Source of the DNA: Vulcanimicrobiota bacterium
GTDB lineage: Bacteria > Vulcanimicrobiota > Xenobia > Xenobiales > JADMJV01
Length of the DNA stretch: 64,000 nt
Direction of reading: 5' to 3'
Assembly (NCBI GenBank): GCA_019637395.1
Contig: JAHBVR010000001.1
Span: 434,001-498,000, forward strand
This document shows positions 1 to 64,000 of this stretch, one piece after another. Both the position numbers and the translations under genes were made by a program. The notes beneath the pieces were generated by a model. That model did not search any database. It had not been told where the DNA came from and worked only from the letters and a program-made list of their open reading frames with translations. Within the stretch, counting starts at the first letter, position 1, and every line of letters begins with the position of its first letter.

Positions 1-619
1 CACATAGCTTCATTTCCTGGCCGTCTCCGACGTGATCGTCATATTCGGCATTGCCGCGCAGCGAGTTGCAATCGATTTGGGCGGCAAAGAGGTGATGGAG
101 GTCACCGCGGGGACTCTTCTTCTTGCTGAACCAGGACTGGGGAACGACGTGTTCGCAGTTGTACTGGCCCTCCTTGAGAGCCTTTCCCGCCCCCTGGTTG
201 GGCCCGTCTCCCGAGTAAATGCAGTAAATCTCTCCATCCTGGTGACGGTCGACCTCGGGGTAGAGATATTGCGCCGGGTCATAGTCCAGAGATTTGTGGG
301 TCTTCTGCACCAGCGAACTCAATTCCGAATAAAGTTCGCCGGGAGACATGGAGTCAAAGCGGGAAGAATCGCCGTAATATTTCTGGCGGGCGCTGGCGTC
401 GCTGCTGGCATCGTAGTATTTGCCGCCGGGGCGTGGTGCGGCTGCGGGCGCGCCGGCCGGATGGGAAGGCTGGGAATGTCCACCGCGCCGGAAGTCCAGA
501 TCGACTCGATCGGTTACGCCTTCCGGGTGTTTACACAGAGCTTCAGCGGCCGGGCGAGCCAGCCACCCCTTAAGCCCTGGAGCAATATTCCAGGCGGATC
601 CTACCGTCATTAAATTCAT
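1..619 (-). CDS. EndA/NucM-type endonuclease I, 3' end cut by window edge
   Basis: A nuclease of the endonuclease I family, which cleaves DNA and RNA non-specifically, usually outside the cytoplasm. 206 codons are visible and the frame runs off the left edge. The family signature is clear: NCEHVVPQSW (residues 154-163, general-base His157), then DLHHLFAA (173-180) and CNSLRGN (184-190) with the expected metal-binding Asn. There is no Sec signal peptide. A Pro/Ala/Gly-rich leader of about 65 residues carries TDRVDL (36-41), resembling the motif at the same place in the three C11 peptidases and the M4-like peptidase further right. The start is ATG 619 with GAGGGAA about 8 nt upstream. Transcription diverges from the ExoIII gene. 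The family call is strong; extracellular action is inferred. Confidence 0.88.
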   Translation of the reverse strand, partial: MNLMTVGSAWNIAPGLKGWLARPAAEALCKHPEGVTDRVDLDFRRGGHSQPSHPAGAPAAAPRPGGKYYDASSDASARQKYYGDSSRFDSMSPGELYSELSSLVQKTHKSLDYDPAQYLYPEVDRHQDGEIYCIYSGDGPNQGAGKALKEGQYNCEHVVPQSWFSKKKSPRGDLHHLFAAQIDCNSLRGNAEYDDHVGDGQEMKLC

Positions 620-691
620 GACAAACTTCCCTCTCGATGATACTCCCAGGAGGTGGGGCGAACCTCTCCAGGGCACACCTCTCACACCCCT

Positions 692-736
692 ACAATAAAC
701 CTGAAATTGTTACCTCAGGATTAGGAGAATATGAAC
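692..736 (-). promoter_or_regulatory. Candidate promoter of the EndA gene (GTTCAT box and TATTGT -10)
   Basis: Read on the minus strand, GTTCAT (736-731) is followed by an AT-rich second box (722-718). TATTGT (697-692) starts exactly 39 nt after the first G. The same spacing is found before the C11 peptidases B and C and the M4-like peptidase. The second box is the weakest of the set. On the plus strand the same AT-rich patch reads TACAAT and could serve the ExoIII gene, so the two promoters may overlap. Confidence 0.45.
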
Positions 737-761
737 GGACAACCAACCAGGAGCCTTTCAA

Positions 762-1541
762 ATGGCTGAGAACGGTGTGTCCATGCGTTTGGTCAGCTGG
801 AATATCAACGGTTTGCGCTCTGTCTTCAAAAAGAACTTCGTCAACTGGCTGGAGATCCACCAACCCGATGTGGTCGCCCTCCAAGAGATCAAGTGCGCGC
901 TGGCTCAGTTGGAGCCGGAGATGCTCAAACCGGCGGGCTATCACAGCTGGTTTTTTCCGGCTGAACGACCCGGCTATGCCGGCACCGCCCTCTACAGCCG
1001 GATCTCCCCCCTCAAAGTCGATTACGGTCTGGGAATGACCGAATTTGACCGCGAGGGTCGCAGCCTGACCGCCGAATTCGCTGACTTCGTTCTGGTCGGC
1101 GCCTACTTTCCCAACTCGCGCGGTCCAGGGCTACGCATCGATTACAAAATAGATTTCTGTGAAGCCATACAAAACCATGTCGAAAAGCTGGCCCTGCGAG
1201 GAAAGCCGGTTTTCCTGTGCGGAGACGTAAACATCGCCCACCAGGAAATCGACCTCTTCAACCCCAAAGGAAGCCGGCGACAAGCCGGCTTCTTGCCGCC
1301 GGAGCGGCAGTGGATGACGCAGATGCTGGAGCGCGGCCACCAGGATCTTTTCCGCCAGCAAAACCCCCAGCCGGAACAGTACACCTGGTGGAACCAGGCG
1401 CGCGACGCCCGGGGCCGCAACCGCGGCTGGCGCATCGACTACTTTCTGGGCAGTGCCGGCTTCGATTGGGACCATCGCTGCCGCCACTATCCTGAGGTGC
1501 TGGGCTCCGACCACTGCCCGGTTGAACTGGAACTTCTATAG
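762..1541 (+). CDS. xth: Exodeoxyribonuclease III (AP endonuclease)
   Basis: Repairs abasic sites and 3'-blocked ends in DNA. It is a full-length member (259 aa) of the ExoIII/exonuclease-endonuclease-phosphatase fold. Motifs in order: WNINGLRS near the N-terminus (Asn ligand), LQEIK (metal-binding Glu), GDVNIAHQEIDL (catalytic Asp and Asn), WRIDYFL, and GSDHCPVEL at the C-terminus (Asp-His pair). The ATG at 762 has AGGAG at 749-753 with 8 nt spacing; an internal ATG at 783 (MRLVSWN) would also give a complete domain. The 3' end overlaps the convergent membrane gene by 6 bp. Confidence 0.95.
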   Translation: MAENGVSMRLVSWNINGLRSVFKKNFVNWLEIHQPDVVALQEIKCALAQLEPEMLKPAGYHSWFFPAERPGYAGTALYSRISPLKVDYGLGMTEFDREGRSLTAEFADFVLVGAYFPNSRGPGLRIDYKIDFCEAIQNHVEKLALRGKPVFLCGDVNIAHQEIDLFNPKGSRRQAGFLPPERQWMTQMLERGHQDLFRQQNPQPEQYTWWNQARDARGRNRGWRIDYFLGSAGFDWDHRCRHYPEVLGSDHCPVELELL

Positions 1542-2300
1542 ACTGCTCTCGGGCTCCAGGGCTTGAACAGAGTTGGGTTCGACCGGGTCTCCCACATCAT
1601 CGTCACTGGCAAGCAGACGGCTGATCAACATCACCACGTAGAGTTGCGCCAGCAACGACTCCATAGCCAGCAAATTGCGACAAAAATGGCTGACCCCGGA
1701 AAGTTCGTTGTCTGCGCCGGTCAAAGTTGCAAAGCTGACGTAGAGCGCCTCGTGAAAGCCGATTACGCTCGCGGGTATATTGGGGCCCAGGGTGTCGGGC
1801 CGCAAGAGATGCACGAAATGTATCAGTTCTCCAAAGGCAATCCCCAGCATGATGTAGAGTCCCGCCGCCGCCCAGAGCTTGTCGGCGGCATTGCGTGGGC
1901 CGTGCACCAGATCGCGCAGACCCAGCCCAATCACCACCGCCTGAATGCCGACGGTAACCCCGTGCAGTAAACAGTTGACGGCAATTCCCCGCACCGGGTC
2001 CCAAAACAAATAGTTATAGGTTAGGGATGTGCTGACCACCATGATGGACAGAATCCCCAGAGTGCGGGGTAGCCATCGTTTGAACGTGAAGTTGCGCGAA
2101 AGATCCCAAATCAGCCCCAGGTAGACGATGCAGCAAAGCTGGAAGAGAAAGAAGGTTATACGCGTGTCGTTCAGCCAATCGTCGGTGAGCAAAGAAATCA
2201 CCAGCAAGATGGCCTGAGCGGCCACTACATTGCGGTAATCCTTACGCTTCTCTTCCTGGGACTCGGGACTGTAGAGTTTGCTGAGGGCCTGGCGAATCAC
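1536..2300 (-). CDS. Multi-pass membrane protein with a channel-like C-terminal pair of helices
   Basis: A 254-residue membrane protein with about six hydrophobic segments. The last part (HEALYVSFATLTGADNELSG, then a helix ending LYVVMLISRLLA) resembles the pore loop and second helix of two-TM potassium channels of the Ion_trans_2 type. The selectivity filter TVGYGD is replaced by TGADNE, so potassium selectivity is not supported. The start is GTG at 2300; an in-frame TGA lies upstream and there is no other start between. It is convergent with the ExoIII gene. Function unknown; a degenerate ion-channel relative is the best guess. Confidence 0.7.
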   Translation of the reverse strand: MIRQALSKLYSPESQEEKRKDYRNVVAAQAILLVISLLTDDWLNDTRITFFLFQLCCIVYLGLIWDLSRNFTFKRWLPRTLGILSIMVVSTSLTYNYLFWDPVRGIAVNCLLHGVTVGIQAVVIGLGLRDLVHGPRNAADKLWAAAGLYIMLGIAFGELIHFVHLLRPDTLGPNIPASVIGFHEALYVSFATLTGADNELSGVSHFCRNLLAMESLLAQLYVVMLISRLLASDDDVGDPVEPNSVQALEPESSL

Positions 2301-2359
2301 CCCTTTGTCTTTATCCGCGCGCTGGCCGGGCCCTTTGAAATTTTCTCATTTTTAGACAG

Positions 2360-2383
2360 AAAAAAGACCCGCCGGAGCGGGTC
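2360..2383 (-). terminator. Rho-independent terminator of C11 peptidase A
   Basis: On the minus strand a 7-bp stem GACCCGC/GCGGGTC with a 4-nt loop is followed by TTTTTT. It lies about 25 bp after the stop codon of the C11 peptidase gene. The plus-strand side also has CTCTTTT, so it may work weakly in both directions. Confidence 0.85.
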
Positions 2384-2408
2384 CTCTTTTCCTACGATTC
2401 AGCCGGTT

Positions 2409-4010
2409 TTAGCCGACCTTCTTGATCATCTCGTCCCACTTGGTGTCCTGGGAAAGCTTGACCGAGTCGTAGCTGGCGAACTCGATGCGATTCTGCGAAT
2501 CCTTGTTCATGTTCGGGATGTCGTAGACCGGGCGGCCCGTCTGATTGCTCGGTCCGGCCTGGTTGGACGGGTCGATTTCCTCGCCGCCACCCTGCTGGGC
2601 ATGGAACTGCTGGTTGAGGGCGATGATTTGCGGCATCGCCTGGCTCAACATCTGCAACTGATCGGGGCTCATCCCCATCACCATCAACTGCACCAACTGC
2701 TGCATCTGCTCATCGGACAGACCCGGGCCGCCTTCACCCTGGACGTTGGTTCCGCCCGTCATTCCGGCCTTGGCGTTGATTTCAACGTTCAGGCCCTTGG
2801 CGTTGGGGTACTTGGAGCTGTGTTGTTCGGCGATGACCGCTTCGCCCATGGCTGCCTTGACTTCATCCGCGGCTTCCCCGATCTTGCCACCGAACTTCTT
2901 ACCCGCCAGCTCCACGAAGTGGCCCATATCGGCGAACTCGTAAAACTTCTGGGTCTTGAGTTTGATGACGGCGAAGTCTTTCTTGGTCTTGCCACTGTCG
3001 AGCACGGCGGTGGCAAACTTGTCCATAGCGGCGGTCACAGCCGGCATCTTATTGAGGTCGATGGCCGACATCGTGCCCAGATCGCGCTGGTGGCCTTCGG
3101 CCATTTTGACGATGCCCTTGGCCATGTCGGCGGGGGTCAGCGGATCGCGGGCGCGCAGAGCGGCTGCGGCGTAATTGAGCACTTCGCCGGTGAAGACGCG
3201 GCTGTTGCGGTTGGACTGCTTGCCGCCACCGGGGAGAGCTTCGTCATACTGCCAGCCGGCGCCGCCTTCGACTTCCTCGGAGGCCACCATGTAGTCGGCC
3301 GCACCGCTGATCTGGTGGGCCACTTCGGCCGAGGCCATCAAGCACTCGTCGAAACCGACCACGTCGATTTTCTGGCCCGACTTCTCGACGGCCTTTTTGA
3401 GACCGGCTTCGATGTCGGCGATGTTCATCCAGCTATTCTGGCTTTCCGACTGGTTGGCTCCCTGCCAGCCGCCGCCATGGTCGGACATGATGACCATGAA
3501 GTGCTTGGCGGGATAGTTCTTCTGAGCCCAGGCAATGGACTCGGCCAGGTTATCGGCGCTGCCCATATCGTGGTCAGGGCCGAGATCCTTCACCACCGGC
3601 GAGGTCAGACCTTCGGTCTGGTCGGCTTCCAGCTTCATGCGAACGACGTTACCACCCTTCGGCTGGTGGCTGGTTTCGACGATGACGTTCATCTGGTCGG
3701 TACTGCCGACACGCTCGGCTTCGTCGAGGTCGGACTGCAGGAATTCATAAAGATTATTGTCGGAGACGGAGTAAACCAATACGGTCCATTCCTTCAGCTC
3801 CGGCTGCTGCGGAGGAGCCGGCTGTTGGCCCTGCGCGGGCGGAGCGGGCTGCTGGGCGGGCGGAGCGGGCTGCTGCGGCGGAGCCGGCTGCTGCTGGCCG
3901 AGAACGACGCTGTCGGAAGGAGCGGGCGCGGGCTGGCCGGAGGGAGCTGCCGAGCGGGCGGGCGCGTTGCGCAGGGCCGGCTGGGCGCTGTTAAGAGAGC
4001 TGATATTCAT
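2409..4010 (-). CDS. C11 (clostripain-family) cysteine peptidase A
   Basis: A 533-residue peptidase of the clan CD clostripain family; known members cut after Arg or Lys. The domain begins at WTVLVYSVSDNNLY (75-88). Catalytic His178 is in SDHGGGW and nucleophile Cys223 in GFDECLM, followed by VASEEVEGGAGW (242-253). The leader has no Sec signal: residues 1-31 are Ala/Ser/Pro-rich, SDSVVLG lies at 32-38, and a Pro-Gln linker runs to about 70. Unlike its two paralogues it carries an insertion (about 417-494) rich in Met and Gln. All three paralogues end in a conserved W-D-E-M-[IL] tail. Only a weak ribosome-binding site is visible. It is divergent from the ATPase/TPR regulator. Confidence 0.92.
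   Translation of the reverse strand: MNISSLNSAQPALRNAPARSAAPSGQPAPAPSDSVVLGQQQPAPPQQPAPPAQQPAPPAQGQQPAPPQQPELKEWTVLVYSVSDNNLYEFLQSDLDEAERVGSTDQMNVIVETSHQPKGGNVVRMKLEADQTEGLTSPVVKDLGPDHDMGSADNLAESIAWAQKNYPAKHFMVIMSDHGGGWQGANQSESQNSWMNIADIEAGLKKAVEKSGQKIDVVGFDECLMASAEVAHQISGAADYMVASEEVEGGAGWQYDEALPGGGKQSNRNSRVFTGEVLNYAAAALRARDPLTPADMAKGIVKMAEGHQRDLGTMSAIDLNKMPAVTAAMDKFATAVLDSGKTKKDFAVIKLKTQKFYEFADMGHFVELAGKKFGGKIGEAADEVKAAMGEAVIAEQHSSKYPNAKGLNVEINAKAGMTGGTNVQGEGGPGLSDEQMQQLVQLMVMGMSPDQLQMLSQAMPQIIALNQQFHAQQGGGEEIDPSNQAGPSNQTGRPVYDIPNMNKDSQNRIEFASYDSVKLSQDTKWDEMIKKVG
3795..3900 (-). repeat. Low-complexity repeat coding the Pro/Gln linker of C11 peptidase A
   Basis: Imperfect tandem copies of a GC-rich unit (GGCGGAGCGGGCTGCTG and variants on the plus strand) encode the AQQPAPP-type linker. 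Equivalent repeats encode the linkers of the paralogues near 13385-13480 and 16565-16675. Such tracts are prone to length change by slippage. Confidence 0.75.
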
Positions 4011-4049
4011 GTTGTGGTTACCCCATTGCTTGGTGTTGTGTGTAACTCT

Positions 4050-4093
4050 ACGCTAGAGCATCAAGGGACGGCAGAGGTTGCTGGAATGTGAAC
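4050..4093 (-). promoter_or_regulatory. Candidate promoter of C11 peptidase A
   Basis: Minus-strand GTTCAC (4093-4088) and a CAAC box (4080-4077) make a 17-nt element beginning GTT and ending AAC. TAGCGT (4055-4050) starts 38 nt after the first G. A CA-rich leader (ACACACAACACC) follows. The element lies in the 111-bp region shared with the divergent regulator gene. Confidence 0.5.
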
Positions 4094-4121
4094 TGAGGTA
4101 CAAAGCGAACCGCTCTTAATC

Positions 4122-6116
4122 ATGTTGCCCCGTCGCCCCAAATTCGTAGCGGCCGGCCGCGAGCAAGAATTGGCCGAGTTGCTGGATACCGCCGTGCAGG
4201 GCGGAGTGCTCTTGCTGGAGGGAGCACGCGGCAGTGGCAAGACCAGTCTGGCCCTGGAGTGCGCCCATCGGCTACCGCGAGCCCGCTGGCTCTCGTGCTG
4301 GCCGCAACTCAGCCTGCCTCATCCCGACCCGCTGGAGCAGCCGCTTTTTCTCGATCATATCGAATGTTTGCAAGATGCTCCTGACTGGTTGGCCTGGTGC
4401 TCCCAGCATCTGCGGGGCTCCGGCCTGATCGCCATCGCCGACCGCCGCTTGCGCCTTCCCACCGGTTGGCGCGCCCAACGGTTGCTTTTGCAAGGTTCGG
4501 CTCGCTGCGCCGAGCTGCCACCCGAGAGTCAGATCCTGTCTCTCCCTTTGCCGCCCGTCCGCATCCCGGCCGAGTGCGGGCTGGCCCTGCTCGAAGAGCA
4601 ATTCCTGATTTGCGAGAGCGAAGGCTGGATGAGCCTGCATCCCGATCTTTGCCGGCCCCTCACCCCCGAATTGCACCGCCGAAGCCTTCGCCTGCTGCAG
4701 GAACTACCGGAAACTCCCATCTGGGTCGAGACGGTTTTCCAACATCTGGTGGGACTCGAGGATTGGAACCGCGCCCTGGAGCACTTTCAGCGCTACGCTC
4801 CGGGACTGCAGCAAGGCGGCGAATTCACTCGAGTTTTGCGGCTGAGCGGACGGTTGTTGGAGCACGATCCCCGGCTGAGCGCGGCCCACTACGCTCAGGC
4901 CGAAGCCCACGCCGCTCAAGGCCGCCTCGAACAAGCTCGCGCCGACCTGGACAGCGTGCTGCGCTGGGGCGAACAGGAACTTCAGCTACGGGCGCTGGCC
5001 GCCCGTTGTCATCTGCATCTGGACCTGGGACAACCGCAGGGTGCCGAGGCCGATGCTCAAGCGGCGCTGGAACTGGCCGACCGGCTGGGCGGACGCCAGC
5101 CGGCTCGCATCAAAGCCTGCAATGGTCTGGCCCGAGTCCACAATCTGCGCGGCCAGCCCGACCAGGGAGAGACATGGTCGCGGCGCGCCCTGCAACTGGC
5201 CCAGCAATGCCTCGACCCGAAAGGCGAAGCCTATGCGTTCTTCATTCTCGGCCAATCCCTGGCCGATCAGGAAAATTGGCAGTCCAGTCTGGAGCATTGC
5301 CAAAAAGCGCTGCAATTAGCTCATCAACAAGGAGAAATACGGCTGACGCTGCTGGCCCGCTACTGGATGGTAGCCGCCTTTCTACACTTGGAGCGCCTGA
5401 CCTGGGCCGAAGAACTGCTGCAGGATTGCCGAATCGAGGCTTCCCATTTCGCCGATCTCAAGATGCTGGTCCTGGGTGAGCTGATGATGGCTCAACTGCA
5501 GTTGTGCAAAGAAGAGCTGGAGGCTGCGGAAAGACACCTGGCCGAAGCGGAAGCGCTGGTGCAACGATGCGGCTTTCCCCTGCTGGCCATCCGCGGCCTG
5601 TTGCTGAAGCAGAGTCTGCGCCAGGATTCCGCCTGGGGAGAGCGGGCCCGGCGGCTGGCGGAAAATGTGGGACTGGCTTTGCCTGGCCAGTCCACTCAAC
5701 TGGTATGGACGCTCGGCCAGCATCGCGAGTTGACCGCCGCGGCCGTGGCCAGTCTGCGCGCCGCCAGCCATAGTTACGATCTCTGGGTCGACCTGGAACG
5801 AGCTCAAGTGCGCGAGCGGCAGCTTGGCGAACTTCCCTTGCTCTCCAAGAAGATCCCCATGAAACTATTGCTGCAGTTGATGGAGCGGCCCGGCCAGGCC
5901 CATTCGGCCGAAAGCCTTTTTGCGACCGCCTGGAAGCATCCCTACGAGGGCGAAAGCAGCTCTGCTCAGGTGCGCAAGAATGTGGCGACGTTGCGTAACC
6001 TGCTCGAACCCGACCGCCAAAAACCACGCTACATTCTTATGCGTGAGCATGCCTACGGACAGGCGGGCGGATACTTTTTCAGCCAGCAGGCCAGCTACTG
6101 CGTCATTCACCCTTGA
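4122..6116 (+). CDS. ATPase-TPR transcriptional regulator with C-terminal winged helix
   Basis: A 664-residue cytoplasmic regulator. A P-loop (GARGSGKT, 34-41) opens a short AAA/STAND-like ATPase domain. Residues of roughly 200-540 form helical TPR-like repeats (for example DPRLSAAHYAQAEAHAAQG). The last 110 residues look like an OmpR/SARP winged helix (SAESLFATAWKHPYEG, QVRKNVATLRNLL, then the YILMREHAYGQAGGYFF wing). This order recalls MalT- and AfsR-like proteins, but with the DNA-binding domain at the C-terminus. It is divergent from C11 peptidase A, and the intergenic region holds the GTTCAC element, so it is a candidate activator of the peptidase set; that link is inference. The 3' end overlaps the convergent MBL gene by 14 bp. 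Confidence 0.8.
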   Translation: MLPRRPKFVAAGREQELAELLDTAVQGGVLLLEGARGSGKTSLALECAHRLPRARWLSCWPQLSLPHPDPLEQPLFLDHIECLQDAPDWLAWCSQHLRGSGLIAIADRRLRLPTGWRAQRLLLQGSARCAELPPESQILSLPLPPVRIPAECGLALLEEQFLICESEGWMSLHPDLCRPLTPELHRRSLRLLQELPETPIWVETVFQHLVGLEDWNRALEHFQRYAPGLQQGGEFTRVLRLSGRLLEHDPRLSAAHYAQAEAHAAQGRLEQARADLDSVLRWGEQELQLRALAARCHLHLDLGQPQGAEADAQAALELADRLGGRQPARIKACNGLARVHNLRGQPDQGETWSRRALQLAQQCLDPKGEAYAFFILGQSLADQENWQSSLEHCQKALQLAHQQGEIRLTLLARYWMVAAFLHLERLTWAEELLQDCRIEASHFADLKMLVLGELMMAQLQLCKEELEAAERHLAEAEALVQRCGFPLLAIRGLLLKQSLRQDSAWGERARRLAENVGLALPGQSTQLVWTLGQHRELTAAAVASLRAASHSYDLWVDLERAQVRERQLGELPLLSKKIPMKLLLQLMERPGQAHSAESLFATAWKHPYEGESSSAQVRKNVATLRNLLEPDRQKPRYILMREHAYGQAGGYFFSQQASYCVIHP

Positions 6117-6924
6117 AGGTGGCGGCCAGGCGCTCCAGTGCGCGGCGCATGGTTGCCCCGCGCACAGCCTGTCCGTGGCTGCTCAGCACCAGTTCGGGTT
6201 GCAGGGCCGCCAGGATTCGCAGCGACTCGGCCGCTCGCGTCCAATCCTGCGTCAGAGCCCGAGGAGGACCACACAATTCCAGTTGGCTACAGGTTACCCC
6301 ATAAGCCGATTGCTGAGAGGTGGTGAGCAGAGCATCGCCAGCCAGCAAAGTCCGATCCGATTCGCGCCACAGCGAGATATGCCCGGCCGAGTGTCCCGGC
6401 GTGTGCAACCAGCGCCAGCCGGGCATGAAGGGCAGACTGCCGTCGGCCGGCAGCGCGCGCAAACGGCCGTTGGCTTTCAGCGGCTTCAACTCCCGGGCCA
6501 GCGTAGCGCGCGAAAGCAGCCCGCCGCCGGCCCCCGGATCAGGGGAAGGGTAGAAAGCTTCTCCGTTCACATACGGATGTTCCAGCGGATGAGCATACAC
6601 CGGAATATCCCACAGGTCGCACAATCCACTCAGGCAACCCACGTGATCCGGGTGGGCGTGGGTCAGCACGATGGCGGCCGGCCCTCTGCCGCCGAACCTG
6701 CGCGCGGCGGCTTCCTCCAGATTGGCCTGAGTGCCGGGCACGCCGCTGTCGATCAAGACCCAACTCTCGTAAGCATCCGGGTTACCGTAGAAAGCCACGT
6801 TGGCCACGAAGAGGCGTTTGTAAGCCAGGTCGGATAACAGATGACGGGTTCCGTCCTCGCGCAAGCCCAGGTGATCCGCTCGGGCGTGGCGCTCAAGAGC
6901 AATTCGGTCCGTCACTGAAGCCAT
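6103..6924 (-). CDS. Metallo-beta-lactamase-fold hydrolase
   Basis: A 273-residue MBL-fold enzyme, probably a dinuclear zinc or iron hydrolase. The main metal motif THAHPDHVG is followed by HTPGHSAGH, LLAGDALL and a late SSHGQ histidine, so all usual ligands are present. ESWVLIDSGVPG supplies the conserved beta strand before the motif. The substrate cannot be told; glyoxalase II-like and quorum-quenching-like members share this layout. The ATG at 6924 is the first available start and there is no signal peptide. It is convergent with the upstream regulator gene (14-bp overlap) and lies downstream of the M4-like peptidase on the same strand. Confidence 0.88.
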   Translation of the reverse strand: MASVTDRIALERHARADHLGLREDGTRHLLSDLAYKRLFVANVAFYGNPDAYESWVLIDSGVPGTQANLEEAAARRFGGRGPAAIVLTHAHPDHVGCLSGLCDLWDIPVYAHPLEHPYVNGEAFYPSPDPGAGGGLLSRATLARELKPLKANGRLRALPADGSLPFMPGWRWLHTPGHSAGHISLWRESDRTLLAGDALLTTSQQSAYGVTCSQLELCGPPRALTQDWTRAAESLRILAALQPELVLSSHGQAVRGATMRRALERLAATFKGE

Positions 6925-7007
6925 TCTATTCAGGTTAACGGGAAGGCTGAAGTTTCTTCAATATCCCGGCGTACTGAAAGAATCGGTATTGGCGTACAGG
7001 ATTCCTT

Positions 7008-8471
7008 TTAAGCCACCACTACGTTGCGCTCGATGACGGGTTGACCGTCCTTCCAGCGCAACACGCCGATATAGGGATTGCCGTTCTTGTCGATCAGGTC
7101 CTTGTCGCTGAGGCGCTGATGCGGCTCGGTGTAAAGGATGCGGCCGGCGTCGATGAGGTGCTTGATGTCGGCGCGCAGGTCGGAGTCGTCGTCGGCGAAG
7201 CGAGCCGAGTCGGTGTCGCGGGGGACTTCCACCAGCGCACCGGAGAAGTTGCCGAAATCACCCACCAGCGGCACCAAATCTTTCTGCACCGCGGCCGCCT
7301 CTTCGGTCAGCGAGCGGCTGACCGATTGGCTGGGTGGTAGGGAAGACGGCGTAAAATCGGCCGGCAGAATCTCGCGATTCTTGTAAACCTGAGTGATCAG
7401 GTCGACGTGCTTGCCGCCGTTGTCTCGATCGGAGGCGACGAAGGCCTTGGCCATATCTTTGTAGGTGAAGTCGAAGCGCGGGGCGGCCTTGACCAGCCGG
7501 CCCAGCATGCGCAAACCTTCGTTGGAGGCTTCACGGATGGCTTGAGCGGGCTCCATGCCGGCGGCGCGATTCTCATTGACCAGGCCGGTGAAGACGTCAT
7601 AGAAAGCGCCGGTCCAGAGGCGCGAGTAGTTGTGCACCTCACTGCCCAACTGGTTGGGGTCTTCGGGCTGACTCTCCAGCGATTTCGGGTCGGCCCACTT
7701 AAAGCTGTTGATGGCGGTCCGGGTGTAGTCACCGCCGGTGCGATTCTTACCGGAGGTATTGTTGATGGTGATGCCAAGTTCCTCGCCCAGGTTAGCGGCC
7801 ATGTTCGGCTTGGTCATGTCACCGCCGGTCTGCTCGACCACTCGGGCCAGCACGCGGTCGTCCTGCACACTCATCACCAATGCCAGCATATCACCGAAAG
7901 ACTCGTGGAAAGCGCCGGCGTCGGTTCTCCAGTTCATCAGATAGGCGGGGCGGAAACCATCGAGAATGGCATGGCCCACTTCGTGGGAAACCACTTCACC
8001 GGAATCTCCGCTATGCACCACCAGATTGGTCTTGGGGTCGGTGGAGTGGAAGAAATTGACGCTGCCTTCACCCCTCTGATAGTAGGCGTTGAGCATTTCC
8101 CCGGCGTCGGGATTGACGTCGAGCTGGGGCTTCTTGAAGGCCCAGCTGATGTTCATGCCGGTACCTTCCTCGAAAAACTTGATGGTGCGGGCCACCGCCG
8201 AAAAAGCGTTGGCGGCGTGAAAACCGGGGGTGCCCTGTGCGTAGATGAACTTGCCCTCGCCGCTCGGCTCCAGAGCCTCGTTGAGGCGGGCCTTGTCGAC
8301 AGCCGGGCCGACGTCGCCGGACTTCAAGCCAGCGACGGTATAGGTGCCGGGCTCGAGAACGACCTTATCCTGAGGGTTCTGAGAGAACTCGGCCTGGGCG
8401 GTTTTGCCGGGAAGGCTGCGCGGTTGGGCGGGGGCGATTCTGTGGTTGTGTGTGTGAGTATTGCAGAACAT
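7008..8471 (-). CDS. M4-like zinc metallopeptidase (thermolysin-type gluzincin) without Sec signal
   Basis: A 487-residue zinc endopeptidase. SHEVGHAILDG gives the HExxH helix (His163, Glu164, His167) and HESFGDM supplies the third ligand Glu190, the gluzincin arrangement of M4/M36 peptidases. There is no signal peptide and no thermolysin-type propeptide; the leader is Pro/Ala-rich with QDKVVLE at 34-40, matching the motif position of the C11 peptidases. The start ATG 8471 is chosen because it puts the motif at the same depth as in the other proteins and because the upstream gene ends at 8552. A region after about residue 430 (PPSQSVSRSLTEEAAAVQ) is outside the core. The predicted -10 is so close that the mRNA could be nearly leaderless. 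Confidence 0.87.
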   Translation of the reverse strand: MFCNTHTHNHRIAPAQPRSLPGKTAQAEFSQNPQDKVVLEPGTYTVAGLKSGDVGPAVDKARLNEALEPSGEGKFIYAQGTPGFHAANAFSAVARTIKFFEEGTGMNISWAFKKPQLDVNPDAGEMLNAYYQRGEGSVNFFHSTDPKTNLVVHSGDSGEVVSHEVGHAILDGFRPAYLMNWRTDAGAFHESFGDMLALVMSVQDDRVLARVVEQTGGDMTKPNMAANLGEELGITINNTSGKNRTGGDYTRTAINSFKWADPKSLESQPEDPNQLGSEVHNYSRLWTGAFYDVFTGLVNENRAAGMEPAQAIREASNEGLRMLGRLVKAAPRFDFTYKDMAKAFVASDRDNGGKHVDLITQVYKNREILPADFTPSSLPPSQSVSRSLTEEAAAVQKDLVPLVGDFGNFSGALVEVPRDTDSARFADDDSDLRADIKHLIDAGRILYTEPHQRLSDKDLIDKNGNPYIGVLRWKDGQPVIERNVVVA

Positions 8472-8477
8472 ATCCAG

Positions 8478-8522
8478 AGTATGCCACTCAAGCAGGCCTG
8501 TGCATGTGAAAAGCTCGTGAAC
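8478..8522 (-). promoter_or_regulatory. Candidate promoter of the M4-like peptidase
   Basis: Minus-strand GTTCAC (8522-8517) and TTCACAT (8510-8504) form a direct repeat of TTCAC with an 11-nt period. CATACT (8483-8478) begins 39 nt after the first G, the same distance as in the other members of the set. Confidence 0.5.
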
Positions 8523-8551
8523 GGACCGCCGCTTAAAAAAAGTTGAAAGCG

Positions 8552-9385
8552 CTATTTTTCGTAGCGCCAGAAGACGCGGTCGATGCGCGCGCCACACTGC
8601 TTGTGATAAAAACCGTAGGGGCCGACCCAGGGGATGATGGCCTGTTCGTGGCCCTGGGCTTTCAGGTCGGCCAGGCAGCGGCGCAGCAGAATCCCCCCTA
8701 AGCCGGCCCCCCGCCTTTCCGGGTCCGTGCCCATGGGACCGAACCAGCCGGTGCCCAGGTTGTTTCCGTCATAGCCGGAGAAACCCCGCAGGCGCTGGCC
8801 CTCCCAGGCCAGGTGCAGGCTGACGGGATCGTTTTCGAACATCTTGGCGACCTCGTATTTCCAGCCCGCCCAGTGTTGGTCCAGAAAAGCCATGACGGCG
8901 TCGCGATCGCCGGTTTGCGCCCGGCGCACGCCTTCCCGCTCTTCTTCTGGAAAGTCCTGACGGAGGTCACACACCAGGTTGTAGGTCTCCCCGAACTTTT
9001 TATAGCCGCGCTTTTCCAGGAAGAGTAAGCCGGCCGTGTAGCGGACATCGACGCCGGGAACCAGGTAGTTGGGATTGCTTTCGGCGATGCGAATCGGCCC
9101 AGGGGGAAGCGACGCCTCGGCGGCCTCCAGCAACCTGGCCCCCAGCCCCCGGCGTCTGCTTTCGGGGGGGACCAGCAGGAACTTGACCGTGCTCTTGCCT
9201 TCCCGCCGGACTGCCATAGCGAAACCATCAAAAGGTTCCGCCACATAGGCGCCTTGAAAATCCGTATCTCCCCAGACCTTCTCGCGCAGCAAATCTAAAG
9301 TGATCGGATCGAAAGGGCAACTTCGGTTCCAAAGGTGGAGCAGCGCCGCCTCATCCTCGCGCCGCAACCGGCGCAGGTTACTCAG
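8552..9385 (-). CDS. Double-domain GNAT N-acetyltransferase
   Basis: About 277 residues with two GNAT folds in tandem. The first contains VPPESRRRGLGARLLEAAE (acetyl-CoA loop with R-x-x-G-x-G/A) and the second TDPERRGAGLGGILLRRCLA, followed by GPYGFYHKQCGARIDRVF typical of a C-terminal GNAT strand. The substrate is unknown. The start is uncertain: the domain begins just after the MFS stop codon and no ATG or GTG is present there. CTG at 9385, overlapping the MFS terminus as CTGAGTAA, or TTG at 9367 are the candidates. Translational coupling to the upstream MFS gene is likely. Confidence 0.82.
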   Translation of the reverse strand: MSNLRRLRREDEAALLHLWNRSCPFDPITLDLLREKVWGDTDFQGAYVAEPFDGFAMAVRREGKSTVKFLLVPPESRRRGLGARLLEAAEASLPPGPIRIAESNPNYLVPGVDVRYTAGLLFLEKRGYKKFGETYNLVCDLRQDFPEEEREGVRRAQTGDRDAVMAFLDQHWAGWKYEVAKMFENDPVSLHLAWEGQRLRGFSGYDGNNLGTGWFGPMGTDPERRGAGLGGILLRRCLADLKAQGHEQAIIPWVGPYGFYHKQCGARIDRVFWRYEK

Positions 9386-10694
9386 GAGTAATTCCCACGC
9401 CTTCAGGCTCGACTTTCTTAGGTTCGAAATAATCGAGGAAGTCCTGGTCCTTCCAGGCCATCCAGGCCACCGCGAAGGAGGGCAGCGTGCACACGGCAAT
9501 GTAGCCGAAAAAACCTTTGAAGCCAAGTGCTTGCTGTATATAGCCAGTGGCCATTTGCGGCAACATAACGCCCGCAGCCATAAATCCGGTTGCGATGGCG
9601 TAGTGAGACGTCTGCAATTCCCCCCGAGTGAAGTACATCAGATAGAGCATAAAAACGGTGAAGCCGAAGCCGTAACCAAACTGCTCTATGAACAGACAGA
9701 CACTAACTGCACTAACGTCGTTATTCTGCGTGAAAGCCAGATAGAGGAAAGCCAGGTTGGGCAAATGCATGATGAAAATCATCGGCCAGTACCATTTCTT
9801 GACCCCATACTTCGACACAAGCCACCCGGCCAAGATACCCCCGACAATAATTCCGATCATGCCAAAGGTCCCGTAGGTAACTCCTACCATTTGCGTGCTT
9901 AGAGCCAGACCTCCTTTATCCAAAGGGCTTTTCAAGAATGGAGCAACCATCGCAAGGACCTGACCTTCAGCCAATCGGAAAAGCAGTATAAAAGCAATCG
10001 CTTGCCCAACGCCGGGCTTCTTAAAGAAGGTCATGAACGTCGCGAGATAACCGCGAACAAACTGGGGAACACTAGGAACCTCACGAGCCTTGTCTACCGA
10101 AGGCTTGGGAAGAGTCAAAAAGTGATAGATTCCAAGTATCAGGAAGAGAGCACCTGGAATCGTTATCATCAGGGCCCAGCCGTCAAATTTCCCGTGATTG
10201 AGAGTCAAAGCTCCGGCGATCCACACGAGAGCACCCTTCGCGATAAGATTCGACAGTTTATATGCCGTGGAGCGAATCCCGGTAAAGCCGGCCTGATCCG
10301 TCTCATTCAAGGCCAACATATAGAACCCGTCTGCGGAGATATCCTGGGTGGCGGATGTCGCAGCCAGCACCCAGAAACAAACCTGGGTCCAAAATAGCCA
10401 GGATGGGGACTTTATTGCCGCCGCCAAGCCTAACAGAGTAACGGCCAGAACGATTTCCGTGAACACAATCCACCAGCGCTTCGTTTTAGCGAGATCGATC
10501 AACGGACTCCATAGCGGCTTGACCACCCAGGACAGATACATACTGCCAGTCACCAGAGCCATCTTCTCGGGGGACAAACCCAGATCCGTGTACATCAGTT
10601 TAGAGGTATCTGTAACGATTGCGTATGGAATTCCCTCAGCAAAATAGAGAGAGGGAACCCAGATCCAGGGGGAGAGTCGGCGGCCGTTTTCCAT
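9378..10694 (-). CDS. AmpG-like MFS permease
   Basis: A 438-residue, 12-helix transporter of the AmpG/PAT branch of the MFS. Diagnostic stretches are SLYFAEGIPYAIV (helix 1), VVKPLWSPLIDLA (loop 2-3) and ATQDISADGFYML (helix 4). AmpG imports anhydro-muropeptides; other members carry different substrates, so specificity is open. The coding sequence between about 9600 and 10650 is visibly richer in A/T and in unusual codons (ATA, ACT, GTA) than the flanking genes, which suggests recent transfer. The last codons overlap the candidate start of the acetyltransferase gene. It is divergent from the subtilase gene. Confidence 0.85.
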   Translation of the reverse strand: MENGRRLSPWIWVPSLYFAEGIPYAIVTDTSKLMYTDLGLSPEKMALVTGSMYLSWVVKPLWSPLIDLAKTKRWWIVFTEIVLAVTLLGLAAAIKSPSWLFWTQVCFWVLAATSATQDISADGFYMLALNETDQAGFTGIRSTAYKLSNLIAKGALVWIAGALTLNHGKFDGWALMITIPGALFLILGIYHFLTLPKPSVDKAREVPSVPQFVRGYLATFMTFFKKPGVGQAIAFILLFRLAEGQVLAMVAPFLKSPLDKGGLALSTQMVGVTYGTFGMIGIIVGGILAGWLVSKYGVKKWYWPMIFIMHLPNLAFLYLAFTQNNDVSAVSVCLFIEQFGYGFGFTVFMLYLMYFTRGELQTSHYAIATGFMAAGVMLPQMATGYIQQALGFKGFFGYIAVCTLPSFAVAWMAWKDQDFLDYFEPKKVEPEGVGITPE

Positions 10695-10785
10695 CCCGAG
10701 GAGTTACCCCAGAACCCGTGTCGCCAATCTGGATCGGATCCGGATCTTGGATGGATCGCCCGGGCCAGGCTAGCCTGTGGGAGTT

Positions 10786-12138
10786 ATGAAGATACGCACA
10801 CAACCCTCCGCACCCAACACACGCTTCCGTCTGCAGGACTCCCCGGGCGAAGCCTCCCCCCTCGACCAATGGGCCCTGGACCGCGTCGACGCCACTGCCG
10901 CCTGGCAGCGCTCGACGGGCGCCGGCGGCCCGCTGGTGGCCGTGCTCGACACCGGCCTCGACTGCACGCACCCCGACCTGCGCAAAAACCTTTGGACCAA
11001 TCCCGGCGAAATCCCGGGGAATGGCCGCGACGACGACGGCAATGGCGTCATAGATGATGTGCATGGTTTTAATGCGGTCGCCCAAAGTGGAGACATTCAC
11101 GACGGCGGCGAGCACGGAACCCATGTGACCGGCATTATCGCCGCCGACGGTGCGGTGCGCGGCCTGGCCCACGGAGCCACCGTCATGGGCATCAAGATCT
11201 TCGATGACAATGGCTACACCGACGTGGGAGCGGTTTGCCGGGCCATCGACTATGCGCAGCAACAGGGCGCTCGCATCCTCAACTGCTCGTGGGGCGGCGC
11301 CGTCGAGTTCAACCAGGAGCTGTATGAAAAAATGCGGGATTTCCCGGGCCTGATTGTCTGCTCGGCCGGCAACGGAGGCTCCAACAGCGATGAAGTGCCA
11401 CACTATCCCAGCGGCTTTGATCTGCCCAACCTGATTTCGGTGGCGGCCAGCAGCCGTCAGGACAAAATCGGGTTCACCTCCTGCTACGGCCCTCAGTCGG
11501 TGGACCTATCGGCTCCCGGAGAGCAAATTCTCTCCACGGTGCCGGGGGGCCGCCATAAGGTCAAGTCGGGCACTTCGCAGGCCGCTCCGCAGGTGACGGC
11601 CACCGCGGTGCTGCTGGCCGCTCTCCAGCCCGAGGCCACCCCGGCTCAACTGAAGGCGCAAATCCTGGCCGGCGTGGACCGGCTTCCCCAGTTGCAAGGA
11701 AAGGTGGCCAGCGGCGGCCGCCTCAACGCCGCCGGTGCCCTGGCCGACCGCCACCACGGCCCTCACCTGCTCCACCAGTTCTATGAGGATATTCAGGACG
11801 AGCGCCACTGGGCCGTGCAAATGGATAACGGGCCCGACGACGGCGACCCCAGGCCAGGACGATTGGATCTGGGAGACCAGCGCGTGCTGCTGAGCGAGCA
11901 GGGCCTGGCTATCTCGGAGAGCAATATGCTGGTCTGGCTGGAAGCCGAGCAGCAGGGCGAGCGCCTGATCATCGACCAGCGCGGCTTCGACCGGGATCGC
12001 GAAGGCTTCTACAGCTATCCCCTCCACCTGGAAGGCGGCCCCGACCTGCCCTTCGACCCCCCCGACGCGGAGCGAATTCCGGCCAGCCAATGGGAAACGG
12101 CCCGAGCCGAGTTCGAAGCCGCCTGGTCCAACCCCTGA
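10786..12138 (+). CDS. S8 subtilisin-like serine peptidase without Sec signal
   Basis: A 450-residue subtilase with the complete triad: Asp55 (VAVLDTGLD), His110 (GGEHGTHVTG) and Ser265 (KSGTSQAAP), and the oxyanion Asn197 (SAGNGG). It starts directly with the mature domain after about 35 residues; there is neither Sec signal nor I9 propeptide. The C-terminal 120 residues form an extra domain of unknown function. ATG 10786 is preferred over GTG 10777 because GGGAG lies just before it, although the spacing is short. It is divergent from the MFS gene and convergent with C11 peptidase B. It does not carry the DxVxL motif or the GTTCAC promoter of its neighbours. Confidence 0.92.
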   Translation: MKIRTQPSAPNTRFRLQDSPGEASPLDQWALDRVDATAAWQRSTGAGGPLVAVLDTGLDCTHPDLRKNLWTNPGEIPGNGRDDDGNGVIDDVHGFNAVAQSGDIHDGGEHGTHVTGIIAADGAVRGLAHGATVMGIKIFDDNGYTDVGAVCRAIDYAQQQGARILNCSWGGAVEFNQELYEKMRDFPGLIVCSAGNGGSNSDEVPHYPSGFDLPNLISVAASSRQDKIGFTSCYGPQSVDLSAPGEQILSTVPGGRHKVKSGTSQAAPQVTATAVLLAALQPEATPAQLKAQILAGVDRLPQLQGKVASGGRLNAAGALADRHHGPHLLHQFYEDIQDERHWAVQMDNGPDDGDPRPGRLDLGDQRVLLSEQGLAISESNMLVWLEAEQQGERLIIDQRGFDRDREGFYSYPLHLEGGPDLPFDPPDAERIPASQWETARAEFEAAWSNP

Positions 12139-12177
12139 GAGGCACCACCGGTGGTGGCACCCGGTCAGCCTGGTACC

Positions 12178-12212
12178 AAAAGAAGGCCCGGAGGGGCACA
12201 CGCCTCCGGGCC
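12178..12212 (-). terminator. Terminator of C11 peptidase B
   Basis: A 10-bp stem GGCCCGGAGG/CCTCCGGGCC with an 8-nt loop. On the minus strand it is followed by TTCTTTT, about 27 bp after the peptidase stop codon. It may also stop readthrough from the convergent subtilase gene. Confidence 0.82.
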
Positions 12213-12238
12213 GACGGGCTCTCTCAACGAAACTTTAA

Positions 12239-13594
12239 CTAGCGGACCTTCTGGAGCATTTCGTCCCAGCGGGTGTCCTTGGCGAACTTGGTGTTGCTGT
12301 ATTTGTCGAAGGAGAGGCGGTTGATATCGCCCTCGTCCATATTGGGAATATTCAACAAGCTGGCCTGGCGGTCGATCTCGATGTTCAGGCCGCGAGCGTT
12401 AGGGTAGCTGGCGCTGTGCTGGTTGGCCACCAGCGCGTCGGCCAGAGCGGTTTTGATGCCGTCAGCGGCTTCCTTGACCGCGCCACCGAACTTCTCGGAG
12501 GCCAGGTCGACGAAGTGAGCCATATCCGCGAAGTCGGCGAACTTCTGGGCTTTCTGGGCCACCGACTGGAAGTCGGCCTTGGTCAGACCGCTATCCAGCA
12601 CCACGCCGGCAAAATTGTCGAGGGCGGCGCTGACGGCCGGCATCTTGTTCAGGTCCACGGCCGACATGGTGCCCAGATCGCGCTGGTGGCCTTCGGCCAT
12701 CTGCACGATGCCCTTGGCCATCGATTCGGGGGTCAGCGGCTCGCGGCTGCGCAAGGCGGCGGCGGCATAGTTGAGCACCTTGCCGCTGAGCACACGGCTG
12801 TTGCTGTTGCTGGTCTTGGCCCCACCCAGGGCCTGGTCGTACTGCCAGCCGGCGCCGCCTTCGGTCTCTTCGGAAGCGACCAGGTAGTTGGCATAGGGCT
12901 GAAGCTGGTGGGCCACTTCGGTGGAGGCCATCAAACATTCGTCGAAGCCGAGCACGTCGATTTTCTTGCCGGTCTGTTCCTGGGCTTGACGCAGACCATC
13001 TTCCAGGTCACTCAAGTTCATCCAGCTATCGGTGCTCTCCGCGTGATGAGCCCCCTTCCAGCCGGCACCGTGGTCGGAGCAAATCAGCATAAAGTTCTTG
13101 GAAGGATACTCCTTCATGGCCCAGGCGATGGAGTCGGCCAGGCTGGACGACTTGGCCATGTCATGTTGGCGACCGAGATCTTGCACCACCGGCGACTTCA
13201 GGCCGGGAGTGGCGTCGGTTTCCAGCTTGAGGCGAACCACGTTGCCGCCCCTGGGCTGGTGGCTGGTTTCGGCCAACAGGTTCATCTCGTTGGTCGAGCC
13301 GATACGCTCGGCTTCGTCGAGATCCATCTGCATATAGCGGTAAAGATTGTTATCAGAAACGGAGTAAACCAGCACGGTCCAGTCTTTCAGCTCGGGCTGC
13401 GGAGGCGCCGGAGGCTGCTGAGGCGGTGCCGGCTGCTCGGCCGGCGGTTGTTGAGCCGGAGGCGCCGGCTGCTGCTGGCCGCAGAAAACCACGCTGTCGC
13501 CACAGACCGGCGCCTGTTCAGCGGCGGGGGCGGAGGCGCGGGCGGCCGAGGCGGCCACGAAAGGACGAGCTTGAGATACAGAAGAAAGAGTCAT
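12239..13594 (-). CDS. C11 (clostripain-family) cysteine peptidase B
   Basis: A 451-residue paralogue of peptidase A. The leader is almost the same as that of peptidase C (MTLSSVSQARPF, then Ala-rich), with GDSVVF at 32-37 and a Pro-Gln linker to about 67. The core begins at WTVLVYSVSDNNLY. Catalytic His175 lies in SDHGAGW and Cys220 in GFDECLM. DHGAGW replaces the DHGGGW seen in A and C. The Met-rich insertion of A is absent. AGGGAG lies 9 nt before ATG 13594. The gene has its own terminator and candidate promoter, so it is probably a single-gene unit. B and C are closer to each other than to A, which indicates a recent duplication. Confidence 0.92.
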   Translation of the reverse strand: MTLSSVSQARPFVAASAARASAPAAEQAPVCGDSVVFCGQQQPAPPAQQPPAEQPAPPQQPPAPPQPELKDWTVLVYSVSDNNLYRYMQMDLDEAERIGSTNEMNLLAETSHQPRGGNVVRLKLETDATPGLKSPVVQDLGRQHDMAKSSSLADSIAWAMKEYPSKNFMLICSDHGAGWKGAHHAESTDSWMNLSDLEDGLRQAQEQTGKKIDVLGFDECLMASTEVAHQLQPYANYLVASEETEGGAGWQYDQALGGAKTSNSNSRVLSGKVLNYAAAALRSREPLTPESMAKGIVQMAEGHQRDLGTMSAVDLNKMPAVSAALDNFAGVVLDSGLTKADFQSVAQKAQKFADFADMAHFVDLASEKFGGAVKEAADGIKTALADALVANQHSASYPNARGLNIEIDRQASLLNIPNMDEGDINRLSFDKYSNTKFAKDTRWDEMLQKVR

Positions 13595-13630
13595 GAGGAA
13601 GATCTCCCTGGTTTTGTGTGGTGTAGGGGT

Positions 13631-13675
13631 ATCTTAAATCTTGACTCGTCCTGAACATGTTGATTCCGTGTGAAC
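13631..13675 (-). promoter_or_regulatory. Candidate promoter of C11 peptidase B
   Basis: Minus-strand GTTCAC (13675-13670) and TCAACAT (13663-13657) are followed by TAAGAT (13636-13631), which starts 39 nt after the first G. A CA-rich leader (CTACACCACACAAAACC) follows before the ribosome-binding site. Confidence 0.55.
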
Positions 13676-13716
13676 GGGTCTCCATCGAGTCCACTACCAG
13701 GTCGATCGGAACGAGG

Positions 13717-14655
13717 TTAGACGGCTCCAGCTACTCCGGCAGCCCATTGTTTGGCGGCCTCACCGCTGTAGTGAATGCCGTCACCCCCACTGTATTTGGG
13801 CGTAAACGGCGCGGACGAAACATAGCTGCCGTAGGGGGCCACGGCCGCCTTCATATCTTCGTCGAATTTTTGCAAGGAAGAGCGATTGCCCTCGTCCTGG
13901 CGAGTGGTGGGAGGGCCCACCCAGGTAATTTTGATGCCGTGTTTCTTGGCGATCTGACCGATTTCGTCGACCTGCTTTTTGATCCCGGAGGGACCGGCAC
14001 CGCGGAAGTTGGCGCCCAGATTGACGATGATGGTGTCGGGCTTATCTTCGTTGATCAAGTCTTCCAGCCTGGGGGTGGCGTGCGCGGCCGTCTTCTCGGT
14101 TTGCCCATTGGCCTTGTGATCAGCATAGCCGACGGTGGTGCCTTTGCCGGTGATGAAATTGTCGGCAGTGGCGCCGCTACTGCCGACGGTGTGCACACTG
14201 GCACCCTTGGCGCGCAGCAGACGGTCGAGTTCGTCACCGAAAGCTCCGGCCGTATGCGAGTCTCCGATGACCAGCACCTTGCTGCCGGACTTGACCTGGC
14301 CCCCGCTGGGAGCAGGAGACTGCTGAGCCACGTCCCCGCCACCCGAACTACCGCCGGCCGCGTTCACGGCGGTGGTGTCACCGCCAGCCAGAGCTTGCGA
14401 CAAACTCGAGGCCCCGGCCGTGCCGTTGCTCATCAGGCCCATCAACATCATCGACATCAATTGGAGCATCTGGCCCATGAGTTGCTGGCTGCCCGCCAAC
14501 AGCGAAGAAGTCGGAGCCATTCCCTGCACTCCCAGGCCTTGGGAGCAACGCAAGCTGGCCAAATCCCCGCCTGGCAAGAGTGGCGCGACCGCGGAACCGC
14601 TAAAGGGACTGACTCCACCGAGCTGGTTGAGCGGATCGAGTGAGGTGAACGCCAT
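13717..14655 (-). CDS. SGNH/GDSL hydrolase with Met-rich N-terminal segment
   Basis: A 312-residue protein. The C-terminal half is an SGNH hydrolase: VLVIGDSHT (nucleophile Ser133), a Gly-containing second block (VGSSGATADN), VNLGANFRG (Asn block) and GDGIHYS (Asp-His pair). Members are esterases or lipases; the substrate is unknown. The N-terminal 120 residues contain a striking Met-rich hydrophobic helix (about 59-75) and a Gly/Ala/Ser linker. There is no cleavable signal peptide. ATG 14655 has a textbook AAGGAGG 7 nt upstream. Its upstream region has a loose relative of the GTTCAC/AACAT element (CTTTCAT, then CGAACAT), poorer than in the peptidase genes. Confidence 0.87.
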   Translation of the reverse strand: MAFTSLDPLNQLGGVSPFSGSAVAPLLPGGDLASLRCSQGLGVQGMAPTSSLLAGSQQLMGQMLQLMSMMLMGLMSNGTAGASSLSQALAGGDTTAVNAAGGSSGGGDVAQQSPAPSGGQVKSGSKVLVIGDSHTAGAFGDELDRLLRAKGASVHTVGSSGATADNFITGKGTTVGYADHKANGQTEKTAAHATPRLEDLINEDKPDTIIVNLGANFRGAGPSGIKKQVDEIGQIAKKHGIKITWVGPPTTRQDEGNRSSLQKFDEDMKAAVAPYGSYVSSAPFTPKYSGGDGIHYSGEAAKQWAAGVAGAV

Positions 14656-14773
14656 CGAAAGACCTCCTTGGGATGTAATCAAACTCTACCAAGAATCTCT
14701 TAACGCAGGATGACCGTTTTGAGTGATGTTCGGCAACATGAAAGAGCGTATTTAGCCGGGTTTTATCCGCCCA

Positions 14774-14808
14774 GAAAAAAAGCCCCCCGAACAGCGGGAG
14801 GCCTTTTT
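14774..14808. terminator. Bidirectional terminator after the DUF5684-like gene
   Basis: The stem GCCCCCCG/CGGGAGGC has one mismatch and a 5-nt loop. It is flanked by a run of seven A on the left (T-run on the minus strand) and CTTTTT on the right. It lies 15 bp past the stop of the minus-strand membrane gene. Confidence 0.8.
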
Positions 14809-14822
14809 CCAGGAGACAGCTC

Positions 14823-15218
14823 TTAGAAGCGACTCATACCCGTGCCGCCACCGAGTTCGTCCAAACCTTTGTACTCGGCATCGCCGAAGCCAAGCGCCAG
14901 AATCAAGAAGGGTGCGGCGGGAGTGAACATCCCTATAGTCCAAAGCACGCTCTTGCCGAAGGCCATGAAGATCCGATGGAATGTATAGATCCCAACAAAT
15001 AAGCCAAGGAATGGCACGAAGAGAAGCAATACCGTCCAGATAGGCAATCCAGCCATTCGGGCCATAACTACGTTACTGTAGATGGGAACCAGGCAGGCCC
15101 ATCCAGGCTGACCCGCCTTGGTAAACATCCGCCAAAGCCCGGCGATCATAACTGCACAGAAAAACAGCACGACCAGGTAGAACATCATCAAGATCATTCC
15201 GCCGCCAGAGTCTTGCAT
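14823..15218 (-). CDS. Small membrane protein of the DUF5684 type
   Basis: A 131-residue protein with four hydrophobic segments. Family-like blocks are WRMFTKAGQPGWACLVPIYS and the closing ALGFGDAEYKG, as in DUF5684 proteins, which often sit next to signal peptidases or secretion genes. No enzymatic motif is visible. ATG 15218 has GGGGAGG 7 nt upstream. It stands between the SGNH hydrolase and C11 peptidase C with a terminator on each side, so it seems to be an independent unit. Function unknown. Confidence 0.8.
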   Translation of the reverse strand: MQDSGGGMILMMFYLVVLFFCAVMIAGLWRMFTKAGQPGWACLVPIYSNVVMARMAGLPIWTVLLLFVPFLGLFVGIYTFHRIFMAFGKSVLWTIGMFTPAAPFLILALGFGDAEYKGLDELGGGTGMSRF

Positions 15219-15346
15219 TACAAACCTCCCCTACGTGTTGGGCGTCGTTGACCCCCGAATACTGGTAGCAATTCCCTAGGACTTTAGGATGGCCTTTCCA
15301 GCCCTGTTCCAAAGGCGAGTTTTTTTCGGAGTCCCCCGCGTACACA

Positions 15347-15383
15347 CAAAAGGGGACCAGGCCGACTGACCTGGTCCCTTTTC
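15347..15383 (-). terminator. Terminator of C11 peptidase C
   Basis: A 9-bp stem GGGACCAGG/CCTGGTCCC with an 8-nt loop, followed on the minus strand by CCTTTTGTG, just after the peptidase stop. The plus-strand side ends in CCCTTTTC, so some bidirectional activity is possible. Confidence 0.8.
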
Positions 15384-15400
15384 AGGAGGAAAACCTCACT

Positions 15401-16783
15401 CTAGCGGACTTTACGCAGCATTTCATCCCAACGGGTTTCCTGGGCCCACTTCTGGTCCTTGTATGGAGTGGTGTTGATGCGATCGCGATCCTCCTGGCTC
15501 ATGTTGGGGATGTCGGAAGGACCGTTCTCGACGAAACCGGCCTGGCGGTTCAATTCGATGTTCAAGCCCTTGGCATTGGGATACTTGGTGCTGTGCTGCT
15601 CGGCGACCACGGCTTCGCTCATGGCGGCCTTCACCTGGTCGGCGGCTTCGGCGATCTTGCCCCCGAACTTCTGGCCGGCCAACTCGGTGAAGTGGCCGAG
15701 GTCGCCGAAGCGGTAGAACTTCTGGGTCTGCTGAGCGACCGGAGCGAAGTCGGCTTTGGTCAGGTCGCTGTCAAGAACGGCGCCGGCGAAGTTGTCGACG
15801 GCGGCACTGACGGCGCCCATTTTGTTGAGGTTGATGGCGGACATCACACCCAGGTCACGCTGGTGACCTTCCGCCATCTGCACGATGCCTTTAGCCATCG
15901 ACTCGGGAGTGATGGTGTCACGAGCCCGCAACGCGGTGGCGGCGAAATTCAGCAGCTTGGGGTTGAGCACGCGGCTGTTGCCGTTGGTGGTCTTGGCACC
16001 GCCGAGGGCTTCGTCATACTGCCAGCCGGCGCCGCCTTCGACTTCTTCCGAAGCGACCAGGTAGTCGGCGCAGCCTTGCAAAGCGTGAGCCACTTCGGTG
16101 GAGGCCATCAAGCACTCGTCGAAACCGAGCACGTCGACCTTCTTACCGGTGAGTTCCTGAGCGCCCTTGAGACCGGCTTCGATGTCGGAGATATTCATCC
16201 AACTGTTGTTGGACTCGGACTGGTTGGCGCCTTGCCAACCGCCGCCGTGGTCGGAAAGGATGCACATAAAGTGCTTGGAGGGGAACTCCTTCATCGCCCA
16301 GGCGATAGACTCGGACAGGCTCTTGGACTGGCCCATGTCGTAGTTTTTGCCCAGATCCTGCAGCACCGGTGACTTCAGGCCGGGGGTGCTGTCGGTCTCG
16401 AGCTTGACGCGCACGACGCTGCCGCCGCGCGGTTGGTGGCTGGTCTCGGTGAGCAGGTTCATCTCATTGGTCGAGCCGATGCGCTCGGCTTCATCGAGGT
16501 CGCTCTGCATGTAGGTGTAAAGATTGTTGTCGGATACGCTGTAGACCAGCACCGTCCACTCCTTCAGCTCCGGCTGCTGCTGGGCAGGCGGCTGCTGCGC
16601 CGGCGGCTGGGGCTGCGTGGGCGGTTGCTGGGCCGGCGGTTGCTGGGCCGGCGGAGCCGGCTGCTGCTGGTTGAGAACGACGCTGTCGCCGGCTACGGGA
16701 GCTTGTTCAGCGGCGGCGGCCGAAGCGCGCGCGGACGAAGCTGCGATGAAAGGACGGGCTTGGGATACAGAAGAGAGAGTCAT
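15401..16783 (-). CDS. C11 (clostripain-family) cysteine peptidase C
   Basis: A 460-residue third paralogue. Residues 1-31 nearly repeat peptidase B, GDSVVL is at 32-37, and the Pro-Gln linker reaches about 70. Catalytic His179 is in SDHGGGW and Cys224 in GFDECLM. The C-terminal tail has DIPNM and TRWDEMLRKVR, both conserved in the paralogues. There is no Sec signal. ATG 16783 is preceded by AAGGGGA at about 12 nt; a three-codon ORF (ATG ATC CAA TGA) overlaps the start on the same strand. It has its own promoter-like element and terminator. Substrate preference (Arg/Lys) is known for the family and not proven here. Confidence 0.92.
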   Translation of the reverse strand: MTLSSVSQARPFIAASSARASAAAAEQAPVAGDSVVLNQQQPAPPAQQPPAQQPPTQPQPPAQQPPAQQQPELKEWTVLVYSVSDNNLYTYMQSDLDEAERIGSTNEMNLLTETSHQPRGGSVVRVKLETDSTPGLKSPVLQDLGKNYDMGQSKSLSESIAWAMKEFPSKHFMCILSDHGGGWQGANQSESNNSWMNISDIEAGLKGAQELTGKKVDVLGFDECLMASTEVAHALQGCADYLVASEEVEGGAGWQYDEALGGAKTTNGNSRVLNPKLLNFAATALRARDTITPESMAKGIVQMAEGHQRDLGVMSAINLNKMGAVSAAVDNFAGAVLDSDLTKADFAPVAQQTQKFYRFGDLGHFTELAGQKFGGKIAEAADQVKAAMSEAVVAEQHSTKYPNAKGLNIELNRQAGFVENGPSDIPNMSQEDRDRINTTPYKDQKWAQETRWDEMLRKVR

Positions 16784-16825
16784 TGGATCATTGGTCCCCT
16801 TTGTGTAGGTGTGTTGTGTAAGCCA

Positions 16826-16870
16826 ATGATAAAGCGCGTACCCGGCCGCAAATGTTGAATTCTTGTGAAC
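16826..16870 (-). promoter_or_regulatory. Candidate promoter of C11 peptidase C
   Basis: Minus-strand GTTCAC (16870-16865) and TTCAACAT (16859-16852) are followed by TATCAT (16831-16826), starting 39 nt after the first G. The TTCA[AC] halves form a direct repeat with a 10-nt period. A CA-rich leader (TTACACAACACACC) follows. Confidence 0.55.
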
Positions 16871-16916
16871 GCGGCAGCAGTGAAAATATTGCGAAAAGCT
16901 TAAATACCCCTGAAAA

Positions 16917-18731
16917 CTAGCGGTATCCAGCCGCCTGCAACTTGAATAAGGTGGCGTAGTGGCCGTCTTTCTCGAGCAGTTGTTCGTGACTGCCGAACTC
17001 CACCACCCGGCCCTTCTCCAAGACCATGATTTCGTCAGCCATGCGCACGGTCGAGAATCGGTGACTGATCAGAATGGCCATCTGATTCTCGGTCACCTTG
17101 CGGAAGTGCTCAAAGATCTGCACCTCGGCCTTGGGGTCGACGGCTGAAGTGGGCTCATCCAACACCAGCAAATCCGCTCCCTTGCGCATAAAAGCGCGGG
17201 CCAGGGCGATCTTTTGCCATTGGCCGCCGGACAGCTCACGGCCCCCCTTGAACCAGCGCCCCAGTTGCGTCTGATAGCCTTCCGGCAGAGCCGCGATCAC
17301 TTCCTGAGCCTGCCCCTTCCGGGCCGCCTCCTCCCAGCGGGGTTGCTCATCCAGGGCCACCACGTCGCCTACCCCGATGTTCTCTCCGACCGGGAAATGA
17401 TAGCGCATAAAGTCCTGAAAAATGACGCCGATGCGCTGGCGCAAAGCCAGTTCATCCCACTTTTGTAAATCCAACCCATCCAGCTTGACCACTCCCCCGG
17501 TAGGCGAATAAAGGCGCGACAGCAGCTTCACGATAGTCGTCTTACCGGAGCCGTTCTCTCCCACCAGGGCCAGCTTGTGCCCCGGTTTTAAGTGAAAACT
17601 TACGTCCTCCAGGGCAGGCTCCTCGGCGCCGGGATAGGTAAAGCTGACCTTTTCAAAGCGCAGGCCATCGCCAGGGACCGGGCCTTGAGTTTCGCCTCCG
17701 GCCTCCAGCTCGACCGGAATAGCCATAAAATCGTAGAGATTCGAAAGATAAAGGTTGTCTTCGTACATCCCGCCGATCGAGGAGAGGCTGCTGGTGACGG
17801 CCTGTTGGCCTTGCTTGAAGACCAGCAGATACATGCTCATCTCGCCCAAAGTCAGACGACCCGACACGGTAGCCTGCACAATCCAGTAATAAGCCCCATA
17901 AAGAGCCAGGGTACTGAGCAGGCCCAGGGCATATCCCCAACCCGCCCGGCGTAAAGTCAAGGCTCGATCTTCAGCATAGAGTTTGTGGAAAATATCCCGG
18001 TAACGATTGAGAAACAGCTCACCCAGGCTGAAGAGTTTGACCTCTTTAACGTAGTCTTCCCGAGCGATCAGAGTTTCCAGATAGGTTTGCATACGCGACT
18101 CGGGAGAGCGCCAGGTAAAGAGCTGGAAGGCGGTCTTGGCGAAGCGCGCTTCCACCCAGAAGGTGGGCAGTCCGGCCAGGAACAGCAAACCCACCGCGTA
18201 GGGCGAGAATTGCCAGAGCAACACCCCATAGGTGCTCAGAATCAGACACTGCTGCAGCAGATCAAAGGTGCGGTTGACCAGCGAAAGCGGTCGCTGGCTG
18301 GCCTGGCGGCGCGCCTGGCTGAGCTTATCATAAAACTCTGAATCTTCGAAGTGCACCAGACTCAGGGTCAGCGCTTTCTCCAAAATCATCTCGTTGACGC
18401 GCTGGCCCAGTTGCGCGCGCAGCAAGGACTGCGTCACACCTATGGCCTTCTGCACCAGGGCCAGCGCAATCACGGCGGCCGCCTCCAGGACCACGTAGTT
18501 CAGAGCCGGGCCCGGATCATGCAGAGCCCGGGCGGCCACCACGCCGTCCACCAGCAATTTGCTGACATAGGCCAGAGTGGCGGGCAGCAGGCCGGCCAGG
18601 AGAGTGAAGAAGCAAAAGGCGTAGGCCAGCCACTGGCTGGTGGTCCAAACCAGGCCGAAAGCGCGCCGCGTAAAAACGAACACATCGCGGACGCTGCCCC
18701 AGCCTAATCTATGCGGATCGGTGTTGGCCAT
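16917..18731 (-). CDS. ABC exporter (fused membrane and ATPase domains)
   Basis: A 604-residue half-transporter of the MsbA/multidrug exporter type: about six TM helices in residues 1-330, then an ATPase with Walker A GENGSGKTTIVKLL, Q-loop, signature LSGGQWQKIALARAF, Walker B DLLVLDEPTSAVD and the H-loop ISHRFSTV. It probably works as a homodimer in the inner membrane. It is the last gene of an operon with a GT2 glycosyltransferase (23-bp overlap) and a DegT aminotransferase, so flipping of a lipid-linked sugar or export of a glycosylated product is a reasonable inference. The residue D-E-P-T-S-A-V-D block is intact, so it should be active. Confidence 0.9.
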   Translation of the reverse strand: MANTDPHRLGWGSVRDVFVFTRRAFGLVWTTSQWLAYAFCFFTLLAGLLPATLAYVSKLLVDGVVAARALHDPGPALNYVVLEAAAVIALALVQKAIGVTQSLLRAQLGQRVNEMILEKALTLSLVHFEDSEFYDKLSQARRQASQRPLSLVNRTFDLLQQCLILSTYGVLLWQFSPYAVGLLFLAGLPTFWVEARFAKTAFQLFTWRSPESRMQTYLETLIAREDYVKEVKLFSLGELFLNRYRDIFHKLYAEDRALTLRRAGWGYALGLLSTLALYGAYYWIVQATVSGRLTLGEMSMYLLVFKQGQQAVTSSLSSIGGMYEDNLYLSNLYDFMAIPVELEAGGETQGPVPGDGLRFEKVSFTYPGAEEPALEDVSFHLKPGHKLALVGENGSGKTTIVKLLSRLYSPTGGVVKLDGLDLQKWDELALRQRIGVIFQDFMRYHFPVGENIGVGDVVALDEQPRWEEAARKGQAQEVIAALPEGYQTQLGRWFKGGRELSGGQWQKIALARAFMRKGADLLVLDEPTSAVDPKAEVQIFEHFRKVTENQMAILISHRFSTVRMADEIMVLEKGRVVEFGSHEQLLEKDGHYATLFKLQAAGYR

Positions 18732-19698
18732 CTTCAGGAGAAAAAGTTTCTCCCGAAGCGTTCACTTCCTGGCCGCTCCCACCCACAACTACCTGTTCGA
18801 CCAGGTAAAGGGGGCGCGCCCGGCTCTCGTCCAGGGTTCGCCAGATATATTCGCCCAGCACTCCCAGCATCATCATTTGCATGCCGCCCAGCATCAGCAC
18901 CACCACCATCAGCGAAGACCAGCCCTGGGATGGCGAGCCGTGCACGTAGTTATAGATGACAAATAACGAATAGAGAAACCCGCCCAATCCCACCAGCGAG
19001 CCGAAGGCCATCATGTAGCGGATGGGCAGATAAGTAAAAGCGATGATAGAGTCGAGCACCAGCTTGAACTTTTTGGCGAAGGTCCAGCTGGAGCGGCCGT
19101 GCTGGCGGGCTTCCTTGACATAGTCAATGTGGCCGTGGCGAAAGCCCAGCGAGCCGATCAGGGCAAACAGGCTGACGTTATTCTCGCGAAACTGAGCCAG
19201 CGCGTCCAACACGCGCCGATCGGCCAGGAAGAAATCCGCGCCCGTAGCCGGCATGCTGGTGAGGCCGACAAAGCGGCGCATTATCCAGTAATAGAGCCTG
19301 CCAAAGGCCAGGTTGGAGCCCCTTTCCCCCGGCCGTCCCCGGCGCACCGCCCAGACCACCTGATCCCCCGCCTGCCAGGCCGCGTAAAGCTGCGGAATGA
19401 CCTGGGGCGGATCTTGAAGGTCGGCGGCCAGGATGACAGCCGCCTGCCCGCGCGCCTCACGCAAGCCACAGAGAAGCGCTTTATGAGAGCCGAAGTTGCG
19501 CGAAAAACGCAGCCCCCTGAGGCGGGCGTCGGCCGCCGCCAATCGGCTGAAAACCCCCAGCGTATTATCGCTAGAATGGTCATCGACCAGAATCCACTCC
19601 CAATCGTAGTCGGCCAGGTGCTCACACAAAGCTGTGTACAGCAAAGGCAGATTGGCTTCCTCGTTGTGGGCCGGAGTGACTATGGATAGCTCTGGCAT
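18709..19698 (-). CDS. GT2 glycosyltransferase of the dolichol-phosphate/GtrB type
   Basis: A 329-residue membrane-anchored glycosyltransferase. LSIVTPAHNEEANL opens the GT-A fold; ILVDDHSSDNT and AADLQDPPQV hold the metal/nucleotide Asp residues. Two TM helices at the C-terminus (about 230-305) match the GtrB/ArnC/DPM1 class, which loads a sugar onto polyprenyl phosphate. The start ATG 19698 is chosen because GGCGGAGG stands close before it and the frame matches the family; it overlaps the aminotransferase stop by 19 bp. It is followed by the ABC exporter. The sugar cannot be predicted. Confidence 0.9.
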   Translation of the reverse strand: MPELSIVTPAHNEEANLPLLYTALCEHLADYDWEWILVDDHSSDNTLGVFSRLAAADARLRGLRFSRNFGSHKALLCGLREARGQAAVILAADLQDPPQVIPQLYAAWQAGDQVVWAVRRGRPGERGSNLAFGRLYYWIMRRFVGLTSMPATGADFFLADRRVLDALAQFRENNVSLFALIGSLGFRHGHIDYVKEARQHGRSSWTFAKKFKLVLDSIIAFTYLPIRYMMAFGSLVGLGGFLYSLFVIYNYVHGSPSQGWSSLMVVVLMLGGMQMMMLGVLGEYIWRTLDESRARPLYLVEQVVVGGSGQEVNASGETFSPEDGQHRSA

Positions 19699-20810
19699 AG
19701 CGCCTCCGCCACCGTTTCCATCTGCGGCTCGCTCATCTCGTGAAAGAGCGGCAGCAACACCACTTCGTCCTGGGCTCGCTCGCTCTCCGGCAAAGGGCCG
19801 CCCCGCCACCGGCTGTAGGCCGGTTCGCGGTGGGCGCACATGATACCGGTTTTGCTGGCCACGCCGCGATCCAGCAAGTTCTGCATAAAGCGCTCCTGCG
19901 GGACGCCCTCGGGCAGGCGCAGGGCCAGGCTCTGCCAGTTACTACGAGCCCAAGAAGGCTGCTCTTGCCAACGGAACGGCTGCCCGCTCAGCCGCCGGCG
20001 AAACCATTCCATCTGCTCGCGCCGCCGCTTCAGCAGGGCCTGCAAACGCCGCAACTGAACCCGTCCGATCGCCGCCTGAATATCGGTCAGGCGAAAATTA
20101 TAACCAACCTCCGGATAGCTCTCGCGGATCACCGTGGTGGCACCGTGACGGACCGTGTCGGGGATGCTCATGGCGTGCTGGCGCAGGCTGCGCGCGCGGG
20201 CGGCCCATTCAGGATTGCGCAAAGTCAGCATACCGCCGTCGCCGGTGGTCAACAGTTTGCGCGGGTGAAAGGAGAAGCAGGCGATGTCTCCGTGGGGCCG
20301 GCCGATCTTCTGCCAGTTGCCTTCCCAGTGAATCTCGCTGCCCACCGCGCAGGCGGCATCCTCAATCACGATCAACCCGTGCTGACCGGCCCATCCCAAG
20401 ATTCTGGCCAGGTCGCAGGGCATGCCGATCTGGTGCGGGACCAGCAAGGCTCTGGGCTGGTAGGCCAGCAAACCGTCCAGACACTCAGGATTCAGGTTAA
20501 AAGTGGCCGCTTCCACATCGCCGAAGATCGGTTCCGCTCCCACGTAGCGGACAGCGTTGGCGGTGGCGATAAAGGAATGACTCACGGTGATCACCGTATC
20601 GCCGCGTCCTACTCCGGCCAGGATCAAAGCCAACTGCAAAGCCACCGTGCAGTTGGCCACGGCCACAGCCTCTTCCGCCCCCACGTAGGCGGCGAATTCT
20701 TGCTCAAAAGCTTTCACTTCCGGTCCCTGGGTCAGCCAACCGGAAAGAATCGGGCGCCGCGCCGCTTCGGCCTCCTCCTCGCCCACCCAGGGCCGATACA
20801 GCGGGATCAC
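19680..20810 (-). CDS. DegT/DnrJ/EryC1/StrS-family sugar aminotransferase
   Basis: A 376-residue PLP-dependent aminotransferase. IEDAACAVGS binds the cofactor and the Schiff-base lysine is in CFSFHPRKLLTTGDGGML. The N-terminal block RPWVGEEEAEAA, WLTQGPEVKAFEQEFAAYVG and the closing LLPLFHEMSE are typical. Known members aminate keto-sugar nucleotides for surface polysaccharide or antibiotic sugars. The start is GTG 20810 (reads MIPLYRPW). It is first in the operon with the GT2 enzyme and ABC exporter, so it probably makes the amino sugar that these handle; that is inference. Confidence 0.92.
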   Translation of the reverse strand: MIPLYRPWVGEEEAEAARRPILSGWLTQGPEVKAFEQEFAAYVGAEEAVAVANCTVALQLALILAGVGRGDTVITVSHSFIATANAVRYVGAEPIFGDVEAATFNLNPECLDGLLAYQPRALLVPHQIGMPCDLARILGWAGQHGLIVIEDAACAVGSEIHWEGNWQKIGRPHGDIACFSFHPRKLLTTGDGGMLTLRNPEWAARARSLRQHAMSIPDTVRHGATTVIRESYPEVGYNFRLTDIQAAIGRVQLRRLQALLKRRREQMEWFRRRLSGQPFRWQEQPSWARSNWQSLALRLPEGVPQERFMQNLLDRGVASKTGIMCAHREPAYSRWRGGPLPESERAQDEVVLLPLFHEMSEPQMETVAEALCQSYP

Positions 20811-20887
20811 GGAGCCCCGACAAAGAACACGTGCATAGTTTCGGGTTTCCCCCCACGAAAGGGGGACCCTGCCTTAGGGGGTTGGCT

Positions 20888-21691
20888 ATGAGTGAAGTAG
20901 TTTTGATCACCGGCGCGTCCACCGGTATTGGGAAAGCGGCGGCGCTGCACTTTCACCAGCGGGGCTGGAGGGTGGCGGCCACCATGCGCACGCCCGAAAA
21001 GTGTGACTGGGCGCCGCAAGACGAGCGCTTTTTGCTGCTTCCGCTCGACGTCACCAGCACCGACTCTATCGCCGCCGCCTTGCAAACCTTACTCGAGCGT
21101 TGGAACGAGCTTGACGTGCTCATCAACAACGCGGGCTACGGTCTGGTCGGTCCCTTCGAGGGCACCGACCCCGACCAGGTGCGCCGTCAATTTGAAACCA
21201 ACGTCTTCGGCCTGATGAACGTCACCCGCGCCTGCCTCCCCCATTTCCGAGAAAAGCGCCGGGGCAGCATCCTCAACGTTTCCTCGGTGGGTGGGCGGGT
21301 GACCTTCCCTCTTTACAGTTGCTACCACAGCACCAAGTGGGCGGTGGAGGGTTTCTCGGAGTCCCTCCAGTTCGAACTGAAGCCCTTCAACATCAAGGTC
21401 AAGCTGATCGAGCCCGGGGCGATCAAGACCGAGTTTTACGACCGCTCGCAAGACCGCGTGCAAGCGCCGGAATATCAACCCTTTTACGACAAAACCATGG
21501 AGCGGCTGCAGCAAGCCGGCGCCAACGCCCCGGGGCCCGAGTTGGTGGCCCAGACGCTGTGGCAGGCCGCCACCGACAATTCCTGGAAGTTACGCTATCC
21601 CGTCAACAGCGCCGAAGTGCTCTGGTTCCGCAAACTGGCCCCGGAGGGACTCTTCCGTGCCCTCGTCGGCTGGTATCTGATGCGCAAGTAA
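20888..21691 (+). CDS. Short-chain dehydrogenase/reductase
   Basis: A 267-residue classical SDR. TGASTGIG binds NAD(P), NNAG is the stabilising motif, Ser is in NVSSVGG and the active-site pair is YHSTK. The C-terminal region (PGAIKTEFYD) gives substrate contacts. The sequence layout is like SDRs annotated as oxidoreductases of lipids or steroids; no substrate can be named. ATG 20888 is preferred because AGGGGG stands 6 nt upstream and the domain begins at once; an ATG at 20831 would add an unrelated leader. A CCCCC/GGGGG hairpin (about 20849-20866) precedes it. The next gene begins 10 bp downstream. Confidence 0.92.
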   Translation: MSEVVLITGASTGIGKAAALHFHQRGWRVAATMRTPEKCDWAPQDERFLLLPLDVTSTDSIAAALQTLLERWNELDVLINNAGYGLVGPFEGTDPDQVRRQFETNVFGLMNVTRACLPHFREKRRGSILNVSSVGGRVTFPLYSCYHSTKWAVEGFSESLQFELKPFNIKVKLIEPGAIKTEFYDRSQDRVQAPEYQPFYDKTMERLQQAGANAPGPELVAQTLWQAATDNSWKLRYPVNSAEVLWFRKLAPEGLFRALVGWYLMRK

Positions 21692-21701
21692 GGACTCAAT
21701 C

Positions 21702-22337
21702 ATGCAAACCTCCAGACCCTCCAGCCTCCTCCGTATCTCCTTAGGGATGTTGGCCCTGGGACACCTGGGTGCGACCCTGGCTTGCCTGAAGAGCCGGGAG
21801 CTGGGATGGCACTACCTGTGGCTCATGCAATTCATCCCGGCCTTACTGAAGCTTGCCCTGGGAGGGGCTCTCCTCAGCCTCCTTGCTCCCCTTCCCAGGA
21901 GCATAAAAGTGTGGCTGGGGCTCTGCCTCGGCATACTCCTGACAATCCAAATCAGCGATCCCCTTGCCTCTCCATTGCAGGTGCTGGCCATCGGGGGGCG
22001 CCCGGGTCTTTCACTCAGTCAGGTTCTCTCCCGCCTCAGCGTACTGTTCCTGGGCCTCGGTTGCTACGTCCGCTTCCTCGACGCGCTCTGCCTCGAATGG
22101 GAAACTCCTGAGCTCCGCCGTCTGCTGCGCTGGTCGACCCTCCTTCAGATGCTCTCCCCGCTTCTGGGGGTCCTGGCCCTGCCCCCCATGTATGTCAGCC
22201 TCCCCCAGCCGCTTCTTCGGCTCGGCTCGGCTCTGGGCTCGGCCGGGCTGCTGGTGGTCACCGGCTACCTGGCCCGGCAGGCCGGACAGGAGCCGATAGA
22301 GGCTATGATTTCCACCCGGCGAGTAGTGCGAAGCTAG
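21702..22337 (+). CDS. Hypothetical multi-pass membrane protein
   Basis: 211 residues with about six hydrophobic stretches and many Leu. No catalytic or family motif was recognised. The start ATG 21702 has AAGGAC 6-7 nt upstream and lies 10 bp after the SDR stop, so the two genes are probably cotranscribed. The codon pattern (GC-rich third positions) fits the surrounding genes. Function unknown. Confidence 0.65.
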   Translation: MQTSRPSSLLRISLGMLALGHLGATLACLKSRELGWHYLWLMQFIPALLKLALGGALLSLLAPLPRSIKVWLGLCLGILLTIQISDPLASPLQVLAIGGRPGLSLSQVLSRLSVLFLGLGCYVRFLDALCLEWETPELRRLLRWSTLLQMLSPLLGVLALPPMYVSLPQPLLRLGSALGSAGLLVVTGYLARQAGQEPIEAMISTRRVVRS

Positions 22338-22619
22338 CCGCACTGTTGCCAGGATGTTAAGTTTCGCGAAAGTCCCCCAGGCTCTGGGTCATTCTACCGG
22401 TGCGGATTTTGATCATTTGCTCCAGATCGACCACGGTTTCCAGCTTTTGCTCGGGTCGATCTTGCTACGGTGAGGCCGGGGAGCAGCCCGTGGCCGGCGG
22501 GTAAAGCCGCCTGGAAGGCGACCCGGTCCCCGCGTTGGGCCAGGGCCTCTCTCCCCAGCCACTGCCTGCAAGCCCTGGCTTTTGCTCGGCAACTGACCTC
22601 TCGAAAAAACTGCCGCCAC
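22338..22619. other. Gene-free stretch with decayed coding traces
   Basis: No intact gene is seen. On the minus strand a short readable fragment (about 22357-22460, with VVDLEQMIKIRTGRMTQ and a TAA stop) lies directly behind an in-frame TAG and has no start. On the plus strand the frame leading into the VapC-like remnant is interrupted. I see no promoter or RNA structure that I can support. Confidence 0.4.
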
Positions 22620-22739
22620 ATCACTCCCGGCCCCCGACCTCTACCTGGCTGCCATGGCACTGGCGTCGGGGGCGCGTCTGATCACGGTAGACCGGGTTTC
22701 TCTACGATTCCGGGGTTGGACTGGGGGCACCCCTGGTAG
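22620..22739 (+). pseudogene. VapC-like PIN toxin remnant, C-terminal part
   Basis: Read in one frame, PDLYLAAMALASGARLITVDR matches the last conserved helix and strand of VapC-type PIN ribonucleases (D-x-x-x-A-A...T-x-D). After the CGG codon the next frame continues with GFSTIPGLDWGHPW and a stop, the usual VapC ending. One base change of frame therefore separates two halves of a single C-terminus. The N-terminal catalytic Asp region is not recognisable. It is convergent with and overlaps the 3' end of the NTT-like gene. Inferred to be a dead toxin gene. Confidence 0.5.
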
Positions 22740-24096
22740 TGCTCCCGGCGCGGCGCACTAGCACCCACCAGCAAATCAGAGCAAGGGCACAGGGCAGCAC
22801 GATGAGCCACTCTTCCCAGCTTTTGGCCCAGCCCAGGCGAGCCACCACCAGACCGCTGAGAATGGTCAGCAAAGAGCAAAAAACGTCCCCCAGACGCATC
22901 AGTGGGCCTTCGATAAACGGCTTGGCCTGGAGGATGGCCTCACGATCGGTGCCGGTGTAAAGCATCTCCTTGGCGGCATTGTTGAAGCTATAGTTCAAAC
23001 TGCCGCTCAGCACCAGGATCAGTTGCACCCAAAGAACGTCCAGCGGGAACATCAAGACGATGGTGGCGCACAGTGCAAAAGTCGGCATCACGACCAGCGC
23101 CGCGCTCAGGCCGAAGCGGCGCAAAAAAGGCCGGCACAACACGCCCAGAATCAACACTCCCAAGAGCCCCTGGTATTGAAAAATACTGGCGAAAACGCCG
23201 CTCAAGCGACTGCCGAACTCCCTCTTGTAGCGGCCGTAGCCGGCCACCAGTTGTTCGGCATCGAGTTGCTGACCCCGAGCGAGTTCCCGCAAAGCCGGCT
23301 CCTGGCGGGCGCTGGGCAAGTTGCGTAGAGCGCTGATCTGCTCATAGCCACCGGGCCAGAGCGGGGCGAGTTCCTGGGCGTAAACCGCCTGCCCGATGCT
23401 TACATCCAGACGGCGCTGGGTGATGAAATCAGTTGAAGTCGAGTAAACCGCCAGCGCCAACACCATCACGGCGATGGCGCGCAACGACCGGTCGCGCAGC
23501 CAGCCGAAGCCCACCGCCGGCTTGTCCCTGGTGGCTGTCTTTTCTTGCATCTGCACCGGATAGGCCAGCTCGCGCCAGAGCAGGAGCAACGAAAAGAGAC
23601 AGGCCAGAGCGGCGCACAGCAAAGAACTGGGTCCGGCGCCTTTCATCCCTTCCGCCAACGAAGCTCCGGCGATATTGCCGATAGTGGAACCCAGCGCGAT
23701 GAAGGGAAAGCAGCGTTGGCACTGGTCCATCCGGAAGCGCTCGTTCAAGCAACCCCAGAGAGTGGAAACCAGCAGCAAAAAGTAGACGGAAGCCCACAGG
23801 TAAAACAAGGCAGTAACGGCCTGTCCACCCTGCCGCAAGGTCAAAAAGAAAAAGACCTTGCAGCCGATGGCCCAGAGGAAAGTGCCGGCCACGACCTGAC
23901 GGCGGCTGAAGTGCAGGGAAGCCCATTGAAAGACCCTGGTCACCGAGACCGAGGTCACGCTCACCACCAGATAGACCAGAGGCAAGGCGGAGGGGCCAAA
24001 TTCGGCCAGAAACTGGGAATTGCGTAACGGCTTGACCAGATAATAAGAGAGAAACAGGAAAAAGAGGGCGGAGGCGCAGCGCAGGATACGCCCCAA
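22702..24096 (-). CDS. NTP/NDP exchange transporter-like membrane protein (Npt1/Tlc type)
   Basis: 464 residues, about 12 hydrophobic helices. The N-terminus ALFFLFLSYYLVKPLRNSQF and the block SLNYSFNNAAKEMLYT are characteristic of the ATP/ADP antiporter-related family found in many free-living bacteria, whose members mostly lack known substrates. A soluble insertion of about 70 residues (roughly 230-300) separates helix groups. The start is TTG 24096 with AGGGGG 5-6 nt upstream. It follows the ECF S-component gene on the same strand with 40 bp between. Nucleotide transport should not be assumed. Confidence 0.75.
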   Translation of the reverse strand: MGRILRCASALFFLFLSYYLVKPLRNSQFLAEFGPSALPLVYLVVSVTSVSVTRVFQWASLHFSRRQVVAGTFLWAIGCKVFFFLTLRQGGQAVTALFYLWASVYFLLLVSTLWGCLNERFRMDQCQRCFPFIALGSTIGNIAGASLAEGMKGAGPSSLLCAALACLFSLLLLWRELAYPVQMQEKTATRDKPAVGFGWLRDRSLRAIAVMVLALAVYSTSTDFITQRRLDVSIGQAVYAQELAPLWPGGYEQISALRNLPSARQEPALRELARGQQLDAEQLVAGYGRYKREFGSRLSGVFASIFQYQGLLGVLILGVLCRPFLRRFGLSAALVVMPTFALCATIVLMFPLDVLWVQLILVLSGSLNYSFNNAAKEMLYTGTDREAILQAKPFIEGPLMRLGDVFCSLLTILSGLVVARLGWAKSWEEWLIVLPCALALICWWVLVRRAGSTTRGAPSPTPES

Positions 24097-24136
24097 TTCG
24101 TCCCCCTGAGCGCCGCTGCGGCGCGAGAGCCAATCT

Positions 24137-24739
24137 TTAACTTTCGCTAATGCCAGACAGGCCTACGTCCCAGCGCGGCACGCTCTTCAAGGTCGGCGAA
24201 ACGCGTTTGTAGACCAGGAAGGTGAGCACCGAAGTGATGGAGCCTTTGATGAGATTGAAGGGTATGAATACGGTCAACAGCAGCTGCAGCACCTGGTCCG
24301 GCTGAGCCGGGGTCGAATTCGGGAAAAAGAGCCGCTGAAAGAGCGGCAACAGCACCAGGTTACAGGGGATCATGACCAGCGTCATCGAGACCACCGCCAG
24401 GGCCAGGGCCACCAGCGCCACCGACTTCTTCCTGCGGACCCTGTAAACGGCGCCGGCCACGCCCGCCAGAGTGCAGCCGGCGATGGCGTTGATGGGCAGT
24501 CCCACCAGTTCGGTGGGACGAAAATGGGCCAGGCCGTGCAGAATGTCCTTGAGTACCACCACCGCCATTCCGGCGGCCGGCCCGAGAGCGAACGAGGCCA
24601 CCAGGGCGGGTACCTCGGAGGCATCATAGGTCAGATAACTATGGGCCGGGAAGATCGGGATCTGTAACTGCATCAGCACGGCCGCCAGAGCCGAGAGCAG
24701 CGAAATTTTGATTAGGAGGGACAGACGCATGGGCGCCAT
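24137..24739 (-). CDS. ECF transporter S component (RibU-like)
   Basis: A 200-residue membrane protein with about six helices that would bind a vitamin and join the shared ECF energising module. TYDASEVPALVASFALGP and the following VVVLKDILHGL are typical of riboflavin-type S components, where this region forms the substrate pocket. No ECF ATPase genes are in the window, so this would be a solitary (group II) S component. ATG 24739 or 24730 could start it; the first lies 2 bp after the CutA stop. Substrate assignment is an inference from sequence resemblance. Confidence 0.82.
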   Translation of the reverse strand: MAPMRLSLLIKISLLSALAAVLMQLQIPIFPAHSYLTYDASEVPALVASFALGPAAGMAVVVLKDILHGLAHFRPTELVGLPINAIAGCTLAGVAGAVYRVRRKKSVALVALALAVVSMTLVMIPCNLVLLPLFQRLFFPNSTPAQPDQVLQLLLTVFIPFNLIKGSITSVLTFLVYKRVSPTLKSVPRWDVGLSGISES

Positions 24740-24740
24740 G

Positions 24741-25055
24741 TTACCCGCGCGCCTCAGTCTTAACCCAATTCAGGTAAGCCGGTAGCCCTTCTTCCACGGG
24801 CAACACCACCAGCTCGGGCACGTCGTAGGGATGCAGTTCCGGTAAAACCATCTTCAACTGCTCGATACGATCGGCTACGGTCTTAGCGATCAGTAAAATC
24901 TCCGAGTCCTCCTGGATCTGGCCATCCCACCAGTACAGACTGGTAACCTGGGGGACCAGATTGACGCAGGCCACCAGACGCCGCTCCAGCAGTTGCTTAG
25001 CGAGACTCTGGGCCGTCTCCGGATTCGGGCAGGTCATCAGGCATACTCTCGTCAT
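24741..25055 (-). CDS. cutA: CutA divalent-cation tolerance protein
   Basis: A 104-residue trimeric ferredoxin-like protein. Family blocks are CPNPETAQSLAKQLLERRLVA, CVNLVPQVTSLYWWDG, EDSEILLIAKT and the ending HPYDVPELVVLPVEEG. The function is linked to metal tolerance in Escherichia coli but remains biochemically unclear. ATG 25055 has GGAGAAG 7 nt upstream and lies inside the 3' end of the DA1-like peptidase gene (59-bp overlap in another frame), so the two are translationally linked. Confidence 0.93.
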   Translation of the reverse strand: MTRVCLMTCPNPETAQSLAKQLLERRLVACVNLVPQVTSLYWWDGQIQEDSEILLIAKTVADRIEQLKMVLPELHPYDVPELVVLPVEEGLPAYLNWVKTEARG

Positions 25056-25716
25056 CAGGCTTCTTCTCCGGTTTCTTGGGCTCTTTTTTGGGTGGCGGAG
25101 GAGGCAGGCGGCCACCGTTGACATCCAACCAGGTGGTGGCCTGTTCGAACACGGCTTCCCGTCCAAAGTTTTCCTCGACCTGTAAAAACCAGCGTAACCC
25201 CCCGCCATAGACAGGGTCGCGGTTGGAGCGCAACAAATCGCCGCCGCTACCGAACCCGAAGCGTTTGAGCGCCTGCAGAGCCACCCACTCGGCGAAGCCC
25301 TCGCGCAGCGAGTTGTCCACCCGGTCATAGCCGGGGTGGTTTTCGGCCTGCCAGGCGTGGCCGTATTCGTGGGCCAGCACGGCCACCGCCAGGCGGCGTG
25401 AAAGCACGTTGCACAAAGTGATCTGACCGTCGTCATACAGTCCCTGGACCCCGTCACCACCGTAACGAACCAGTTGCTCGGGATTGGCCAGCCGAATGCG
25501 CAGCGGGCCTTTCACCTGCAGTCGCTCGCCCAGCGCTCCCAGCAAGCGGGCTCGCACTCGCGTCAAAGTGCCCTCAGTCCAGGCTTTGGTAACGGGCAAA
25601 GTACAATCACAGCACGGGGTATAGCAGTCGTCCGCCGGGCAGTCACAGCCGGGGCAATTCTTATCAGCCCAAGCCAGACCGCAGAGCCACAGGAGGAAGA
25701 CTAGTTTTCCGGCCAA
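24997..25716 (-). CDS. Secreted DA1-like zinc metallopeptidase with Cys-rich N-terminus
   Basis: A 239-residue exported protein. Residues 1-17 are a clear signal peptide (GKLVFLLWLCGLAWA). A Cys cluster follows (CPGCDC, CYTPCCDC) and could bind zinc. The active site is AVLAHEYGHAWQAE (HExxH) with REGFAEWVALQ about 20 residues later supplying a Glu ligand, as in the plant/bacterial DA1-type peptidases. The tail is rich in Pro, Lys and Asp. The start is TTG 25716 with GGAAG 7 nt upstream; it overlaps the upstream small gene by 16 bp. The substrate is unknown. The DA1 relation is a motif-based inference. Confidence 0.78.
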   Translation of the reverse strand: MAGKLVFLLWLCGLAWADKNCPGCDCPADDCYTPCCDCTLPVTKAWTEGTLTRVRARLLGALGERLQVKGPLRIRLANPEQLVRYGGDGVQGLYDDGQITLCNVLSRRLAVAVLAHEYGHAWQAENHPGYDRVDNSLREGFAEWVALQALKRFGFGSGGDLLRSNRDPVYGGGLRWFLQVEENFGREAVFEQATTWLDVNGGRLPPPPPKKEPKKPEKKPDDESMPDDLPESGDGPESR

Positions 25717-25958
25717 TCGCGGTCTTCCAGCGAACCGGTGGAGCGGCGGTGTTCCTTGTAAAGACGGGCGACTTCTCCGGTCAGATCGCGGTAGAGGTCG
25801 AAGACATCACAGAGCTCGACCATCAGATCGATCATCTCTTCCTCGCCGAGCGCCATAAAGGCATTGTGGAGGCGGGGGTACTTGGCCGACAGCAACGTGA
25901 TCAAATCCTGGGTCAACTCCAGCATGTCCCGTTGCAGCCGTTCTTCGCTCAACTGCAT
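25701..25958 (-). CDS. Small helical hypothetical protein
   Basis: 85 residues starting MQLSEERLQRDM, acidic, predicted all-helical (ELTQDLITLLSAKYPRL, EEEMIDLMVELCDVFDLYRDL). No family recognised. It is the first gene of a tight group: its last 16 bp overlap the TTG start of the DA1-like peptidase, which in turn overlaps cutA. It diverges from the carboxyltransferase gene at 26011, with 52 bp between starts. An ATG at 26012 would add a Ser/Arg/Pro-rich leader and is less likely. Confidence 0.68.
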   Translation of the reverse strand: MQLSEERLQRDMLELTQDLITLLSAKYPRLHNAFMALGEEEMIDLMVELCDVFDLYRDLTGEVARLYKEHRRSTGSLEDRDWPEN

Positions 25959-26010
25959 GGGTCTGGCTACCTGACCAGGGGGAGAAGTCCTGCGCGAGGA
26001 ACACCCCGGC

Positions 26011-27093
26011 ATGTCTCAGACTTCGCACCACTTTGACTGGAATCAGCCCGACGAAGCCCTGTTGAGCTGCCGCCAGCCCATCCAATTTCAAGACGAGACT
26101 CTACGTGACGGATTGCAGTGTCCGTCGGTGGTCGATCCGCCTATCGAAGGCAAGCTGGAGATTCTCCACCTCATGGCCAGGCTGGGCATTCATGGCGCCG
26201 ACGTCGGCCTGCCGGGCGCCGGCCCCCGGGCGGTGGCCGACGTCACACGCATTATCGAAGAAATTCGCAACCACCGACTGAACGTCAAACCATCCTGCGC
26301 CGGGCGGACCCTCAAAGTGGACATCGATCCAATCGCGGACATTTCTGATGAAACCGGCGTTTTGCTCGAAGCCGATCTCTTCCTCGGCTCGAGTCCCGTG
26401 CGCCAGTATGCCGAAGGCTGGGAGCTGGACAAACAACTGCGCATCGTCGACGAAGCCGTCAGCTACGCCGTCAAACGCGGCCTCGAGGTGATGTTCGTCA
26501 CCGAGGATACCATCCGTTCCCATCCGGAAACGCTGCGCCGCCTTTACACCACCGCCATCGAATGTGGCGCCGTTCGCATTTGCCTGTGCGACACGGTCGG
26601 CCACGCCACCCCCGAGGGTGTGCGCGCGCTGGTGCGTTTCGCGCGGGAAATCGTTAAGGAATGCGGCGCCGAGGTAGCCATCGATTGGCACGGCCACCGC
26701 GACCGCGGCCTGGATGTGGCCAACACGCTGGCGGCCGTGGAAGCGGGGGCCGATCGCATTCACGGCACCGCCCTGGGCATCGGCGAGCGAGTGGGCAATA
26801 CGCCGATGGAACATCTGCTGCTCAACCTGCGCCTCTCCGGCGTCATCCGCAATGACCTGACCTATCTACCCGACTACGTCGAGGCGGTCCACCGCCATTG
26901 CCAGGTACCTCTGCCCGAGAACTGGCCCGGCCTGGGCCGGGACAGCTTTCGCGTGGTCAGCGGCGATCGCCAGCGGCTCATTCACGATGCTCTCGAGCGC
27001 GGTCGCCTGGAACTGGCCGAAACTCTCTTTTCCTCGGTTCCGCCCTCCCTGGTGGGACGCTGCCTGCAGGTGGCCCGGGAGACGCGCGTATGA
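26011..27093 (+). CDS. HMGL/isopropylmalate-synthase-type carboxyltransferase
   Basis: A 360-residue TIM-barrel enzyme of the pyruvate-carboxyltransferase-like family. FQDETLRDGLQCP holds the catalytic Arg and metal-binding Asp. DWHGHRDRGLDVANT has the HxH metal pair, and GTALGIGERVGNTPMEHLL is the glycine-rich loop with the family's GERxGN. Such enzymes condense acetyl-CoA with a 2-oxo acid (LeuA, homocitrate and citramalate synthases). The C-terminus is shorter than LeuA and lacks the regulatory domain. GAGGA stands about 10 nt before ATG 26011. The stop overlaps the start of a degenerate paralogue as ATGA, so a heteromeric enzyme is plausible. Confidence 0.88.
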   Translation: MSQTSHHFDWNQPDEALLSCRQPIQFQDETLRDGLQCPSVVDPPIEGKLEILHLMARLGIHGADVGLPGAGPRAVADVTRIIEEIRNHRLNVKPSCAGRTLKVDIDPIADISDETGVLLEADLFLGSSPVRQYAEGWELDKQLRIVDEAVSYAVKRGLEVMFVTEDTIRSHPETLRRLYTTAIECGAVRICLCDTVGHATPEGVRALVRFAREIVKECGAEVAIDWHGHRDRGLDVANTLAAVEAGADRIHGTALGIGERVGNTPMEHLLLNLRLSGVIRNDLTYLPDYVEAVHRHCQVPLPENWPGLGRDSFRVVSGDRQRLIHDALERGRLELAETLFSSVPPSLVGRCLQVARETRV

Positions 27094-28223
27094 GTATTTC
27101 TGAGGAGAACCTGATCTACGACTGGAATATCGTCTGTGATCCGAACGGACCCAAAGCGCCCCCCCGTCTGATCGACCATACTCTGGCCAGCGCCCGGCTC
27201 ACTTCCTGGCTGGAAATGCCCGATCTGGAGGGGCAGAAAGCGCTGCTTTCGCAACTGGAACGCCTGGGCTTGCACCACCTCTGCCTGGGCAGTTGGAGCG
27301 ACGCGCAGGTGCGCAAATTGGTGGAAACGTCTCGGGAATTGGAAATTCAGGCCTGGGCCGAAGCTCCTCCCGGCCCCCTGCCCAAGGCTCCACTGGGGGC
27401 CTACCTGAGCCACCGCCACAAGGGCTGGCAGGAGCGAGCCCAGCAGGTCAACGGGCCGGCCACCCTGGTGATCCAGGATATCAGCCGGCGCACTCCCACG
27501 GAAATCGCCGCACTGTTAGGCGAACTGCGCGATACCCCGGTGGCTTCGGTATGTCTGAGCGACGACGGGGGTCGGGCCACACCCGCCGGCACGGCTCGCA
27601 TAGTGACTTTTGTAGCCGATGCCCTGGAGCGCTTACAGTTCCCCCTGGAAATCGAGTGGAGTGGTCGCAATGACCGAGGTCTGGCCCTGGCCAACGCACT
27701 CAGCGCCTGGAAAGCCGGAGCCGGAGCACTGCATTGCGCCTTCTTCTCGCTGGGCGAAGGCTGTGGGCTGGTGGCCACCGAGCAACTGTTGGTCAATCTG
27801 AGCTTGGCCGGCAGCGTCAAGCGCGAACTGCGCTCGCTGGCGGAAGTAAGTCAGGAGCTGGCCCAAACCCTCAACATCGAGATCTATCCCAACCTGCCCG
27901 TGATCGGCGTGGACGCTTTTCGCACCGGAACCGGCGTGCACGCCGCCGCCATCCTCAAGGCCCAAAAGAAAGGCCACGAATGGCTGGCCGACTTGATCTA
28001 CTCGGGAGTGCCGGCGGCCCAGTTCGGCTTTCGCCAAATCATCGAGATCGGACCCATGGCCGGGGCTTCCAATGTCCACTACTGGCTGGAGCAGCACGGA
28101 CTGGAAATCGGTCCCGATCTGGTCCAGGCCATCCTGGCGCGCGCCAAAGGCTCCATGAAAGTTTTGCTGGATGAGGAAATCCGGGAAGTAATCGAGCAAC
28201 AAGCCGCCAAGGTAAAGGGATGA
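27090..28223 (+). CDS. Degenerate paralogue of the carboxyltransferase (likely non-catalytic partner)
   Basis: A 377-residue protein with the same fold as its upstream neighbour. The catalytic DETLRDG is replaced by IDHTLASA, and the HxH metal pair by EWSGRNDRG, while the surrounding barrel is kept (LALANALSAWKAGAGALHC, LGEGCGLVATEQLLVNLSL). Unlike the neighbour it retains a homocitrate-synthase-like C-terminal part (PVIGVDAFRTGTGVHAAAIL). Together the two genes would supply complementary parts. Translation is coupled by an ATGA overlap at 27090. I infer an inactive subunit; an altered chemistry is the alternative. Confidence 0.82.
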   Translation: MSISEENLIYDWNIVCDPNGPKAPPRLIDHTLASARLTSWLEMPDLEGQKALLSQLERLGLHHLCLGSWSDAQVRKLVETSRELEIQAWAEAPPGPLPKAPLGAYLSHRHKGWQERAQQVNGPATLVIQDISRRTPTEIAALLGELRDTPVASVCLSDDGGRATPAGTARIVTFVADALERLQFPLEIEWSGRNDRGLALANALSAWKAGAGALHCAFFSLGEGCGLVATEQLLVNLSLAGSVKRELRSLAEVSQELAQTLNIEIYPNLPVIGVDAFRTGTGVHAAAILKAQKKGHEWLADLIYSGVPAAQFGFRQIIEIGPMAGASNVHYWLEQHGLEIGPDLVQAILARAKGSMKVLLDEEIREVIEQQAAKVKG

Positions 28224-28555
28224 GAAAACTCCTGGCGGTGATCTTATTGCTGGCGCTGCCAGCTTCTTGCGAAACTCACAACCTCGTGCTGACGGGACAA
28301 AACCGGGTACTCAACGTGCGCGCCGGTGACACCATCGACCTGGTGGGCGACTCCAATCAGGTGACCATTCAGGGAGACTGTGTTTCCTTAAACCTCACCG
28401 GCAGCGGCAACACGGTCCGCCTGGAAGGCCAGATGACTTCGGTGCAGATTCTAGGAAGCGACAACCAGATCAACTGGGTGCAGGCCGGCCATCGCCGGGC
28501 GCCGCTGCTCCAATCGATGGGCCGCAACAATCGCGTGGTAGCGGTCGGGCCCTGA
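28220..28555 (+). CDS. DUF3060-like exported beta-strand protein
   Basis: A 111-residue protein with a hydrophobic export signal (KLLAVILLLALPASC) that may be a lipoprotein signal, although the residue at -3 is Pro. The rest is a run of short beta-strand repeats with G-x-x-N-x-V patterns (TGQNRVLNV, GDSNQVTIQG, GSGNTVRLEG, GSDNQINWV, GRNNRVVAV), as in DUF3060. It starts by ATGA overlap with the carboxyltransferase paralogue, so it belongs to the same operon. Function unknown; possibly an envelope-anchored solenoid. Confidence 0.75.
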   Translation: MRKLLAVILLLALPASCETHNLVLTGQNRVLNVRAGDTIDLVGDSNQVTIQGDCVSLNLTGSGNTVRLEGQMTSVQILGSDNQINWVQAGHRRAPLLQSMGRNNRVVAVGP

Positions 28556-28566
28556 GAAGGCTATTT

Positions 28567-29022
28567 TTGTGCGCCTGGCTGGCCGGATCGGGCTGCGCGC
28601 CCTCGGCCCAGGTCTTTGAAGGCCAGGGAAAAATGCGAGACCTGCAAGTCAAGCCGGGCGGGAGCCTGGAAGCACGCTGCAACGAATGCAGTCTGCGGGT
28701 CCAGGGAGATTTCCAGGAGTTGCGCCTGGACGGCAAGGACAACTTTGTGATCCTGGAAGGCCGGGCCCGAGTCATCCGCCTGGCCGGCCAACACAACAGC
28801 GTCGAATGTGCCGACGGTCCGGAGCAAGTCTTCCTGAGCGGCTCGGGCCAACGCGTCAAGATTACCGAACAGCCCGGCCGCTCGCGCCCTCAGATCCGAG
28901 TGGAAGGCACGGACCAGGCCGTAACTTACAGACCGCCTAACGGAAAGGCAGATTCGACTGCTGCTGAATCGGATAGTGCCAGCCATCCGCCCCCACCAGA
29001 AAATACTCATTCCGGTCATTGA
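28567..29022 (+). CDS. Second DUF3060-like protein, probable lipoprotein
   Basis: 151 residues from TTG 28567, which has GAGAAGG 6 nt upstream. It repeats the strand pattern of the preceding gene (LDGKDNFVILEG, LAGQHNSVEC, LSGSGQRVKI, VEGTDQAVTY). The frame is also open back to a CTG at 28552 that overlaps the previous stop as CTGA; from there the N-terminus reads MRRLFLCAWLAGSGC, a better lipoprotein signal than the short TTG version. The Ser/Pro-rich tail is antisense to the 3' end of the gene at 28937, an 86-bp convergent overlap. Confidence 0.65.
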   Translation: MCAWLAGSGCAPSAQVFEGQGKMRDLQVKPGGSLEARCNECSLRVQGDFQELRLDGKDNFVILEGRARVIRLAGQHNSVECADGPEQVFLSGSGQRVKITEQPGRSRPQIRVEGTDQAVTYRPPNGKADSTAAESDSASHPPPPENTHSGH

Positions 29023-29521
29023 CGAACACGGTTCCCTGAGGGGTCTGGTGATAGCCGGGAGGCATGGTGTAAGAATAAACCTGAGCGCCCATCGGGGTCG
29101 CATAGGTGGCCTGACCCATCAGATTCTGCCCGGCGATGGACTGGTTGTGACAGAAGTGGGCCCGGTTCTCGGCCTGGGCCTGAGCGCGCTGCATTTCAGC
29201 CGCCCGTAAATTCTGATGACCCGCCCATTCGCGCTGCTGATTGGCGTTCTCGGTTTCCCGATACTGGCGCATTCCTTCCGGGGTGTAACCGCCGGTGGCC
29301 ATCCAGCCATAAACGAACTGCTCGAAGCTCATGGGGCCGCCCTGACTTTGATACTGGCGGTAGGCCTGCTGAATCCGGGGATCGGCCATATTCTGCTGCA
29401 TCATGCCCTGCAACTGGCCATTCATCTGAGCATTCTGCTGGGTGTTCCACTGATTGTTGATGGCGGTAAGGTCCAAATTGGTGAAGTCACCCAAGAAACC
29501 CTGAAAAAACTGCTGCCACAT
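28937..29521 (-). CDS. Gln/Met-rich hypothetical protein
   Basis: 194 residues, extraordinarily rich in Gln, Met, Asn and Ala. The N-terminal half reads like helices (MWQQFFQGFLGDF, SFEQFVYGWMATGG), the middle is an AEMQRAQAQAENRAHF helix, and the C-terminus has aromatic/Gly/Pro residues ending in GWHYPIQ. No family recognised and no signal peptide. ATG 29521 has TTGGAG 9 nt upstream; TTG 29536 would give five extra residues. It is convergent with the second DUF3060 gene. Confidence 0.65.
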   Translation of the reverse strand: MWQQFFQGFLGDFTNLDLTAINNQWNTQQNAQMNGQLQGMMQQNMADPRIQQAYRQYQSQGGPMSFEQFVYGWMATGGYTPEGMRQYRETENANQQREWAGHQNLRAAEMQRAQAQAENRAHFCHNQSIAGQNLMGQATYATPMGAQVYSYTMPPGYHQTPQGTVFVNDRNEYFLVGADGWHYPIQQQSNLPFR

Positions 29522-29589
29522 CGCCGCATGCTCCAATCTTTGACTAAAGCATTCTTACCAGACTCTATGGTCTTTGGATGTGATCCCGA

Positions 29590-29817
29590 TTACGAAAGCT
29601 GCTCCAGTACCTGCTGGACGCTGCTGGCCTTGAGCTTGCGTTGCTCGGCCCAGCGGCAAAAAAGCGCCGCCGCCGTGAAACCCACCGTCATGGCCAATCC
29701 GATTTTGCCCATGGTCTCGAAAGCCTCGCCGATGGCCTGCCAATCCTCGGAAGGCGCGGCCGGGCGAGCTTCCACCGCTGCTTCGGCGGGGGTCTGGGCG
29801 GGAACGCGAGGGTGCAT
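29590..29817 (-). CDS. Small single-pass membrane protein
   Basis: 75 residues from ATG 29817: a Pro/Ala-rich soluble stretch, then a hydrophobic helix (GLAMTVGFTAAALFCRW) and a charged amphipathic end. No family recognised. A TTG at 29847 would extend it, but its GAGG is only 2-3 nt away. It is divergent from the exbB gene and its upstream region abuts the promoter there. Moderate confidence that it is real. Confidence 0.5.
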   Translation of the reverse strand: MHPRVPAQTPAEAAVEARPAAPSEDWQAIGEAFETMGKIGLAMTVGFTAAALFCRWAEQRKLKASSVQQVLEQLS

Positions 29818-29853
29818 CTGGCGCTTATTCCAGATGCCCGGGGGCAATGCCTC

Positions 29854-29895
29854 TTGACAAGTGGCCTGGCATAGGTAAATTTAGACACGTCTAAA
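29854..29895 (+). promoter_or_regulatory. Promoter and palindromic operator of the TonB operon
   Basis: TTGACA (29854-29859) and TAAATT (29876-29881) make a sigma70-like promoter with a 16-bp spacer. An inverted repeat, TTTAGAC-AC-GTCTAAA (29880-29895), overlaps the last bases of the -10 and the expected start site, where a repressor would block RNA polymerase. Metal-responsive DtxR/MntR- or Fur-type regulators commonly control such operons; the identity here is open. Confidence 0.6.
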
Positions 29896-29913
29896 AATTC
29901 TCTAGGAGGAGTC

Positions 29914-30543
29914 TTGAGTCTGTCTGCTTTGCTTCATCAAGGGGGCGTTTTCATGTTTCCCCTGCTGCTGGGCTCCATCCTCACGGTGGCTATCTGTATC
30001 GAGCGCGGTTTTTACTTCGCCCATCTGGAGCGCGGTGGGGTGGCTTTTCTGGCCCGTCTCCAAGACCTTTTGAATAAAGGCAATCGGGCCGGGGCGATCG
30101 AGTGGCTGAGTGGCTTGCAGGGACCCGTACCCGGCACCGCCCTGACCGCCTTGCAAAACTGGACGGCTAACCGGCAAACCCTGGAGGATGCCGTGGTGGC
30201 TCGCTCCCGCGTCGAGTCCCCGAGGCTGTATCGCTATCTCAACGTGCTGGAAACGACCGTGACGGCCAGTCCGCTGATCGGATTGTTGGGCACAATTACC
30301 GGCATGATGGGAGTTTTCCGAGCCGTCTCGGCCAAAATGGCCAATACTCCGAACGCCGACACCTCGCACATTCTGGCCGGCATCGGCGAAGCTCTGGTGG
30401 CCACCGCCACCGGAATCTTGCTGGCGGTGGTGGCGCTGCTGGCCCACAATTTCTTCCAATCCTTGGCCGAGTCTCAGTTGGAAGCCTCCGAACGAGTCGG
30501 CGACCAACTGCTGATGGCCCATTCTCAAGAGACGCAACCGTGA
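29914..30543 (+). CDS. exbB: ExbB/TolQ-type proton channel subunit
   Basis: A 209-residue MotA/TolQ/ExbB-family inner-membrane protein with three TM helices. The C-terminal block ASPLIGLLGTITGMMGVFRA and EALVATATGILLAVVALLAHN is the family signature. With ExbD it forms the pentamer-dimer motor that energises TonB. The start is TTG 29914 with AGGAGG 4 nt upstream. GTGA overlap joins it to exbD. The presence of TonB downstream favours ExbB over TolQ. Confidence 0.92.
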   Translation: MSLSALLHQGGVFMFPLLLGSILTVAICIERGFYFAHLERGGVAFLARLQDLLNKGNRAGAIEWLSGLQGPVPGTALTALQNWTANRQTLEDAVVARSRVESPRLYRYLNVLETTVTASPLIGLLGTITGMMGVFRAVSAKMANTPNADTSHILAGIGEALVATATGILLAVVALLAHNFFQSLAESQLEASERVGDQLLMAHSQETQP

Positions 30544-30980
30544 AAAGATTCGCGCGCCCCCGCAAGAAACGCAGTCCTCGCATCGAGATCATTCCGATGG
30601 TGGACGTCATGTTCTTGCTGCTTGTGTTCTACGTACTTTCCTCGCTGGCCATGAGCCAGAACAAAGGTATTCAGGTAGCCCTCCCGGCCGCCTCCACCGG
30701 CCAGGCCAGCGCCGTTCCGCAAATGGTGGTGGTAACCGTCGATTCTCAAGGACAGGTTTTCCTGCTGCAAGACAAAGTAGAAGTGACCGAACTGGCCGCT
30801 AAGATTCAAGAACTGGCCGCGGGTCGTCCCGGGGGAATGGAAGGCTTACAAAAAGATGGCATCGTTCTGAACGCCGACCAGACTTCGCAAATGAAGCAAA
30901 CGGTGGCGGTAATGGACCAGATGCGCCAGGTCGGCGTCTACAATTTCTCCATCTCCACCCAGGACGGGGCCAAACCTTGA
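30540..30980 (+). CDS. exbD: ExbD/TolR-type motor subunit
   Basis: 146 residues: a short basic cytoplasmic tail, one TM helix beginning IEIIPMVDVMFLLLVFYVLS with the proton-carrying Asp, and a periplasmic domain. It is the partner of ExbB. The start is GTG 30540 overlapping the exbB stop; the stop overlaps the tonB start as TTGA. The periplasmic part is somewhat longer than in E. coli ExbD. Confidence 0.93.
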   Translation: MKRFARPRKKRSPRIEIIPMVDVMFLLLVFYVLSSLAMSQNKGIQVALPAASTGQASAVPQMVVVTVDSQGQVFLLQDKVEVTELAAKIQELAAGRPGGMEGLQKDGIVLNADQTSQMKQTVAVMDQMRQVGVYNFSISTQDGAKP

Positions 30981-31882
30981 GAATCGGCAGCCTGGGCGCC
31001 TGTCTGCTTTTGTCAGCCCTGCTCAACCTGGTGGGATTTGCTCCGCTCATGAATTTTCTTTTGGGCCGGGGCGGAGCCAGCCGGCCCGCTCCGCATCCGC
31101 CCGTGCAGGTTCGCCTGCTCCATGCCCAGGTCACCCCCCCCAAACTGCAGAGCCCGGTGGTGCCCCCCCCGCCGGAAGAGAAGAGTCCTCCCCCTCCAAC
31201 GCCCAAGGATAAGCCCAAAGTGGCTGTCGTGCCGAAAGACGTCAAACCGATCCCATCGGACTTGCCTGAGGATGTCACCCCCCAGGCCAAACCCCAGACC
31301 CGGCCCCAACCCAAGGCCGCCAAACCCGCCCAGGCCACACCGTCGGGCCCGCTGACCCGGCCGGATGAGAAATCCTCCCCCTCGCTCCCTCCCCCCGGCA
31401 CGGGTAACGCCGCTCCTTTTACCGCTCCCGGCAATGCCGCCACCCCGGTTCCTGGTAACGAGGGTCCGCCCGGCGAGCCACCGCCCGCCGAAGCGGCCAC
31501 GCCCATCCCTACTCCCTCGACAACTCCCAGCCCCCTGGCCGACAACAGCAACCCTCAGCCTATTCAGACTCCCTCCAGTCCGGGCACCCTTCCCAACGAA
31601 GGAGCTGTCATCGACAAACCAGCCTCTTATAACAGTTTCCCACCTCAACAGAACAGTCGGGCCGTCTTGCGTAGACTGGGCGGTAAATCCCTGGTCCGGG
31701 TAAAGCTAACGATCTATCCGGATGGACACACGGACAGCCAGATTGTGCTCAGCAGCGGCAATGCCGAATTAGATTCGGCCGTGCTCAAAGACCTGAAAGA
31801 CTGGAAATGGAACCCCGCCGAGACCGGCGGCAAGCCGGTCCTCAGCGAGCGCGTTATCAAGCTCAAGCTAGAGGCCGACTGA
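30977..31882 (+). CDS. tonB: TonB-like energy transducer
   Basis: 301 residues: an N-terminal TM anchor (ACLLLSALLNLVGFAPLMNF), a very long Pro/Lys/Thr-rich periplasmic spacer (about 35-215), and a C-terminal TonB domain (LVRVKLTIYPDGHTDSQIVL, LDSAVLKDLKDWKWNPAE). It transmits the proton-motive force from ExbBD to outer-membrane receptors; none of those is encoded in the window. The start is TTG in a TTGA overlap with exbD. The 3' end overlaps the convergent nuclease gene by 15 bp. Confidence 0.92.
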   Translation: MRIGSLGACLLLSALLNLVGFAPLMNFLLGRGGASRPAPHPPVQVRLLHAQVTPPKLQSPVVPPPPEEKSPPPPTPKDKPKVAVVPKDVKPIPSDLPEDVTPQAKPQTRPQPKAAKPAQATPSGPLTRPDEKSSPSLPPPGTGNAAPFTAPGNAATPVPGNEGPPGEPPPAEAATPIPTPSTTPSPLADNSNPQPIQTPSSPGTLPNEGAVIDKPASYNSFPPQQNSRAVLRRLGGKSLVRVKLTIYPDGHTDSQIVLSSGNAELDSAVLKDLKDWKWNPAETGGKPVLSERVIKLKLEAD

Positions 31883-32734
31883 GAAATCCAGCCACATGGG
31901 GTAATGGTCGCTGCAGCGTTTGAAGAGCTTGTCGTGGCCCACCTGACTGCTGGCCCGCAGCCAGTGCCGGCTGAGGCTCCGGTTGATGAGAATCTGGTCG
32001 AGAGCCGCCGGCTGGCCCCGATGTTTCAAGGTATAGCGCTGCTCGGGACTGAGGTGCACGAAAGGATCGTAGAGACCGGATTGAGCCAGCGGCTGCAGCG
32101 GCCAGCTTTCCAGGCTATCGTTCATATCCCCGACCACGGCCAGCCCCCGTCCCGGATAGGCGTGCTCCAGGTCGGCCACGAGTTTGCGCACGCGCATGGC
32201 CTGAGCCCGGCGCTTGCTGTCGGAACTCTTGCCTTTGCCCACCTTACTTTTGAAGTGATTGACCAGGATGATGACCGGCTCGGGAGTGACCAGGTGCACT
32301 TCCAGACAATCCCGAGAAAACTTGGTATCCAATGGAGCGCCCTCCACATAGGGTAGACGGTCATTACGATGGGAAGCGTAGCCCTTGACTTTGACTTTGG
32401 AAAGCAGGCCGACGTTGATGCCGCGCGCCTGGTCATTGCCCGGGACCAAAATCGCGTAACGGTAGCCGGCTCGCTGGGCCAGTCGTTCTAAAAGGAAACG
32501 TTTCTCCACCTCTTGTACGGCCACCACATCGGCACCGATGCTGTCCAGGGCCACGGTCAAATCAGTCAGCTTTTTCTCGACTCTGGCGGGCGTGTGAACC
32601 TGGTCCCCGTAGTTGTCGTCGATGGAATCAAAGAAATTGTGCAGATTCCAGGTGCACAGCCGCCAACGCGGCGTTTCCGCCCAGGAGGTGATCCACCCCA
32701 ACAGGCAGAGTAAAAACAGCAAACGAGTTTTCAT
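31868..32734 (-). CDS. Secreted endonuclease/exonuclease/phosphatase-family protein
   Basis: 288 residues with a Sec signal peptide (FLLCLLGWITSWA, cleaved near residue 19). The EEP fold is complete: CTWNLHNFF, VVAVQEVE (metal Glu), LVNHFKSK, VVGDMNDS (Asp/Asn), ALDQILIN and CSDHYPMWLD (Asp-His). Bacterial members of this layout are secreted DNases or phosphodiesterases. It is unrelated to the promoter-linked hydrolases of the left part, which have no Sec signals. Convergent with tonB. Confidence 0.9.
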   Translation of the reverse strand: MKTRLLFLLCLLGWITSWAETPRWRLCTWNLHNFFDSIDDNYGDQVHTPARVEKKLTDLTVALDSIGADVVAVQEVEKRFLLERLAQRAGYRYAILVPGNDQARGINVGLLSKVKVKGYASHRNDRLPYVEGAPLDTKFSRDCLEVHLVTPEPVIILVNHFKSKVGKGKSSDSKRRAQAMRVRKLVADLEHAYPGRGLAVVGDMNDSLESWPLQPLAQSGLYDPFVHLSPEQRYTLKHRGQPAALDQILINRSLSRHWLRASSQVGHDKLFKRCSDHYPMWLDFSVGL

Positions 32735-32778
32735 GCCCCGAGCTTAGAAGGCCGAGTACTACGAAATCTCTACCAAAT

Positions 32779-35202
32779 TCAAGACTTGTCTTGAAACACC
32801 AATTGGTCGAGCATTTGAATCAGTTCTCGGAAGCGCGGATCAGGACGAGCCTCCTCGCGGGCCTTCCTGAGCCCGGGCCAGGAAGGAGGCACGGGCCACC
32901 CACTCGCCATTTCGCGTTGCAAATTGGTCAGGAGCTCCTCCCAGGAGCGCGCCCCGAGCAAGTGAGCGACTTGGATAGAGCGGGCCACGATCGCCTGATT
33001 ATGGGCCCAGTGTACCCAAACCATGTTATATTCAAATTCGTGTCCGCTGTACCAGAAGGTACCGCCGTAGGCCAGCATCTGGTTATCATCGGTGATTTCC
33101 CGGCCGGGGGCCTGGGCGTAATACGCCATGGCGTCCTGTTGGAACCAACCGCAGGCGCGAATCTGCTCCTCGGTCATGTCTCGGCCTTTAGCCGCACGAT
33201 TCAGACCCGGCCATTCGGAACCCAGCGGGGGAAGCCCCTGACCGCCCAGCCGGCCGACCAGAATGGCGTCGCCATTGGGGTCCTGCCAAATGATGGAATC
33301 CTGAAATACAGAGCGGAAGGCTGCGGCCATGGACATGGAATAAATGGGGGTCTGAAGATGGAAGGGTAACCACTGAGCCACGATTCCTCCCGGGTTGAGT
33401 CGGGTGGCGGCCAATTGGTAAAACTCACGCGAGTAGAGAGAGTTGACGCCCGCCTGGCGGGGAGGCATGGGCTCAAGCGTGATCACGTCGTAGTGCGCTT
33501 GGGTTCGCCGCAACCAGGAGCGGCCGTCCATTACGGTGGGATGGACACGGGGATCAGAGAGCACATTCTGGTTGGCGGCTGCGAAAAAGGGAGCGCACTG
33601 GAAGACACGCGGATTGATATCCACGACATCGATCCATTCAGGCCCTTCCTGGCGGACCGCGTTGACCGTCTGGCCGGTCCCGAAACAAATGACCAAAGCC
33701 CGTTTCGGGTTGGCATTCAACAGCATGGGAACGCGACCCATCCAGGCCATGTAGTGAGCCGACTTGGAATTCGAAGTCGCCACAAAGCCGTCGATGACCA
33801 ACATGCGGGATTCGTCGGGACGCACGCCTTCGGCGGCTGAGCCCGCCGCATCAGCGCCCTCCACCACCGCCACCGACGAGTCGGGGCCTTCCAGATAACT
33901 CAGAATGCGATAGTCGTGGAGCTGGCACGAAACAACGCGGGTCAGGCCGATACCTGAGCGCGTGGCCCAGGCCACCGTCAAAGCGGTGGCCAGTCCGACC
34001 GCCTCAGCGCTTCTCCAGCGCGAGTCGAGAGCCAGGCCAACCAGGCCTATCACCACCCCGACCAACCAGGCGGTAGCCACAAAACCCAAAGCCGGCAGGA
34101 GGACCCAGCCAGCCGCTAAGGAGCCCAGCACCGCGCCCATCGTGTTGACCGTGTACAGGCGGGACCAGTTGGCCAGCCCCGGACGCAGGTCGAATAAAGT
34201 GGGCAACGCCGCTCCCAACAACGCCATCGGCGGGCCCAGAACGCCCACGCTGCAAGCCAGCCATTTCAAGAGCAACAGCCAGTACTTGCCTGGCTGCTCA
34301 AGTGAATCAAATCTCTCGATGAGAGGAGTGACTAGAAGAATGGCCATCCCAGCCCCAGTCAGCAACTTTCCAAGGGGAAATCGGCGTCGCGCCAGTTGCG
34401 CGCCGACCGTCAAAGAGATTAAAACCGCGGTCAAAAGAATGGCAAAAGTTGTGGTAGTGGTTTGGAAGGCAGCTCTGAGGGCTCGAAACCAGGCCACCTC
34501 GAGACAAAAAGTAGCGAAGCCGGTCAAAAAAGCGATGCCTAGTTCCCACCGTGGCGCGCTCGGGCAGTCTACTTTCGCCACGCGTGACAGTTTCTGTCCG
34601 GCGGCTGAGTCCAGGGCCAGAGCGCCCAGAGCAACGCCAAAATTGATAGCGCTGATGGTATAGATACTGGCCTGGACGCCGAGCTGCGGTATAGCCAGAA
34701 AGGCCAGGCCCAAACAGCCCAGCGCGGCTCCCAGCGTATTCAGTCCATAGAGCACGGAGAGAGAAGTGCGGAAGCGCCCGGCAATCAAACCGTAGACGGG
34801 AATGGTGGCGCCCAGCGCGGCGGAGGGGAGGCCCAGTACCAGGGCGATAGCCGAGGCCAGGAAAACTGGACTGGCAGCCGGCAGGGACCGGTACACTTGC
34901 ACGTCCAGCTGCTCCACCAGCCCGAACGCCGGAGTCAGAGCCAGGCCCGAGAGCCCGACGAGAACTTCCAGGCCCGCGTAGAACTTCAGAGGCTGCGGGT
35001 TGCCGCCAGCCGACAAAAACCGGGCCGCGCTGACCGAGCCCAACGCCATTCCAGCCATCGTCGTGGCCAGGGTGATGGCGGTCCCCAGGGCCGAAACTCC
35101 GAGGGAGAGTGAGGATTTGAGTTGCCAGATGATTTCCCAGGAGAGTGCGGCAAGGCCAGATAACAGAACCAGCAGGCAGACAACGAGTTTGGCCACGCGC
35201 AA
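32779..35202 (-). CDS. Membrane-fused spermidine-synthase-like protein
   Basis: 807 residues. Residues 1-420 form about 12-14 TM helices in two halves (each with an L-x-G-x-x-A/C-L-x-W/V-E start). Residues of about 440-700 form a Rossmann methyltransferase-like spermidine synthase domain: RALVICFGTGQTVNAV, WIDVVDINPRVF, HPTVMDGRSWL, YDVITLEPMPP and LYSREFYQLAATRLNPGG. The aminopropyl-transfer Asp is not obvious, so polyamine synthesis is uncertain; many such fusions have no known product. The start is TTG 35202 or GTG 35196. Confidence 0.85.
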   Translation of the reverse strand: MRVAKLVVCLLVLLSGLAALSWEIIWQLKSSLSLGVSALGTAITLATTMAGMALGSVSAARFLSAGGNPQPLKFYAGLEVLVGLSGLALTPAFGLVEQLDVQVYRSLPAASPVFLASAIALVLGLPSAALGATIPVYGLIAGRFRTSLSVLYGLNTLGAALGCLGLAFLAIPQLGVQASIYTISAINFGVALGALALDSAAGQKLSRVAKVDCPSAPRWELGIAFLTGFATFCLEVAWFRALRAAFQTTTTTFAILLTAVLISLTVGAQLARRRFPLGKLLTGAGMAILLVTPLIERFDSLEQPGKYWLLLLKWLACSVGVLGPPMALLGAALPTLFDLRPGLANWSRLYTVNTMGAVLGSLAAGWVLLPALGFVATAWLVGVVIGLVGLALDSRWRSAEAVGLATALTVAWATRSGIGLTRVVSCQLHDYRILSYLEGPDSSVAVVEGADAAGSAAEGVRPDESRMLVIDGFVATSNSKSAHYMAWMGRVPMLLNANPKRALVICFGTGQTVNAVRQEGPEWIDVVDINPRVFQCAPFFAAANQNVLSDPRVHPTVMDGRSWLRRTQAHYDVITLEPMPPRQAGVNSLYSREFYQLAATRLNPGGIVAQWLPFHLQTPIYSMSMAAAFRSVFQDSIIWQDPNGDAILVGRLGGQGLPPLGSEWPGLNRAAKGRDMTEEQIRACGWFQQDAMAYYAQAPGREITDDNQMLAYGGTFWYSGHEFEYNMVWVHWAHNQAIVARSIQVAHLLGARSWEELLTNLQREMASGWPVPPSWPGLRKAREEARPDPRFRELIQMLDQLVFQDKS

Positions 35203-35239
35203 GCGTTTCTAGTATCAGCAATGCATAACCTGCGGTGGG

Positions 35240-36640
35240 TTAGTTCTCCATGATCTGCGAGGCGATTTCCGCCAGCGGGGAGCGTTCTCCCTTGACCAGG
35301 GTGACGTGAGCTGCAATGGAATGGTCCTTGAACTTCTCCACGATGTGAGTCAATCCGTTGGAAGTACTGTCCAGATAGGGGTGATCGATTTGATAAGGAT
35401 CCCCTGTGAAGACCAGTTTGGTTCCCTGGCCAGCGCGTGTAATAATGGTCTTGGCCTCGTGGGGCGTCAGGTTCTGCGCTTCATCCACGATAATGAACTG
35501 TTGCGGCAGGCTGCGACCGCGAATATAGGCCAGAGCGCGAATGTCGAGCACATTGGTTTCCTGTAAGTAGTCGATGCGGCTGGCGCCACCGCCGCCCTTC
35601 CGGCCGCCACCTCCGCCGCCGTTGGGGCTGGGTCCGCCTCCCTCGGAAAGCAGGTACTCCAGGTTGTCAAAGATGGGCTGCATCCAGGGGGAAAGCTTCT
35701 CCTGCTCGGTGCCGGGCAGGTAGCCCAGGTCGCGCCCCATAGGAATGACCGGGCGATAGATGGCCAGCTTGCGGTAGATCTTTTCCTGGCAGACTTTGTG
35801 GAGGCCCACGGCGATGGCCAGAATGGTCTTGCCGGTGCCGGCCTTGCCGGCCAACGTGACCAGCGGAATATTGTCGTCGAGGAGGATCTCCAGAGCGTAA
35901 CGCTGTTCGCGGTTGAGCGGGCGCAAGCCCCAGATGTCGTGGCGCATCTCGCGCACCTGTTGCAGACTATGGCTGGCGCTGTCGTAGCGAGTGATGGCGC
36001 CGCCGCTGGCCCGCAGCATAACGAACTCGTGGGGCGTCAGCGGCACCGGGCCAGGATCCACGGCATCCACCGGGATCGATTTGTATTCGTAAAGGTCCTG
36101 GAGGACTTCTTCGCTGGTCACGACTTCGCGGTGGCCGGAGTACATTTCGGACAGTTCCACGATCTGATCATGGCGGTAGTCTTCCGCGGAAAGGCCCAGC
36201 GCCTCCGCTTTGACGCGCATATTGATATCCTTGGTGACAATCACCACTTTGCGCTCGGGAGACTCGCTCTTGATGCCCAGAGCGGTGGCCAGGATACGGT
36301 TATCCACGTTGTGGGCGAAGCCCGGAGGAATCAGCGTATCCAATTTGCGCAGCTGCCCGATATCGACGCGCAGGCTGCCGCCATCCGGCAAGGTCACCCC
36401 CTCGTTGACCGGGCCCTGGCCGCGCAACTCATCGAGCTGATTGATCACCCAGCGGGCATTGCGATTGAGTTCGGTGGAGCCTTTCTTGAAGTTGTCCAAT
36501 TCATCGAGCACCACCAGGGGCAAGACCACATCGTTCTCGCGGAACGAGAAAATGGCTTCCGGAGAGTGCAGCAGCACGCTGGTATCCAGAAGATAGACCT
36601 TGCGATCGCCGCCTTTGCCGTTGGCTTTCTTCCTGGCCAT
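35240..36640 (-). CDS. PIN-PhoH ATPase (YlaK-type)
   Basis: 466 residues. An N-terminal PIN RNase domain (VYLLDTSVLLHSPEAIFSF, VVLDELDNFKK, NRILATAL, VIVTKDINMR) is joined to a PhoH P-loop ATPase (LAGKAGTGKTILAIAVGL, QFIIVDEAQNLTPHEAKTI, KLVFTGDPYQID). Homologues are linked to RNA processing and helicase activity. A Gly-rich insertion (about residues 345-361) interrupts the ATPase domain. The start overlaps the fructose-bisphosphatase stop as TAATG, so the two are cotranscribed. Confidence 0.93.
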   Translation of the reverse strand: MARKKANGKGGDRKVYLLDTSVLLHSPEAIFSFRENDVVLPLVVLDELDNFKKGSTELNRNARWVINQLDELRGQGPVNEGVTLPDGGSLRVDIGQLRKLDTLIPPGFAHNVDNRILATALGIKSESPERKVVIVTKDINMRVKAEALGLSAEDYRHDQIVELSEMYSGHREVVTSEEVLQDLYEYKSIPVDAVDPGPVPLTPHEFVMLRASGGAITRYDSASHSLQQVREMRHDIWGLRPLNREQRYALEILLDDNIPLVTLAGKAGTGKTILAIAVGLHKVCQEKIYRKLAIYRPVIPMGRDLGYLPGTEQEKLSPWMQPIFDNLEYLLSEGGGPSPNGGGGGGRKGGGGASRIDYLQETNVLDIRALAYIRGRSLPQQFIIVDEAQNLTPHEAKTIITRAGQGTKLVFTGDPYQIDHPYLDSTSNGLTHIVEKFKDHSIAAHVTLVKGERSPLAEIASQIMEN

Positions 36641-37665
36641 TAAACGGCGGCCCCCGCGCGAGCCACAAACTGACAGTACTGATCCACATCATAGGCCGAT
36701 CCGATGATCAAGGGAACGCGCTGATGCAACGCGGTCGGCTGCACCTCCAGAATACGCTGGGTGCCGGTACTGGCTTTCCCGCCGGCCGCCTCGACCAGGA
36801 AAGCCAGCGGGTTGGCCTCGTAAACCAGACGCAGCTTGGGTTTGGGATTTTTGGGGTCCTTACAGTTAGAAGGATACAGGAAGATGCCGCCGGCCAACAT
36901 GTTGCGGTGGAAATCGGCCACCAGCGAGCCGATATAGCGGAGACCGTAAGGACGCTGAGTGTCCTTGTCAGATTCTTTAAGGTGTTGGATGTAGGCTTTG
37001 GTGCCTTCATCCCAGGTGTTGAAGTTACCCTCGTTGATGCTGTAGGTCTTGCCTTTGTGAGGAATGCGAATATCCGGGTGGGAAAGGAGAAACTCGCCCA
37101 CGCTGGGGTCCAGGGTAAACCCGTGCACTCCCGAACCGGTGGAATAGACCAGGATGGTGGACGAGCCATAAACCACGTAACCGGCCGCAACCTGCTTACA
37201 ACCTTGCTGAAGAACGTCCTCCAGTTTACCGTCGCCGGCCGGGGTCACGCGCCGAAACACGCCAAAGATGGTGCCGATGGACACGTTCTTATCGATGTTG
37301 GAAGAGCCGTCCAGAGGATCGAAAACCAGAATATAGTTGCCCTTGGCAAACTTGTCGGGGATAGGAATGATATGCTCGACCTCTTCGGAAGCCATACAAC
37401 AAAGATTGCCGCCGTGGTCCATGGCCTTGAAGATGCGGTCCTGGGCGAAGGCGTCCAGCTTCATGACCGTCTCGCCTTGAATATTCTCCTCGTCGGTGGC
37501 CCCCAAGATCTCGACCAGTCCGGCTTTGTTGACTTCGCGGCTGATGATCTTGAAAGCCAGCGTCAGGTCCATCATCAGCGAAGTAAAGTCGCCCTTGGCT
37601 TCGGGAAATGCCGTTTGCTCCTCGAGAATGTGGCGGTTCAGAGTGACGAGTTTGGTGTTGAACAT
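36640..37665 (-). CDS. fbp: Fructose-1,6-bisphosphatase, class I
   Basis: A 341-residue gluconeogenic phosphatase. [15 protein letters not shown] and [20 protein letters not shown] contain the metal-binding residues; [14 protein letters not shown] and the late [15 protein letters not shown] loop are also family-typical. ATG 37665 is chosen because GGGAGGAAGA stands directly before it and the protein then has the normal length. It is the first gene of a two-gene operon with the PIN-PhoH ATPase and is divergent from the S24/S26-like gene. Confidence 0.95.
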
Positions 37666-37792
37666 TCTTCCTCCCTGTTTCAGGCGGGCCCTTTCTCTAA
37701 AACGGCACGATCTTCCTAGGGAGAGCGATAGGGGCCGGTCGCGTTTAAGGCGAATCGCACAAGGAACTGGGGGAAAACTTCGGAGGTAACGC

Positions 37793-38296
37793 ATGTCCCA
37801 CGATTACCGCGGTTTTCAAGACAAAATTGGCGCCGATATGGCCACCGCCTCGGCCGCCGCGGCCGGCATGGACCGAGGCGCCAAAGGCAGCAAACTGCGC
37901 ATACGCCAGTCCGATTTAGAAACCCTCATTCCCTCGGGCGCCCTGGTTGAATTCGTGCCCTCCACCGGTCACAAGCTAAAGTTCGGCGATATCGTGTTGA
38001 TTCGCAACGGTAGCGAATTTTCGCTGCGACGCTTCGTGGGCTTTCAGATCGTCAAAGGCGGCGCCAAGGTATCGGTGGCTCGCGCCAATCCGCCGAAACT
38101 CGAAATTTATCCAGACACTTCCATCGTGGGCAAAGTCACTAAAGTCGAGGCCAAGGGCGTTTCTTACGATCCACTCAAGAAAGAATCCCAGTTGGTCAAA
38201 TGGCGCAACGAATGGACTTTCTTCGGCACCAGTTCGATGTTCTCGCGCATTGGCCACAACCTTAAGATCTTCGGCAAGATGATGAAGAAAAAATAA
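37793..38296 (+). CDS. S24/S26 peptidase-fold protein lacking an obvious catalytic pair
   Basis: 167 residues. The middle ([39 protein letters not shown] and [12 protein letters not shown], given here in parts) follows the beta-strand order of LexA/signal-peptidase domains: P-x-G, GDIVL, R-R/F-V, G-K-V. The usual Ser-Met of signal peptidases before the P-x-G is not seen. The N- and C-termini are basic and there is no TM segment. CGGAGG stands 6 nt before ATG 37793. The next gene begins at the base after its stop. Function unknown. Confidence 0.65.
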
Positions 38297-40252
38297 GTGT
38301 CCAAGCTGCTCAGCGCCCAGGAGGCGGTCGCTCTGCTTCGCTGCGGCGACACGGTAGCGACGGGCGGGTTCGTAGGCATCGGATTCCCTGAACTGCTGGC
38401 CGTGGCCCTGCGCGAGCGCTTCGAAAGAGAGCAAAAACCCTCGGGCCTGACGCTGGTTTACGCTGCCGGGCAGGGCGACGGAAAAACTCGGGGGCTCAAT
38501 CACCTGGCCCATCCCGGTTTAATCAGACGCGTGATCGGCGGCCACTGGGGCCTGGTGCCGGAACTCGGCCGCCTGGCGGTGGAAAACCAGATCGAAGCCT
38601 ACAACCTGCCCCAGGGCGTCATTTCGCATCTCTACCGCGATATCGCGGCCGGCAAGCCCGGAGTCATCACCCACGTTGGCCTGCATACTTTCGTCGACCC
38701 GCGCCTGGAGGGCGGGCGGCTCAACCCGAAAACCAGCGAAGAGCTGGTGGAAGTCATTCAACTGGGCGGGCGCGAGTGGCTCTTCTACAAAGCCTTTCCC
38801 ATCCAGGTTGGGCTTTTGCGGGGAACCACCGCGGACCGGCGGGGCAATATCTCCATGGAACGGGAAGCCCTCAGTTTGGAGGCTCTGGCTATCGCCCAGG
38901 CGGTGCGCAACAGCGGGGGCCTGGTCATCGTCCAGGTGGAGCGGCTGACCGAACGGCACCAACTCCACCCGCAGTTGATCACCCTGCCCGGCGTGCTGGT
39001 CGACGCGGTGGTGCTGGCCCCCTCCGAACACCATCCGCAAACCTTTGCCGAGCACTACAATCCGGCCTACACCGGCGAGGTAGTCGCTCCGTCCACTTCG
39101 TTCCAGGCCATGGATTTGGACGAGCGCAAGGTCATCGCCCGCCGAGCCGCTCAGGAACTGGTGCCGGGCGCGGTGGTCAACCTGGGCATCGGGATGCCGG
39201 AGGGCGTAGCCTCGGTGGCCTTCGAAGAAGGTGTGCTCGACCAGGTCACTCTCACGGTGGAACCCGGCGGTATCGGCGGCATTCCAGTGGGCGGCCTGAG
39301 TTTTGGAGCGGTGCGCAACCCGGAATCGATCATCAATCAACCTTCTCAATTTGATTTCTACGACGGGGGCGGGCTGCATCAGGCCTTTCTGGGCATGGCG
39401 GAAATGGACGCGCGCGGCCATGTCAACGTCAGTCGCTTCGGTAAGCGGGTGGCCGGGGCCGGCGGATTCATCAATATCAGTCAGAACGCCGGCCAGGTTT
39501 TCTTTATGGGCACCTTTGCCAACAAAGCTCGCTTCCGCTTCGAAAACAACGCTCTGGTCATCGAAGAAGACGGCTCCTGCAAACTGGTGGAGGCGGTCGG
39601 GCAGATCACCTTCAACGGCGATTACGCTCGCCAGAAAGGCCAGCGCGTTCTTTACGTGACCGAACGCGCCGTTTTTTCGATGGAGCCGGAAGGCCTGGTT
39701 TTGCTGGAAATCGCTCCGGGCGTCGACCTGCAGACACAGATTCTGGACCGCCTGCCCTTCCCGGTGCTGGTCAGCCCCAGCTTACGAACGATGGATTCAG
39801 CCTACTTCGGACCGGCCAAAATCGGCCTGACGCAACTAGGAAAACGGCCGGTGTCCGAACGGGTGCGCTACCGCCCTGAAGAAAATACGCTTTATCTGAA
39901 CCTCGAGGGCCTGGAGTTCTACACAGCCGATCAGGTCCACGAATTTGAACTCCAACTGCGGCCGCACCTGAATTTTCCCGGGCGGGTCGAGGCCGTCATC
40001 AACTACGACCGCTTCTATCTGGCCGAAGCGGCGGCCGCCGCCTGGTTCGACCTGGTGGAACGCAACTCGCGGACCTACTTCAGCAGCTCTACCCGGCACT
40101 CCAGCAGCTTGCTCTTTTGCCGCGAGATGGGCGAGCCCTTAGGTGTTCAGCAGGGACAGCGGCGGGGGGAGCACGAACCGCAAAGCCATGATCGACCTGA
40201 CCATAGACCAGAAGGGGCTCGAGAATGCGGTAGCGCTGGCCCGCCAGCGTAA
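38297..40252 (+). CDS. Acyl-CoA:acetate/3-ketoacid CoA-transferase (fused subunits)
   Basis: 651 residues, with the alpha and beta subunits of a class I CoA-transferase in one chain. [12 protein letters not shown] and [14 protein letters not shown] mark the first half. [29 protein letters not shown] (active-site Glu) and [13 protein letters not shown] mark the second. The following region ([35 protein letters not shown]) is the extra domain seen in YdiF-like members. The start is GTG 38297, at the base after the previous stop. The last 20 residues run into the next gene and look unlike a normal terminus. Confidence 0.9.
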
Positions 40253-41657
40253 AATCCTCATTCCCACCTTCCGCCAGTTGCGCGACCCCGGCCACGTACC
40301 CTTTTCCCTGGTGCGTAAACTGGCCAAAGTGGGCCTGTGGGACCTCGATCCGCTCAATCTTTTCCGCCTGAACTGGCATAACGAACCGAGGGCTCAGGGC
40401 GGTGGCTTCGGAGCGGTCAACTACCTGGAACTACCTTCCAGCCTGACCGGCGTCAAAGCCCGCATTATCGGGCTGGTGGGCAAATGGTTTCCCACCGGCG
40501 CCCATAAAGTAGGCGCCGCTTTCGGCTGCCTGGCGCCGCGCCTGGTTACCGGCCAGTTCGATCCCACCCGCCAGAAGGCGGTCTGGCCTTCGACCGGCAA
40601 CTACTGCCGGGGCGGCGCCTACGACTCGGCCTTGTTGGGTTGCGAAAGCATCGCCATTCTACCCGAAGGGATGTCGCGCGAGCGCTTCGAGTGGCTGGAA
40701 AAGATCGCCGGCGAAGTCATCAAGACACCCGGCAGCGAAAGCAACGTCAAGGAAATCTTCGACAAGTGCTGGGAATTGCGCAAATCCGGCCAGGATTTGA
40801 TGATCTTCAACCAGTTTGAAGAGTTCGGTAACTACCTGTGGCATTACCACGTAACCGGTCCCTCCATGGCCGAACTGCTGGACGACCTCATGGGGCCGCA
40901 GGACGAATTCCGCGGCCTGGTGTGCTCCACCGGCTCGGGCGGCACCATCGCCGCCGGCGATTATCTTAAGGACGTCTATCCAAACTCTAAGATCGGCGCC
41001 TCCGAAGCGCTCCAGTGCCCCACCCTGATCTACAACGGTTTCGGGGAACATCGCCTGGAGGGCATCGGCGACAAACACGTCCCCTGGATCCACAACGTCA
41101 AGAACACCGACCTGGTGATCGCCGTGGACGATGAAGGCCCGGTGTCGGCCATGCGCCTCTTCAACTGTCAGGTTGGCCAGGAATACCTGGCCAAACAGGG
41201 CGTGCCCGCCGAGGTGATAGCCCGCCTCGACCTGATGGGCATGAGCGGCATCGGCAACTTGATGACCGCCATGAAGTTCGCCAAATACTACGACCTGGAC
41301 GAGAACGACGTGGTTCTCACCGTCTTCACCGACTCCATGGAGATGTATGGCAGTCGTCTGCAAGAGTATGACCAGACGCGCCAACCGTTGACCGAGCTCG
41401 AGGCCGCCGGCATTTACCATCGCTGGCTGCTCGGTCAGTGTTCCGACCACGTTCAGGAACTCACTTATCCGCAGCGTAAGCGCGTGCACAACCTCAAGTA
41501 CTACACCTGGATCGAGCAACAGGGCAAAAGTCACGAGGAGCTCCAGGCGCAATGGTTCCAAAAAGACTACTGGACCTCGATTCGCCAGCTGGTCGATCAG
41601 ATCGATCCGCTGATCAACGAATTCAATCAGCGCACCGGGCTCGCCGACGAACTATGA
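40188..41657 (+). CDS. Fold-type II PLP enzyme (cysteine-synthase/TrpB-like)
   Basis: 489 residues. The Schiff-base Lys is in [15 protein letters not shown], the substrate loop in [11 protein letters not shown], and the phosphate-binding Gly-rich loop in [15 protein letters not shown]. The length and a late [14 protein letters not shown] block match a group annotated as cysteine synthase-like with no proven reaction. The start is ATG 40188, 65 bp inside the CoA-transferase frame; an ATG at 40143 would add 15 unconserved residues. It is coupled by ATGA to the next small gene. Confidence 0.88.
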
Positions 41658-41998
41658 GCCTGGACGCCCAAGCCATGCTGGAGGTGAATCGCCAACTCAT
41701 CTTCGCTGCCGCCAAGCAACAACGGCAAAGTGGGGTGGAAAGCCCCCTGGTTGTTTCGGTGGCCACTTTCGGCCGAGGTGTGAAACAAGAGATGCTGCAG
41801 GCCCTGGAGCCCTATCGCACCGCTTTCGGACACAACCAGTCCCTGGTGGCTGCCCCTCCGCTGGAACTGGCCCGGCAGTGGCTGAAACAGACGCCACCTG
41901 GCGTGGAGGAAGGGTTCGCGGTGCTGGGCTATGCTTTCGGTAAGACCGTAGTGCAACAGTGGCGCTGGGATGAGGAGGTTGGAGATGCCTTCTTCTAA
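41654..41998 (+). CDS. Hypothetical protein
   Basis: 114 residues starting [18 protein letters not shown], in an ATGA overlap with the PLP enzyme. Mixed alpha/beta character with a central VVSVATFGRGV strand and FAVLGYAFGKTVV strand. No family recognised. Its 3' end overlaps the GAF-GGDEF start by 14 bp, so it lies in a compact operon running from about 37793 to 43987. Confidence 0.68.
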   Translation: MSLDAQAMLEVNRQLIFAAAKQQRQSGVESPLVVSVATFGRGVKQEMLQALEPYRTAFGHNQSLVAAPPLELARQWLKQTPPGVEEGFAVLGYAFGKTVVQQWRWDEEVGDAFF

Positions 41999-43115
41999 GA
42001 AGCCCACCACCGAGGTGGCCACCCTGGCGCCGGCTGAACTGGCCAACTGGGTGGATCACCTCTTCCAGGGGCATCACCAACGGGCCGAGCCGCTGCTGCA
42101 CGAGGTCTTCGAAAGCATTCTCTGGGCCGCCAACCAGTATGTGCCTTCCGAATGCGGTTCTATTTGCCTGAGCGGTTTTCCCGACGCTCCCGATGAGCTG
42201 GTTTTTGTCGCTTCGTTCGGGGAAAGCTCGGGTCTGATTCCGGGCACGCGCCTGAAGATGGGCCAGGGGATCACGGGCAAAGTTTACGAAACCGGCAAAG
42301 CTCAACTGCGCAACGACGTCTCGCGCGATCGCAACTTTTATGCCGGCGTGGACGAACGCACCCAGTTTGTCACGCGCTCGATCCTCTCGGTGCCGATCGT
42401 CTTTGACGGCGAGGAATGCGGAGTCTTGAGCCTGGTCAACCGGCGCGGCAAGCGCGGTTTTCGGCGCCACGACCTGCGCCTGATGCAGATCTTTTGCGGT
42501 TACCTTTCCACCTCCATCCGCAACAGCGTCGACTCCGCTTTTCATCGCGAAATGGCTCTGCGGGACGACCTCTCGGGACTGCGCAACGACCGTTATTTCT
42601 ACAAACAATTGCTGTCCGATCTGGAAGGCTGTGACCGTTACGGCGGCGACTTGAGCCTGATTTTTATGGACCTGGATCACTTTAAGTCGGTGGTGGACGA
42701 GCACGGCCACCTGGTGGGCAGCCAGGTTCTGGCCGAAGTGGGCCATCTACTGGCCGAAACCGTCGAGCATCCCGGCTGCACCCTGGCCCGCTACGGAGGG
42801 GACGAATACGTGGTGGTCCTGCCCGGCGCCGACCCCCCGAAAGCGCAGGCGGTGGCCGAAAAAATCCGGCTGGCCGTGCTCAACGGGGTTTTCCTGACCG
42901 AACCGGGAGCAGAAGGACGCCCCGCCCTCCACTTAAAAGGACGCTTTTCCGCCAGCATCGGCGTTGCTTCCTACCGCGATAGCCAGCTAGAGGACTATGA
43001 CGATCTGGCCGTGCGCCGCCAGCAATTGATCCGCATCGCCGACGAAGCCATGTATCGCGCCAAGCGCCGGGGGAAGAACCAGGTCTGTCTGGGGAGAGAT
43101 AAGGCACCACATTGA
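41985..43115 (+). CDS. GAF-GGDEF diguanylate cyclase
   Basis: 376 residues. A GAF domain (about 45-190: FGESSGLIPGTRLKMGQGIT, SVPIVFDGEECGVLSLVN) precedes a GGDEF domain: RDDLSGLRNDRYF, LIFMDLDHFKSVVDEHGHLVG and an active-site RYGGDEYVVVLPG (GGDEY variant). It would make cyclic di-GMP in response to a small ligand or redox signal. No RxxD inhibitory site is visible before the active site. ATG 41985 has AGGAGG 6 nt upstream. The stop overlaps the esterase start as TTGA. Confidence 0.9.
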   Translation: MPSSKKPTTEVATLAPAELANWVDHLFQGHHQRAEPLLHEVFESILWAANQYVPSECGSICLSGFPDAPDELVFVASFGESSGLIPGTRLKMGQGITGKVYETGKAQLRNDVSRDRNFYAGVDERTQFVTRSILSVPIVFDGEECGVLSLVNRRGKRGFRRHDLRLMQIFCGYLSTSIRNSVDSAFHREMALRDDLSGLRNDRYFYKQLLSDLEGCDRYGGDLSLIFMDLDHFKSVVDEHGHLVGSQVLAEVGHLLAETVEHPGCTLARYGGDEYVVVLPGADPPKAQAVAEKIRLAVLNGVFLTEPGAEGRPALHLKGRFSASIGVASYRDSQLEDYDDLAVRRQQLIRIADEAMYRAKRRGKNQVCLGRDKAPH

Positions 43116-43987
43116 AAAACCTGGATACCGAGCACTTGTGGCCGCGGGGAGCTTCCCCGCTGCCCAGTTGCCCCGGCGACATCCGCGTCCACCACTGGAC
43201 TTCCAAATTGCTGCATCGCCGCCGGCCCGTCCTGGTCTATCTGCCTCCCGGCTACAATACCCAAGATCCCTGGCGCTACCCGGTGCTCTACGTGCACGAC
43301 GGTCAGAACATCTTCGATCCCAAAACCTCCGCCTTCGGCGTGGATTGGGGACTCGGCCAGGTCATCGAGAAAGAGCTTACGGCCCAAACCATCATGCCGG
43401 TCATCGTAGTGGCCATTTACAATACTCGCTACCGCATGGAAGAATACACCCCCACGGTGGATTACCGCGAACGCGGCGGCAAGGCCCGGGAATTCCTCAG
43501 CGCCGTGGTCGACGAACTCAAACCGTTCATCGATACTCACTATCACACCCGCACCGACGCGGCCTCGACCGGCATCATGGGTTCCTCGCTGGGCGGCTTG
43601 CTGGCCCTCTACGCCAGCCAATCCTTTCCCCACGTCTTCCAGCGCGTGGCCGCCCTCTCGCCCTCGCTATGGTGGTCAGGACGTGACCTGATCAGCTCGA
43701 TCGCCGGCGCCGAGCAATTTTACAGCCCGAGCCGGCTCTGGCTCGACATGGGCACCCGTGAAAGCAATGAAGACCGCAATCGCAACGGCGTCCCCGACGT
43801 GCTCGACGATCTGCGCATGCTGCGTTATGTGCTGCTGGGGCGCGGTATGCAGGAAGGCCTGGATCTGCACGTCGAGGAAATTTCCGGAGCTTCGCACACC
43901 GAAGCGGACTGGGGCCGCCGGGTAGACCGGGTCCTGCGCTTCCTTTACCCGGTCGAGAGTAGTTCGAAATCGGAGGGGGACGTTTAA
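43112..43987 (+). CDS. Esterase D/enterochelin-esterase-like hydrolase
   Basis: 291 residues, alpha/beta-hydrolase. VYLPPGYN, YPVLYVHDGQNIFDP, the nucleophile elbow GIMGSSLGGLLALYA and a C-terminal His (GASHTEADW) are the characteristic blocks of the esterase family containing IroE and Fes. The Asp is probably in WLDMGTRESN or nearby. There is no signal peptide, so a cytoplasmic role is likely; a TonB operon exists 12 kb away but no siderophore genes were seen. The start is TTG by TTGA overlap. Confidence 0.87.
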   Translation: MKNLDTEHLWPRGASPLPSCPGDIRVHHWTSKLLHRRRPVLVYLPPGYNTQDPWRYPVLYVHDGQNIFDPKTSAFGVDWGLGQVIEKELTAQTIMPVIVVAIYNTRYRMEEYTPTVDYRERGGKAREFLSAVVDELKPFIDTHYHTRTDAASTGIMGSSLGGLLALYASQSFPHVFQRVAALSPSLWWSGRDLISSIAGAEQFYSPSRLWLDMGTRESNEDRNRNGVPDVLDDLRMLRYVLLGRGMQEGLDLHVEEISGASHTEADWGRRVDRVLRFLYPVESSSKSEGDV

Positions 43988-44048
43988 CCCCGATCTTCCC
44001 GGGGTAGACCAGACGTTGGCCAACAAGGCCCTTTGGGGGAAGTAACCT

Positions 44049-44423
44049 ATGGTTGCCTGGATGACATCTTCAGAGAATCGCGCGCTTGACAACGCCATGC
44101 GCCGGGGCTACCTGGTCTGCCGCCGCGACCAGCGCACCTTGTCCGATCAGTACTCGCAGTACTGCGGCGCGCTAGGTCTACCCGTGCTGCGCGTGGATCG
44201 CCATGGCCGGCAATCCCAGGTGGTGCTGCAATGGTCCAAAGCCCTGCCCCCTTTTCGCCACGACCAGCAATGCAAACTGCGCGGGCTGCTTTCCGAACCC
44301 GACCAACCTCCCGGATTATTGCCGATCGTTTTTCGCTATGGCGCCTACAGCGCGTTTTCCAGCCACGAAGTGGCGGAAGAATTGGCCTCCCTGGTGGCCA
44401 GTTGGATTCAGGAGCAATTCTGA
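44049..44423 (+). CDS. Hypothetical protein
   Basis: 124 residues, no recognised family. It is mixed alpha/beta with several Arg/Gln-rich stretches (GYLVCRRDQRTLSDQY). GGGGGAAG stands before ATG 44049. A hairpin without a T-run (43987-44005) lies upstream. Its stop overlaps the probable CTG start of the zinc-ribbon gene, so the two are coupled. Confidence 0.7.
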   Translation: MVAWMTSSENRALDNAMRRGYLVCRRDQRTLSDQYSQYCGALGLPVLRVDRHGRQSQVVLQWSKALPPFRHDQQCKLRGLLSEPDQPPGLLPIVFRYGAYSAFSSHEVAEELASLVASWIQEQF

Positions 44424-44824
44424 GCCTTCGTCTCTGTCCGGCCTGCTCGCAGGTCGCCATGCTCAGCTATCAACACCAGGGCCTGGAAGTAGACAGTTGC
44501 CCGGAATGTTTCGGTATCTGGTTCGATCGCGAGGAGCTCAAAGAGTTCCTGCAGCGCCCGGAACTGGCCCAACGCCTGTCCGAAGGAGCAGCCCGGCCCG
44601 CGCCGACCGGTGGAGGCGAACGTCTCTGTCCCAGTTGCAGAATCGCCCTGAGCGAGAGTTCTCTGGGCGAAGTCAGCGTCGATCTGTGCTTCCGTTGTCG
44701 CGGAATCTGGCTGGACCAGGGGGAGTTGGATCGCGCCGTGGAGCAGTATCGCCAGGGACAGCGCGGAAATCTGGTGGTTCTCAATCAGATTGCCGAAGGG
44801 TTAAGGGCCGCGCGAGGAGGTTAG
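44420..44824 (+). CDS. Double zinc-ribbon protein (zf-TFIIB type) with probable CTG start
   Basis: 134 residues with two copies of a TFIIB-like zinc finger: LCPACSQ ... DSCPECFGIWFDREEL and LCPSCRI ... DLCFRCRGIWLDQGEL. The C-x2-C ... C-x2-C-x-G-I-W-x-D pattern is typical of the family, which has no settled function. No ATG, GTG or TTG stands near the first zinc finger. CTG 44420 overlaps the preceding stop as CTGA and has AGGAG 5 nt upstream, so a CTG start is the best reading. The dehydrogenase gene begins 2 bp after its stop. Confidence 0.8.
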   Translation: MSLRLCPACSQVAMLSYQHQGLEVDSCPECFGIWFDREELKEFLQRPELAQRLSEGAARPAPTGGGERLCPSCRIALSESSLGEVSVDLCFRCRGIWLDQGELDRAVEQYRQGQRGNLVVLNQIAEGLRAARGG

Positions 44825-44826
44825 CG

Positions 44827-46014
44827 ATGAAGGTTTCAGTGGTGGCATTGGGTGGCGACGGCACCGGCCCGGAAGTTCTCGAGCACAGCTTGAAGGTACT
44901 CGGCGTGATCGGGGAATGGAGCGGAATTCCCTTCCAGGTCGAAACCATCGATTGCGGCGGCCAATATTATCTCAAACATGGCCAGGACTGGCCGGCCGGC
45001 TCCGAACAGCGCTGCGCCGAAGCGGACGTCATCCTGCTCGGCGCCGTCGGCTGGCCGGCACCGGACGGCTCGGGTCCGGTCACCATGAGCGACGGCAAGA
45101 TGGCCGGCTGGTCACCGGTCATCGGCAACCGCATTCGCCTCGACCTCTACGCCAACATTCGCCCGGTCAAGCTCTATGAAGGCGTGAAACAGCGTATCCA
45201 CGGCAAACCTCAATCGGTCTGGCAACCGGGCCAGGTGGACATGGTGATCTTGCGTGAGAACACGGAAGATCTCTACTCCGGCATCGGCGGCACACTGCGC
45301 CCCGGAGGCCGGGACAAAGTGGCCGTGGACACCCGGGTGATCACCTGGGAAGCCAGTGAGAAGGTGATCCGCAAGGCTTTTGAAGTGTGCCGCGGGCGCG
45401 CTCAGGGCGCCCCCAAAGACGGCAAAAAGCGCGTCACGGCCGTGGTCAAGGACAACGTGATGCAGGGTTGCAAGCTATTTGCCAAAGTCTTCCGCGAGGT
45501 CGGCCAGGAATACCCCGAAATCGAGCAGGAAACGGCCATCGTCGACGCTTTCACGCAGTGGTTGATCGGCCAGCCGGAACACTACGACGTAGTAGTCACC
45601 ACCAACATGTTCGGTGACATCGTCACCGACCTGGCCAGCGTCCTGCAAGGGGGCATGGGAATGGCCGTAGGCTGCAACACCGGAGATCACCACGCCATGT
45701 TCGAGCCCATCCACGGCTCGGCCCCGAAATACGCGGGCCAGGACAAAGTGAATCCCCTGGCCATGATTCTCTCGGTCAAAGAAGCGCTGGCCTGGTTGGC
45801 CACCCGCCCCAAGTTCGCCGCTCAGGCCGAAGCCTTCAACCAGGCCGCCCGGGCCCTGGAAACTTCGGTGGAAGAGGTGCTCAAAGAAGGCAAAGTGCTC
45901 ACCTATGACCTGATTGGCGAAGAGAAAGCCAGTTCCGGCAGCCAGGTGACCGAGGCCGTCATCGAACGCCTGCGCGCTCATCTCAAACAAGTCAGCGGCT
46001 TGTCCGTAAGTTAA
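44827..46014 (+). CDS. Isocitrate/isopropylmalate-family dehydrogenase
   Basis: 395 residues, beta-decarboxylating dehydrogenase. ALGGDGTGPEV opens the fold. RENTEDLYSGIGG carries the substrate-contact Ser region in the isocitrate form rather than the isopropylmalate form. VTTNMFGDIVTDL holds the metal-binding Asp residues, and FEPIHGSAPKYAGQDKVNP the cofactor loop. NAD versus NADP cannot be fixed confidently. GAGGAGG stands just before ATG 44827. It could act in the TCA cycle, or together with the LeuA-like pair at 26-28 kb, though these are far apart. Confidence 0.9.
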   Translation: MKVSVVALGGDGTGPEVLEHSLKVLGVIGEWSGIPFQVETIDCGGQYYLKHGQDWPAGSEQRCAEADVILLGAVGWPAPDGSGPVTMSDGKMAGWSPVIGNRIRLDLYANIRPVKLYEGVKQRIHGKPQSVWQPGQVDMVILRENTEDLYSGIGGTLRPGGRDKVAVDTRVITWEASEKVIRKAFEVCRGRAQGAPKDGKKRVTAVVKDNVMQGCKLFAKVFREVGQEYPEIEQETAIVDAFTQWLIGQPEHYDVVVTTNMFGDIVTDLASVLQGGMGMAVGCNTGDHHAMFEPIHGSAPKYAGQDKVNPLAMILSVKEALAWLATRPKFAAQAEAFNQAARALETSVEEVLKEGKVLTYDLIGEEKASSGSQVTEAVIERLRAHLKQVSGLSVS

Positions 46015-46060
46015 CAACTTCCCCCGGCAGGAACCGAATGAATGAGGATATGTTCGGCCT

Positions 46061-46159
46061 ATGAATCACAACGAAACCAACCACTTCATCTGGACCTTCA
46101 TCGACCTTCCGCAGCTGGACGGGGCGAGCGATGGACAGTTGCTGGGCTCCCCCATCTAA
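46061..46159 (+). CDS. Possible small protein
   Basis: A 32-codon frame beginning MNHNETNHFIWTFIDLPQL. An eight-codon frame (46038-46064) ends in ATGA overlap with its start. GAGGA lies about 12 nt before the ATG. No homology can be judged at this size. It may be a leader peptide or chance. Confidence 0.25.
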   Translation: MNHNETNHFIWTFIDLPQLDGASDGQLLGSPI

Positions 46160-46161
46160 AA

Positions 46162-46179
46162 GATGCCTCTAAAGGCATC
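46162..46179. other. Perfect hairpin before the membrane-protein gene
   Basis: A 7-bp stem GATGCCT/AGGCATC with a 4-nt loop CTAA. No T-run follows, so it is not a simple terminator. It lies 28 bp upstream of ATG 46208 and could be an operator or mRNA structure. Confidence 0.45.
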
Positions 46180-46207
46180 GAGAGCGGAACGCTAGAATTT
46201 TAGAGGA

Positions 46208-46600
46208 ATGCCCCCCTCTCCCCAAGCCCTCAACGCGTCTATGTGGCGCGGCGCTAAAATGGGCGCCGTCAGCCTCGGCCTGGTGGGTTTTGTGGGCGGC
46301 ATCACCGTCTGCGTTGCCTACCACCTGCCCTTTCCACCCATTGCAGTGAGCGAGCTCGGCATCCTGCTGGGCGGCTGCCTGGGGGCTATGGCCGGCTATG
46401 CCTGGTGCTATCCGACTGGACGCAACATCCTCAGGGGCGCTTTTTGGGGTGCCTTGTTCGGGTTGGCTCCCGCCGGACTACCCCAGGGCAACGTTTCCGT
46501 GCCCGTCTGGCTGGCCTGTGTGATGCTGGCCGCGGTCATCGGCTACCAGGCCGGCTGCTCACCTCAGAATCCTCAGGAATCGGGTTGGAGACTCCGCTAA
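46208..46600 (+). CDS. Small Gly-rich membrane protein
   Basis: 130 residues with four likely TM helices and many Gly and Ala (MGAVSLGLVGFVGGI, GILLGGCLGAMAGYA, GAFWGALFGLAPAG, VWLACVMLAAVIGYQ). No family recognised. TTAGAGGA stands directly before ATG 46208. Its 3' end overlaps the convergent kinase gene by 4 bp. Confidence 0.72.
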   Translation: MPPSPQALNASMWRGAKMGAVSLGLVGFVGGITVCVAYHLPFPPIAVSELGILLGGCLGAMAGYAWCYPTGRNILRGAFWGALFGLAPAGLPQGNVSVPVWLACVMLAAVIGYQAGCSPQNPQESGWRLR

Positions 46601-48888
46601 CCGTCGTTTTTGTCGAGCAGCCGGTATTGTCCGTCGCGAATTTGCACCAGGTAGGGAGTGCGGCGATCGAGCCGGCGCCCCGGTGCGAAATCACCTGAAA
46701 CGCCAGGATAAGCCGGCGACCTGGCTCCAATATCCTGGAAGTACTCGGTCAGTTTCTGACGATCGAAACCGACTTTGTTGATCCCGTCGGCAATCAACAT
46801 CAAGCTGTCGTAGGCGTTGGCCTCGCGATGCGAAGGTCGCAAGCTGCCGAACTGCTGGGTGAAGGCGGCGGTGAATTCGCGAATGCGCTGACTGTTGGCG
46901 TCCGGATGAAAGTAAGTGGAAGTCAGCATTCCGTCCACATCCTTGCCGCCGTTGAGCACGATGGAACTGGAGAAAGCCACCACCTGAGTAGCCAGAGGCA
47001 GCTTGGGATGGACCTGGCGCAGCAACCGGGTGAACTGCAAAACGATGTCGCTGCGATACTCGGCCAAAAAGACCGCATCGACCGAATTCTCATCGATTAC
47101 CCGGAGCTGGTCGGCGAAATCCGGAGCGGCATTATTGTAGGGCAACTGGGGGGCAACCACATGGCCGCCCAGCTTGGCAAAGGCCTCCTTGAACTCGTCG
47201 CTTTCCGAACGCGAGATAATGCTGTCTTGAGCGGTAAAGACGGCCACCGTCTTCCAACCGCTGTTCCACATATAACTGGCGATGCACTCGACGCGCTGCT
47301 GATCGCTGTCGGAAGCGGTGAATATATGCTTGCCGATCTCCCAAACGCGGGGATCGGAAGCGGTCGGGGCCAGCGCCGGCATGCCCCCGCCTTCGAAGAC
47401 CGGAGCGGTGGCCACGACTTGCTGCGAGGTCCAGGGGCCCAGCACCACCTGGTAGTCCGAATCATTCTTGATGCGGCTGGCCATTTCGATGGCCTGGTCG
47501 GGGCGGCTGGCCGTGTCATAAAGATCCAACATCAGCAGGTGGCCGCGCACCCCACCGGCCTGATTGATTTGTTTTTGAGCCATGGCCAGGCCGGGGTAGA
47601 ACTGAACCCCCTCACGATCATTGCCCAAAGTGCTGGTCATCACCGGGATCTTGTAGTACGGCTTCTGCTGAAAGATGACGTAGGTGTTCTGGCTCAAAAT
47701 CTGCGCTTCCGCGTCTTCTGGATAGCGCGTGATCAGCTTGTCCAACTGATCGATCGCCTTGGCATACTCCTTGGAAGCCACCAGACTGCGCGCCCTGGCC
47801 TTTTCGTCGGCGGTGGCGGCCAGAATGGGAATCAGCGGGTCTTGAGCGGGAGGTGAAGGATTCTTCTGGGCCCAAAATTGGGTCAACCCCAAAGACGCGG
47901 CCGCTAAGAAGATCAGGGTCGAACTCTGCAAGAAGCGTAACAACCAGCGCGGAGTCAAAGGCGGACGTTCGACCGGAGTAAAGAGGGGTGGAGCCAGCAC
48001 GGCGCTATCGGCCAGCATCTCAGTGGCGGGCTCGGATGGTCCGCGACCGGAGCCGGAATTGGCCGCGGTGGGCGCGGGCTGCTTAGAAAGCCAGAGCAAC
48101 AGGTCTCGAATCAATTCACCTGAATTGGCATAACGCTGAGAGGGCTCAGGCTGCAGGCACTTCAAGACCACCGCTTCGCAAGAAGGATCGAGGTTCGGGC
48201 GAAACGGGCGCAGGCGCTGAGAGCCGTAGACGGGACTGGGCGGACGGCTGGTAAGCACGTAAAAAAGCGTAGCTCCCAGAGAATATACGTCGCTGCGTTC
48301 ATCGGTCTGAGCGGCGTCCTCCCACTGTTCGGGGGGGGCGTAACCGACCGAGCCGGAGGCCTGGGTATCCCGGCGCTTGCCCGGATCAAACTGGCGAGCC
48401 AGGCCGAAGTCCACCAGCTTGATGTGCCGGTCCTCGGTAATGATGATGTTGTCCGGCTTCAGATCGCGAAAAATGACCGGCTTTTCCTGCCGGTGCAGGT
48501 AGTCCAGCACCTGCGCCAGTTCCAGCGCCCAGCGCATGGCCTGAAGTTCGCTGGCCTGCCCCTCGCGTTGAATCAACTGCGCCAGGTTCTCGCCCTCGAT
48601 ACACTCCATCACCAGGTACTGCTTGGACTCTTCGATGAAGTAATCGACGATCATGGGCAGGTTGCGATGGCGCAACCTGCTCAGCATCTGAGCTTCCCGC
48701 TTGAAGCTTTCCTCGATTTGCTCCTGCGAAGCCGGATCGAAGACCAGCATTTCCTTGACCGCCCAACGCTTGCCCGGCAGGCGCAGGTCTTCGCACTGAT
48801 AAACTGCGCCCATGCCACCTCGGCCTAGAAAACCGGTAATTCGGTAGCGGCCCTGGAGCACGGAACCCACTTTGCCTGAAATTTCCAT
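46597..48888 (-). CDS. Receptor Ser/Thr protein kinase with periplasmic ABC-type ligand-binding domain
   Basis: 763 residues. The kinase domain (about 15-265) has GRGGMGAVY, Lys45 (AVKEML), catalytic FRDLKPDN (Asp142), DFG (Asp160), and GYAPPEQW. A Pro-rich linker and one TM helix (about 319-338) follow. The outer part is a type I periplasmic binding domain of the branched-chain amino-acid receptor kind (VMTSTLGNDREGVQFYPGLA, VVLGPWTSQQVVATAPVFEG, AVFTAQDS, AYDSLMLIADGI). It should sense a small extracytoplasmic ligand and phosphorylate cytoplasmic targets. GAGGGG stands 3-4 nt before ATG 48888. It lies downstream of the tubulin-like and Hsp70-like genes on the same strand. Confidence 0.92.
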   Translation of the reverse strand: MEISGKVGSVLQGRYRITGFLGRGGMGAVYQCEDLRLPGKRWAVKEMLVFDPASQEQIEESFKREAQMLSRLRHRNLPMIVDYFIEESKQYLVMECIEGENLAQLIQREGQASELQAMRWALELAQVLDYLHRQEKPVIFRDLKPDNIIITEDRHIKLVDFGLARQFDPGKRRDTQASGSVGYAPPEQWEDAAQTDERSDVYSLGATLFYVLTSRPPSPVYGSQRLRPFRPNLDPSCEAVVLKCLQPEPSQRYANSGELIRDLLLWLSKQPAPTAANSGSGRGPSEPATEMLADSAVLAPPLFTPVERPPLTPRWLLRFLQSSTLIFLAAASLGLTQFWAQKNPSPPAQDPLIPILAATADEKARARSLVASKEYAKAIDQLDKLITRYPEDAEAQILSQNTYVIFQQKPYYKIPVMTSTLGNDREGVQFYPGLAMAQKQINQAGGVRGHLLMLDLYDTASRPDQAIEMASRIKNDSDYQVVLGPWTSQQVVATAPVFEGGGMPALAPTASDPRVWEIGKHIFTASDSDQQRVECIASYMWNSGWKTVAVFTAQDSIISRSESDEFKEAFAKLGGHVVAPQLPYNNAAPDFADQLRVIDENSVDAVFLAEYRSDIVLQFTRLLRQVHPKLPLATQVVAFSSSIVLNGGKDVDGMLTSTYFHPDANSQRIREFTAAFTQQFGSLRPSHREANAYDSLMLIADGINKVGFDRQKLTEYFQDIGARSPAYPGVSGDFAPGRRLDRRTPYLVQIRDGQYRLLDKNDG

Positions 48889-48973
48889 CGGCCCCTCGCT
48901 TCGCCGCTACTCCTCTTTCTCCCGGAGGTTGTTTAAGACAAACTCCATGGTAAAGGCAATTCCACCGCCACCT

Positions 48974-49160
48974 CACCACAGCGCGTATTCGGAAGCGGCC
49001 TTCCGGACCTCATCCGGCAGGCTGCCGAAGAGTTGAGCTTGAGGTCGGGAAAGCTGGGGCTCTGCAAGGTCTCAAAGCTGTCGTCATAACTGCCCATGAT
49101 CATAAAGTGCCCCTGATTCAGATGGAAGACCTCCAGCGTGGTCCTGGATACTCCGGCCAC
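48974..49160 (-). pseudogene. Uma2-like nuclease fragment, C-terminal part with frameshift
   Basis: One frame reads TTLEVFHLNQGHFMIMGSYD and then SPSFPDLKL, the usual C-terminal pattern of Uma2/DUF820 proteins (E-V-[YF]-x-L ... S-x-x-F-P-D-L-x-L). After that the neighbouring frame continues QLFGSLPDEVRKAASEYALW and a stop, so one base is missing. The catalytic N-terminal part is absent. The fragment overlaps the last codons of the Hsp70-like gene in another frame. It is inferred to be a relic between that gene and the kinase. Confidence 0.5.
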
Positions 49161-51454
49161 AGTCTGAAGGGGCCTACTTCAAGCAGGTTGCGCCCGGCGC
49201 ACTCGACCCGCACCAACAATCGATAATCGGCCGAGAGAGCCCAGCGCAGCACGGTGTGGGCCGGGTCCAGATCTTCACTGACGCGCAGGCTAAGCCTTTC
49301 CAGAGTCACCAACTGACCGTTCAGGCTGCCGTCGGGCAGCACGTAGTCGTTCTCCCAGCCCAGATTCTCCACCACCTCCAGCCAATTCTGGCCGGGCAAC
49401 AAAGACACGGGCGTCAGTTCAGCCGTGCCGGGCAGGCTCTGACCGAGCTGGATGAGCGGATGAAAGCGCGCCCCGCGCTCCCCCATCAGTTTGACGCCCA
49501 GGCGCGTGGTGCACACGGTCGCTCCCGTCTGCTCGGGAAAAGCCAGCCAGCTCGAGCCCGGGGCCAGACTGCGGGGCGGCCCGGAGCGCACGACCTCCGG
49601 ATGGTAACGAGCCCCCAGCACCACGCAGTGTTTTGGTTCAGCCGCCCGCTCCAAAGGCACGCCCGGGAAACACCGCTGCAGCCATTCCGGGATCAAAGGG
49701 TAAAGGGAGCCCAGCCCACTGACCACGATCAAATCCGGCGGCACGGGCCCTTCCGGCAGACTCAGGCGGAGCCTGGGTTCGACCAGCGGGTCGATCACGG
49801 AGCGCAGGGAATGCTCGCGCTTCAAGCGCTCCGCCTCCTCGTGTTCTGGGGGGGACTGCCGTCTCCCCCCAGCCCCCCCCTGCTCCTCCAAATGAGCCGC
49901 GTAGAACGCGGTGATGTCATTGCCCCCAAACCAGCGGTCGCCTCCCACATGTTCGAGCTCCACGCTGACCATGGTCGAGCGGCGGCTGTCCACTGTCAGC
50001 CAGGCCACGTCGCTGGTGGTGCCGCCGAAGTCGTAGAGCAAGAGCCGCCACTCGCGCTCGGGCCAGGCGCGCCCGGCCAGAAATTCGTAGGCGGCCGCCA
50101 GCGGCTCACAAATTAGCTCCAACCGGCAGTCCAGCCGGGACAAAAAGGCCTGGCGCAATAAATGGATTTGCCGCGGTGAGAAAGCCGCCGGATGAGCCAG
50201 GCAGCAACGCCGCAAACGCTGTCTGGCCAGAGCAGGCGTCCGTCCCACCCGCTGCCAAAGCACCTCCAAATAGTCGCCCAGGACCTCTTCCGGAGTGCGC
50301 TCCAGAATCTCCTGAGACGGTAAGATGAGCCGGAAGCGAAAGTCAGGCAAACCCAGATGCCTCTTGGCCTCCAGCGCCACGTTCGGGCCCGCCTGCTCGG
50401 TGGGCTGCGGGTCCCCCTCCGAGAAATAAGCCAGTCCGCTGGGCAGGCACAGGCTCTCTCCGTCCAGCGCCAGTTGGGTCAGCCTCCCCTGCTCATCCAG
50501 CAGCGCGGCCGTGGTGGTGGTGCTGCCCAGATCGATCAGCAGCCAGCCCGCATAGTCGGTGCGATCCGGCTTGACCACATCGAGCAGCAAGCGCCGCCGC
50601 CGCCCGTCGCGTAAAACCACCTCCACCCAGCTCAGACCCGGCTCCGCCTCGCCCTCGAGTTCCAGGCCGCCGGCTCCTTCCAGCGCGGCTGGGAAATGAG
50701 CGAGCAGACCCGGGATGGAACTCTCCACTCGCTCGATCTCGACCCCGCCCTGCCAGGTCCGCAGCGGCACCTCGAGGCGCGGCTGGCTGGTCAGGCACCA
50801 CTCCAGCCGCTCGGGCATTTCCAAATGGCCCGCCCAGCGGCATTCGAGCTGGCTGCGTAGCAACAATTCCCCCAATTGCCATTGAACCGGCCCGGTCACC
50901 GCCGGAGCCTTCAGATGCAAAGCCGGCCGGGCGCGCTGGCTGAGCACCAGTGGCAAAGTTTCGGCGCACTCCCAACCGGCCGGCAACTGATCCACGTAGA
51001 GCGCTCCGCTCAAGACCCGCAAATGTCCCGCGATCCAGCCTTGCTCGGGGTTGAGCAGTTCGGTTCGCCACTCGAGCTGAGCCCGCGCGGGCGGGCTGCT
51101 CCAGACCGCCACCTCCGCTTCACCCAACTGGATCACGCCCGGCAGTCCCTCTTCGGCCGTATCCAGGACAGACAAATCCAACCGGACTGTCTGGCCGGGA
51201 TCCAAAGGGAGGAACTCGGAATCCGCCCGAAGCCAGGCCGGCAGACGCAAGGAACCCGGCTCCAACAGGCCGCTTCGCCCCAGGTAAGTCACCGCCAGGC
51301 CGGCTTTCCCCAGAGACAAGACGTTGGTTTTCCGGCCCTGACCGTCGAGTGGGATCAACTGGACGGGGAACTGCCCTTGCCCACAATTGGGGCAGAAGCG
51401 ATCCTCGGGTGTGAGTTCCCAGCCTTCACAGTCGGCGCCCAGACAACGCAACAT
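49118..51454 (-). CDS. Hsp70/actin-like ATPase with N-terminal zinc ribbon
   Basis: 778 residues. A zinc ribbon (Cys4, Cys9, Cys21, Cys24) is followed by about 270 residues of beta-rich sequence, then an actin/Hsp70 ATPase. Phosphate-1 is LLIDLGSTTTTAALLD (305-320), phosphate-2 LLYDFGGTTSDVAWL (472-486), the connecting EHVGGDRWFGGNDITAFYA, and the adenosine loop VVSGLGSLYPLIPEW (577-591). There is no substrate-binding or lid domain of DnaK. It begins 2 bp after the stop of the tubulin-like gene and is followed by the receptor kinase, so the three probably form one operon. Cellular role unknown. Confidence 0.83.
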   Translation of the reverse strand: MLRCLGADCEGWELTPEDRFCPNCGQGQFPVQLIPLDGQGRKTNVLSLGKAGLAVTYLGRSGLLEPGSLRLPAWLRADSEFLPLDPGQTVRLDLSVLDTAEEGLPGVIQLGEAEVAVWSSPPARAQLEWRTELLNPEQGWIAGHLRVLSGALYVDQLPAGWECAETLPLVLSQRARPALHLKAPAVTGPVQWQLGELLLRSQLECRWAGHLEMPERLEWCLTSQPRLEVPLRTWQGGVEIERVESSIPGLLAHFPAALEGAGGLELEGEAEPGLSWVEVVLRDGRRRRLLLDVVKPDRTDYAGWLLIDLGSTTTTAALLDEQGRLTQLALDGESLCLPSGLAYFSEGDPQPTEQAGPNVALEAKRHLGLPDFRFRLILPSQEILERTPEEVLGDYLEVLWQRVGRTPALARQRLRRCCLAHPAAFSPRQIHLLRQAFLSRLDCRLELICEPLAAAYEFLAGRAWPEREWRLLLYDFGGTTSDVAWLTVDSRRSTMVSVELEHVGGDRWFGGNDITAFYAAHLEEQGGAGGRRQSPPEHEEAERLKREHSLRSVIDPLVEPRLRLSLPEGPVPPDLIVVSGLGSLYPLIPEWLQRCFPGVPLERAAEPKHCVVLGARYHPEVVRSGPPRSLAPGSSWLAFPEQTGATVCTTRLGVKLMGERGARFHPLIQLGQSLPGTAELTPVSLLPGQNWLEVVENLGWENDYVLPDGSLNGQLVTLERLSLRVSEDLDPAHTVLRWALSADYRLLVRVECAGRNLLEVGPFRLWPEYPGPRWRSSI

Positions 51455-51456
51455 AT

Positions 51457-54318
51457 TTAAAGCCTGGCCCGAACCATCTCGGCAAAGCGATCCTGGTGCT
51501 GTTCATAAAGTCGGCTGGAACAGATCTTCTCTTCCATTTCCGCCAGAAATTCCAGGTCGGCACCGCTGCCTTCCCTCTCCCAAAGGCGCTGCTTATGCTG
51601 AGCCACGCTGCCAGCCAAGCCGAGCAAAGGTTCGAGCCTTTGGCCGTGCAGGATGGTATCCAGGGCGGCGCGGCTCTCGGCCAGCATTTGATCGCGCAGC
51701 CGCGGCGCCCGAGTCAGGCGCGCGATCAGGCGATGACGTTCTCCCAAAGGATGAATGCGGGCGCCGGCGGCATGGCTCTGGCGCCAGATCCAATCGCGGC
51801 CGTCGGGCTGCAGGACCCCCAGCAGGGCGGAAAGCAAAAAAGCCTCCTGTGACTCGCGCAGGGCCTGCAGTTCCTGGCGGCTGAGCACGGCCAGGTCGAT
51901 AAACTGCTGGTCGACGCAGTCGATGTGGAGCGATTCCCCCTGGGCATAGAGATGCAAATAGGCTTCCCGCCAACTCTTGAGCGGCACCAGTTCGGCCACC
52001 GTCAACCCCACCGCTTCGGAGAAAAAAATCACCTCTTCGCTGTAGGCCATCGAGAAATAATGCGTCAATCCGGGGCGCAACTGCAGGATCTGAGCCTGTA
52101 GTTTCTCCACGTTGCGTTCCGCTTGCGCCTTGTGCAGCGGCCCGCTATTGGGCGGCAAGCCGGGCAAGGCCACCAGATGGTAAGCCAGTGCGGGATTCAC
52201 CGAGCGCGAAGCCAGCATACTCTGTTCGATCAGAGGAGCCAGGGACTTTGCATAGCGCGCATAGAGCAACAACAACGCGTAGTCCCTGGGAAATTCGCCA
52301 AAAGACCGGCGGGCTTTGTGGAGCAGTTCATGGCGGAAGGACTCACGAGTGAGACAGGCAGCCAGCCCTCCCCCTTCGCGCAGCATGGTCCTGGCCAGTT
52401 GCGCCGGCATTTCGGCGGCCACGTAGCGTGGCAGAACTTCCTCCCATACCAACGAATCCTGGCATAAATTATGGCAACGAGGCACGACCGAGTCCGGCAA
52501 GGAGGTGCTCGCTTCCAGCTTTTCGATGAGACCTTCCAGTTGCTGGCTCAACATCTGCAGTTCCGCCACCAGTTCGCCGGCCGGTTCTTCGATCTGCAGG
52601 GCCAGAGCCAGATCCCGGCAGAGCAGGAAGGCTTCGTTGTGGGCCTCCTGCATCAATCTCGCCAGGAACAAGCCCGGCGAATCGTGGCTACCCAGATGCA
52701 TTTCCAGAACTCTCCGCAGGTGGTGGGAGATCAGCAAGGACTTGCGGCCATCCCAGTTACTGCGCGCCTCAGCGCGCGAAAGTTCGGCCATCTGGCGGGC
52801 AATCTGACCGGCCAGTTCGCGCTGCAGCTCGATCAGGCTACCCGCCTGGCGGCGAAAACTCTCGCCCCAACGGAGCAAATGGCCCGACGCTTCGGGAATC
52901 TTGGAGAGAACCTGGCGCAAACCCCAATTCTGCTGTTCTACCGAAGCAAAACAAAGCGCGCGCACTCGGGCCAACTCCTGGGCCAGGATTTCCTGACGTT
53001 GGCGCGCCAGGGTGGGCAAAAGCTCCTGCTCCAGCCAGCGCTGGCCTTGCTGGAGGAGCAACGTCAAATGAGTAGAGCGACTGCGATGGCCCCGCTGCAG
53101 AGCGCGCCAGCTTTCCTGGCCCCAGTTCTGCACCTGTTGGCTGAGATTGGGTCCTTGGGGGCTCTCCAATAGCCGCGCAATCCACAACCGCCTGGTGGCC
53201 CGTTCCTCCTCGAGCAACTCCAGGAATTTTCCCGAGGCGCTGCTTTCCGCGGCCCCGGCGGGTCCCAAAAGGGACTGCAGGGCCTGTGAACTCAAACGGG
53301 CGCTGCAGGCTTCGCGGATGGCGCCATAGGCCAGACGCAGGCGACTCTGACTGATCTGCGAGAAGCCCCGCGCCAACCTTTGCTGCAGTTCTTCGGGCAG
53401 CGAACCCGCCAGGTGAGGGGTTTGCGTCTGCACGTTGAGGCGCAAACTCCTTCGATGCTCGCCCAGATCAGCGATCAGCAACTCCTTGCACAGGTAGTCG
53501 GCGATCAGCTCCTGAAGTTCGGCGGCCGAACCGGGCTGCAAGGAACATCCGTCATAAGCCGGCCAATTGGGCCGAACCGTTTTGCCCGGCTCCCATTCGG
53601 CCGTGAAACCGTGTTTCTCGAAGCTGTAGTGATTGAGTTCCTTGAGCAGGGCATAGCTGTTGGCTTTGTAACGAGGGGACCCGGACTCATCCAGAGCCAC
53701 CCACAAATGCCGGCTAACCGCTGCATCCGGCACCAGATCTCGCAGCAAGAAGCCCAGGTCGATCAACATCCCGGAATCACCATCCCCGCTGGCTCCGACC
53801 ACATGGACGACGGTGGGTTGATCAAATTGCATTTGGGCGACCAGGCCACGCTGGCGCAGGTCCGGAGAATTGAGCAAGCGGGTCGAATTTTCCGGGTCTC
53901 GGAGACGATTCAAACTTTCGACCAGGGCTGCCCGCAGGCCGGCATAGTGAAAAAAGAAGCGCATGCGTCCGGCCGGGCGGCTGTCCGCCAGATCGCCGGC
54001 CAGCTCGCCCAGGGACGACCAACCGGGATACCACCAGCGATGAACGTGGGCGAAAGCCGCCCCGCTCAAGCGGCGCACCACCTTGGAAGGCTCTTCAAGC
54101 CCCATGGACAGGCGGGAAAGGCCCGTTTCCACCTCGCGCGGTCCATGCTGCTGGTCCAGCCAGAGTAGAGCCAGACTAGGGATGTCGACCTGGGCCCCGA
54201 ATTGCTTGGCCAGTTTGCCGCGAAGTCGGTGCAGCACGGCGCCACCAACCTCGCCCAAACCCACAATCAGGGTGGGACGCAACTTCAGAGATTGGACATC
54301 CGCTTGATCGAAATTCAT
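51457..54318 (-). CDS. Tubulin-like (Tubulin_2-type) large protein
   Basis: 953 residues. RPTLIVGLGEVGGAVLHRLR opens a tubulin/FtsZ-like nucleotide-binding domain of the kind found next to Hsp70-like and kinase genes in several phyla. The GTP-binding T4 loop (GGGTG[ST]G in FtsZ) is here VGASGDGDSGMLIDLGFLLR, so it is altered at three positions. The remaining 650 residues are mostly long helices with coiled-coil character (LARQRQEILAQELARV, LQMLSQQLEGLIEKLEAS). The start is ATG 54318 (MNFDQADV); an extended frame to 54387 seems unlikely. It is divergent from the zinc-ribbon/propeller-like gene with 62 bp between. Confidence 0.8.
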   Translation of the reverse strand: MNFDQADVQSLKLRPTLIVGLGEVGGAVLHRLRGKLAKQFGAQVDIPSLALLWLDQQHGPREVETGLSRLSMGLEEPSKVVRRLSGAAFAHVHRWWYPGWSSLGELAGDLADSRPAGRMRFFFHYAGLRAALVESLNRLRDPENSTRLLNSPDLRQRGLVAQMQFDQPTVVHVVGASGDGDSGMLIDLGFLLRDLVPDAAVSRHLWVALDESGSPRYKANSYALLKELNHYSFEKHGFTAEWEPGKTVRPNWPAYDGCSLQPGSAAELQELIADYLCKELLIADLGEHRRSLRLNVQTQTPHLAGSLPEELQQRLARGFSQISQSRLRLAYGAIREACSARLSSQALQSLLGPAGAAESSASGKFLELLEEERATRRLWIARLLESPQGPNLSQQVQNWGQESWRALQRGHRSRSTHLTLLLQQGQRWLEQELLPTLARQRQEILAQELARVRALCFASVEQQNWGLRQVLSKIPEASGHLLRWGESFRRQAGSLIELQRELAGQIARQMAELSRAEARSNWDGRKSLLISHHLRRVLEMHLGSHDSPGLFLARLMQEAHNEAFLLCRDLALALQIEEPAGELVAELQMLSQQLEGLIEKLEASTSLPDSVVPRCHNLCQDSLVWEEVLPRYVAAEMPAQLARTMLREGGGLAACLTRESFRHELLHKARRSFGEFPRDYALLLLYARYAKSLAPLIEQSMLASRSVNPALAYHLVALPGLPPNSGPLHKAQAERNVEKLQAQILQLRPGLTHYFSMAYSEEVIFFSEAVGLTVAELVPLKSWREAYLHLYAQGESLHIDCVDQQFIDLAVLSRQELQALRESQEAFLLSALLGVLQPDGRDWIWRQSHAAGARIHPLGERHRLIARLTRAPRLRDQMLAESRAALDTILHGQRLEPLLGLAGSVAQHKQRLWEREGSGADLEFLAEMEEKICSSRLYEQHQDRFAEMVRARL

Positions 54319-54380
54319 CGGGAATGCAGGCGGGCTTCTGGCTCGCGACTGGCCATCCTGCCGTGACGCCAGGCGCTCAC

Positions 54381-55457
54381 ATGCCAACTTGCGCCCGGTG
54401 TGGCGCGGCCGCGCAGTTGCTGGCCAACTTTTGCGCCCGCTGTGGTCAGGACTTGCGCCATTCCGCCGGCTTGCCTGTGGAGACCCAGTTGCTGGAGAAT
54501 TGGACTCAGCCCGAAGATGACCCTATAGAGTGCCTCCTGGGCAGCCATACGCTGCTGGCGGCCCTGCGCCAAACCGGCTGGGCGGATTTTTGGTCTCCCT
54601 ATCAGGTGGCTCGCTTGCAGCGACTGCCCGTGCAGGCGGGCGCCGAGGCGGCGGCCCTGGCCGATAACCTGCTGGTCAGCCTGCGGAGCCAACAGGTGGA
54701 AGTGCTTCATTTAACCCCGGCACTACGCCAGGATGCCTGTCGCTTTGATCGCGGCAGTCGCTTTGCCGCCCCGGGCCCGCTGGCTTCCCCGCTGGCGGCG
54801 AAAGGGCGGAAGCTGGCCTGGGTGGCCGGTTCAGAACTGGTCTGTCACCAGGTGCTGCCGAGCGGGCTGGCACCGGCCTGGAGCCGACCTTGGAAGGGTC
54901 TCTGTAACGCTTTAGCCTGGAACGAAGAGGGTCTTTGGGCGCTGCAGGGTGAGAGTCTGGCTCTCTACCGAGCGGAGGACGGGGAACGTCTGACTCGGTT
55001 ACAATTGCCGGCTCCACCCCTCAGCCTCAGCCTGCAGGGCCGGGAAGCCTGGGTTTGTGGGCACCAGGGCGAACTGTGGTTGTGCCATTCCGGCACTATC
55101 CAACGCAATTGGCCGGGACGCGGAGACACCTGCTTCAGCTTCGCCACCAACGCCTCCCACGTGATTCAATGCTCTGGACGGCGCCTGCACGTCCTCAACC
55201 AGCGTTCCGGCCGCCAGCATTTGCTGGAAGTTCCGCAACCTTGCGTGCTTCCGCCTGTGCTGGGACCCGGCTGGGCGGTGCTGGTCAGTTACGAAGGCAT
55301 GGTCTACCACCTGGCCCTGGACCAGGAATACCCTCGGGTGGCCCAGGCCCGCCGGCCCTTCAGCTCCTTTGAACCGATTATGATTCAGCCGGTGCTGGCC
55401 GGCCCCCGTTTGTTCTTAGCCGGTCCGGAGGGGCAATTAGCCGGCTGGGTCCTGTAA
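54381..55457 (+). CDS. Zinc-ribbon protein with propeller-like repeats
   Basis: 358 residues. MPTCARCGAAAQLLANFCAR and the following CGQD form a double-CxxC zinc ribbon. From about residue 130 on there are repeated strands in PQQ/WD-propeller style (KLAWVAGSELVCHQV, LWALQGESLALYRAEDGERL, AWVCGHQGELWLCHSG, VIQCSGRRLHVLNQRSG). It probably works with the divergent tubulin-like/Hsp70-like operon, which has the same kind of zinc ribbon in the Hsp70-like protein. The ATG at 54381 is preferred because the ribbon starts there; no strong ribosome-binding site is visible. The 3' end overlaps the convergent dioxygenase gene by 21 bp. Confidence 0.7.
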   Translation: MPTCARCGAAAQLLANFCARCGQDLRHSAGLPVETQLLENWTQPEDDPIECLLGSHTLLAALRQTGWADFWSPYQVARLQRLPVQAGAEAAALADNLLVSLRSQQVEVLHLTPALRQDACRFDRGSRFAAPGPLASPLAAKGRKLAWVAGSELVCHQVLPSGLAPAWSRPWKGLCNALAWNEEGLWALQGESLALYRAEDGERLTRLQLPAPPLSLSLQGREAWVCGHQGELWLCHSGTIQRNWPGRGDTCFSFATNASHVIQCSGRRLHVLNQRSGRQHLLEVPQPCVLPPVLGPGWAVLVSYEGMVYHLALDQEYPRVAQARRPFSSFEPIMIQPVLAGPRLFLAGPEGQLAGWVL

Positions 55458-56096
55458 TGGCACGAAGTCGATAAGCAAGATGTCGCGGTAGCCGTCCGAG
55501 TCGCTTTCGATGGGTGTGGCGCTGTGCCAGAGCTTACCTTGAAAATAAAGGGTGTCCCAGCGCTGCAACTGGAGCCAATGGAAAACCGGTCGTTTTTCCT
55601 CGTCGTAACCGGTAAAGACACCGCCGCGAATGTGCCGGCGCGCGATCAAGTGCTGCACGGTGTAAGTTTCCGCATCGCGATGGACACCTTCGGGTGTGGG
55701 CAGGCCGGGGCGGGACGGACGAGCCAGGATGCGCACGCAGTGAATGCCGACCTGCCAATCCCCCCGTAAATGAAGGACGCGGGCATCCTCCTGAATCACC
55801 GCCCGCAGGAACGGGTTGGCCAGAATCTCCGGAAGCAGGGGGGCGAAGGTTCTCTCCACGCCGCCGTTGAGGGGATTGTCGACCAGTTCCTGATAAATGC
55901 TGTTGCCGGAGAGGTCGCTCAGGCTCCCGTCGCGCCAGAGCAGACGGCTGTAGCGGCGAAAACGATAACACCCTCCGTCCGCCATGTGCCGGTCCTGAAT
56001 CAGATCCCCCCAGCTGGCCACCAGCTGGTCTTCACCGGATACCTGGGGAACAGCCCATTGGGCGGCGGGCACGGCCCTCCAACCTTCAACCAACAC
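55437..56096 (-). CDS. 2-oxoglutarate/Fe(II) dioxygenase-like protein
   Basis: 219 residues of the 2OG-Fe_Oxy_2 type. ADGGCYRFRRYSRL, LNGGVERTFAPLLPE, and the iron site EGVHRDAETYTVQHLIARRH (His-x-Asp) with a late HSATPIESDSDGYRDILLIDF (second His and the 2OG Arg) match the family. Known members hydroxylate free amino acids (isoleucine dioxygenase group). The start is uncertain: GTG 56096 or TTG 56093, overlapping the hydrolase stop, gives the right length. It is cotranscribed with the alpha/beta-hydrolase. Confidence 0.8.
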   Translation of the reverse strand: MLVEGWRAVPAAQWAVPQVSGEDQLVASWGDLIQDRHMADGGCYRFRRYSRLLWRDGSLSDLSGNSIYQELVDNPLNGGVERTFAPLLPEILANPFLRAVIQEDARVLHLRGDWQVGIHCVRILARPSRPGLPTPEGVHRDAETYTVQHLIARRHIRGGVFTGYDEEKRPVFHWLQLQRWDTLYFQGKLWHSATPIESDSDGYRDILLIDFVPLQDPAG

Positions 56097-56901
56097 GCAG
56101 GTCCACCCCCACAGGAAGGGATTCCGGCCAGGCGATGGGCCGTTGTTGGCGTAACGCCAGCCAGAACTCCCCGGTGAGCTGCGCGATCGTTTCCAGAGCG
56201 GGAGCCACCGCCAGCCCGATGCCGGCGAAAGCCATATGGTCAGCACCCTCCAGCACAGCCAGCGCCTTGCGTCCGGCCGGCACCGCGTCGTAGGTTGTGA
56301 GGCGCTGTTCAAAAGTCACTCCGGCGGGCATACCACTGTCTTGGGTGCCTGTCAACAGAAAGGCCGGCAAATGCAATCCGGACAGCCCCCGGCGGCTGAC
56401 CGCCGAATCAGGCGGTTGAGCCGACATGAGCACCACGCCCGCCCAATCCAGGCCAAATTCCCAACTTTGCGGACCCTCGGGCAACAACGCCTCTACTCCT
56501 AGAGTAGCCAGAGCCGTATAGCTGCCGAAACTGTGGCCGGCCAAACCGGCCCACCCGGAGCCGGGGGAAAGCACCCGCCTGACGTAGGCCAGGTCCTGGG
56601 GGCGCGCTTCCAGTTCCGCCTGATCGCGCACTCTGCGGCCAACCGCCTCGGCCAATTCCGCCTGGCGCATGCCCGGCTGGTGGATGGCCTTAAGGATATC
56701 CGCGTTGCTGCCGACATGCTCGATAACGGCCACCTGGAAGCCCAGGCGGCTCCAGGCTCGGCCCAAATAGCCGTAGCCCGCCCGGCCCCCGCCAAAACCT
56801 ACCGAGAAAAACAGCCAGCCCTGAAACTCCCCCTGGTAGGGATAAAGACCTACCGGAATGGCTCGTTGTCGAGCCGAGTCAAAAAGATCCAGGATTTCCA
56901 T
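56086..56901 (-). CDS. Alpha/beta-hydrolase (PAF-acetylhydrolase/dienelactone-hydrolase-like)
   Basis: 271 residues, starting MEILDLFDSARQRAIPVGLY. The opening is typical of the predicted dienelactone hydrolase/PAF-AH group, which begins with a D-x-x-R-x-R-x-I/L-P-V strand. The nucleophile is in LAGHSFGSYTAL, the Asp probably in TGTQDSG, and the His in EGADHMAFAG. No signal peptide, so cytoplasmic. ATG 56901 fits the domain start; ATG 56943 would add a Cys-rich leader not expected. Overlaps the dioxygenase start by 11 bp. Confidence 0.85.
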   Translation of the reverse strand: MEILDLFDSARQRAIPVGLYPYQGEFQGWLFFSVGFGGGRAGYGYLGRAWSRLGFQVAVIEHVGSNADILKAIHQPGMRQAELAEAVGRRVRDQAELEARPQDLAYVRRVLSPGSGWAGLAGHSFGSYTALATLGVEALLPEGPQSWEFGLDWAGVVLMSAQPPDSAVSRRGLSGLHLPAFLLTGTQDSGMPAGVTFEQRLTTYDAVPAGRKALAVLEGADHMAFAGIGLAVAPALETIAQLTGEFWLALRQQRPIAWPESLPVGVDLRVG

Positions 56902-57041
56902 TCGATATTCCCGTTCGCAAGCGCACACAGCGGAGCCTGTCAAGAGATTGGAGGACTTTTAGCAGGGACATGAAGGTCAAGGGTAAAGGCGTGTATAGGT
57001 CCGGGTGGGATTCAGATTAAAGGTAGAGGACGAAGATTGTC

Positions 57042-57491
57042 GTGAGTTCAGAACAAGTAGAATATATTTGTCCGCAGTGCCGTCGGCGCACCGTGGTCAA
57101 CGCCAAAGAGGGCGAAGAAGAGACTGTCTTTTGTCCTCGTTGCGAAATTGACATGAAGCCGTACGTGAAAACCTCGGAGGTCGCCGCGGCTGCGGCCAAT
57201 GCCCCATCCTCCAGCGGTGGAGTGGGAGCCGCCACCAAAACCAAGGCAAAAACCACCAAGACGCGCAAGACCGCGGCCACGGGTGAAGCCAAGGCGACCA
57301 AAACCAAGTCGACGCGGACCAGTATCAAGGCCTCGGCCACACCCGCGCCGGTGCCCACTCAGCCGGATTTCGGTGAATTCCGCTGCCAATGCTGCGGCTA
57401 CCACAAGACGGTCGCCCTCGGCAGCGAGAAACCGGCCGGTGGCTGGCGTTGCCCCACGTGTTTTGTGAAACTGGCCTGGCTTAAATCCTGA
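57042..57491 (+). CDS. Two-zinc-ribbon protein with a Lys/Ala/Thr-rich linker
   Basis: 149 residues. The N-terminal ribbon is YICPQCRRRT ... VFCPRCEI and the C-terminal ribbon FRCQCCGYHKTV ... GWRCPTCFVK. Between them is a low-complexity basic linker (TKTKAKTTKTRKTAATGEAK) like histone-H1 tails, which would bind nucleic acid. The start is GTG 57042 with a loosely spaced GAGGA upstream. No enzymatic function visible. Probably a nucleic-acid-associated factor; this is inference from composition. Confidence 0.72.
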   Translation: MSSEQVEYICPQCRRRTVVNAKEGEEETVFCPRCEIDMKPYVKTSEVAAAAANAPSSSGGVGAATKTKAKTTKTRKTAATGEAKATKTKSTRTSIKASATPAPVPTQPDFGEFRCQCCGYHKTVALGSEKPAGGWRCPTCFVKLAWLKS

Positions 57492-57558
57492 GCGCCAGCC
57501 GAGGAATAACCAGGGCCGGATGCAGGATGACCGTTCCAGGAAAGGAATTTCTTGAACC

Positions 57559-58146
57559 ATGGCTACCATTCAACCCGGCTTGGGACAGATTTCCAGCAAC
57601 TACCAGGTAAGCGGCAAGAAGCCGGTCACACTCAAGAACGGCGAAGAAGACAGCTCCGCCGGACCCAGCCTGGACAATCTGGTCAGCGTCAATTTTGCTG
57701 CTGGGGACAGCGGGCCGAGCCAGAGAATCCCGCCTTCCGGCACGCCTGTCCCGACTCAAGCCAACGCTGCTGCTCCGGTAGCCGAACAACAACCCCCGCC
57801 CCCGCCCGGCGCTCCTCAAGGGACGGCCTTTGGCGCCAGCGGCTCATTGCTGATGGTGGCTGACCAGCCCGCAGCCCAAGAGAGTTCAAGCATCGACGGC
57901 TTTCTGGCCCGTATCGCCAACGGTGCCAGGCAAGGCATGGAAAGTTCCGGCTCGGTTCTCCAGCGCGCCATGGTCGACGCAGCCACCTTCGGCAATCGAG
58001 TCGGCAAAATGCTGGGCTGCGATGAACAAGCACCCGGCCTGCGCGGCGCTGCCGGCACTACTCTGAGCCTGACCAGCGCGATGTTGGGCGGCCTGGTGGC
58101 CGTCCCCCTGGCGCTGGTTGTGGGCGCCGCCGACGCCGTCTCTTAG
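57559..58146 (+). CDS. Hypothetical protein with hydrophobic C-terminus
   Basis: 195 residues. The first 90 are disordered, rich in Pro, Ala, Ser and Gln (EQQPPPPPGAPQG), with LDNLVSVNF at 38-46, which resembles the DxVxL region of the hydrolases only loosely. Residues 105-150 look helical, and the C-terminal 30 residues form a hydrophobic Gly/Ala/Leu helix (SAMLGGLVAVPLALVVGAAD). No family recognised. AGGAAAGG lies upstream of ATG 57559. The long disordered leader and absence of a Sec signal are shared with the C11 peptidases. Confidence 0.65.
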   Translation: MATIQPGLGQISSNYQVSGKKPVTLKNGEEDSSAGPSLDNLVSVNFAAGDSGPSQRIPPSGTPVPTQANAAAPVAEQQPPPPPGAPQGTAFGASGSLLMVADQPAAQESSSIDGFLARIANGARQGMESSGSVLQRAMVDAATFGNRVGKMLGCDEQAPGLRGAAGTTLSLTSAMLGGLVAVPLALVVGAADAVS

Positions 58147-58230
58147 CCGGGTTACGAGGTCAGCGCTGGCACGACAAACCGGCGGCTACTCTCGCCAGAG
58201 TGCCACCCGCCGCCCCAAAAGAGCTCAATC

Positions 58231-58887
58231 TTAAGGACAACTGATTGAGGTAACGGTATGTGTATCACAAGTCACCTTGGGCGATTGGACTACACCATCG
58301 CACCGGTAGGTGACAGTGAAGGTTTTTTTGGTGCCCGTGCAAGGATCAGGTCCTGGGAGTTGAAGCGCTCCAGCGCCCGGCCAGGTCTCATACTCTAGCA
58401 GGTTTCCGCCCGCCGCCACAATCCGGGCGTTTAACTGGGTAGTGAAATCAGCGGCGATGCAAGGGCCGCTTCCGGCCTTAGCACCACATGGACCTCCGTC
58501 GAGGGCCGGGCCGTCATAGATGGCGCTGACGACTACCAGTCGAGCGCTGGCAGCGGCAACCGGCAGGGGAGCTACGATGCTGGTAAGGAGAGTCAGCCCG
58601 GCCACCTGCAGGAATGTTCGGCGCTCCTGATTGGCCAATGCAGGACTGTCTTCAAGCAGTCTCCTTATCTTCAATTGCTTCAGGGCTAGATCGACCACTG
58701 CTTGTGCCTGCGCTTCCCACTTAGGGAACTTCAGCGCAAAAGCTTCTTGTATTTGGACCTCACCCTGCTGGACCAGCTTCAAAATATAGCTGGCTTCCGG
58801 ACTGAGAAGCCAGCACTCGTGAGTGGTGGCATCATAGCAAAGCAATTCGTCACCAACCGGTTGAAATATTATTTTGTCGGATTGCAC
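58231..58887 (-). CDS. PqqD-domain protein with internal twin-Arg segment and six-Cys exported tail
   Basis: 218 residues in three parts. Residues 5-80 are PqqD-like (IIFQPVGDELLCYDATTHEC, WLLSPEASYILKLVQQGEV), a fold that binds peptide leaders or carries its own substrate. Residues 88-114 are NQERRTFLQVAGLTLL plus a hydrophobic stretch ending AAAS, a Tat-like export or anchor segment. Residues 115-218 form a small exported domain with six Cys (134, 143, 183, 196, 207, 217). GTG 58887 has AGGGAG 5-6 nt upstream. An in-frame ATG at 59100 would add 71 low-complexity residues and overlap the preceding stop; I consider it less likely. It is downstream of the HPr-kinase-like gene. It may itself be the maturation substrate. 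Confidence 0.72.
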   Translation of the reverse strand: MQSDKIIFQPVGDELLCYDATTHECWLLSPEASYILKLVQQGEVQIQEAFALKFPKWEAQAQAVVDLALKQLKIRRLLEDSPALANQERRTFLQVAGLTLLTSIVAPLPVAAASARLVVVSAIYDGPALDGGPCGAKAGSGPCIAADFTTQLNARIVAAGGNLLEYETWPGAGALQLPGPDPCTGTKKTFTVTYRCDGVVQSPKVTCDTHTVTSISCP

Positions 58888-59092
58888 GAGGACTCCCTGT
58901 ACGCGAGACGCGTCATGAGTGCTCCTATGCACCGGTGAAACACGCCTGCTTTGATGTCGAGTTTTACGACGACAAAACAGAGAATTTCCTCTCGGGTTAT
59001 ATGGTAGTTTATGGCTGCCGGCAACAGTTGATTTGGCAATACAAACCGGTAAACCCGGACTAGTAGAAATATCCACAAGACTAGGAGTAATT

Positions 59093-59821
59093 TCAAGCAT
59101 CCCCGGTGGCTCGCTGCAGTTCGAGCGCGAGAGCCTTGGCGCACGAATCCGCGTCGGCGCGTGTGCCCTTGAATATCTTGGCGTTCTCACAGATGGAGCT
59201 GAGGGCGGCCATTGCTTGGGGTAACAGCGACTGTCCGCCAGCGATAATCCGTAGCATTTCCAGCGCACACTGACCGGCAGTTTGCGGGCTGTAGTGCAAA
59301 GGCTTACCCGGTTGGTAAGGAAGCCAGGCGACCAATTCGACTGAGGCCCCGGGGCTCGTCTGATCTGCCAGCGCATCTCCATGATAGGGAAGCACGTTCA
59401 ACGCATCGTCGAAAATTGCCAGACGATCGGAATAGCGGATGGCTCCTCGTTGGCACAACGCCTCCACCAAGCGGGTGGTCCCTGAGAGGCGGGGGCCAGG
59501 GAACACCCACGCCTTCCCCTGCCAGGCCACTACTCCTGCTCGGAAAATCAGGTGCGCCTTAGCATGTTGGGCGATGCTTTCGTGAAGTCGGGCGAGCAAA
59601 AACTGTCGAACGAACTCGGGGTCATGATTAGGAAGTAGCATGTGATGGTCATGCTCCAACGAAAGCAGACTCTTCTGAGACTGAAGCTGAAAGATTGAGT
59701 CAGGCTCTTCAAAGCTTTGCTCACGGACTCCGGGTAACAGGGCTCTAGCCTGGCTCTCTGCGAGGTCTCCCTCGGCCAGGATGCGTATACGCGCTCCATG
59801 GAAGATGTAATCGGCTTGCAC
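59093..59821 (-). CDS. HPr-kinase-like protein with altered P-loop
   Basis: 242 residues, related to the short HPr-kinase/phosphorylase-like proteins that accompany PqqD in peptide-modification loci. The region VFPGPRLSGTTRLVEALCQR corresponds to the usual FPGxSxSGK[ST]TLVxAL. The P-loop Lys is replaced by Thr (positions 109-116 read GPRLSGTT), so ATP binding in the usual way is doubtful. The next conserved block, YSDRLAIFDDALNVLPY, is retained. The start is GTG 59821. It is divergent from the MauE-thioredoxin gene (57 bp between) and upstream of the PqqD gene. Confidence 0.72.
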   Translation of the reverse strand: MQADYIFHGARIRILAEGDLAESQARALLPGVREQSFEEPDSIFQLQSQKSLLSLEHDHHMLLPNHDPEFVRQFLLARLHESIAQHAKAHLIFRAGVVAWQGKAWVFPGPRLSGTTRLVEALCQRGAIRYSDRLAIFDDALNVLPYHGDALADQTSPGASVELVAWLPYQPGKPLHYSPQTAGQCALEMLRIIAGGQSLLPQAMAALSSICENAKIFKGTRADADSCAKALALELQRATGDA

Positions 59822-59878
59822 GATTCTGACAATACCTGATACTGGACACAGTTCCTCTGAATGCGGTAAGGGTAATAC

Positions 59879-60832
59879 ATGATTAAGATGTTTGTTTACT
59901 CGGAAGGAAGCATTGCTTTGGGACTGGCAGGCACTGCTTTGCGTCTGACTCTGGCGGGCCTGCTGGTCGCCTCCGCCACCGGCAAACTTTGGGACATGTC
60001 CGGCACACGCCAGGCCGTCTCTGAGTTTGGCGTGCCACCAGCCTACTCCAACCGCGCCAGCCAGATTCTAGTGGCGACAGAGTCCGCGATTGCGCTAATG
60101 CTGTTACTCGATCCCTTGCTGTACCTGGCGGCCTGGCTGTGTAGCCTGCTCTTTTTCATCTTCTCTCTTGGAGTGGCCCGAGTCTTGATCCAGGGACGAA
60201 CCCCCGACTGCCATTGCTTGGGGCAGTTGCATTCCGTGCCGGTAGGACCAGGCATTTTGCTTCGGAACTGCATACTGGTTTTGTCCTCGCTCTACCTCAT
60301 CCGTAACCCTGGTTATCCCTTGACAGCTTCACCGCTGAGCACCCTGGCTACGCTGCTGGGTGCGGGTTGTATCGGATTGGCCAGCAGTCATTTGGCCCTC
60401 TGGAAGAGCGTCAAGCAGACAGCCCCAACTCATCTCAAACGTGGTCAACTGGCGCCACACATCAATTTGACCGCGGAAAACGGGCGCCAAGCGGCGCTAC
60501 ATAGCGTTTTGCTCCCCGATCGTCGGAATCTACTAGTTTTTTCTTCTCCGAAGTGCGGTTTGTGCACGGAGTTGCAGCCGGAACTGCAACAGTGGCGGAA
60601 AGTCCTGCAACAGAAAGTCAATATCGTTCTCCTTGAGAGAGAAGTCGGTGAACCTGAAGAGACGTGGGTAGAGGGCTCATGGCGGGTCGAGAACGCAGCC
60701 TTGACAACCTTTAAGCTCAACGGCACCCCGTCCGCCGTGCTTCTCGATGAGCAGGCACGAGTCGTCTTCTCCCGGCCGGCCGTCGGGCCTGAGGAAATCG
60801 TAGCTCTAATTCGAACCTCTCTGGTGGAATAA
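59879..60832 (+). CDS. MauE-like membrane protein fused to a thioredoxin domain
   Basis: 317 residues. The first 165 form four TM helices of the MauE/DoxX type, with the CHC pair (PDCHCLGQL, Cys111 and Cys113) at the place where MauE has its CxC. Residues of about 185-317 are a TlpA-like thioredoxin with an active site SSPKCGLCTELQPE (Cys226, Cys229). MauE supports disulfide formation in methylamine dehydrogenase maturation, so the fusion would oxidise Cys residues outside the membrane. The neighbouring six-Cys PqqD protein is a natural candidate substrate (inference). AAGGG stands about 7 nt before ATG 59879. Confidence 0.85.
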   Translation: MIKMFVYSEGSIALGLAGTALRLTLAGLLVASATGKLWDMSGTRQAVSEFGVPPAYSNRASQILVATESAIALMLLLDPLLYLAAWLCSLLFFIFSLGVARVLIQGRTPDCHCLGQLHSVPVGPGILLRNCILVLSSLYLIRNPGYPLTASPLSTLATLLGAGCIGLASSHLALWKSVKQTAPTHLKRGQLAPHINLTAENGRQAALHSVLLPDRRNLLVFSSPKCGLCTELQPELQQWRKVLQQKVNIVLLEREVGEPEETWVEGSWRVENAALTTFKLNGTPSAVLLDEQARVVFSRPAVGPEEIVALIRTSLVE

Positions 60833-60891
60833 ACCTTGGTTGCGCATGGAAAAGTGACACCGCCGGGCTTGTTTTTGGTGAGCGGGTAAAA

Positions 60892-60936
60892 GTTCGTTTT
60901 TTCGTAGCATTTGGACTGGACTCCCGGTGTTACCGT
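60892..60936 (+). promoter_or_regulatory. Variant of the hydrolase promoter before the MepA-like gene
   Basis: GTTCG (60892-60896) and AGCATTTG (60906-60913) resemble the boxes before C11 peptidase C, where the second box is AACATTTG. TACCGT (60931-60936) starts 39 nt after the first G, as in the other members. The first box is less similar, so this is a tentative member of the set. Confidence 0.35.
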
Positions 60937-60992
60937 GGAGACCAATAGAAGTGTCGGTCGTGAACCGCCACGAGTCTCCGGGAGGACTTTCC

Positions 60993-61568
60993 ATGCTGCT
61001 AGCCTTGCGCAGTTATCAGAAAATTCAATCTTGGCACCAGGCCGATTCTTGTTGTTCGGCGGGGCCGGTACAAAACCGCGGAAGCCACCGTCCGAATCCC
61101 AATATCAACACCACCCTGCCCGAGTCGGGCCCCGGCTTTCGCACTTATAACCGCGAAGAGAATGGCGTCGACCAGGTCGGCCTGCCCGAAACCATTGCTT
61201 TTATCCAGCGGTTGGGCGCCGAATGGGAAAAAGAAAGCGAGCTCCCCTTTCAAGTGGGCGACATCAGCCGCGCCGGTGGCGGTCCCTTCCCTCCTCACGA
61301 AGCTCATAAAAACGGCACCGAGGCCGACCTGCGCCCGTTTCGCAAGGACGGCGCCATGGAGCCGACCAATATCAACGACCCGAGCTATGACCGTGCCAAG
61401 ACCCGGCAGTGGTGCCAGCTGGTCAAGCGGATGGACCCGGGCGCGACCATTCTCTTCAATGATTCGCAGCTGATCAAGGAAGGCCTGACTCGTTACTACA
61501 AGGGTCATCACAATCACTTGCATTTGCGCCCCAGCCTGAGCAGCGACTCTCTCGACCAGGGCTGTTAA
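60993..61568 (+). CDS. MepA-like (M74/LAS) murein endopeptidase without Sec signal
   Basis: 191 residues. The zinc site of penicillin-insensitive murein endopeptidases is visible: GDISRAGGGPFPPHEAHKNG followed by TEADLRPF (His and Asp) and the late HHNHLHLRP (His-x-His). The family cleaves cross-links in peptidoglycan. The N-terminal 45 residues are variable, contain a Cys pair, and are not a signal peptide. GGGAGG stands 7 nt before ATG 60993; the frame is open back to 60927 but the ribosome-binding site decides the start. Whether it acts on its own wall or on prey/competitor walls is open. Confidence 0.85.
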   Translation: MLLALRSYQKIQSWHQADSCCSAGPVQNRGSHRPNPNINTTLPESGPGFRTYNREENGVDQVGLPETIAFIQRLGAEWEKESELPFQVGDISRAGGGPFPPHEAHKNGTEADLRPFRKDGAMEPTNINDPSYDRAKTRQWCQLVKRMDPGATILFNDSQLIKEGLTRYYKGHHNHLHLRPSLSSDSLDQGC

Positions 61569-61580
61569 CCAGCTTTTTTT
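61561..61580 (+). terminator. Possible terminator after the MepA-like gene
   Basis: A short stem GCTG/CAGC with a TTAAC loop containing the stop codon, followed by seven T. The stem is only 4 bp, so termination may be weak. Confidence 0.45.
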
Positions 61581-61638
61581 CAGCTCCTCAGGCTAGGCTG
61601 TACCGGACACAAACACAGCATGATTGAGGAGCAAAACC

Positions 61639-62064
61639 ATGAACGTACAGAGCTTTTCCAGATTTACTCAGCCCAAGGCCTTGAAGGCCCCGGAGCACAA
61701 GCCCCAACCCGAGGCACCCGAAGCCTCCAAGGGCGGCGGAAGTGACTCGGACTTCCTGGAAGTCTTCGCCGGCGCCACTCTGACCGGTCTGGCTTGCGGA
61801 TTGAGCGCCAACAGCCTGGGCGCCGGGTGGGGCACGCTGGCCAGTCTGCCCGCCTCCACCGTGGCCTGGGGCGGCTACGGTTACCTGTCGGCCGACAAGA
61901 ACGGCTATGAAGGCCTGGCCGCCATCGGCGGCGGTATTGCCGGGTTGACCTTCGGCGCGGCCGGCTCGGTTGGCGCCGCGGTCGGCAGTCTGGCCGGCCA
62001 TCCCGTCATCGGCGGCGTGGTGGGCGGAGCCCTGGCCGGCCTTTACCTGGGCAGCAAGTCCTAG
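61639..62064 (+). CDS. Glycine-zipper membrane-associated protein
   Basis: 141 residues. A disordered leader with Pro, Lys and Ser (QPKALKAPEHKPQPEAPEAS) is followed by Gly-zipper hydrophobic segments (LTGLACGLSANSLGAGWGTL, GGGIAGLTFGAAGSVGAAVG, GGVVGGALAGLYLG). Similar proteins insert into or stabilise membranes; no specific family was identified. ATG 61639 is preceded by GAGGAG at 7 nt. The 3' end overlaps the phosphatase gene by 4 bp (convergent). Confidence 0.72.
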   Translation: MNVQSFSRFTQPKALKAPEHKPQPEAPEASKGGGSDSDFLEVFAGATLTGLACGLSANSLGAGWGTLASLPASTVAWGGYGYLSADKNGYEGLAAIGGGIAGLTFGAAGSVGAAVGSLAGHPVIGGVVGGALAGLYLGSKS

Positions 62065-63983
62065 GTCGCCCGCTTTCTCAAACGGATCACATTGCGCTCA
62101 TTTCGGCGCTCGTAGGCCAACTCATCGAAGAGCCTGCGCGTCAGATGAATGCCCAGGCCTCCGATGTCGCGTTCTTCCAGACTGGCATCGGCATTGACTT
62201 CCGGGCCCTCAACCAGCGGGTTGAAGGGCCTGGCGTCGTCTTGGAGCTCGACTTCGATCCAATCGTCTTTGAAGTCCAGAGAGAGCTTTAGCCTGCCGGC
62301 CTGGCCCGCGGGATAGCCGTAACTGACGGCATTGGTAAACAACTCTTCGATGGCCAGTTGTAAGGCATTGGCCACCGTGGGTGAGAGGTGAAAGGAAGCG
62401 GCAAAGCCTTCCACGGCCGCGGCCAGGTTGTCCAACTCGGCCAAGGAGTTGGCCACCTCCCGGCTGACCGGACCACCCGGTCCCAAATAGGTTAACACCA
62501 GGGCTGTGATGTCATCGGCCTGGGGCCCTCCCGCCTCAAAGGCGCGCACCGCATCGAGCAGGTTCTCCACCAGTGCGCGCGGGCCGAGATCGCTTTGGCC
62601 GGCGAAAAACTTGCGCATGCGCTCCTCGGTGAAAAGCTCGGCAGCGGGGTTATGCGCTTCGCTGATGCCGTCGGTATACATCACCAGAGCCTGCCCGGGC
62701 TGCATGGTGAAGCTGCTGGTTTGAAAGGCGATGCCCTCGGCCGCTCCCAGACCCATGCCGCGGGTGCGCGGCAACTGCTCGGGTCCCTTGTTGGGGGAAA
62801 GCAGGAAAGGCAGATTGTGCCCCCCATTGGAAAACTCCACCTGTCCCGTGTTGACGTTCAAAATCGCCGCGAAAAGCGTCACGAACATGCTGGCTTCGTT
62901 GTTCTCACAGAGCTCGTCATTGAGGCGGCTCATCAACTCACCTAAAGGTAGACCCTGGCGGGCGGTGGCTTTGATTAAAGTTTGGGTGACGGCCATAAAG
63001 AGCGCGGCCGGCACGCCCTTGCCGGAAACATCGCCCACCACCGCAAAAATGTGCTCATCATCCAGTTGGAAAAAGTCATAGAGGTCCCCGCCCACTTCCC
63101 GCGAGGGCTCCAAAGTCGCATAAATATCCATCTGGGGCAGCGCCAGGAAAGCGGGAAACTTCTTGGGCACGATGCTCATCTGAATATGGCGGGCCACTTG
63201 CAGTTCGCCCTCGATACGCTCTTTGGCGGCGGTCGTCTGGCGCAAATGCAGTACGCTCTGCTGAATCTTGTTTTCCATCTGCAGGAAGGACTCGGCCAGA
63301 GTGCCGATCTCCCCGGCCGAGCGGGGAACCAGCTGAGCCAACTCGTCTCGCTTCGGGAAGTCGGTGGCGAAGTCGTGCCGGGACAGCGCCTGAGCACAGT
63401 CGGTGAGCACCGTGACCGGGCCGGTGATGCGCCGCACCGCCAGGCTAACCAGGCCCAAGCTCAGCAGAAAGATCAACCCGATGGCGACGCCCTGCAAAGC
63501 CGCCTCGCGCAGGGCGGCGGCATAGACCTTTTCCAAGTCCATCCCGACGTGGATGTAGCCGCCCACGCCGGCCATAATAGGAGCGGAAATATCCAGGCGG
63601 CGTTGCTCCGAACCCAATGCCACGCGGGTGGCGGTAATATCGGTGGGCGAGACGGGTAGCTGCAAGACCTGGCTGGGGACTTGAGGAACGAAGGTGTGGC
63701 AGACGGTCTCGCCCTGGCCGTTACTCAAAAACAGGTAAGCCACGCCTTCCAAAGCCAGAGACTCGTCCAGGCTGGCCTGCACCGTAGCCAGATCGCGATT
63801 GACCAGCAGTTCATCCGAGGTGCGCGAGATACCCTGAGCGATGGCCCGGCCCTTATTCTCGCATTCGCGAAACAGATTATTATAAATGCTGCTAATGGAA
63901 AGGCCCACCGTGATCGTCAGCACCACCGCGAACATCAATGAGGTCAGGAGTAAAGTTTGCCAGAACAGTCCGGTTCGTGTCAC
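62061..63983 (-). CDS. Membrane HAMP-SpoIIE phosphatase with RsbW-like HATPase
   Basis: 640 residues. Two TM helices flank an extracytoplasmic sensor (about 40-165), then HAMP (about 185-240), a coiled coil, and a PP2C/SpoIIE phosphatase: REVGGDLYDFFQLDD, VVGDVSGKGVPAALFM, FSNGGHNLPFLL, MYTDGISEA and ADDITALVL contain the metal-binding Asp residues. The last 130 residues are a GHKL ATPase of the RsbW/SpoIIAB type (LQLAIEELFTNAVSYGYP, GGLGIHLTRRLFDELAYERR). This combination controls anti-sigma partner switching. The start GTG 63983 has AGGTGG upstream; the frame stays open to the window edge without another start. Confidence 0.92.
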   Translation of the reverse strand: MTRTGLFWQTLLLTSLMFAVVLTITVGLSISSIYNNLFRECENKGRAIAQGISRTSDELLVNRDLATVQASLDESLALEGVAYLFLSNGQGETVCHTFVPQVPSQVLQLPVSPTDITATRVALGSEQRRLDISAPIMAGVGGYIHVGMDLEKVYAAALREAALQGVAIGLIFLLSLGLVSLAVRRITGPVTVLTDCAQALSRHDFATDFPKRDELAQLVPRSAGEIGTLAESFLQMENKIQQSVLHLRQTTAAKERIEGELQVARHIQMSIVPKKFPAFLALPQMDIYATLEPSREVGGDLYDFFQLDDEHIFAVVGDVSGKGVPAALFMAVTQTLIKATARQGLPLGELMSRLNDELCENNEASMFVTLFAAILNVNTGQVEFSNGGHNLPFLLSPNKGPEQLPRTRGMGLGAAEGIAFQTSSFTMQPGQALVMYTDGISEAHNPAAELFTEERMRKFFAGQSDLGPRALVENLLDAVRAFEAGGPQADDITALVLTYLGPGGPVSREVANSLAELDNLAAAVEGFAASFHLSPTVANALQLAIEELFTNAVSYGYPAGQAGRLKLSLDFKDDWIEVELQDDARPFNPLVEGPEVNADASLEERDIGGLGIHLTRRLFDELAYERRNERNVIRLRKRAT

Positions 63984-64000
63984 CTGCGGGCCACCTTTAA

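What the first reader, a model, noticed from the sequence alone, without database searches (positions are those of the whole stretch)
1..16783. Shared N-terminal motif in five hydrolases that lack signal peptides
EndA-like nuclease (TDRVDL, 36-41), C11 peptidases A (SDSVVL), B (GDSVVF) and C (GDSVVL), and the M4-like peptidase (QDKVVL) all have D-[SKR]-V-[VD]-[LF] at residues 33-41, embedded in an Ala/Pro/Ser/Gln-rich leader. They belong to three unrelated folds, so shared descent does not explain the motif. None has a Sec or Tat signal, although their relatives are exported enzymes. A short targeting tag for a non-Sec export route, or for loading into a vesicle or particle, would fit; the role is inference.
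Basis: partly seen in the sequence, partly recalled or inferred. Interest (0 to 1): 0.85.

Follow-up and report, generated by a model that had tools for sequence, protein, structure and literature searches.

The report
Shared leader and promoter on hydrolases
An uncultured bacterium puts the same short unstructured front piece on dozens of unrelated enzymes, mostly digestive ones, and many of their genes share one promoter box, which suggests a coordinated, Sec-independent secretion programme, perhaps run through a flagellum-derived export machine that has no filament or motor.

Summary
The motif is real and wider than reported. In 2.43 Mb of the host genome (Candidatus Eremiobacterota) D-x-V-x-[LIVFM] is enriched in proteins with a disordered Ala/Pro/Ser/Gln leader (18/159 vs 52/1783; best permuted motif 8). 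It replicates in a distant family of the phylum (4/11 vs 7/276). It co-occurs with an aliphatic residue 3 and no acid in residues 2-12. Twelve of 22 further carriers have hydrolase domains. Three of the five founding proteins are C11 paralogues, so only three are independent.

New: carriers form a regulon. TTTCAGG-N4-TTTCAGG, the 7-4-7 PHO-box layout, lies upstream of 9/22 leader+motif genes versus 26/2009 others (OR 53). A -10 follows exactly 9 nt later (18/33), often 6-9 nt before ATG. Box number tracks C11 peptidases across 58 genomes.

Most likely mechanism (inferred): secretion through a flagellar-type export gate. The genome has basal body, C-ring and export genes but no detectable flagellin, FlgD, FlgM or MotB. 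No substrate was shown to be exported, and the export cluster lacks the box.

The parts
1..619 (-). EndoI-family nuclease with leader, motif TDRVDL at residues 36-41; 3' end lies outside the window (genome C1:433693-434619)
   Evidence: PF04231 1.1e-28; motif and start
689..706 (-). PHO-box-type direct repeat TTTCAGGTTTATTGTAGG upstream of the EndoI gene (12/14), no clear -10 behind it
2409..4010 (-). C11 (clostripain-family) peptidase A, leader with SDSVVL at 32-37
   Evidence: PF03415 hit at this place; leader; alignment
7008..8471 (-). M4/M36-like metallopeptidase (HEVGH...GAFHE), leader with QDKVVL at 34-39
   Evidence: conserved HExxH and E in family alignment; a paralogue matches PF02128; no Pfam match of its own
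8531..8548 (-). weak box TTTCAACTTTTTTTAAGC (10/14) upstream of the M4-like gene, identical in L017
10786..12138 (+). S8 subtilase with a leader of the same style (MKIRTQPSAPNTRFRLQDSPG) but without the strict motif
   Evidence: PF00082 7.2e-44
12239..13594 (-). C11 peptidase B, leader with GDSVVF at 32-37
   Evidence: PF03415 hit at this place; alignment
13717..14655 (-). SGNH/GDSL-like hydrolase with Gly/Met/Gln-rich signal-less N-terminus, no strict motif
   Evidence: PF04311 7e-9 and PF00657 9e-6
15401..16783 (-). C11 peptidase C, leader with GDSVVL at 32-37
   Evidence: PF03415 7.6e-34; leader conserved in L017 and L019
16898..16915 (-). PHO-box-type direct repeat TTTCAGGGGTATTTAAGC upstream of C11-C (12/14; the L017 orthologue has 13/14)
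16883..16888 (-). -10 element TATTTT, 9 nt downstream of the C11-C box
16852..16870 (-). second conserved element GTTCACAAGAATTCAACAT upstream of C11-C, also seen before C11-B and, in variant form, before the M4-like gene
   Evidence: upstream sequences of window, L017, L018, L019

Best explanation
The motif belongs to a bipartite N-terminal leader: M-x-[I/V/L] with few acids, then 20-40 disordered Pro/Ala/Ser/Gln residues, then a short strand-like D-x-V-x-[LIVFM] segment, often followed by Ser or Gly. It sits on dozens of otherwise unrelated proteins, mostly degradative hydrolases without Sec signals. Shown here: the leader class, its conservation, and a shared PHO-box-type promoter upstream of many of its genes. 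Inferred: an OmpR/PhoB-family response regulator turns these genes on together. Inferred: the leader is an export signal that feeds the unfolded enzymes to a flagellar-type type III export gate, which this species keeps without a detectable filament, hook cap or stator. The outcome would be one-step delivery of digestive enzymes outside the cell. Confidence about 0.95 that the leader class is real, 0.9 that many of its genes are co-regulated, 0.45 that the route is type III; the figure below is for the whole chain.
For: Motif enrichment with permutation and shuffle controls; replication in G018; link to aliphatic residue 3 and acid-free residues 2-12, two of the compositional rules of P. syringae type III effectors (PMC3338616); hydrolase excess. 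Box and spacing: 9/22 vs 26/2009, only at period 11, permuted half-sites without comparable excess, holding without the five, -10 at a fixed 9 nt, box count tracking C11 across genomes. Machine: FlgB,C,E-like,F,G,J, FliE-R, FlhB, FlhA present but no flagellin (24, 69), FlgD (35), FlgM (53) or MotB plug (73), with controls ringing. E. coli FlgM has the same layout, MSIDRTSPLKP...SVTLSDAQ, and FlgM's N-terminus can carry foreign proteins out through the flagellar gate (PMC7911332).
Against: No export was observed. Leader genes are not closer to FlhA-like genes than chance, and the basal-body operon lacks the box. FlgM, Pfam and NCBIfam profiles do not match the leaders. The P. syringae rules are neither required nor general. 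In E. coli FlgM the D is replaced by S, and an acid stands at residue 4. FlhA also occurs in lineages with few or no boxes and no C11, so presence of the gate does not predict the leader. The box consensus was derived from the same gene set on which it was counted.
Confidence: 0.42

Rival explanations
1. The leader is an export signal for a different, possibly undescribed, Sec-independent machine, or a loading tag for a vesicle or particle, and not for the flagellar-type gate.
For: Same leader and regulon evidence; the genome was not surveyed for other secretion systems; no neighbourhood or regulatory link to the gate.
Against: No Pfam phage-tail sheath PF04984 in the genome, which argues against simple contractile-particle loading; a filament-less export gate without other known cargo is present.
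Confidence: 0.28
2. The leader is a docking or regulatory segment that works inside the cell, for instance assembling the enzymes on a scaffold or keeping them inactive until lysis, and the box merely marks a stress or starvation regulon.
For: Some carriers are typical cytoplasmic enzymes (RNB exoribonuclease, AAA-M41, P450, HAD phosphatase); a PHO-box layout fits a nutrient-starvation regulon.
Against: Several families (S8, C11, amylase, lipase) have other members in this genome with Sec-like signals, which suggests exported work; clostripain, EndoI and M4 relatives elsewhere are exported (general knowledge).
Confidence: 0.2
3. The five motifs are coincidence plus paralogy in low-complexity leaders.
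For: The bare motif is only about 2x enriched at residues 30-40, and three of the five are paralogues.
Against: Permuted and shuffled controls, a second family, invariance in orthologues, and a DNA-level association with the promoter box.
Confidence: 0.04

Closest known systems
FlgM, anti-sigma-28 factor and late substrate of the flagellar T3SS
   Same: M-x-I start, long disordered Pro/Ser/Thr leader, then V-x-L-S near residue 40 (E. coli FlgM); exported without a Sec signal, and able to carry foreign cargo (PMC7911332)
   Different: Here the leader precedes large enzymes of many folds; no match to the FlgM profile; a D usually leads the motif, while E. coli FlgM has S there
P. syringae-type type III effector N-termini
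   Same: Aliphatic residue at position 3, no acid in the first 12, polar disordered start (rules in PMC3338616)
   Different: Serine rule not tested; no injectisome, translocon or CesT-type chaperone identified (the CesT search was uninformative); a conserved D-x-V-x-L segment is not part of those rules; no host is known
Non-flagellar proteins exported by the flagellar T3SS (Campylobacter Cia proteins, Yersinia YplA)
   Same: N-terminal sequence directs enzymes or effectors through a flagellar gate (PMC2764114)
   Different: Those organisms build real flagella; here filament, hook cap and stator genes were not found
Buchnera flagellar basal bodies without filament
   Same: Basal body and export genes kept without a filament (PMC8109811)
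   Different: Buchnera has a tiny genome and no identified cargo; here there is a large genome and a long candidate cargo list
PHO box (PhoB/PhoP operator)
   Same: 18 nt: two 7-nt direct repeats separated by 4 nt (PMC4415409); overlaps the -35 region, with the -10 just downstream
   Different: Sequence TTTCAGG rather than CTGTCAT or GTTCACC; no evidence of phosphate control (no pst operon in the part sampled)

Membership tests
Type III (flagellar) secretion substrate | Export that depends on the FlhA/FlhB/FliPQR gate | not testable with these tools
   needs a secretion assay
Type III (flagellar) secretion substrate | Export gate and basal body encoded in the genome | tested here: met
   FlhA twice, FlhB, FliP,Q,R, FliF,G,I,M,N, rod proteins
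Type III (flagellar) secretion substrate | N-terminal, non-Sec, disordered signal | tested here: met
   composition classes and no hydrophobic core by heuristic; low model confidence over C11-C residues 1-70
Type III (flagellar) secretion substrate | Gene linkage or co-regulation with the apparatus | tested here: not met
   no neighbourhood excess; flgB promoter box 7/14
FlgM family | Match to the FlgM profile PF04316 | tested here: not met
   no hit in own genome or among 34 leaders
Ordinary motile flagellum | Flagellin, hook cap FlgD and stator MotB | tested here: not met
   PF00669, PF03963 and PF13677 absent, with positive controls
Sec/Tat-exported protein | N-terminal signal peptide | tested here: not met
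   none in the five, with alternative starts read; heuristic predictor only
Extracellular contractile injection system cargo | Contractile sheath genes in the genome | tested here: not met
   PF04984 absent; other sheath families not searched
PHO-box / OmpR-PhoB-type operator | 7-4-7 direct repeat, 11-bp period, placed over the -35 with a -10 downstream | tested here: met
   period scan, fixed 9-nt gap to TAnnnT
PHO-box / OmpR-PhoB-type operator | Bound by an OmpR-family response regulator | not testable with these tools
   regulator not identified
Pho regulon proper | Box on pst/pho genes, phosphate response | tested here: inconclusive
   no pst operon in the sampled third of the genome

The most novel reading that the evidence does not exclude
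Large-genome Eremiobacterota run a dedicated secretion regulon: one response regulator controls dozens of proteases, nucleases, glycosidases and lipases that carry a common FlgM-like leader and leave in one step through a flagellar basal body that has lost filament and motor. That would be a bulk digestive type III pathway outside host-directed virulence.
Probability: 0.38. Interest if true: 0.9.

Novelty: new variant of a known kind. Interest (0 to 1): 0.74.

Why it matters
Export gates without flagellin are widespread in this phylum (FlhA in 137/148 genomes sampled, flagellin in 66/146), and what they export is unknown. The leader and its promoter box give a concrete, testable list of candidate cargo. 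If the leader works in a model flagellar T3SS, it would show type III export used for bulk digestion, add a modular secretion tag, and explain how bacteria of this group could release large hydrolases without Sec signals.

Tried and rejected
Bare motif counts were too weak alone. Gene-neighbourhood association of leaders with FlhA-like genes was not significant. Sigma-28 promoter sites upstream of leader genes: none found. FlgM, Pfam or NCBIfam match of the leaders: none. The CesT chaperone search was uninformative because all controls were silent. AlphaFold of the M4-like protein failed (pLDDT 35, two sequences) and the C11-C model was moderate (pLDDT 56), so no fold search was run. Pho-regulon test: no pst operon in the sampled third of the genome. 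Signal-peptide depletion among box genes (4/35 vs 578/1996, p=0.02) was not significant at a looser threshold and is not relied on. Literature searches found no earlier account of this leader or of C11 in this phylum; the library is open-access only.
Full report
WHAT WAS CHECKED. The three C11 peptidases are tandem paralogues, 68-73% identical, with alignable leaders, so the independent cases are three: C11, EndoI (PF04231) and an M4/M36-like metallopeptidase (HEVGH and GAFHE conserved). No usable upstream start would add a Sec signal. The island holds two more signal-less enzymes in the same style, an S8 subtilase and an SGNH-like hydrolase. The nearest named records are Candidatus Eremiobacterota MAGs; the genome is 7.66 Mb.

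IS IT MORE THAN CHANCE. The bare motif is only about 2x enriched at residues 30-40. In proteins with a polar A/P/S/Q/N/T leader, D-x-V-x-[LIVFM] at 15-45 occurs in 18/159 against 52/1783 elsewhere (Fisher 6e-6). Every permuted order of the same residues gives at most 8, and shuffling each leader gives a mean of 2.4 with none of 2000 reaching 18. The same fixed test on 400 kb of G018, another family of the phylum, gave 4/11 vs 7/276, with shuffles averaging 0.2. The motif also goes with an independent property of the first 12 residues, aliphatic residue 3 and no acid: 16/46 vs 81/1011, p=8e-7, and still p=2e-5 without the five; in G018 this second link is only borderline (2/9 vs 4/128). Aligning 34 leaders of mostly unrelated proteins gives MxI...P...P...DxVxL. 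No Pfam or NCBIfam family covers it.

WHO CARRIES IT. Outside the five, 22 leader+motif proteins were picked from the list by eye and scanned. Twelve have hydrolase-type domains (M41, RNB, DHH/DHHA1, GHL10, HAD phosphatase, DUF885, lipase, S8 twice, M48, alpha-amylase, C11) against 2 of 20 random proteins (p=0.0025). Some of these domain calls are weak (DHH). Looser leaders add a second amylase, two P450s, an M36 peptidase and a peptidyl-arginine deiminase-like protein. Within the S8, C11, amylase and lipase families of this genome, members tend to have either a Sec-like signal or a leader, with exceptions. The tag is hydrolase-rich, not hydrolase-exclusive.

A SHARED PROMOTER. Upstream k-mers pointed to TTTCAG. 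Reading the sites showed an 11-bp direct repeat, TTTCAGG-N4-TTTCAGG. At 12 or more of 14 matches it precedes 9/22 leader+motif genes and 26/2009 others (OR 53, p=2e-11). The leader-composition class gives 25/163 vs 44/1868 at 11 or more. The period scan peaks at 11, and permuted half-sites show no comparable excess. The result holds without the five (7/18 vs 26/2008) and among first-in-operon genes only (8/20 vs 19/933). The consensus was read off these same genes, so those p-values are somewhat optimistic. Support that was not used in selection: TAnnnT lies exactly 9 nt downstream in 18/33 leader-like sites and 0-2 at other offsets. With at most one mismatch the box occurs 34 times in the genome against 0 for the reversed control. 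Across 58 genomes, the 26 with C11 peptidases hold 365 boxes (34 control) and the 32 without hold 34 (10 control); C11 genomes are often larger, and relatedness was not corrected for. The layout is that of a PHO box, two 7-mers and a 4-nt spacer (PMC4415409). In about half of the sites the -10 ends only 6-9 nt before the ATG, which suggests leaderless mRNAs. In the window, C11-C has a box and a -10, both conserved in L017; EndoI has a box without a clear -10; the M4-like gene has a weak, conserved box; C11-A, C11-B, S8 and SGNH score below threshold.

THE EXPORT MACHINE. FlhA is present twice in full length. One copy lies in a flagellar-type cluster C34:95922-113844 (FlgB, FlgC, FliE, FliF, FliG to FliJ, lytic transglycosylase, FliK, a hook/rod protein, FliM, FliN twice, FliO to FliR, FlhB, FlhA), with FlgF, FlgG and FlgJ on C2 (FliH, FliI, FliJ, FliN-R and FlhB were named from position and sequence, not from a profile). 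Searches found no flagellin, FlgD, MotB plug domain or FlgM, each with working controls. The genome is 97.9% complete, so four separate losses to assembly gaps are unlikely. Close relatives G031, G037 and G025 do have flagellin and FlgM and probably a second, true flagellum. A basal body kept without filament and stator is naturally read as an exporter.

WHY TYPE III, AND WHY NOT CERTAIN. The leader resembles FlgM, an exported flagellar protein whose N-terminus can carry foreign cargo, and it follows two of the three compositional rules published for P. syringae effectors; the third, serine content, was not tested. Those authors show that the rules are not strictly required and do not transfer well. 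There is no gene-neighbourhood link and no box on the basal-body operon. Leader class and regulon are the firm results; the route is an inference held at about 0.45.

VERDICT. Observation confirmed and extended; interpretation partly supported. The new elements are a genome-wide bipartite leader, a promoter box that defines a regulon of its carriers, and a filament-less flagellar-type exporter as the candidate route.

Noticed in passing
Genome C1:526095, C12:512298, C17:9070, C2:299825, C2:300894, C21:49215, C32:179157, C34:19890, C36:57529: About fifteen stand-alone copies of the FlhA C-terminal (substrate-docking) domain, some behind a Sec-like signal or unrelated N-termini, in a genome with only two full FlhA. 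Their role is unexplained.
   Followed up: partly
C1:106326, C17:18538, C3:47774, C2:142747, window 13717-14655; G018 C1:86954 and 346466: A second family of signal-less proteins with Gly/Asn/Pro-rich starts and Met/Gln-rich amphipathic stretches, loosely harpin-like; two have the TTTCAGG box (C2:142747, G018:86954).
   Followed up: no
window 16852-16870 and upstream of 13594 and 8471 (minus strand): Second conserved element GTTCACAnnnATTCAACAT before C11-C, C11-B and (variant) the M4-like gene; resembles the Streptomyces PHO-box half-site GTTCACC.
   Followed up: partly
Genome C1:501472, C1:8403, C9:17536, C2:225700, C3:130415 and others: Box promoters whose -10 ends only 6-9 nt before the ATG, which suggests leaderless transcripts.
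   Followed up: partly
Genome C21:61640-63757: Orphan full-length FlhA with no other export genes beside it; genomes of the same genus have similar second copies.
   Followed up: no
Genome C1:352312: Leader protein (DRLELS) with a weak, below-threshold match to the T3SS translocator family NolX and a papain-like Cys...His pattern by eye.
   Followed up: no
Phylum-wide: Most genomes sampled have FlhA (137/148) but fewer than half have flagellin (66/146), so flagellin-less export gates are common in Eremiobacterota.
   Followed up: partly

Follow-up and report, generated by a model that had tools for sequence, protein, structure and literature searches.

PqqD domains usually recognize the leaders of ribosomally made peptides, and RREs are adaptors delivering peptide precursors to modifying enzymes. 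The locus considered here raises the question of what such a domain is doing in the same chain as a twin-arginine segment and a small six-cysteine domain, with an HPr-kinase-like (HPrK-like) gene and a MauE-thioredoxin (MauE-Trx) fusion gene as neighbors. A preliminary description of the window (the whole stretch of 64,000 nucleotides that was analyzed) had proposed a new, self-contained arrangement in which a PqqD-tethered exported protein is matured by disulfide formation. Open reading frames, Pfam and NCBIfam searches and structural models place all three genes where that description had them (Table 1). The reading that we favor, with a probability of roughly 0.55, is that the product would be a secreted or membrane-held lectin-like domain riding on an RRE-Tat leader, with an HPrK-like holder inside the cell, export by the Tat pathway, and disulfides made outside by MauE-Trx.

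Table 1. Features of the PqqD-Tat cassette, in window coordinates
Feature	Position	Strand	Detail or basis
PqqD-Tat-lectin protein gene	58231..58887	-	218 aa, GTG start
PqqD/RRE domain	58633..58884	-	family HMM E=1.8e-30 (HMM includes the window sequence); model similar to lasso B1 5v1u/5v1v/6jx3
Twin-arginine signal segment: ERRTFLQ, hydrophobic stretch, AAAS	58549..58632	-	RR invariant in relatives
Six-Cys tail, SUEL/L-rhamnose-binding-lectin-like domain	58231..58551	-	six-tail profile vs 5h4s, CSL3; reversed control without lectin
HPr-kinase-like gene, catalytic residues lost	59093..59821	-	242 aa
Degenerate P-loop GPRLSGTT (Lys to Thr)	59474..59497	-	alignments
SDE motif changed to SDR	59423..59431	-	alignments
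MauE-thioredoxin fusion gene	59879..60832	+	317 aa
CxC (CHC), MauE part	60209..60217	+	invariant, 7/7 cassette-linked MauE proteins
CxxC (CGLC), thioredoxin part	60554..60565	+	invariant, 6/6 proteins reaching the domain

The HPrK-like gene lies upstream of the product gene on the same strand, and the MauE-Trx gene is divergent. Translation of the product most likely starts at the GTG at 58887, with AGGGAG upstream, the ATG of the longer frame (59382) falling inside the HPrK gene. No separate precursor peptide was recognized between the cassette genes, and an Rfam search of the window returned zero matches. The absence of a radical SAM enzyme or B2 protease, as first described, is borne out by a Pfam scan of nine flanking genes, in which neither these nor a cyclase or other RiPP enzyme was found; the flanks encode a 2OG-Fe dioxygenase, a tubulin-like protein, an M74 peptidase and a SpoIIE phosphatase. 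The dioxygenase (55437-56096) is the nearest other enzyme to the cassette, and its gene overlaps a hydrolase-like gene (together 55437-56901), ~2 kb off the cassette. Elsewhere in the source genome (G000, 7.66 Mb), a YfbK/VWA protein with a fused PqqD-like domain is followed by an NTP_transf_5-like gene (L061:4910-7827, contig 11).

The product chain reads, in order, as a PqqD-like part (residues ~1-80), the motif ERRTFLQ (88-94), a hydrophobic stretch ending in AAASA, and a 106-residue six-Cys domain. The Pfam PqqD model does not match the window copy; it does match the other eight of nine members of the family alignment (E<=1, best 6e-9). An AlphaFold model of the window protein is confident across residues 1-80 (pLDDT ~90). 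A Foldseek comparison of the model with the PDB puts leader-peptide-bound lasso B1 RREs in the first six places (target TM 0.71-0.75, prob 1.00, E 0.0097-0.17), so that, as modeled, the PqqD part has the winged-helix RRE fold. The twin arginines are invariant in 9/9 aligned relatives in one alignment and 27/27 in another, which argues that what the preliminary description observed is more than chance. The window segment fits the pattern of a Tat substrate (RR-x-x-L, hydrophobic stretch, AxA), but ~85 residues precede the RR. Most relatives likewise have an AxA-type end after the hydrophobic stretch, and TatC is encoded twice in the organism's own genome. We conclude that the product is probably Tat-exported, and cleavage may follow.

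What, then, is the cargo? A profile built from six related tails (three in G000, two in G007, one in G008) matches rhamnose-binding lectins in the PDB (5h4s 1.6e-15, CSL3 3.2e-10, CSL2 1.2e-5), and no lectin is matched by the reversed profile as a control. In the paralogue C7, whose residues 9-222 share 39% identity with the window protein, the tail on its own finds 5h4s at E=2e-13, with the bacterial RemA as a weak match (0.036). The window tail searched alone gives no significant lectin match (best lectin 3.8), and its assignment therefore rests on the family. AlphaFold modeled the window tail with low confidence, too weak for use, from an alignment holding no relatives with such a tail. By sequence comparison, the tail family is homologous to the SUEL/L-rhamnose-binding lectins, and on this ground the idea that the six-Cys tail is an unknown RiPP core is rejected. 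Because the alignment begins midway through one lectin repeat and runs on into the following repeat's first strand, that strand (CEG...C) appears relocated to the C-terminus, an apparent circular permutation of the family relative to the lectin repeat. DPCTGTKK preserves the lectin motif DPCxGTxK in the window tail, and the YGR position reads IYDG. The product is a putative binder of rhamnose or galactose.

The disulfide pairs of rhamnose-binding lectins are given, in the available text of PMC3269628, as 1-3, 2-8, 4-7 and 5-6. In this numbering the six-tail alignment has the window tail keeping cysteines 3, 4, 7, 8, 1 and 2 and missing 5 and 6, so that three of the four pairs are complete and the missing two residues are exactly pair 5-6. 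Three relatives with four cysteines each (L016, L017, L018) additionally lack 4 and 7, and the tails of L014 and L015 have eight. The six cysteines are thus only partly conserved among aligned relatives, and the losses follow disulfide pairs, a pattern that would be consistent with disulfides in the cargo.

The identification of an HPr-kinase-like neighbor holds at the level of fold and probably not at that of catalysis. The window protein scores E=4e-6 against TIGR04352, below cut-off, and its model (pLDDT 91) has the fold of the PEPCK/HPrK superfamily, with PEPCKs outranking HPrKs among the matches. Catalysis by HPr kinase employs the lysine of the P-loop (Walker A) and the acid of the SDE motif; as both are lost here (Thr, SDR), the window protein is, judging from these alignments, probably no kinase. 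For comparison, an HPrK alignment scan of named genomes was used, from which 80 loci, the best 80 of 146 relatives, were taken. These hold 85 HPrK matches, present by construction because the loci were chosen by HPrK; 84 matches have both motif columns, and 81 of the 84 keep the Lys and D[DE]. The three exceptions (L084:5394-6071, L085:4443-4766, L142:3900-4658) all stand beside MauE-Trx, as do the degenerate copies in the window and L077. Intact HPrK beside MauE-Trx in L101 and L103 makes this association a tendency, strongest in the window's class, and not a requirement. Three SUEL-type loci (L014, L015, L018) carry a further P-loop-less HPrK-related gene adjoining the product gene or within 1.4 kb of it, and we would regard these P-loop-less proteins, like the degenerate copies, as candidate pseudokinases. 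In the window's class, 22 PqqD-Tat places are known and nine of them lack an HPrK-like gene at a distance of up to 3 kb, which tells against the favored reading; two of the nine (L019, L020) are on contigs of less than 8 kb.

The third gene encodes a protein with Pfam matches to MauE (1.4e-22) and thioredoxin (1.2e-6). MauE-Trx occurs, in a single copy each, in 5 of 18 genomes of the window's class; in four of the five a PqqD-Tat gene lies within 1 kb, and in four of the five a degenerate HPrK gene is divergent to MauE-Trx, the contig ending in the fifth. In the Actinobacteria L101 and L142, NTP_transf_5-like, PqqD-Tat-Cys and MauE-Trx genes occur together with a divergent HPrK, and the set adjoins genes reading like Wzz and polymerase. 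The three-gene set, sought in other genomes, thus recurs, and the association first noted in the window stands. The MauE-linked tails are mutually unlike, a lectin in the window and other Cys-rich tails in G005, G006 and G009. Elsewhere such tails have 12, 13, 14 and 19 cysteines, as against six in the window, which again tells against the favored reading, and a median of 6 in the other 50 tails, a contrast that would weaken on inclusion of the window (6), L020 (8) and the second, Cys-free gene of L084, all left out of the MauE-linked set. That the three genes are neighbors by chance, and the PqqD domain a relic, would accord with the divergent orientation, with the many PqqD-Tat genes that have no MauE-Trx, and with four further genomes of the phylum in which the short stretch read around a protein with MauE and thioredoxin domains shows no PqqD-Tat gene. 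This reading is already disfavored, and we consider it very improbable, given the spacing of 1 kb or less in four of five class genomes despite such unlike tails, and the recurrence in Actinobacteria.

The window cassette belongs to a much wider family. The gene caller and family HMMs used to trace it were custom and simple, and the HMMs derive from the earliest loci identified, in which matches are accordingly expected. The named loci (best 80 of 146) come from Acidobacteria, Gemmatimonadetes, Chloroflexi, Cyanobacteria, Actinobacteria, Myxococcales and Deltaproteobacteria, Planctomycetes, Armatimonadetes/Abditibacteria and others, and 52 of these 80 HPrK loci encode a PqqD domain that leads into a hydrophobic stretch and then a tail. 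Most such ORFs come immediately after HPrK and on its strand. RR falls in the tested stretch in 55 of 56 PqqD-hydrophobic ORFs, the exception, L146, reading ARRE outside it. Among 55 complete tails (three of 58 PqqD ORFs were dropped from this count, two without a hydrophobic stretch and one without a stop), 10 have no cysteine after the RR; in 43 of the remaining 45 the cysteine count is even, usually six or eight, as would be expected for disulfides. A loose knottin-like pattern, C-C-CC-C-C, occurs in 18 of 56 ORFs as a pattern match only. The lectin tail was not found in the named loci (best 80 of 146 relatives) and was found in just 3 of 147 genomes of the window's phylum, all of one family. 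A match at 1e-5 is seen in 33 of 149 genomes of that phylum, in many of them across the PqqD part only, and in an Acidobacteriota sample 21 of 247 match at 1e-15, one of them the seed. A common set in Cyanobacteria is ruled out, with matches in 2 of 194 genomes, both seeds. Six PqqD-Tat proteins tested against NCBIfam reached no model above cut-off.

Several members depart from the usual form. L055:6622-7542 and L064:6447-7379 encode PqqD-Tat proteins with long, Gly-rich, Cys-poor tails, and L057:5350-6330 and L060:5592-6554, from two species of the window's genus, encode PqqD-Tat proteins whose tail is Cys-rich and whose N-terminus carries a long additional part. Three cyanobacterial loci (L113:6834-8119, L129:6600-8107, L137:6811-8078) have tandem PqqD-Tat genes whose leaders are almost the same but whose tails differ, suggestive of cargo under diversification.

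This variety of tails bears on whether the product is released at all. Since one chain links an inside and an outside domain, the protein could be a bitopic membrane receptor, in which the PqqD winged helix stays inside, the RR segment serves as an uncleaved anchor, and PqqD reports sugar binding by the outer lectin to the HPrK-like partner. Genes whose predicted proteins read like polysaccharide synthesis surround L016, L018 and L020, and the first and second of these are SUEL-type copies, a setting that would suit such a sensor. We nonetheless think a receptor unlikely, because the hydrophobic stretch of most relatives is succeeded by an AxA-type end, and because tails that vary freely, in named loci down to ~30 residues with six cysteines, are a better fit to a released product.

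A further possibility is that the protein, carrying an RRE in cis, serves as a RiPP-type precursor whose tail would be modified by HPrK and NTP_transf_5. An NTP_transf_5-type gene is found in 42 of the 80 named HPrK loci (best 80 of 146; the family Pfam-confirmed for two proteins), the RRE is closest to lasso B1, and a chemical precedent exists in PsmK and PsmN, which, in the text available from PMC9266682, modify the lasso peptide pseudomycoidin with a phosphate and then a sugar or nucleotide. For the window this explanation, too, seems improbable to us: the kinase residues are lost, no NTP_transf_5 was found there, the tail is a lectin-type domain, and neither protease nor cyclase is present in the flanks scanned.

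Returning to the lectin-like domain on an RRE-Tat leader, we picture the product as a rhamnose-binding-lectin-like domain behind a very long leader, comprising a whole PqqD/RRE followed by a twin-arginine signal. The RRE would remain cytosolic as a handle for the HPrK-like partner, whose part, given the loss of its catalytic residues, is most likely confined to binding the precursor and keeping hold of it up to export. The Tat pathway would then export the tail, with a cut possible at the AAAS site. Outside, MauE-Trx, its membrane CxC exchanging electrons with CxxC, would make or correct the three disulfides needed by the lectin fold. In other loci and phyla the same RRE-Tat leader would carry other cargoes (Cys-rich, knottin-like, Gly-rich), and an intact HPrK together with NTP_transf_5 could phosphorylate and then decorate them, by analogy with PsmK/PsmN, a step probably lost in the window.

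More broadly, we think it rather probable that these loci represent an undescribed and widespread class of exported proteins. Their interchangeable leader, a complete RRE with a Tat signal, would carry disulfide-rich cargoes unrelated to one another (lectin, knottin-like and others) and would be served by HPrK or pseudo-HPrK, often by NTP_transf_5, and in some lineages by a dedicated MauE-Trx. A PqqD-tethered, probably Tat-exported, Cys-rich product adjoining a disulfide-type enzyme, as the preliminary description had it, is thus supported by the sequence comparisons. Its claim of a new, self-contained arrangement survives in part: a literature search, with most subscription papers outside its reach, found no paper describing the PqqD-Tat/HPrK/MauE-Trx arrangement, and the cassette is one member of a wide family whose usual third gene is NTP_transf_5, with MauE-Trx as an occasional addition. 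Here the precursor would contain its own RRE, placed before an export signal, and the cargo can be a folded, lectin-type domain; the cassette would tie RiPP-type recognition, Tat export and disulfide formation together in a testable way. Orphan HPrK, NTP_transf_5 and MauE genes of environmental bacteria gain a likely substrate, and the family suggests that bacteria possess many small disulfide proteins, among them some whose Cys pattern is knottin-like.

Four known systems invite comparison. The HPr-rel-A system (TIGR04352 HprK_rel_A, TIGR04353 PqqD_rel_X) likewise sets an HPrK-related protein beside a PqqD-type domain, and both window genes match it weakly. The window scores, however, are 26 of 200 bits (TIGR04352) and 13.5 of 35 (TIGR04353), those of named relatives are 52-63 of 200 and up to 30.9 of 35, and the window PqqD shares one chain with a Tat signal and cargo; with scores below both NCBIfam cut-offs, membership is ruled out. 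Lasso B1 proteins (TbiB1 5v1u, 6jx3), with the HPrK-type kinase and nucleotidyltransferase of paeninodin and pseudomycoidin, share the RRE fold, and the window's relatives have companions of both types, whereas the window has its RRE in cis with a Cys-rich, folded cargo; neither a B2 protease nor an Asn-synthase-like cyclase occurs in the flanks scanned, which rules out a lasso-peptide cluster. A compact PqqD, Transglut_core3 and Asn_synthase set resembling a canonical lasso-peptide cluster is seen in isolate SZAS-1 of the window's genus (L071:3616-5865, G005). With the SUEL lectins (CSL3, 5h4s) the window shares tail homology, disulfide pairs and DPCxGTxK, and differs in an apparent circular permutation that puts the first strand at the C-terminus, in one disulfide fewer, and in the PqqD-Tat leader. 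In the mau system, MauA of methylamine dehydrogenase is a Cys-rich cargo matured with MauD and MauE, and here too MauE and a thioredoxin-type protein accompany a Cys-rich, probably exported protein; in the window, by contrast, MauE and thioredoxin are in one chain, the cargo is unrelated, and no other mau gene was recognized in the scanned flanks. MauE is thought to act in disulfide formation, according to the available text of PMC7794033, and Tat export followed by external disulfide formation by MauE-Trx would parallel the mau system.
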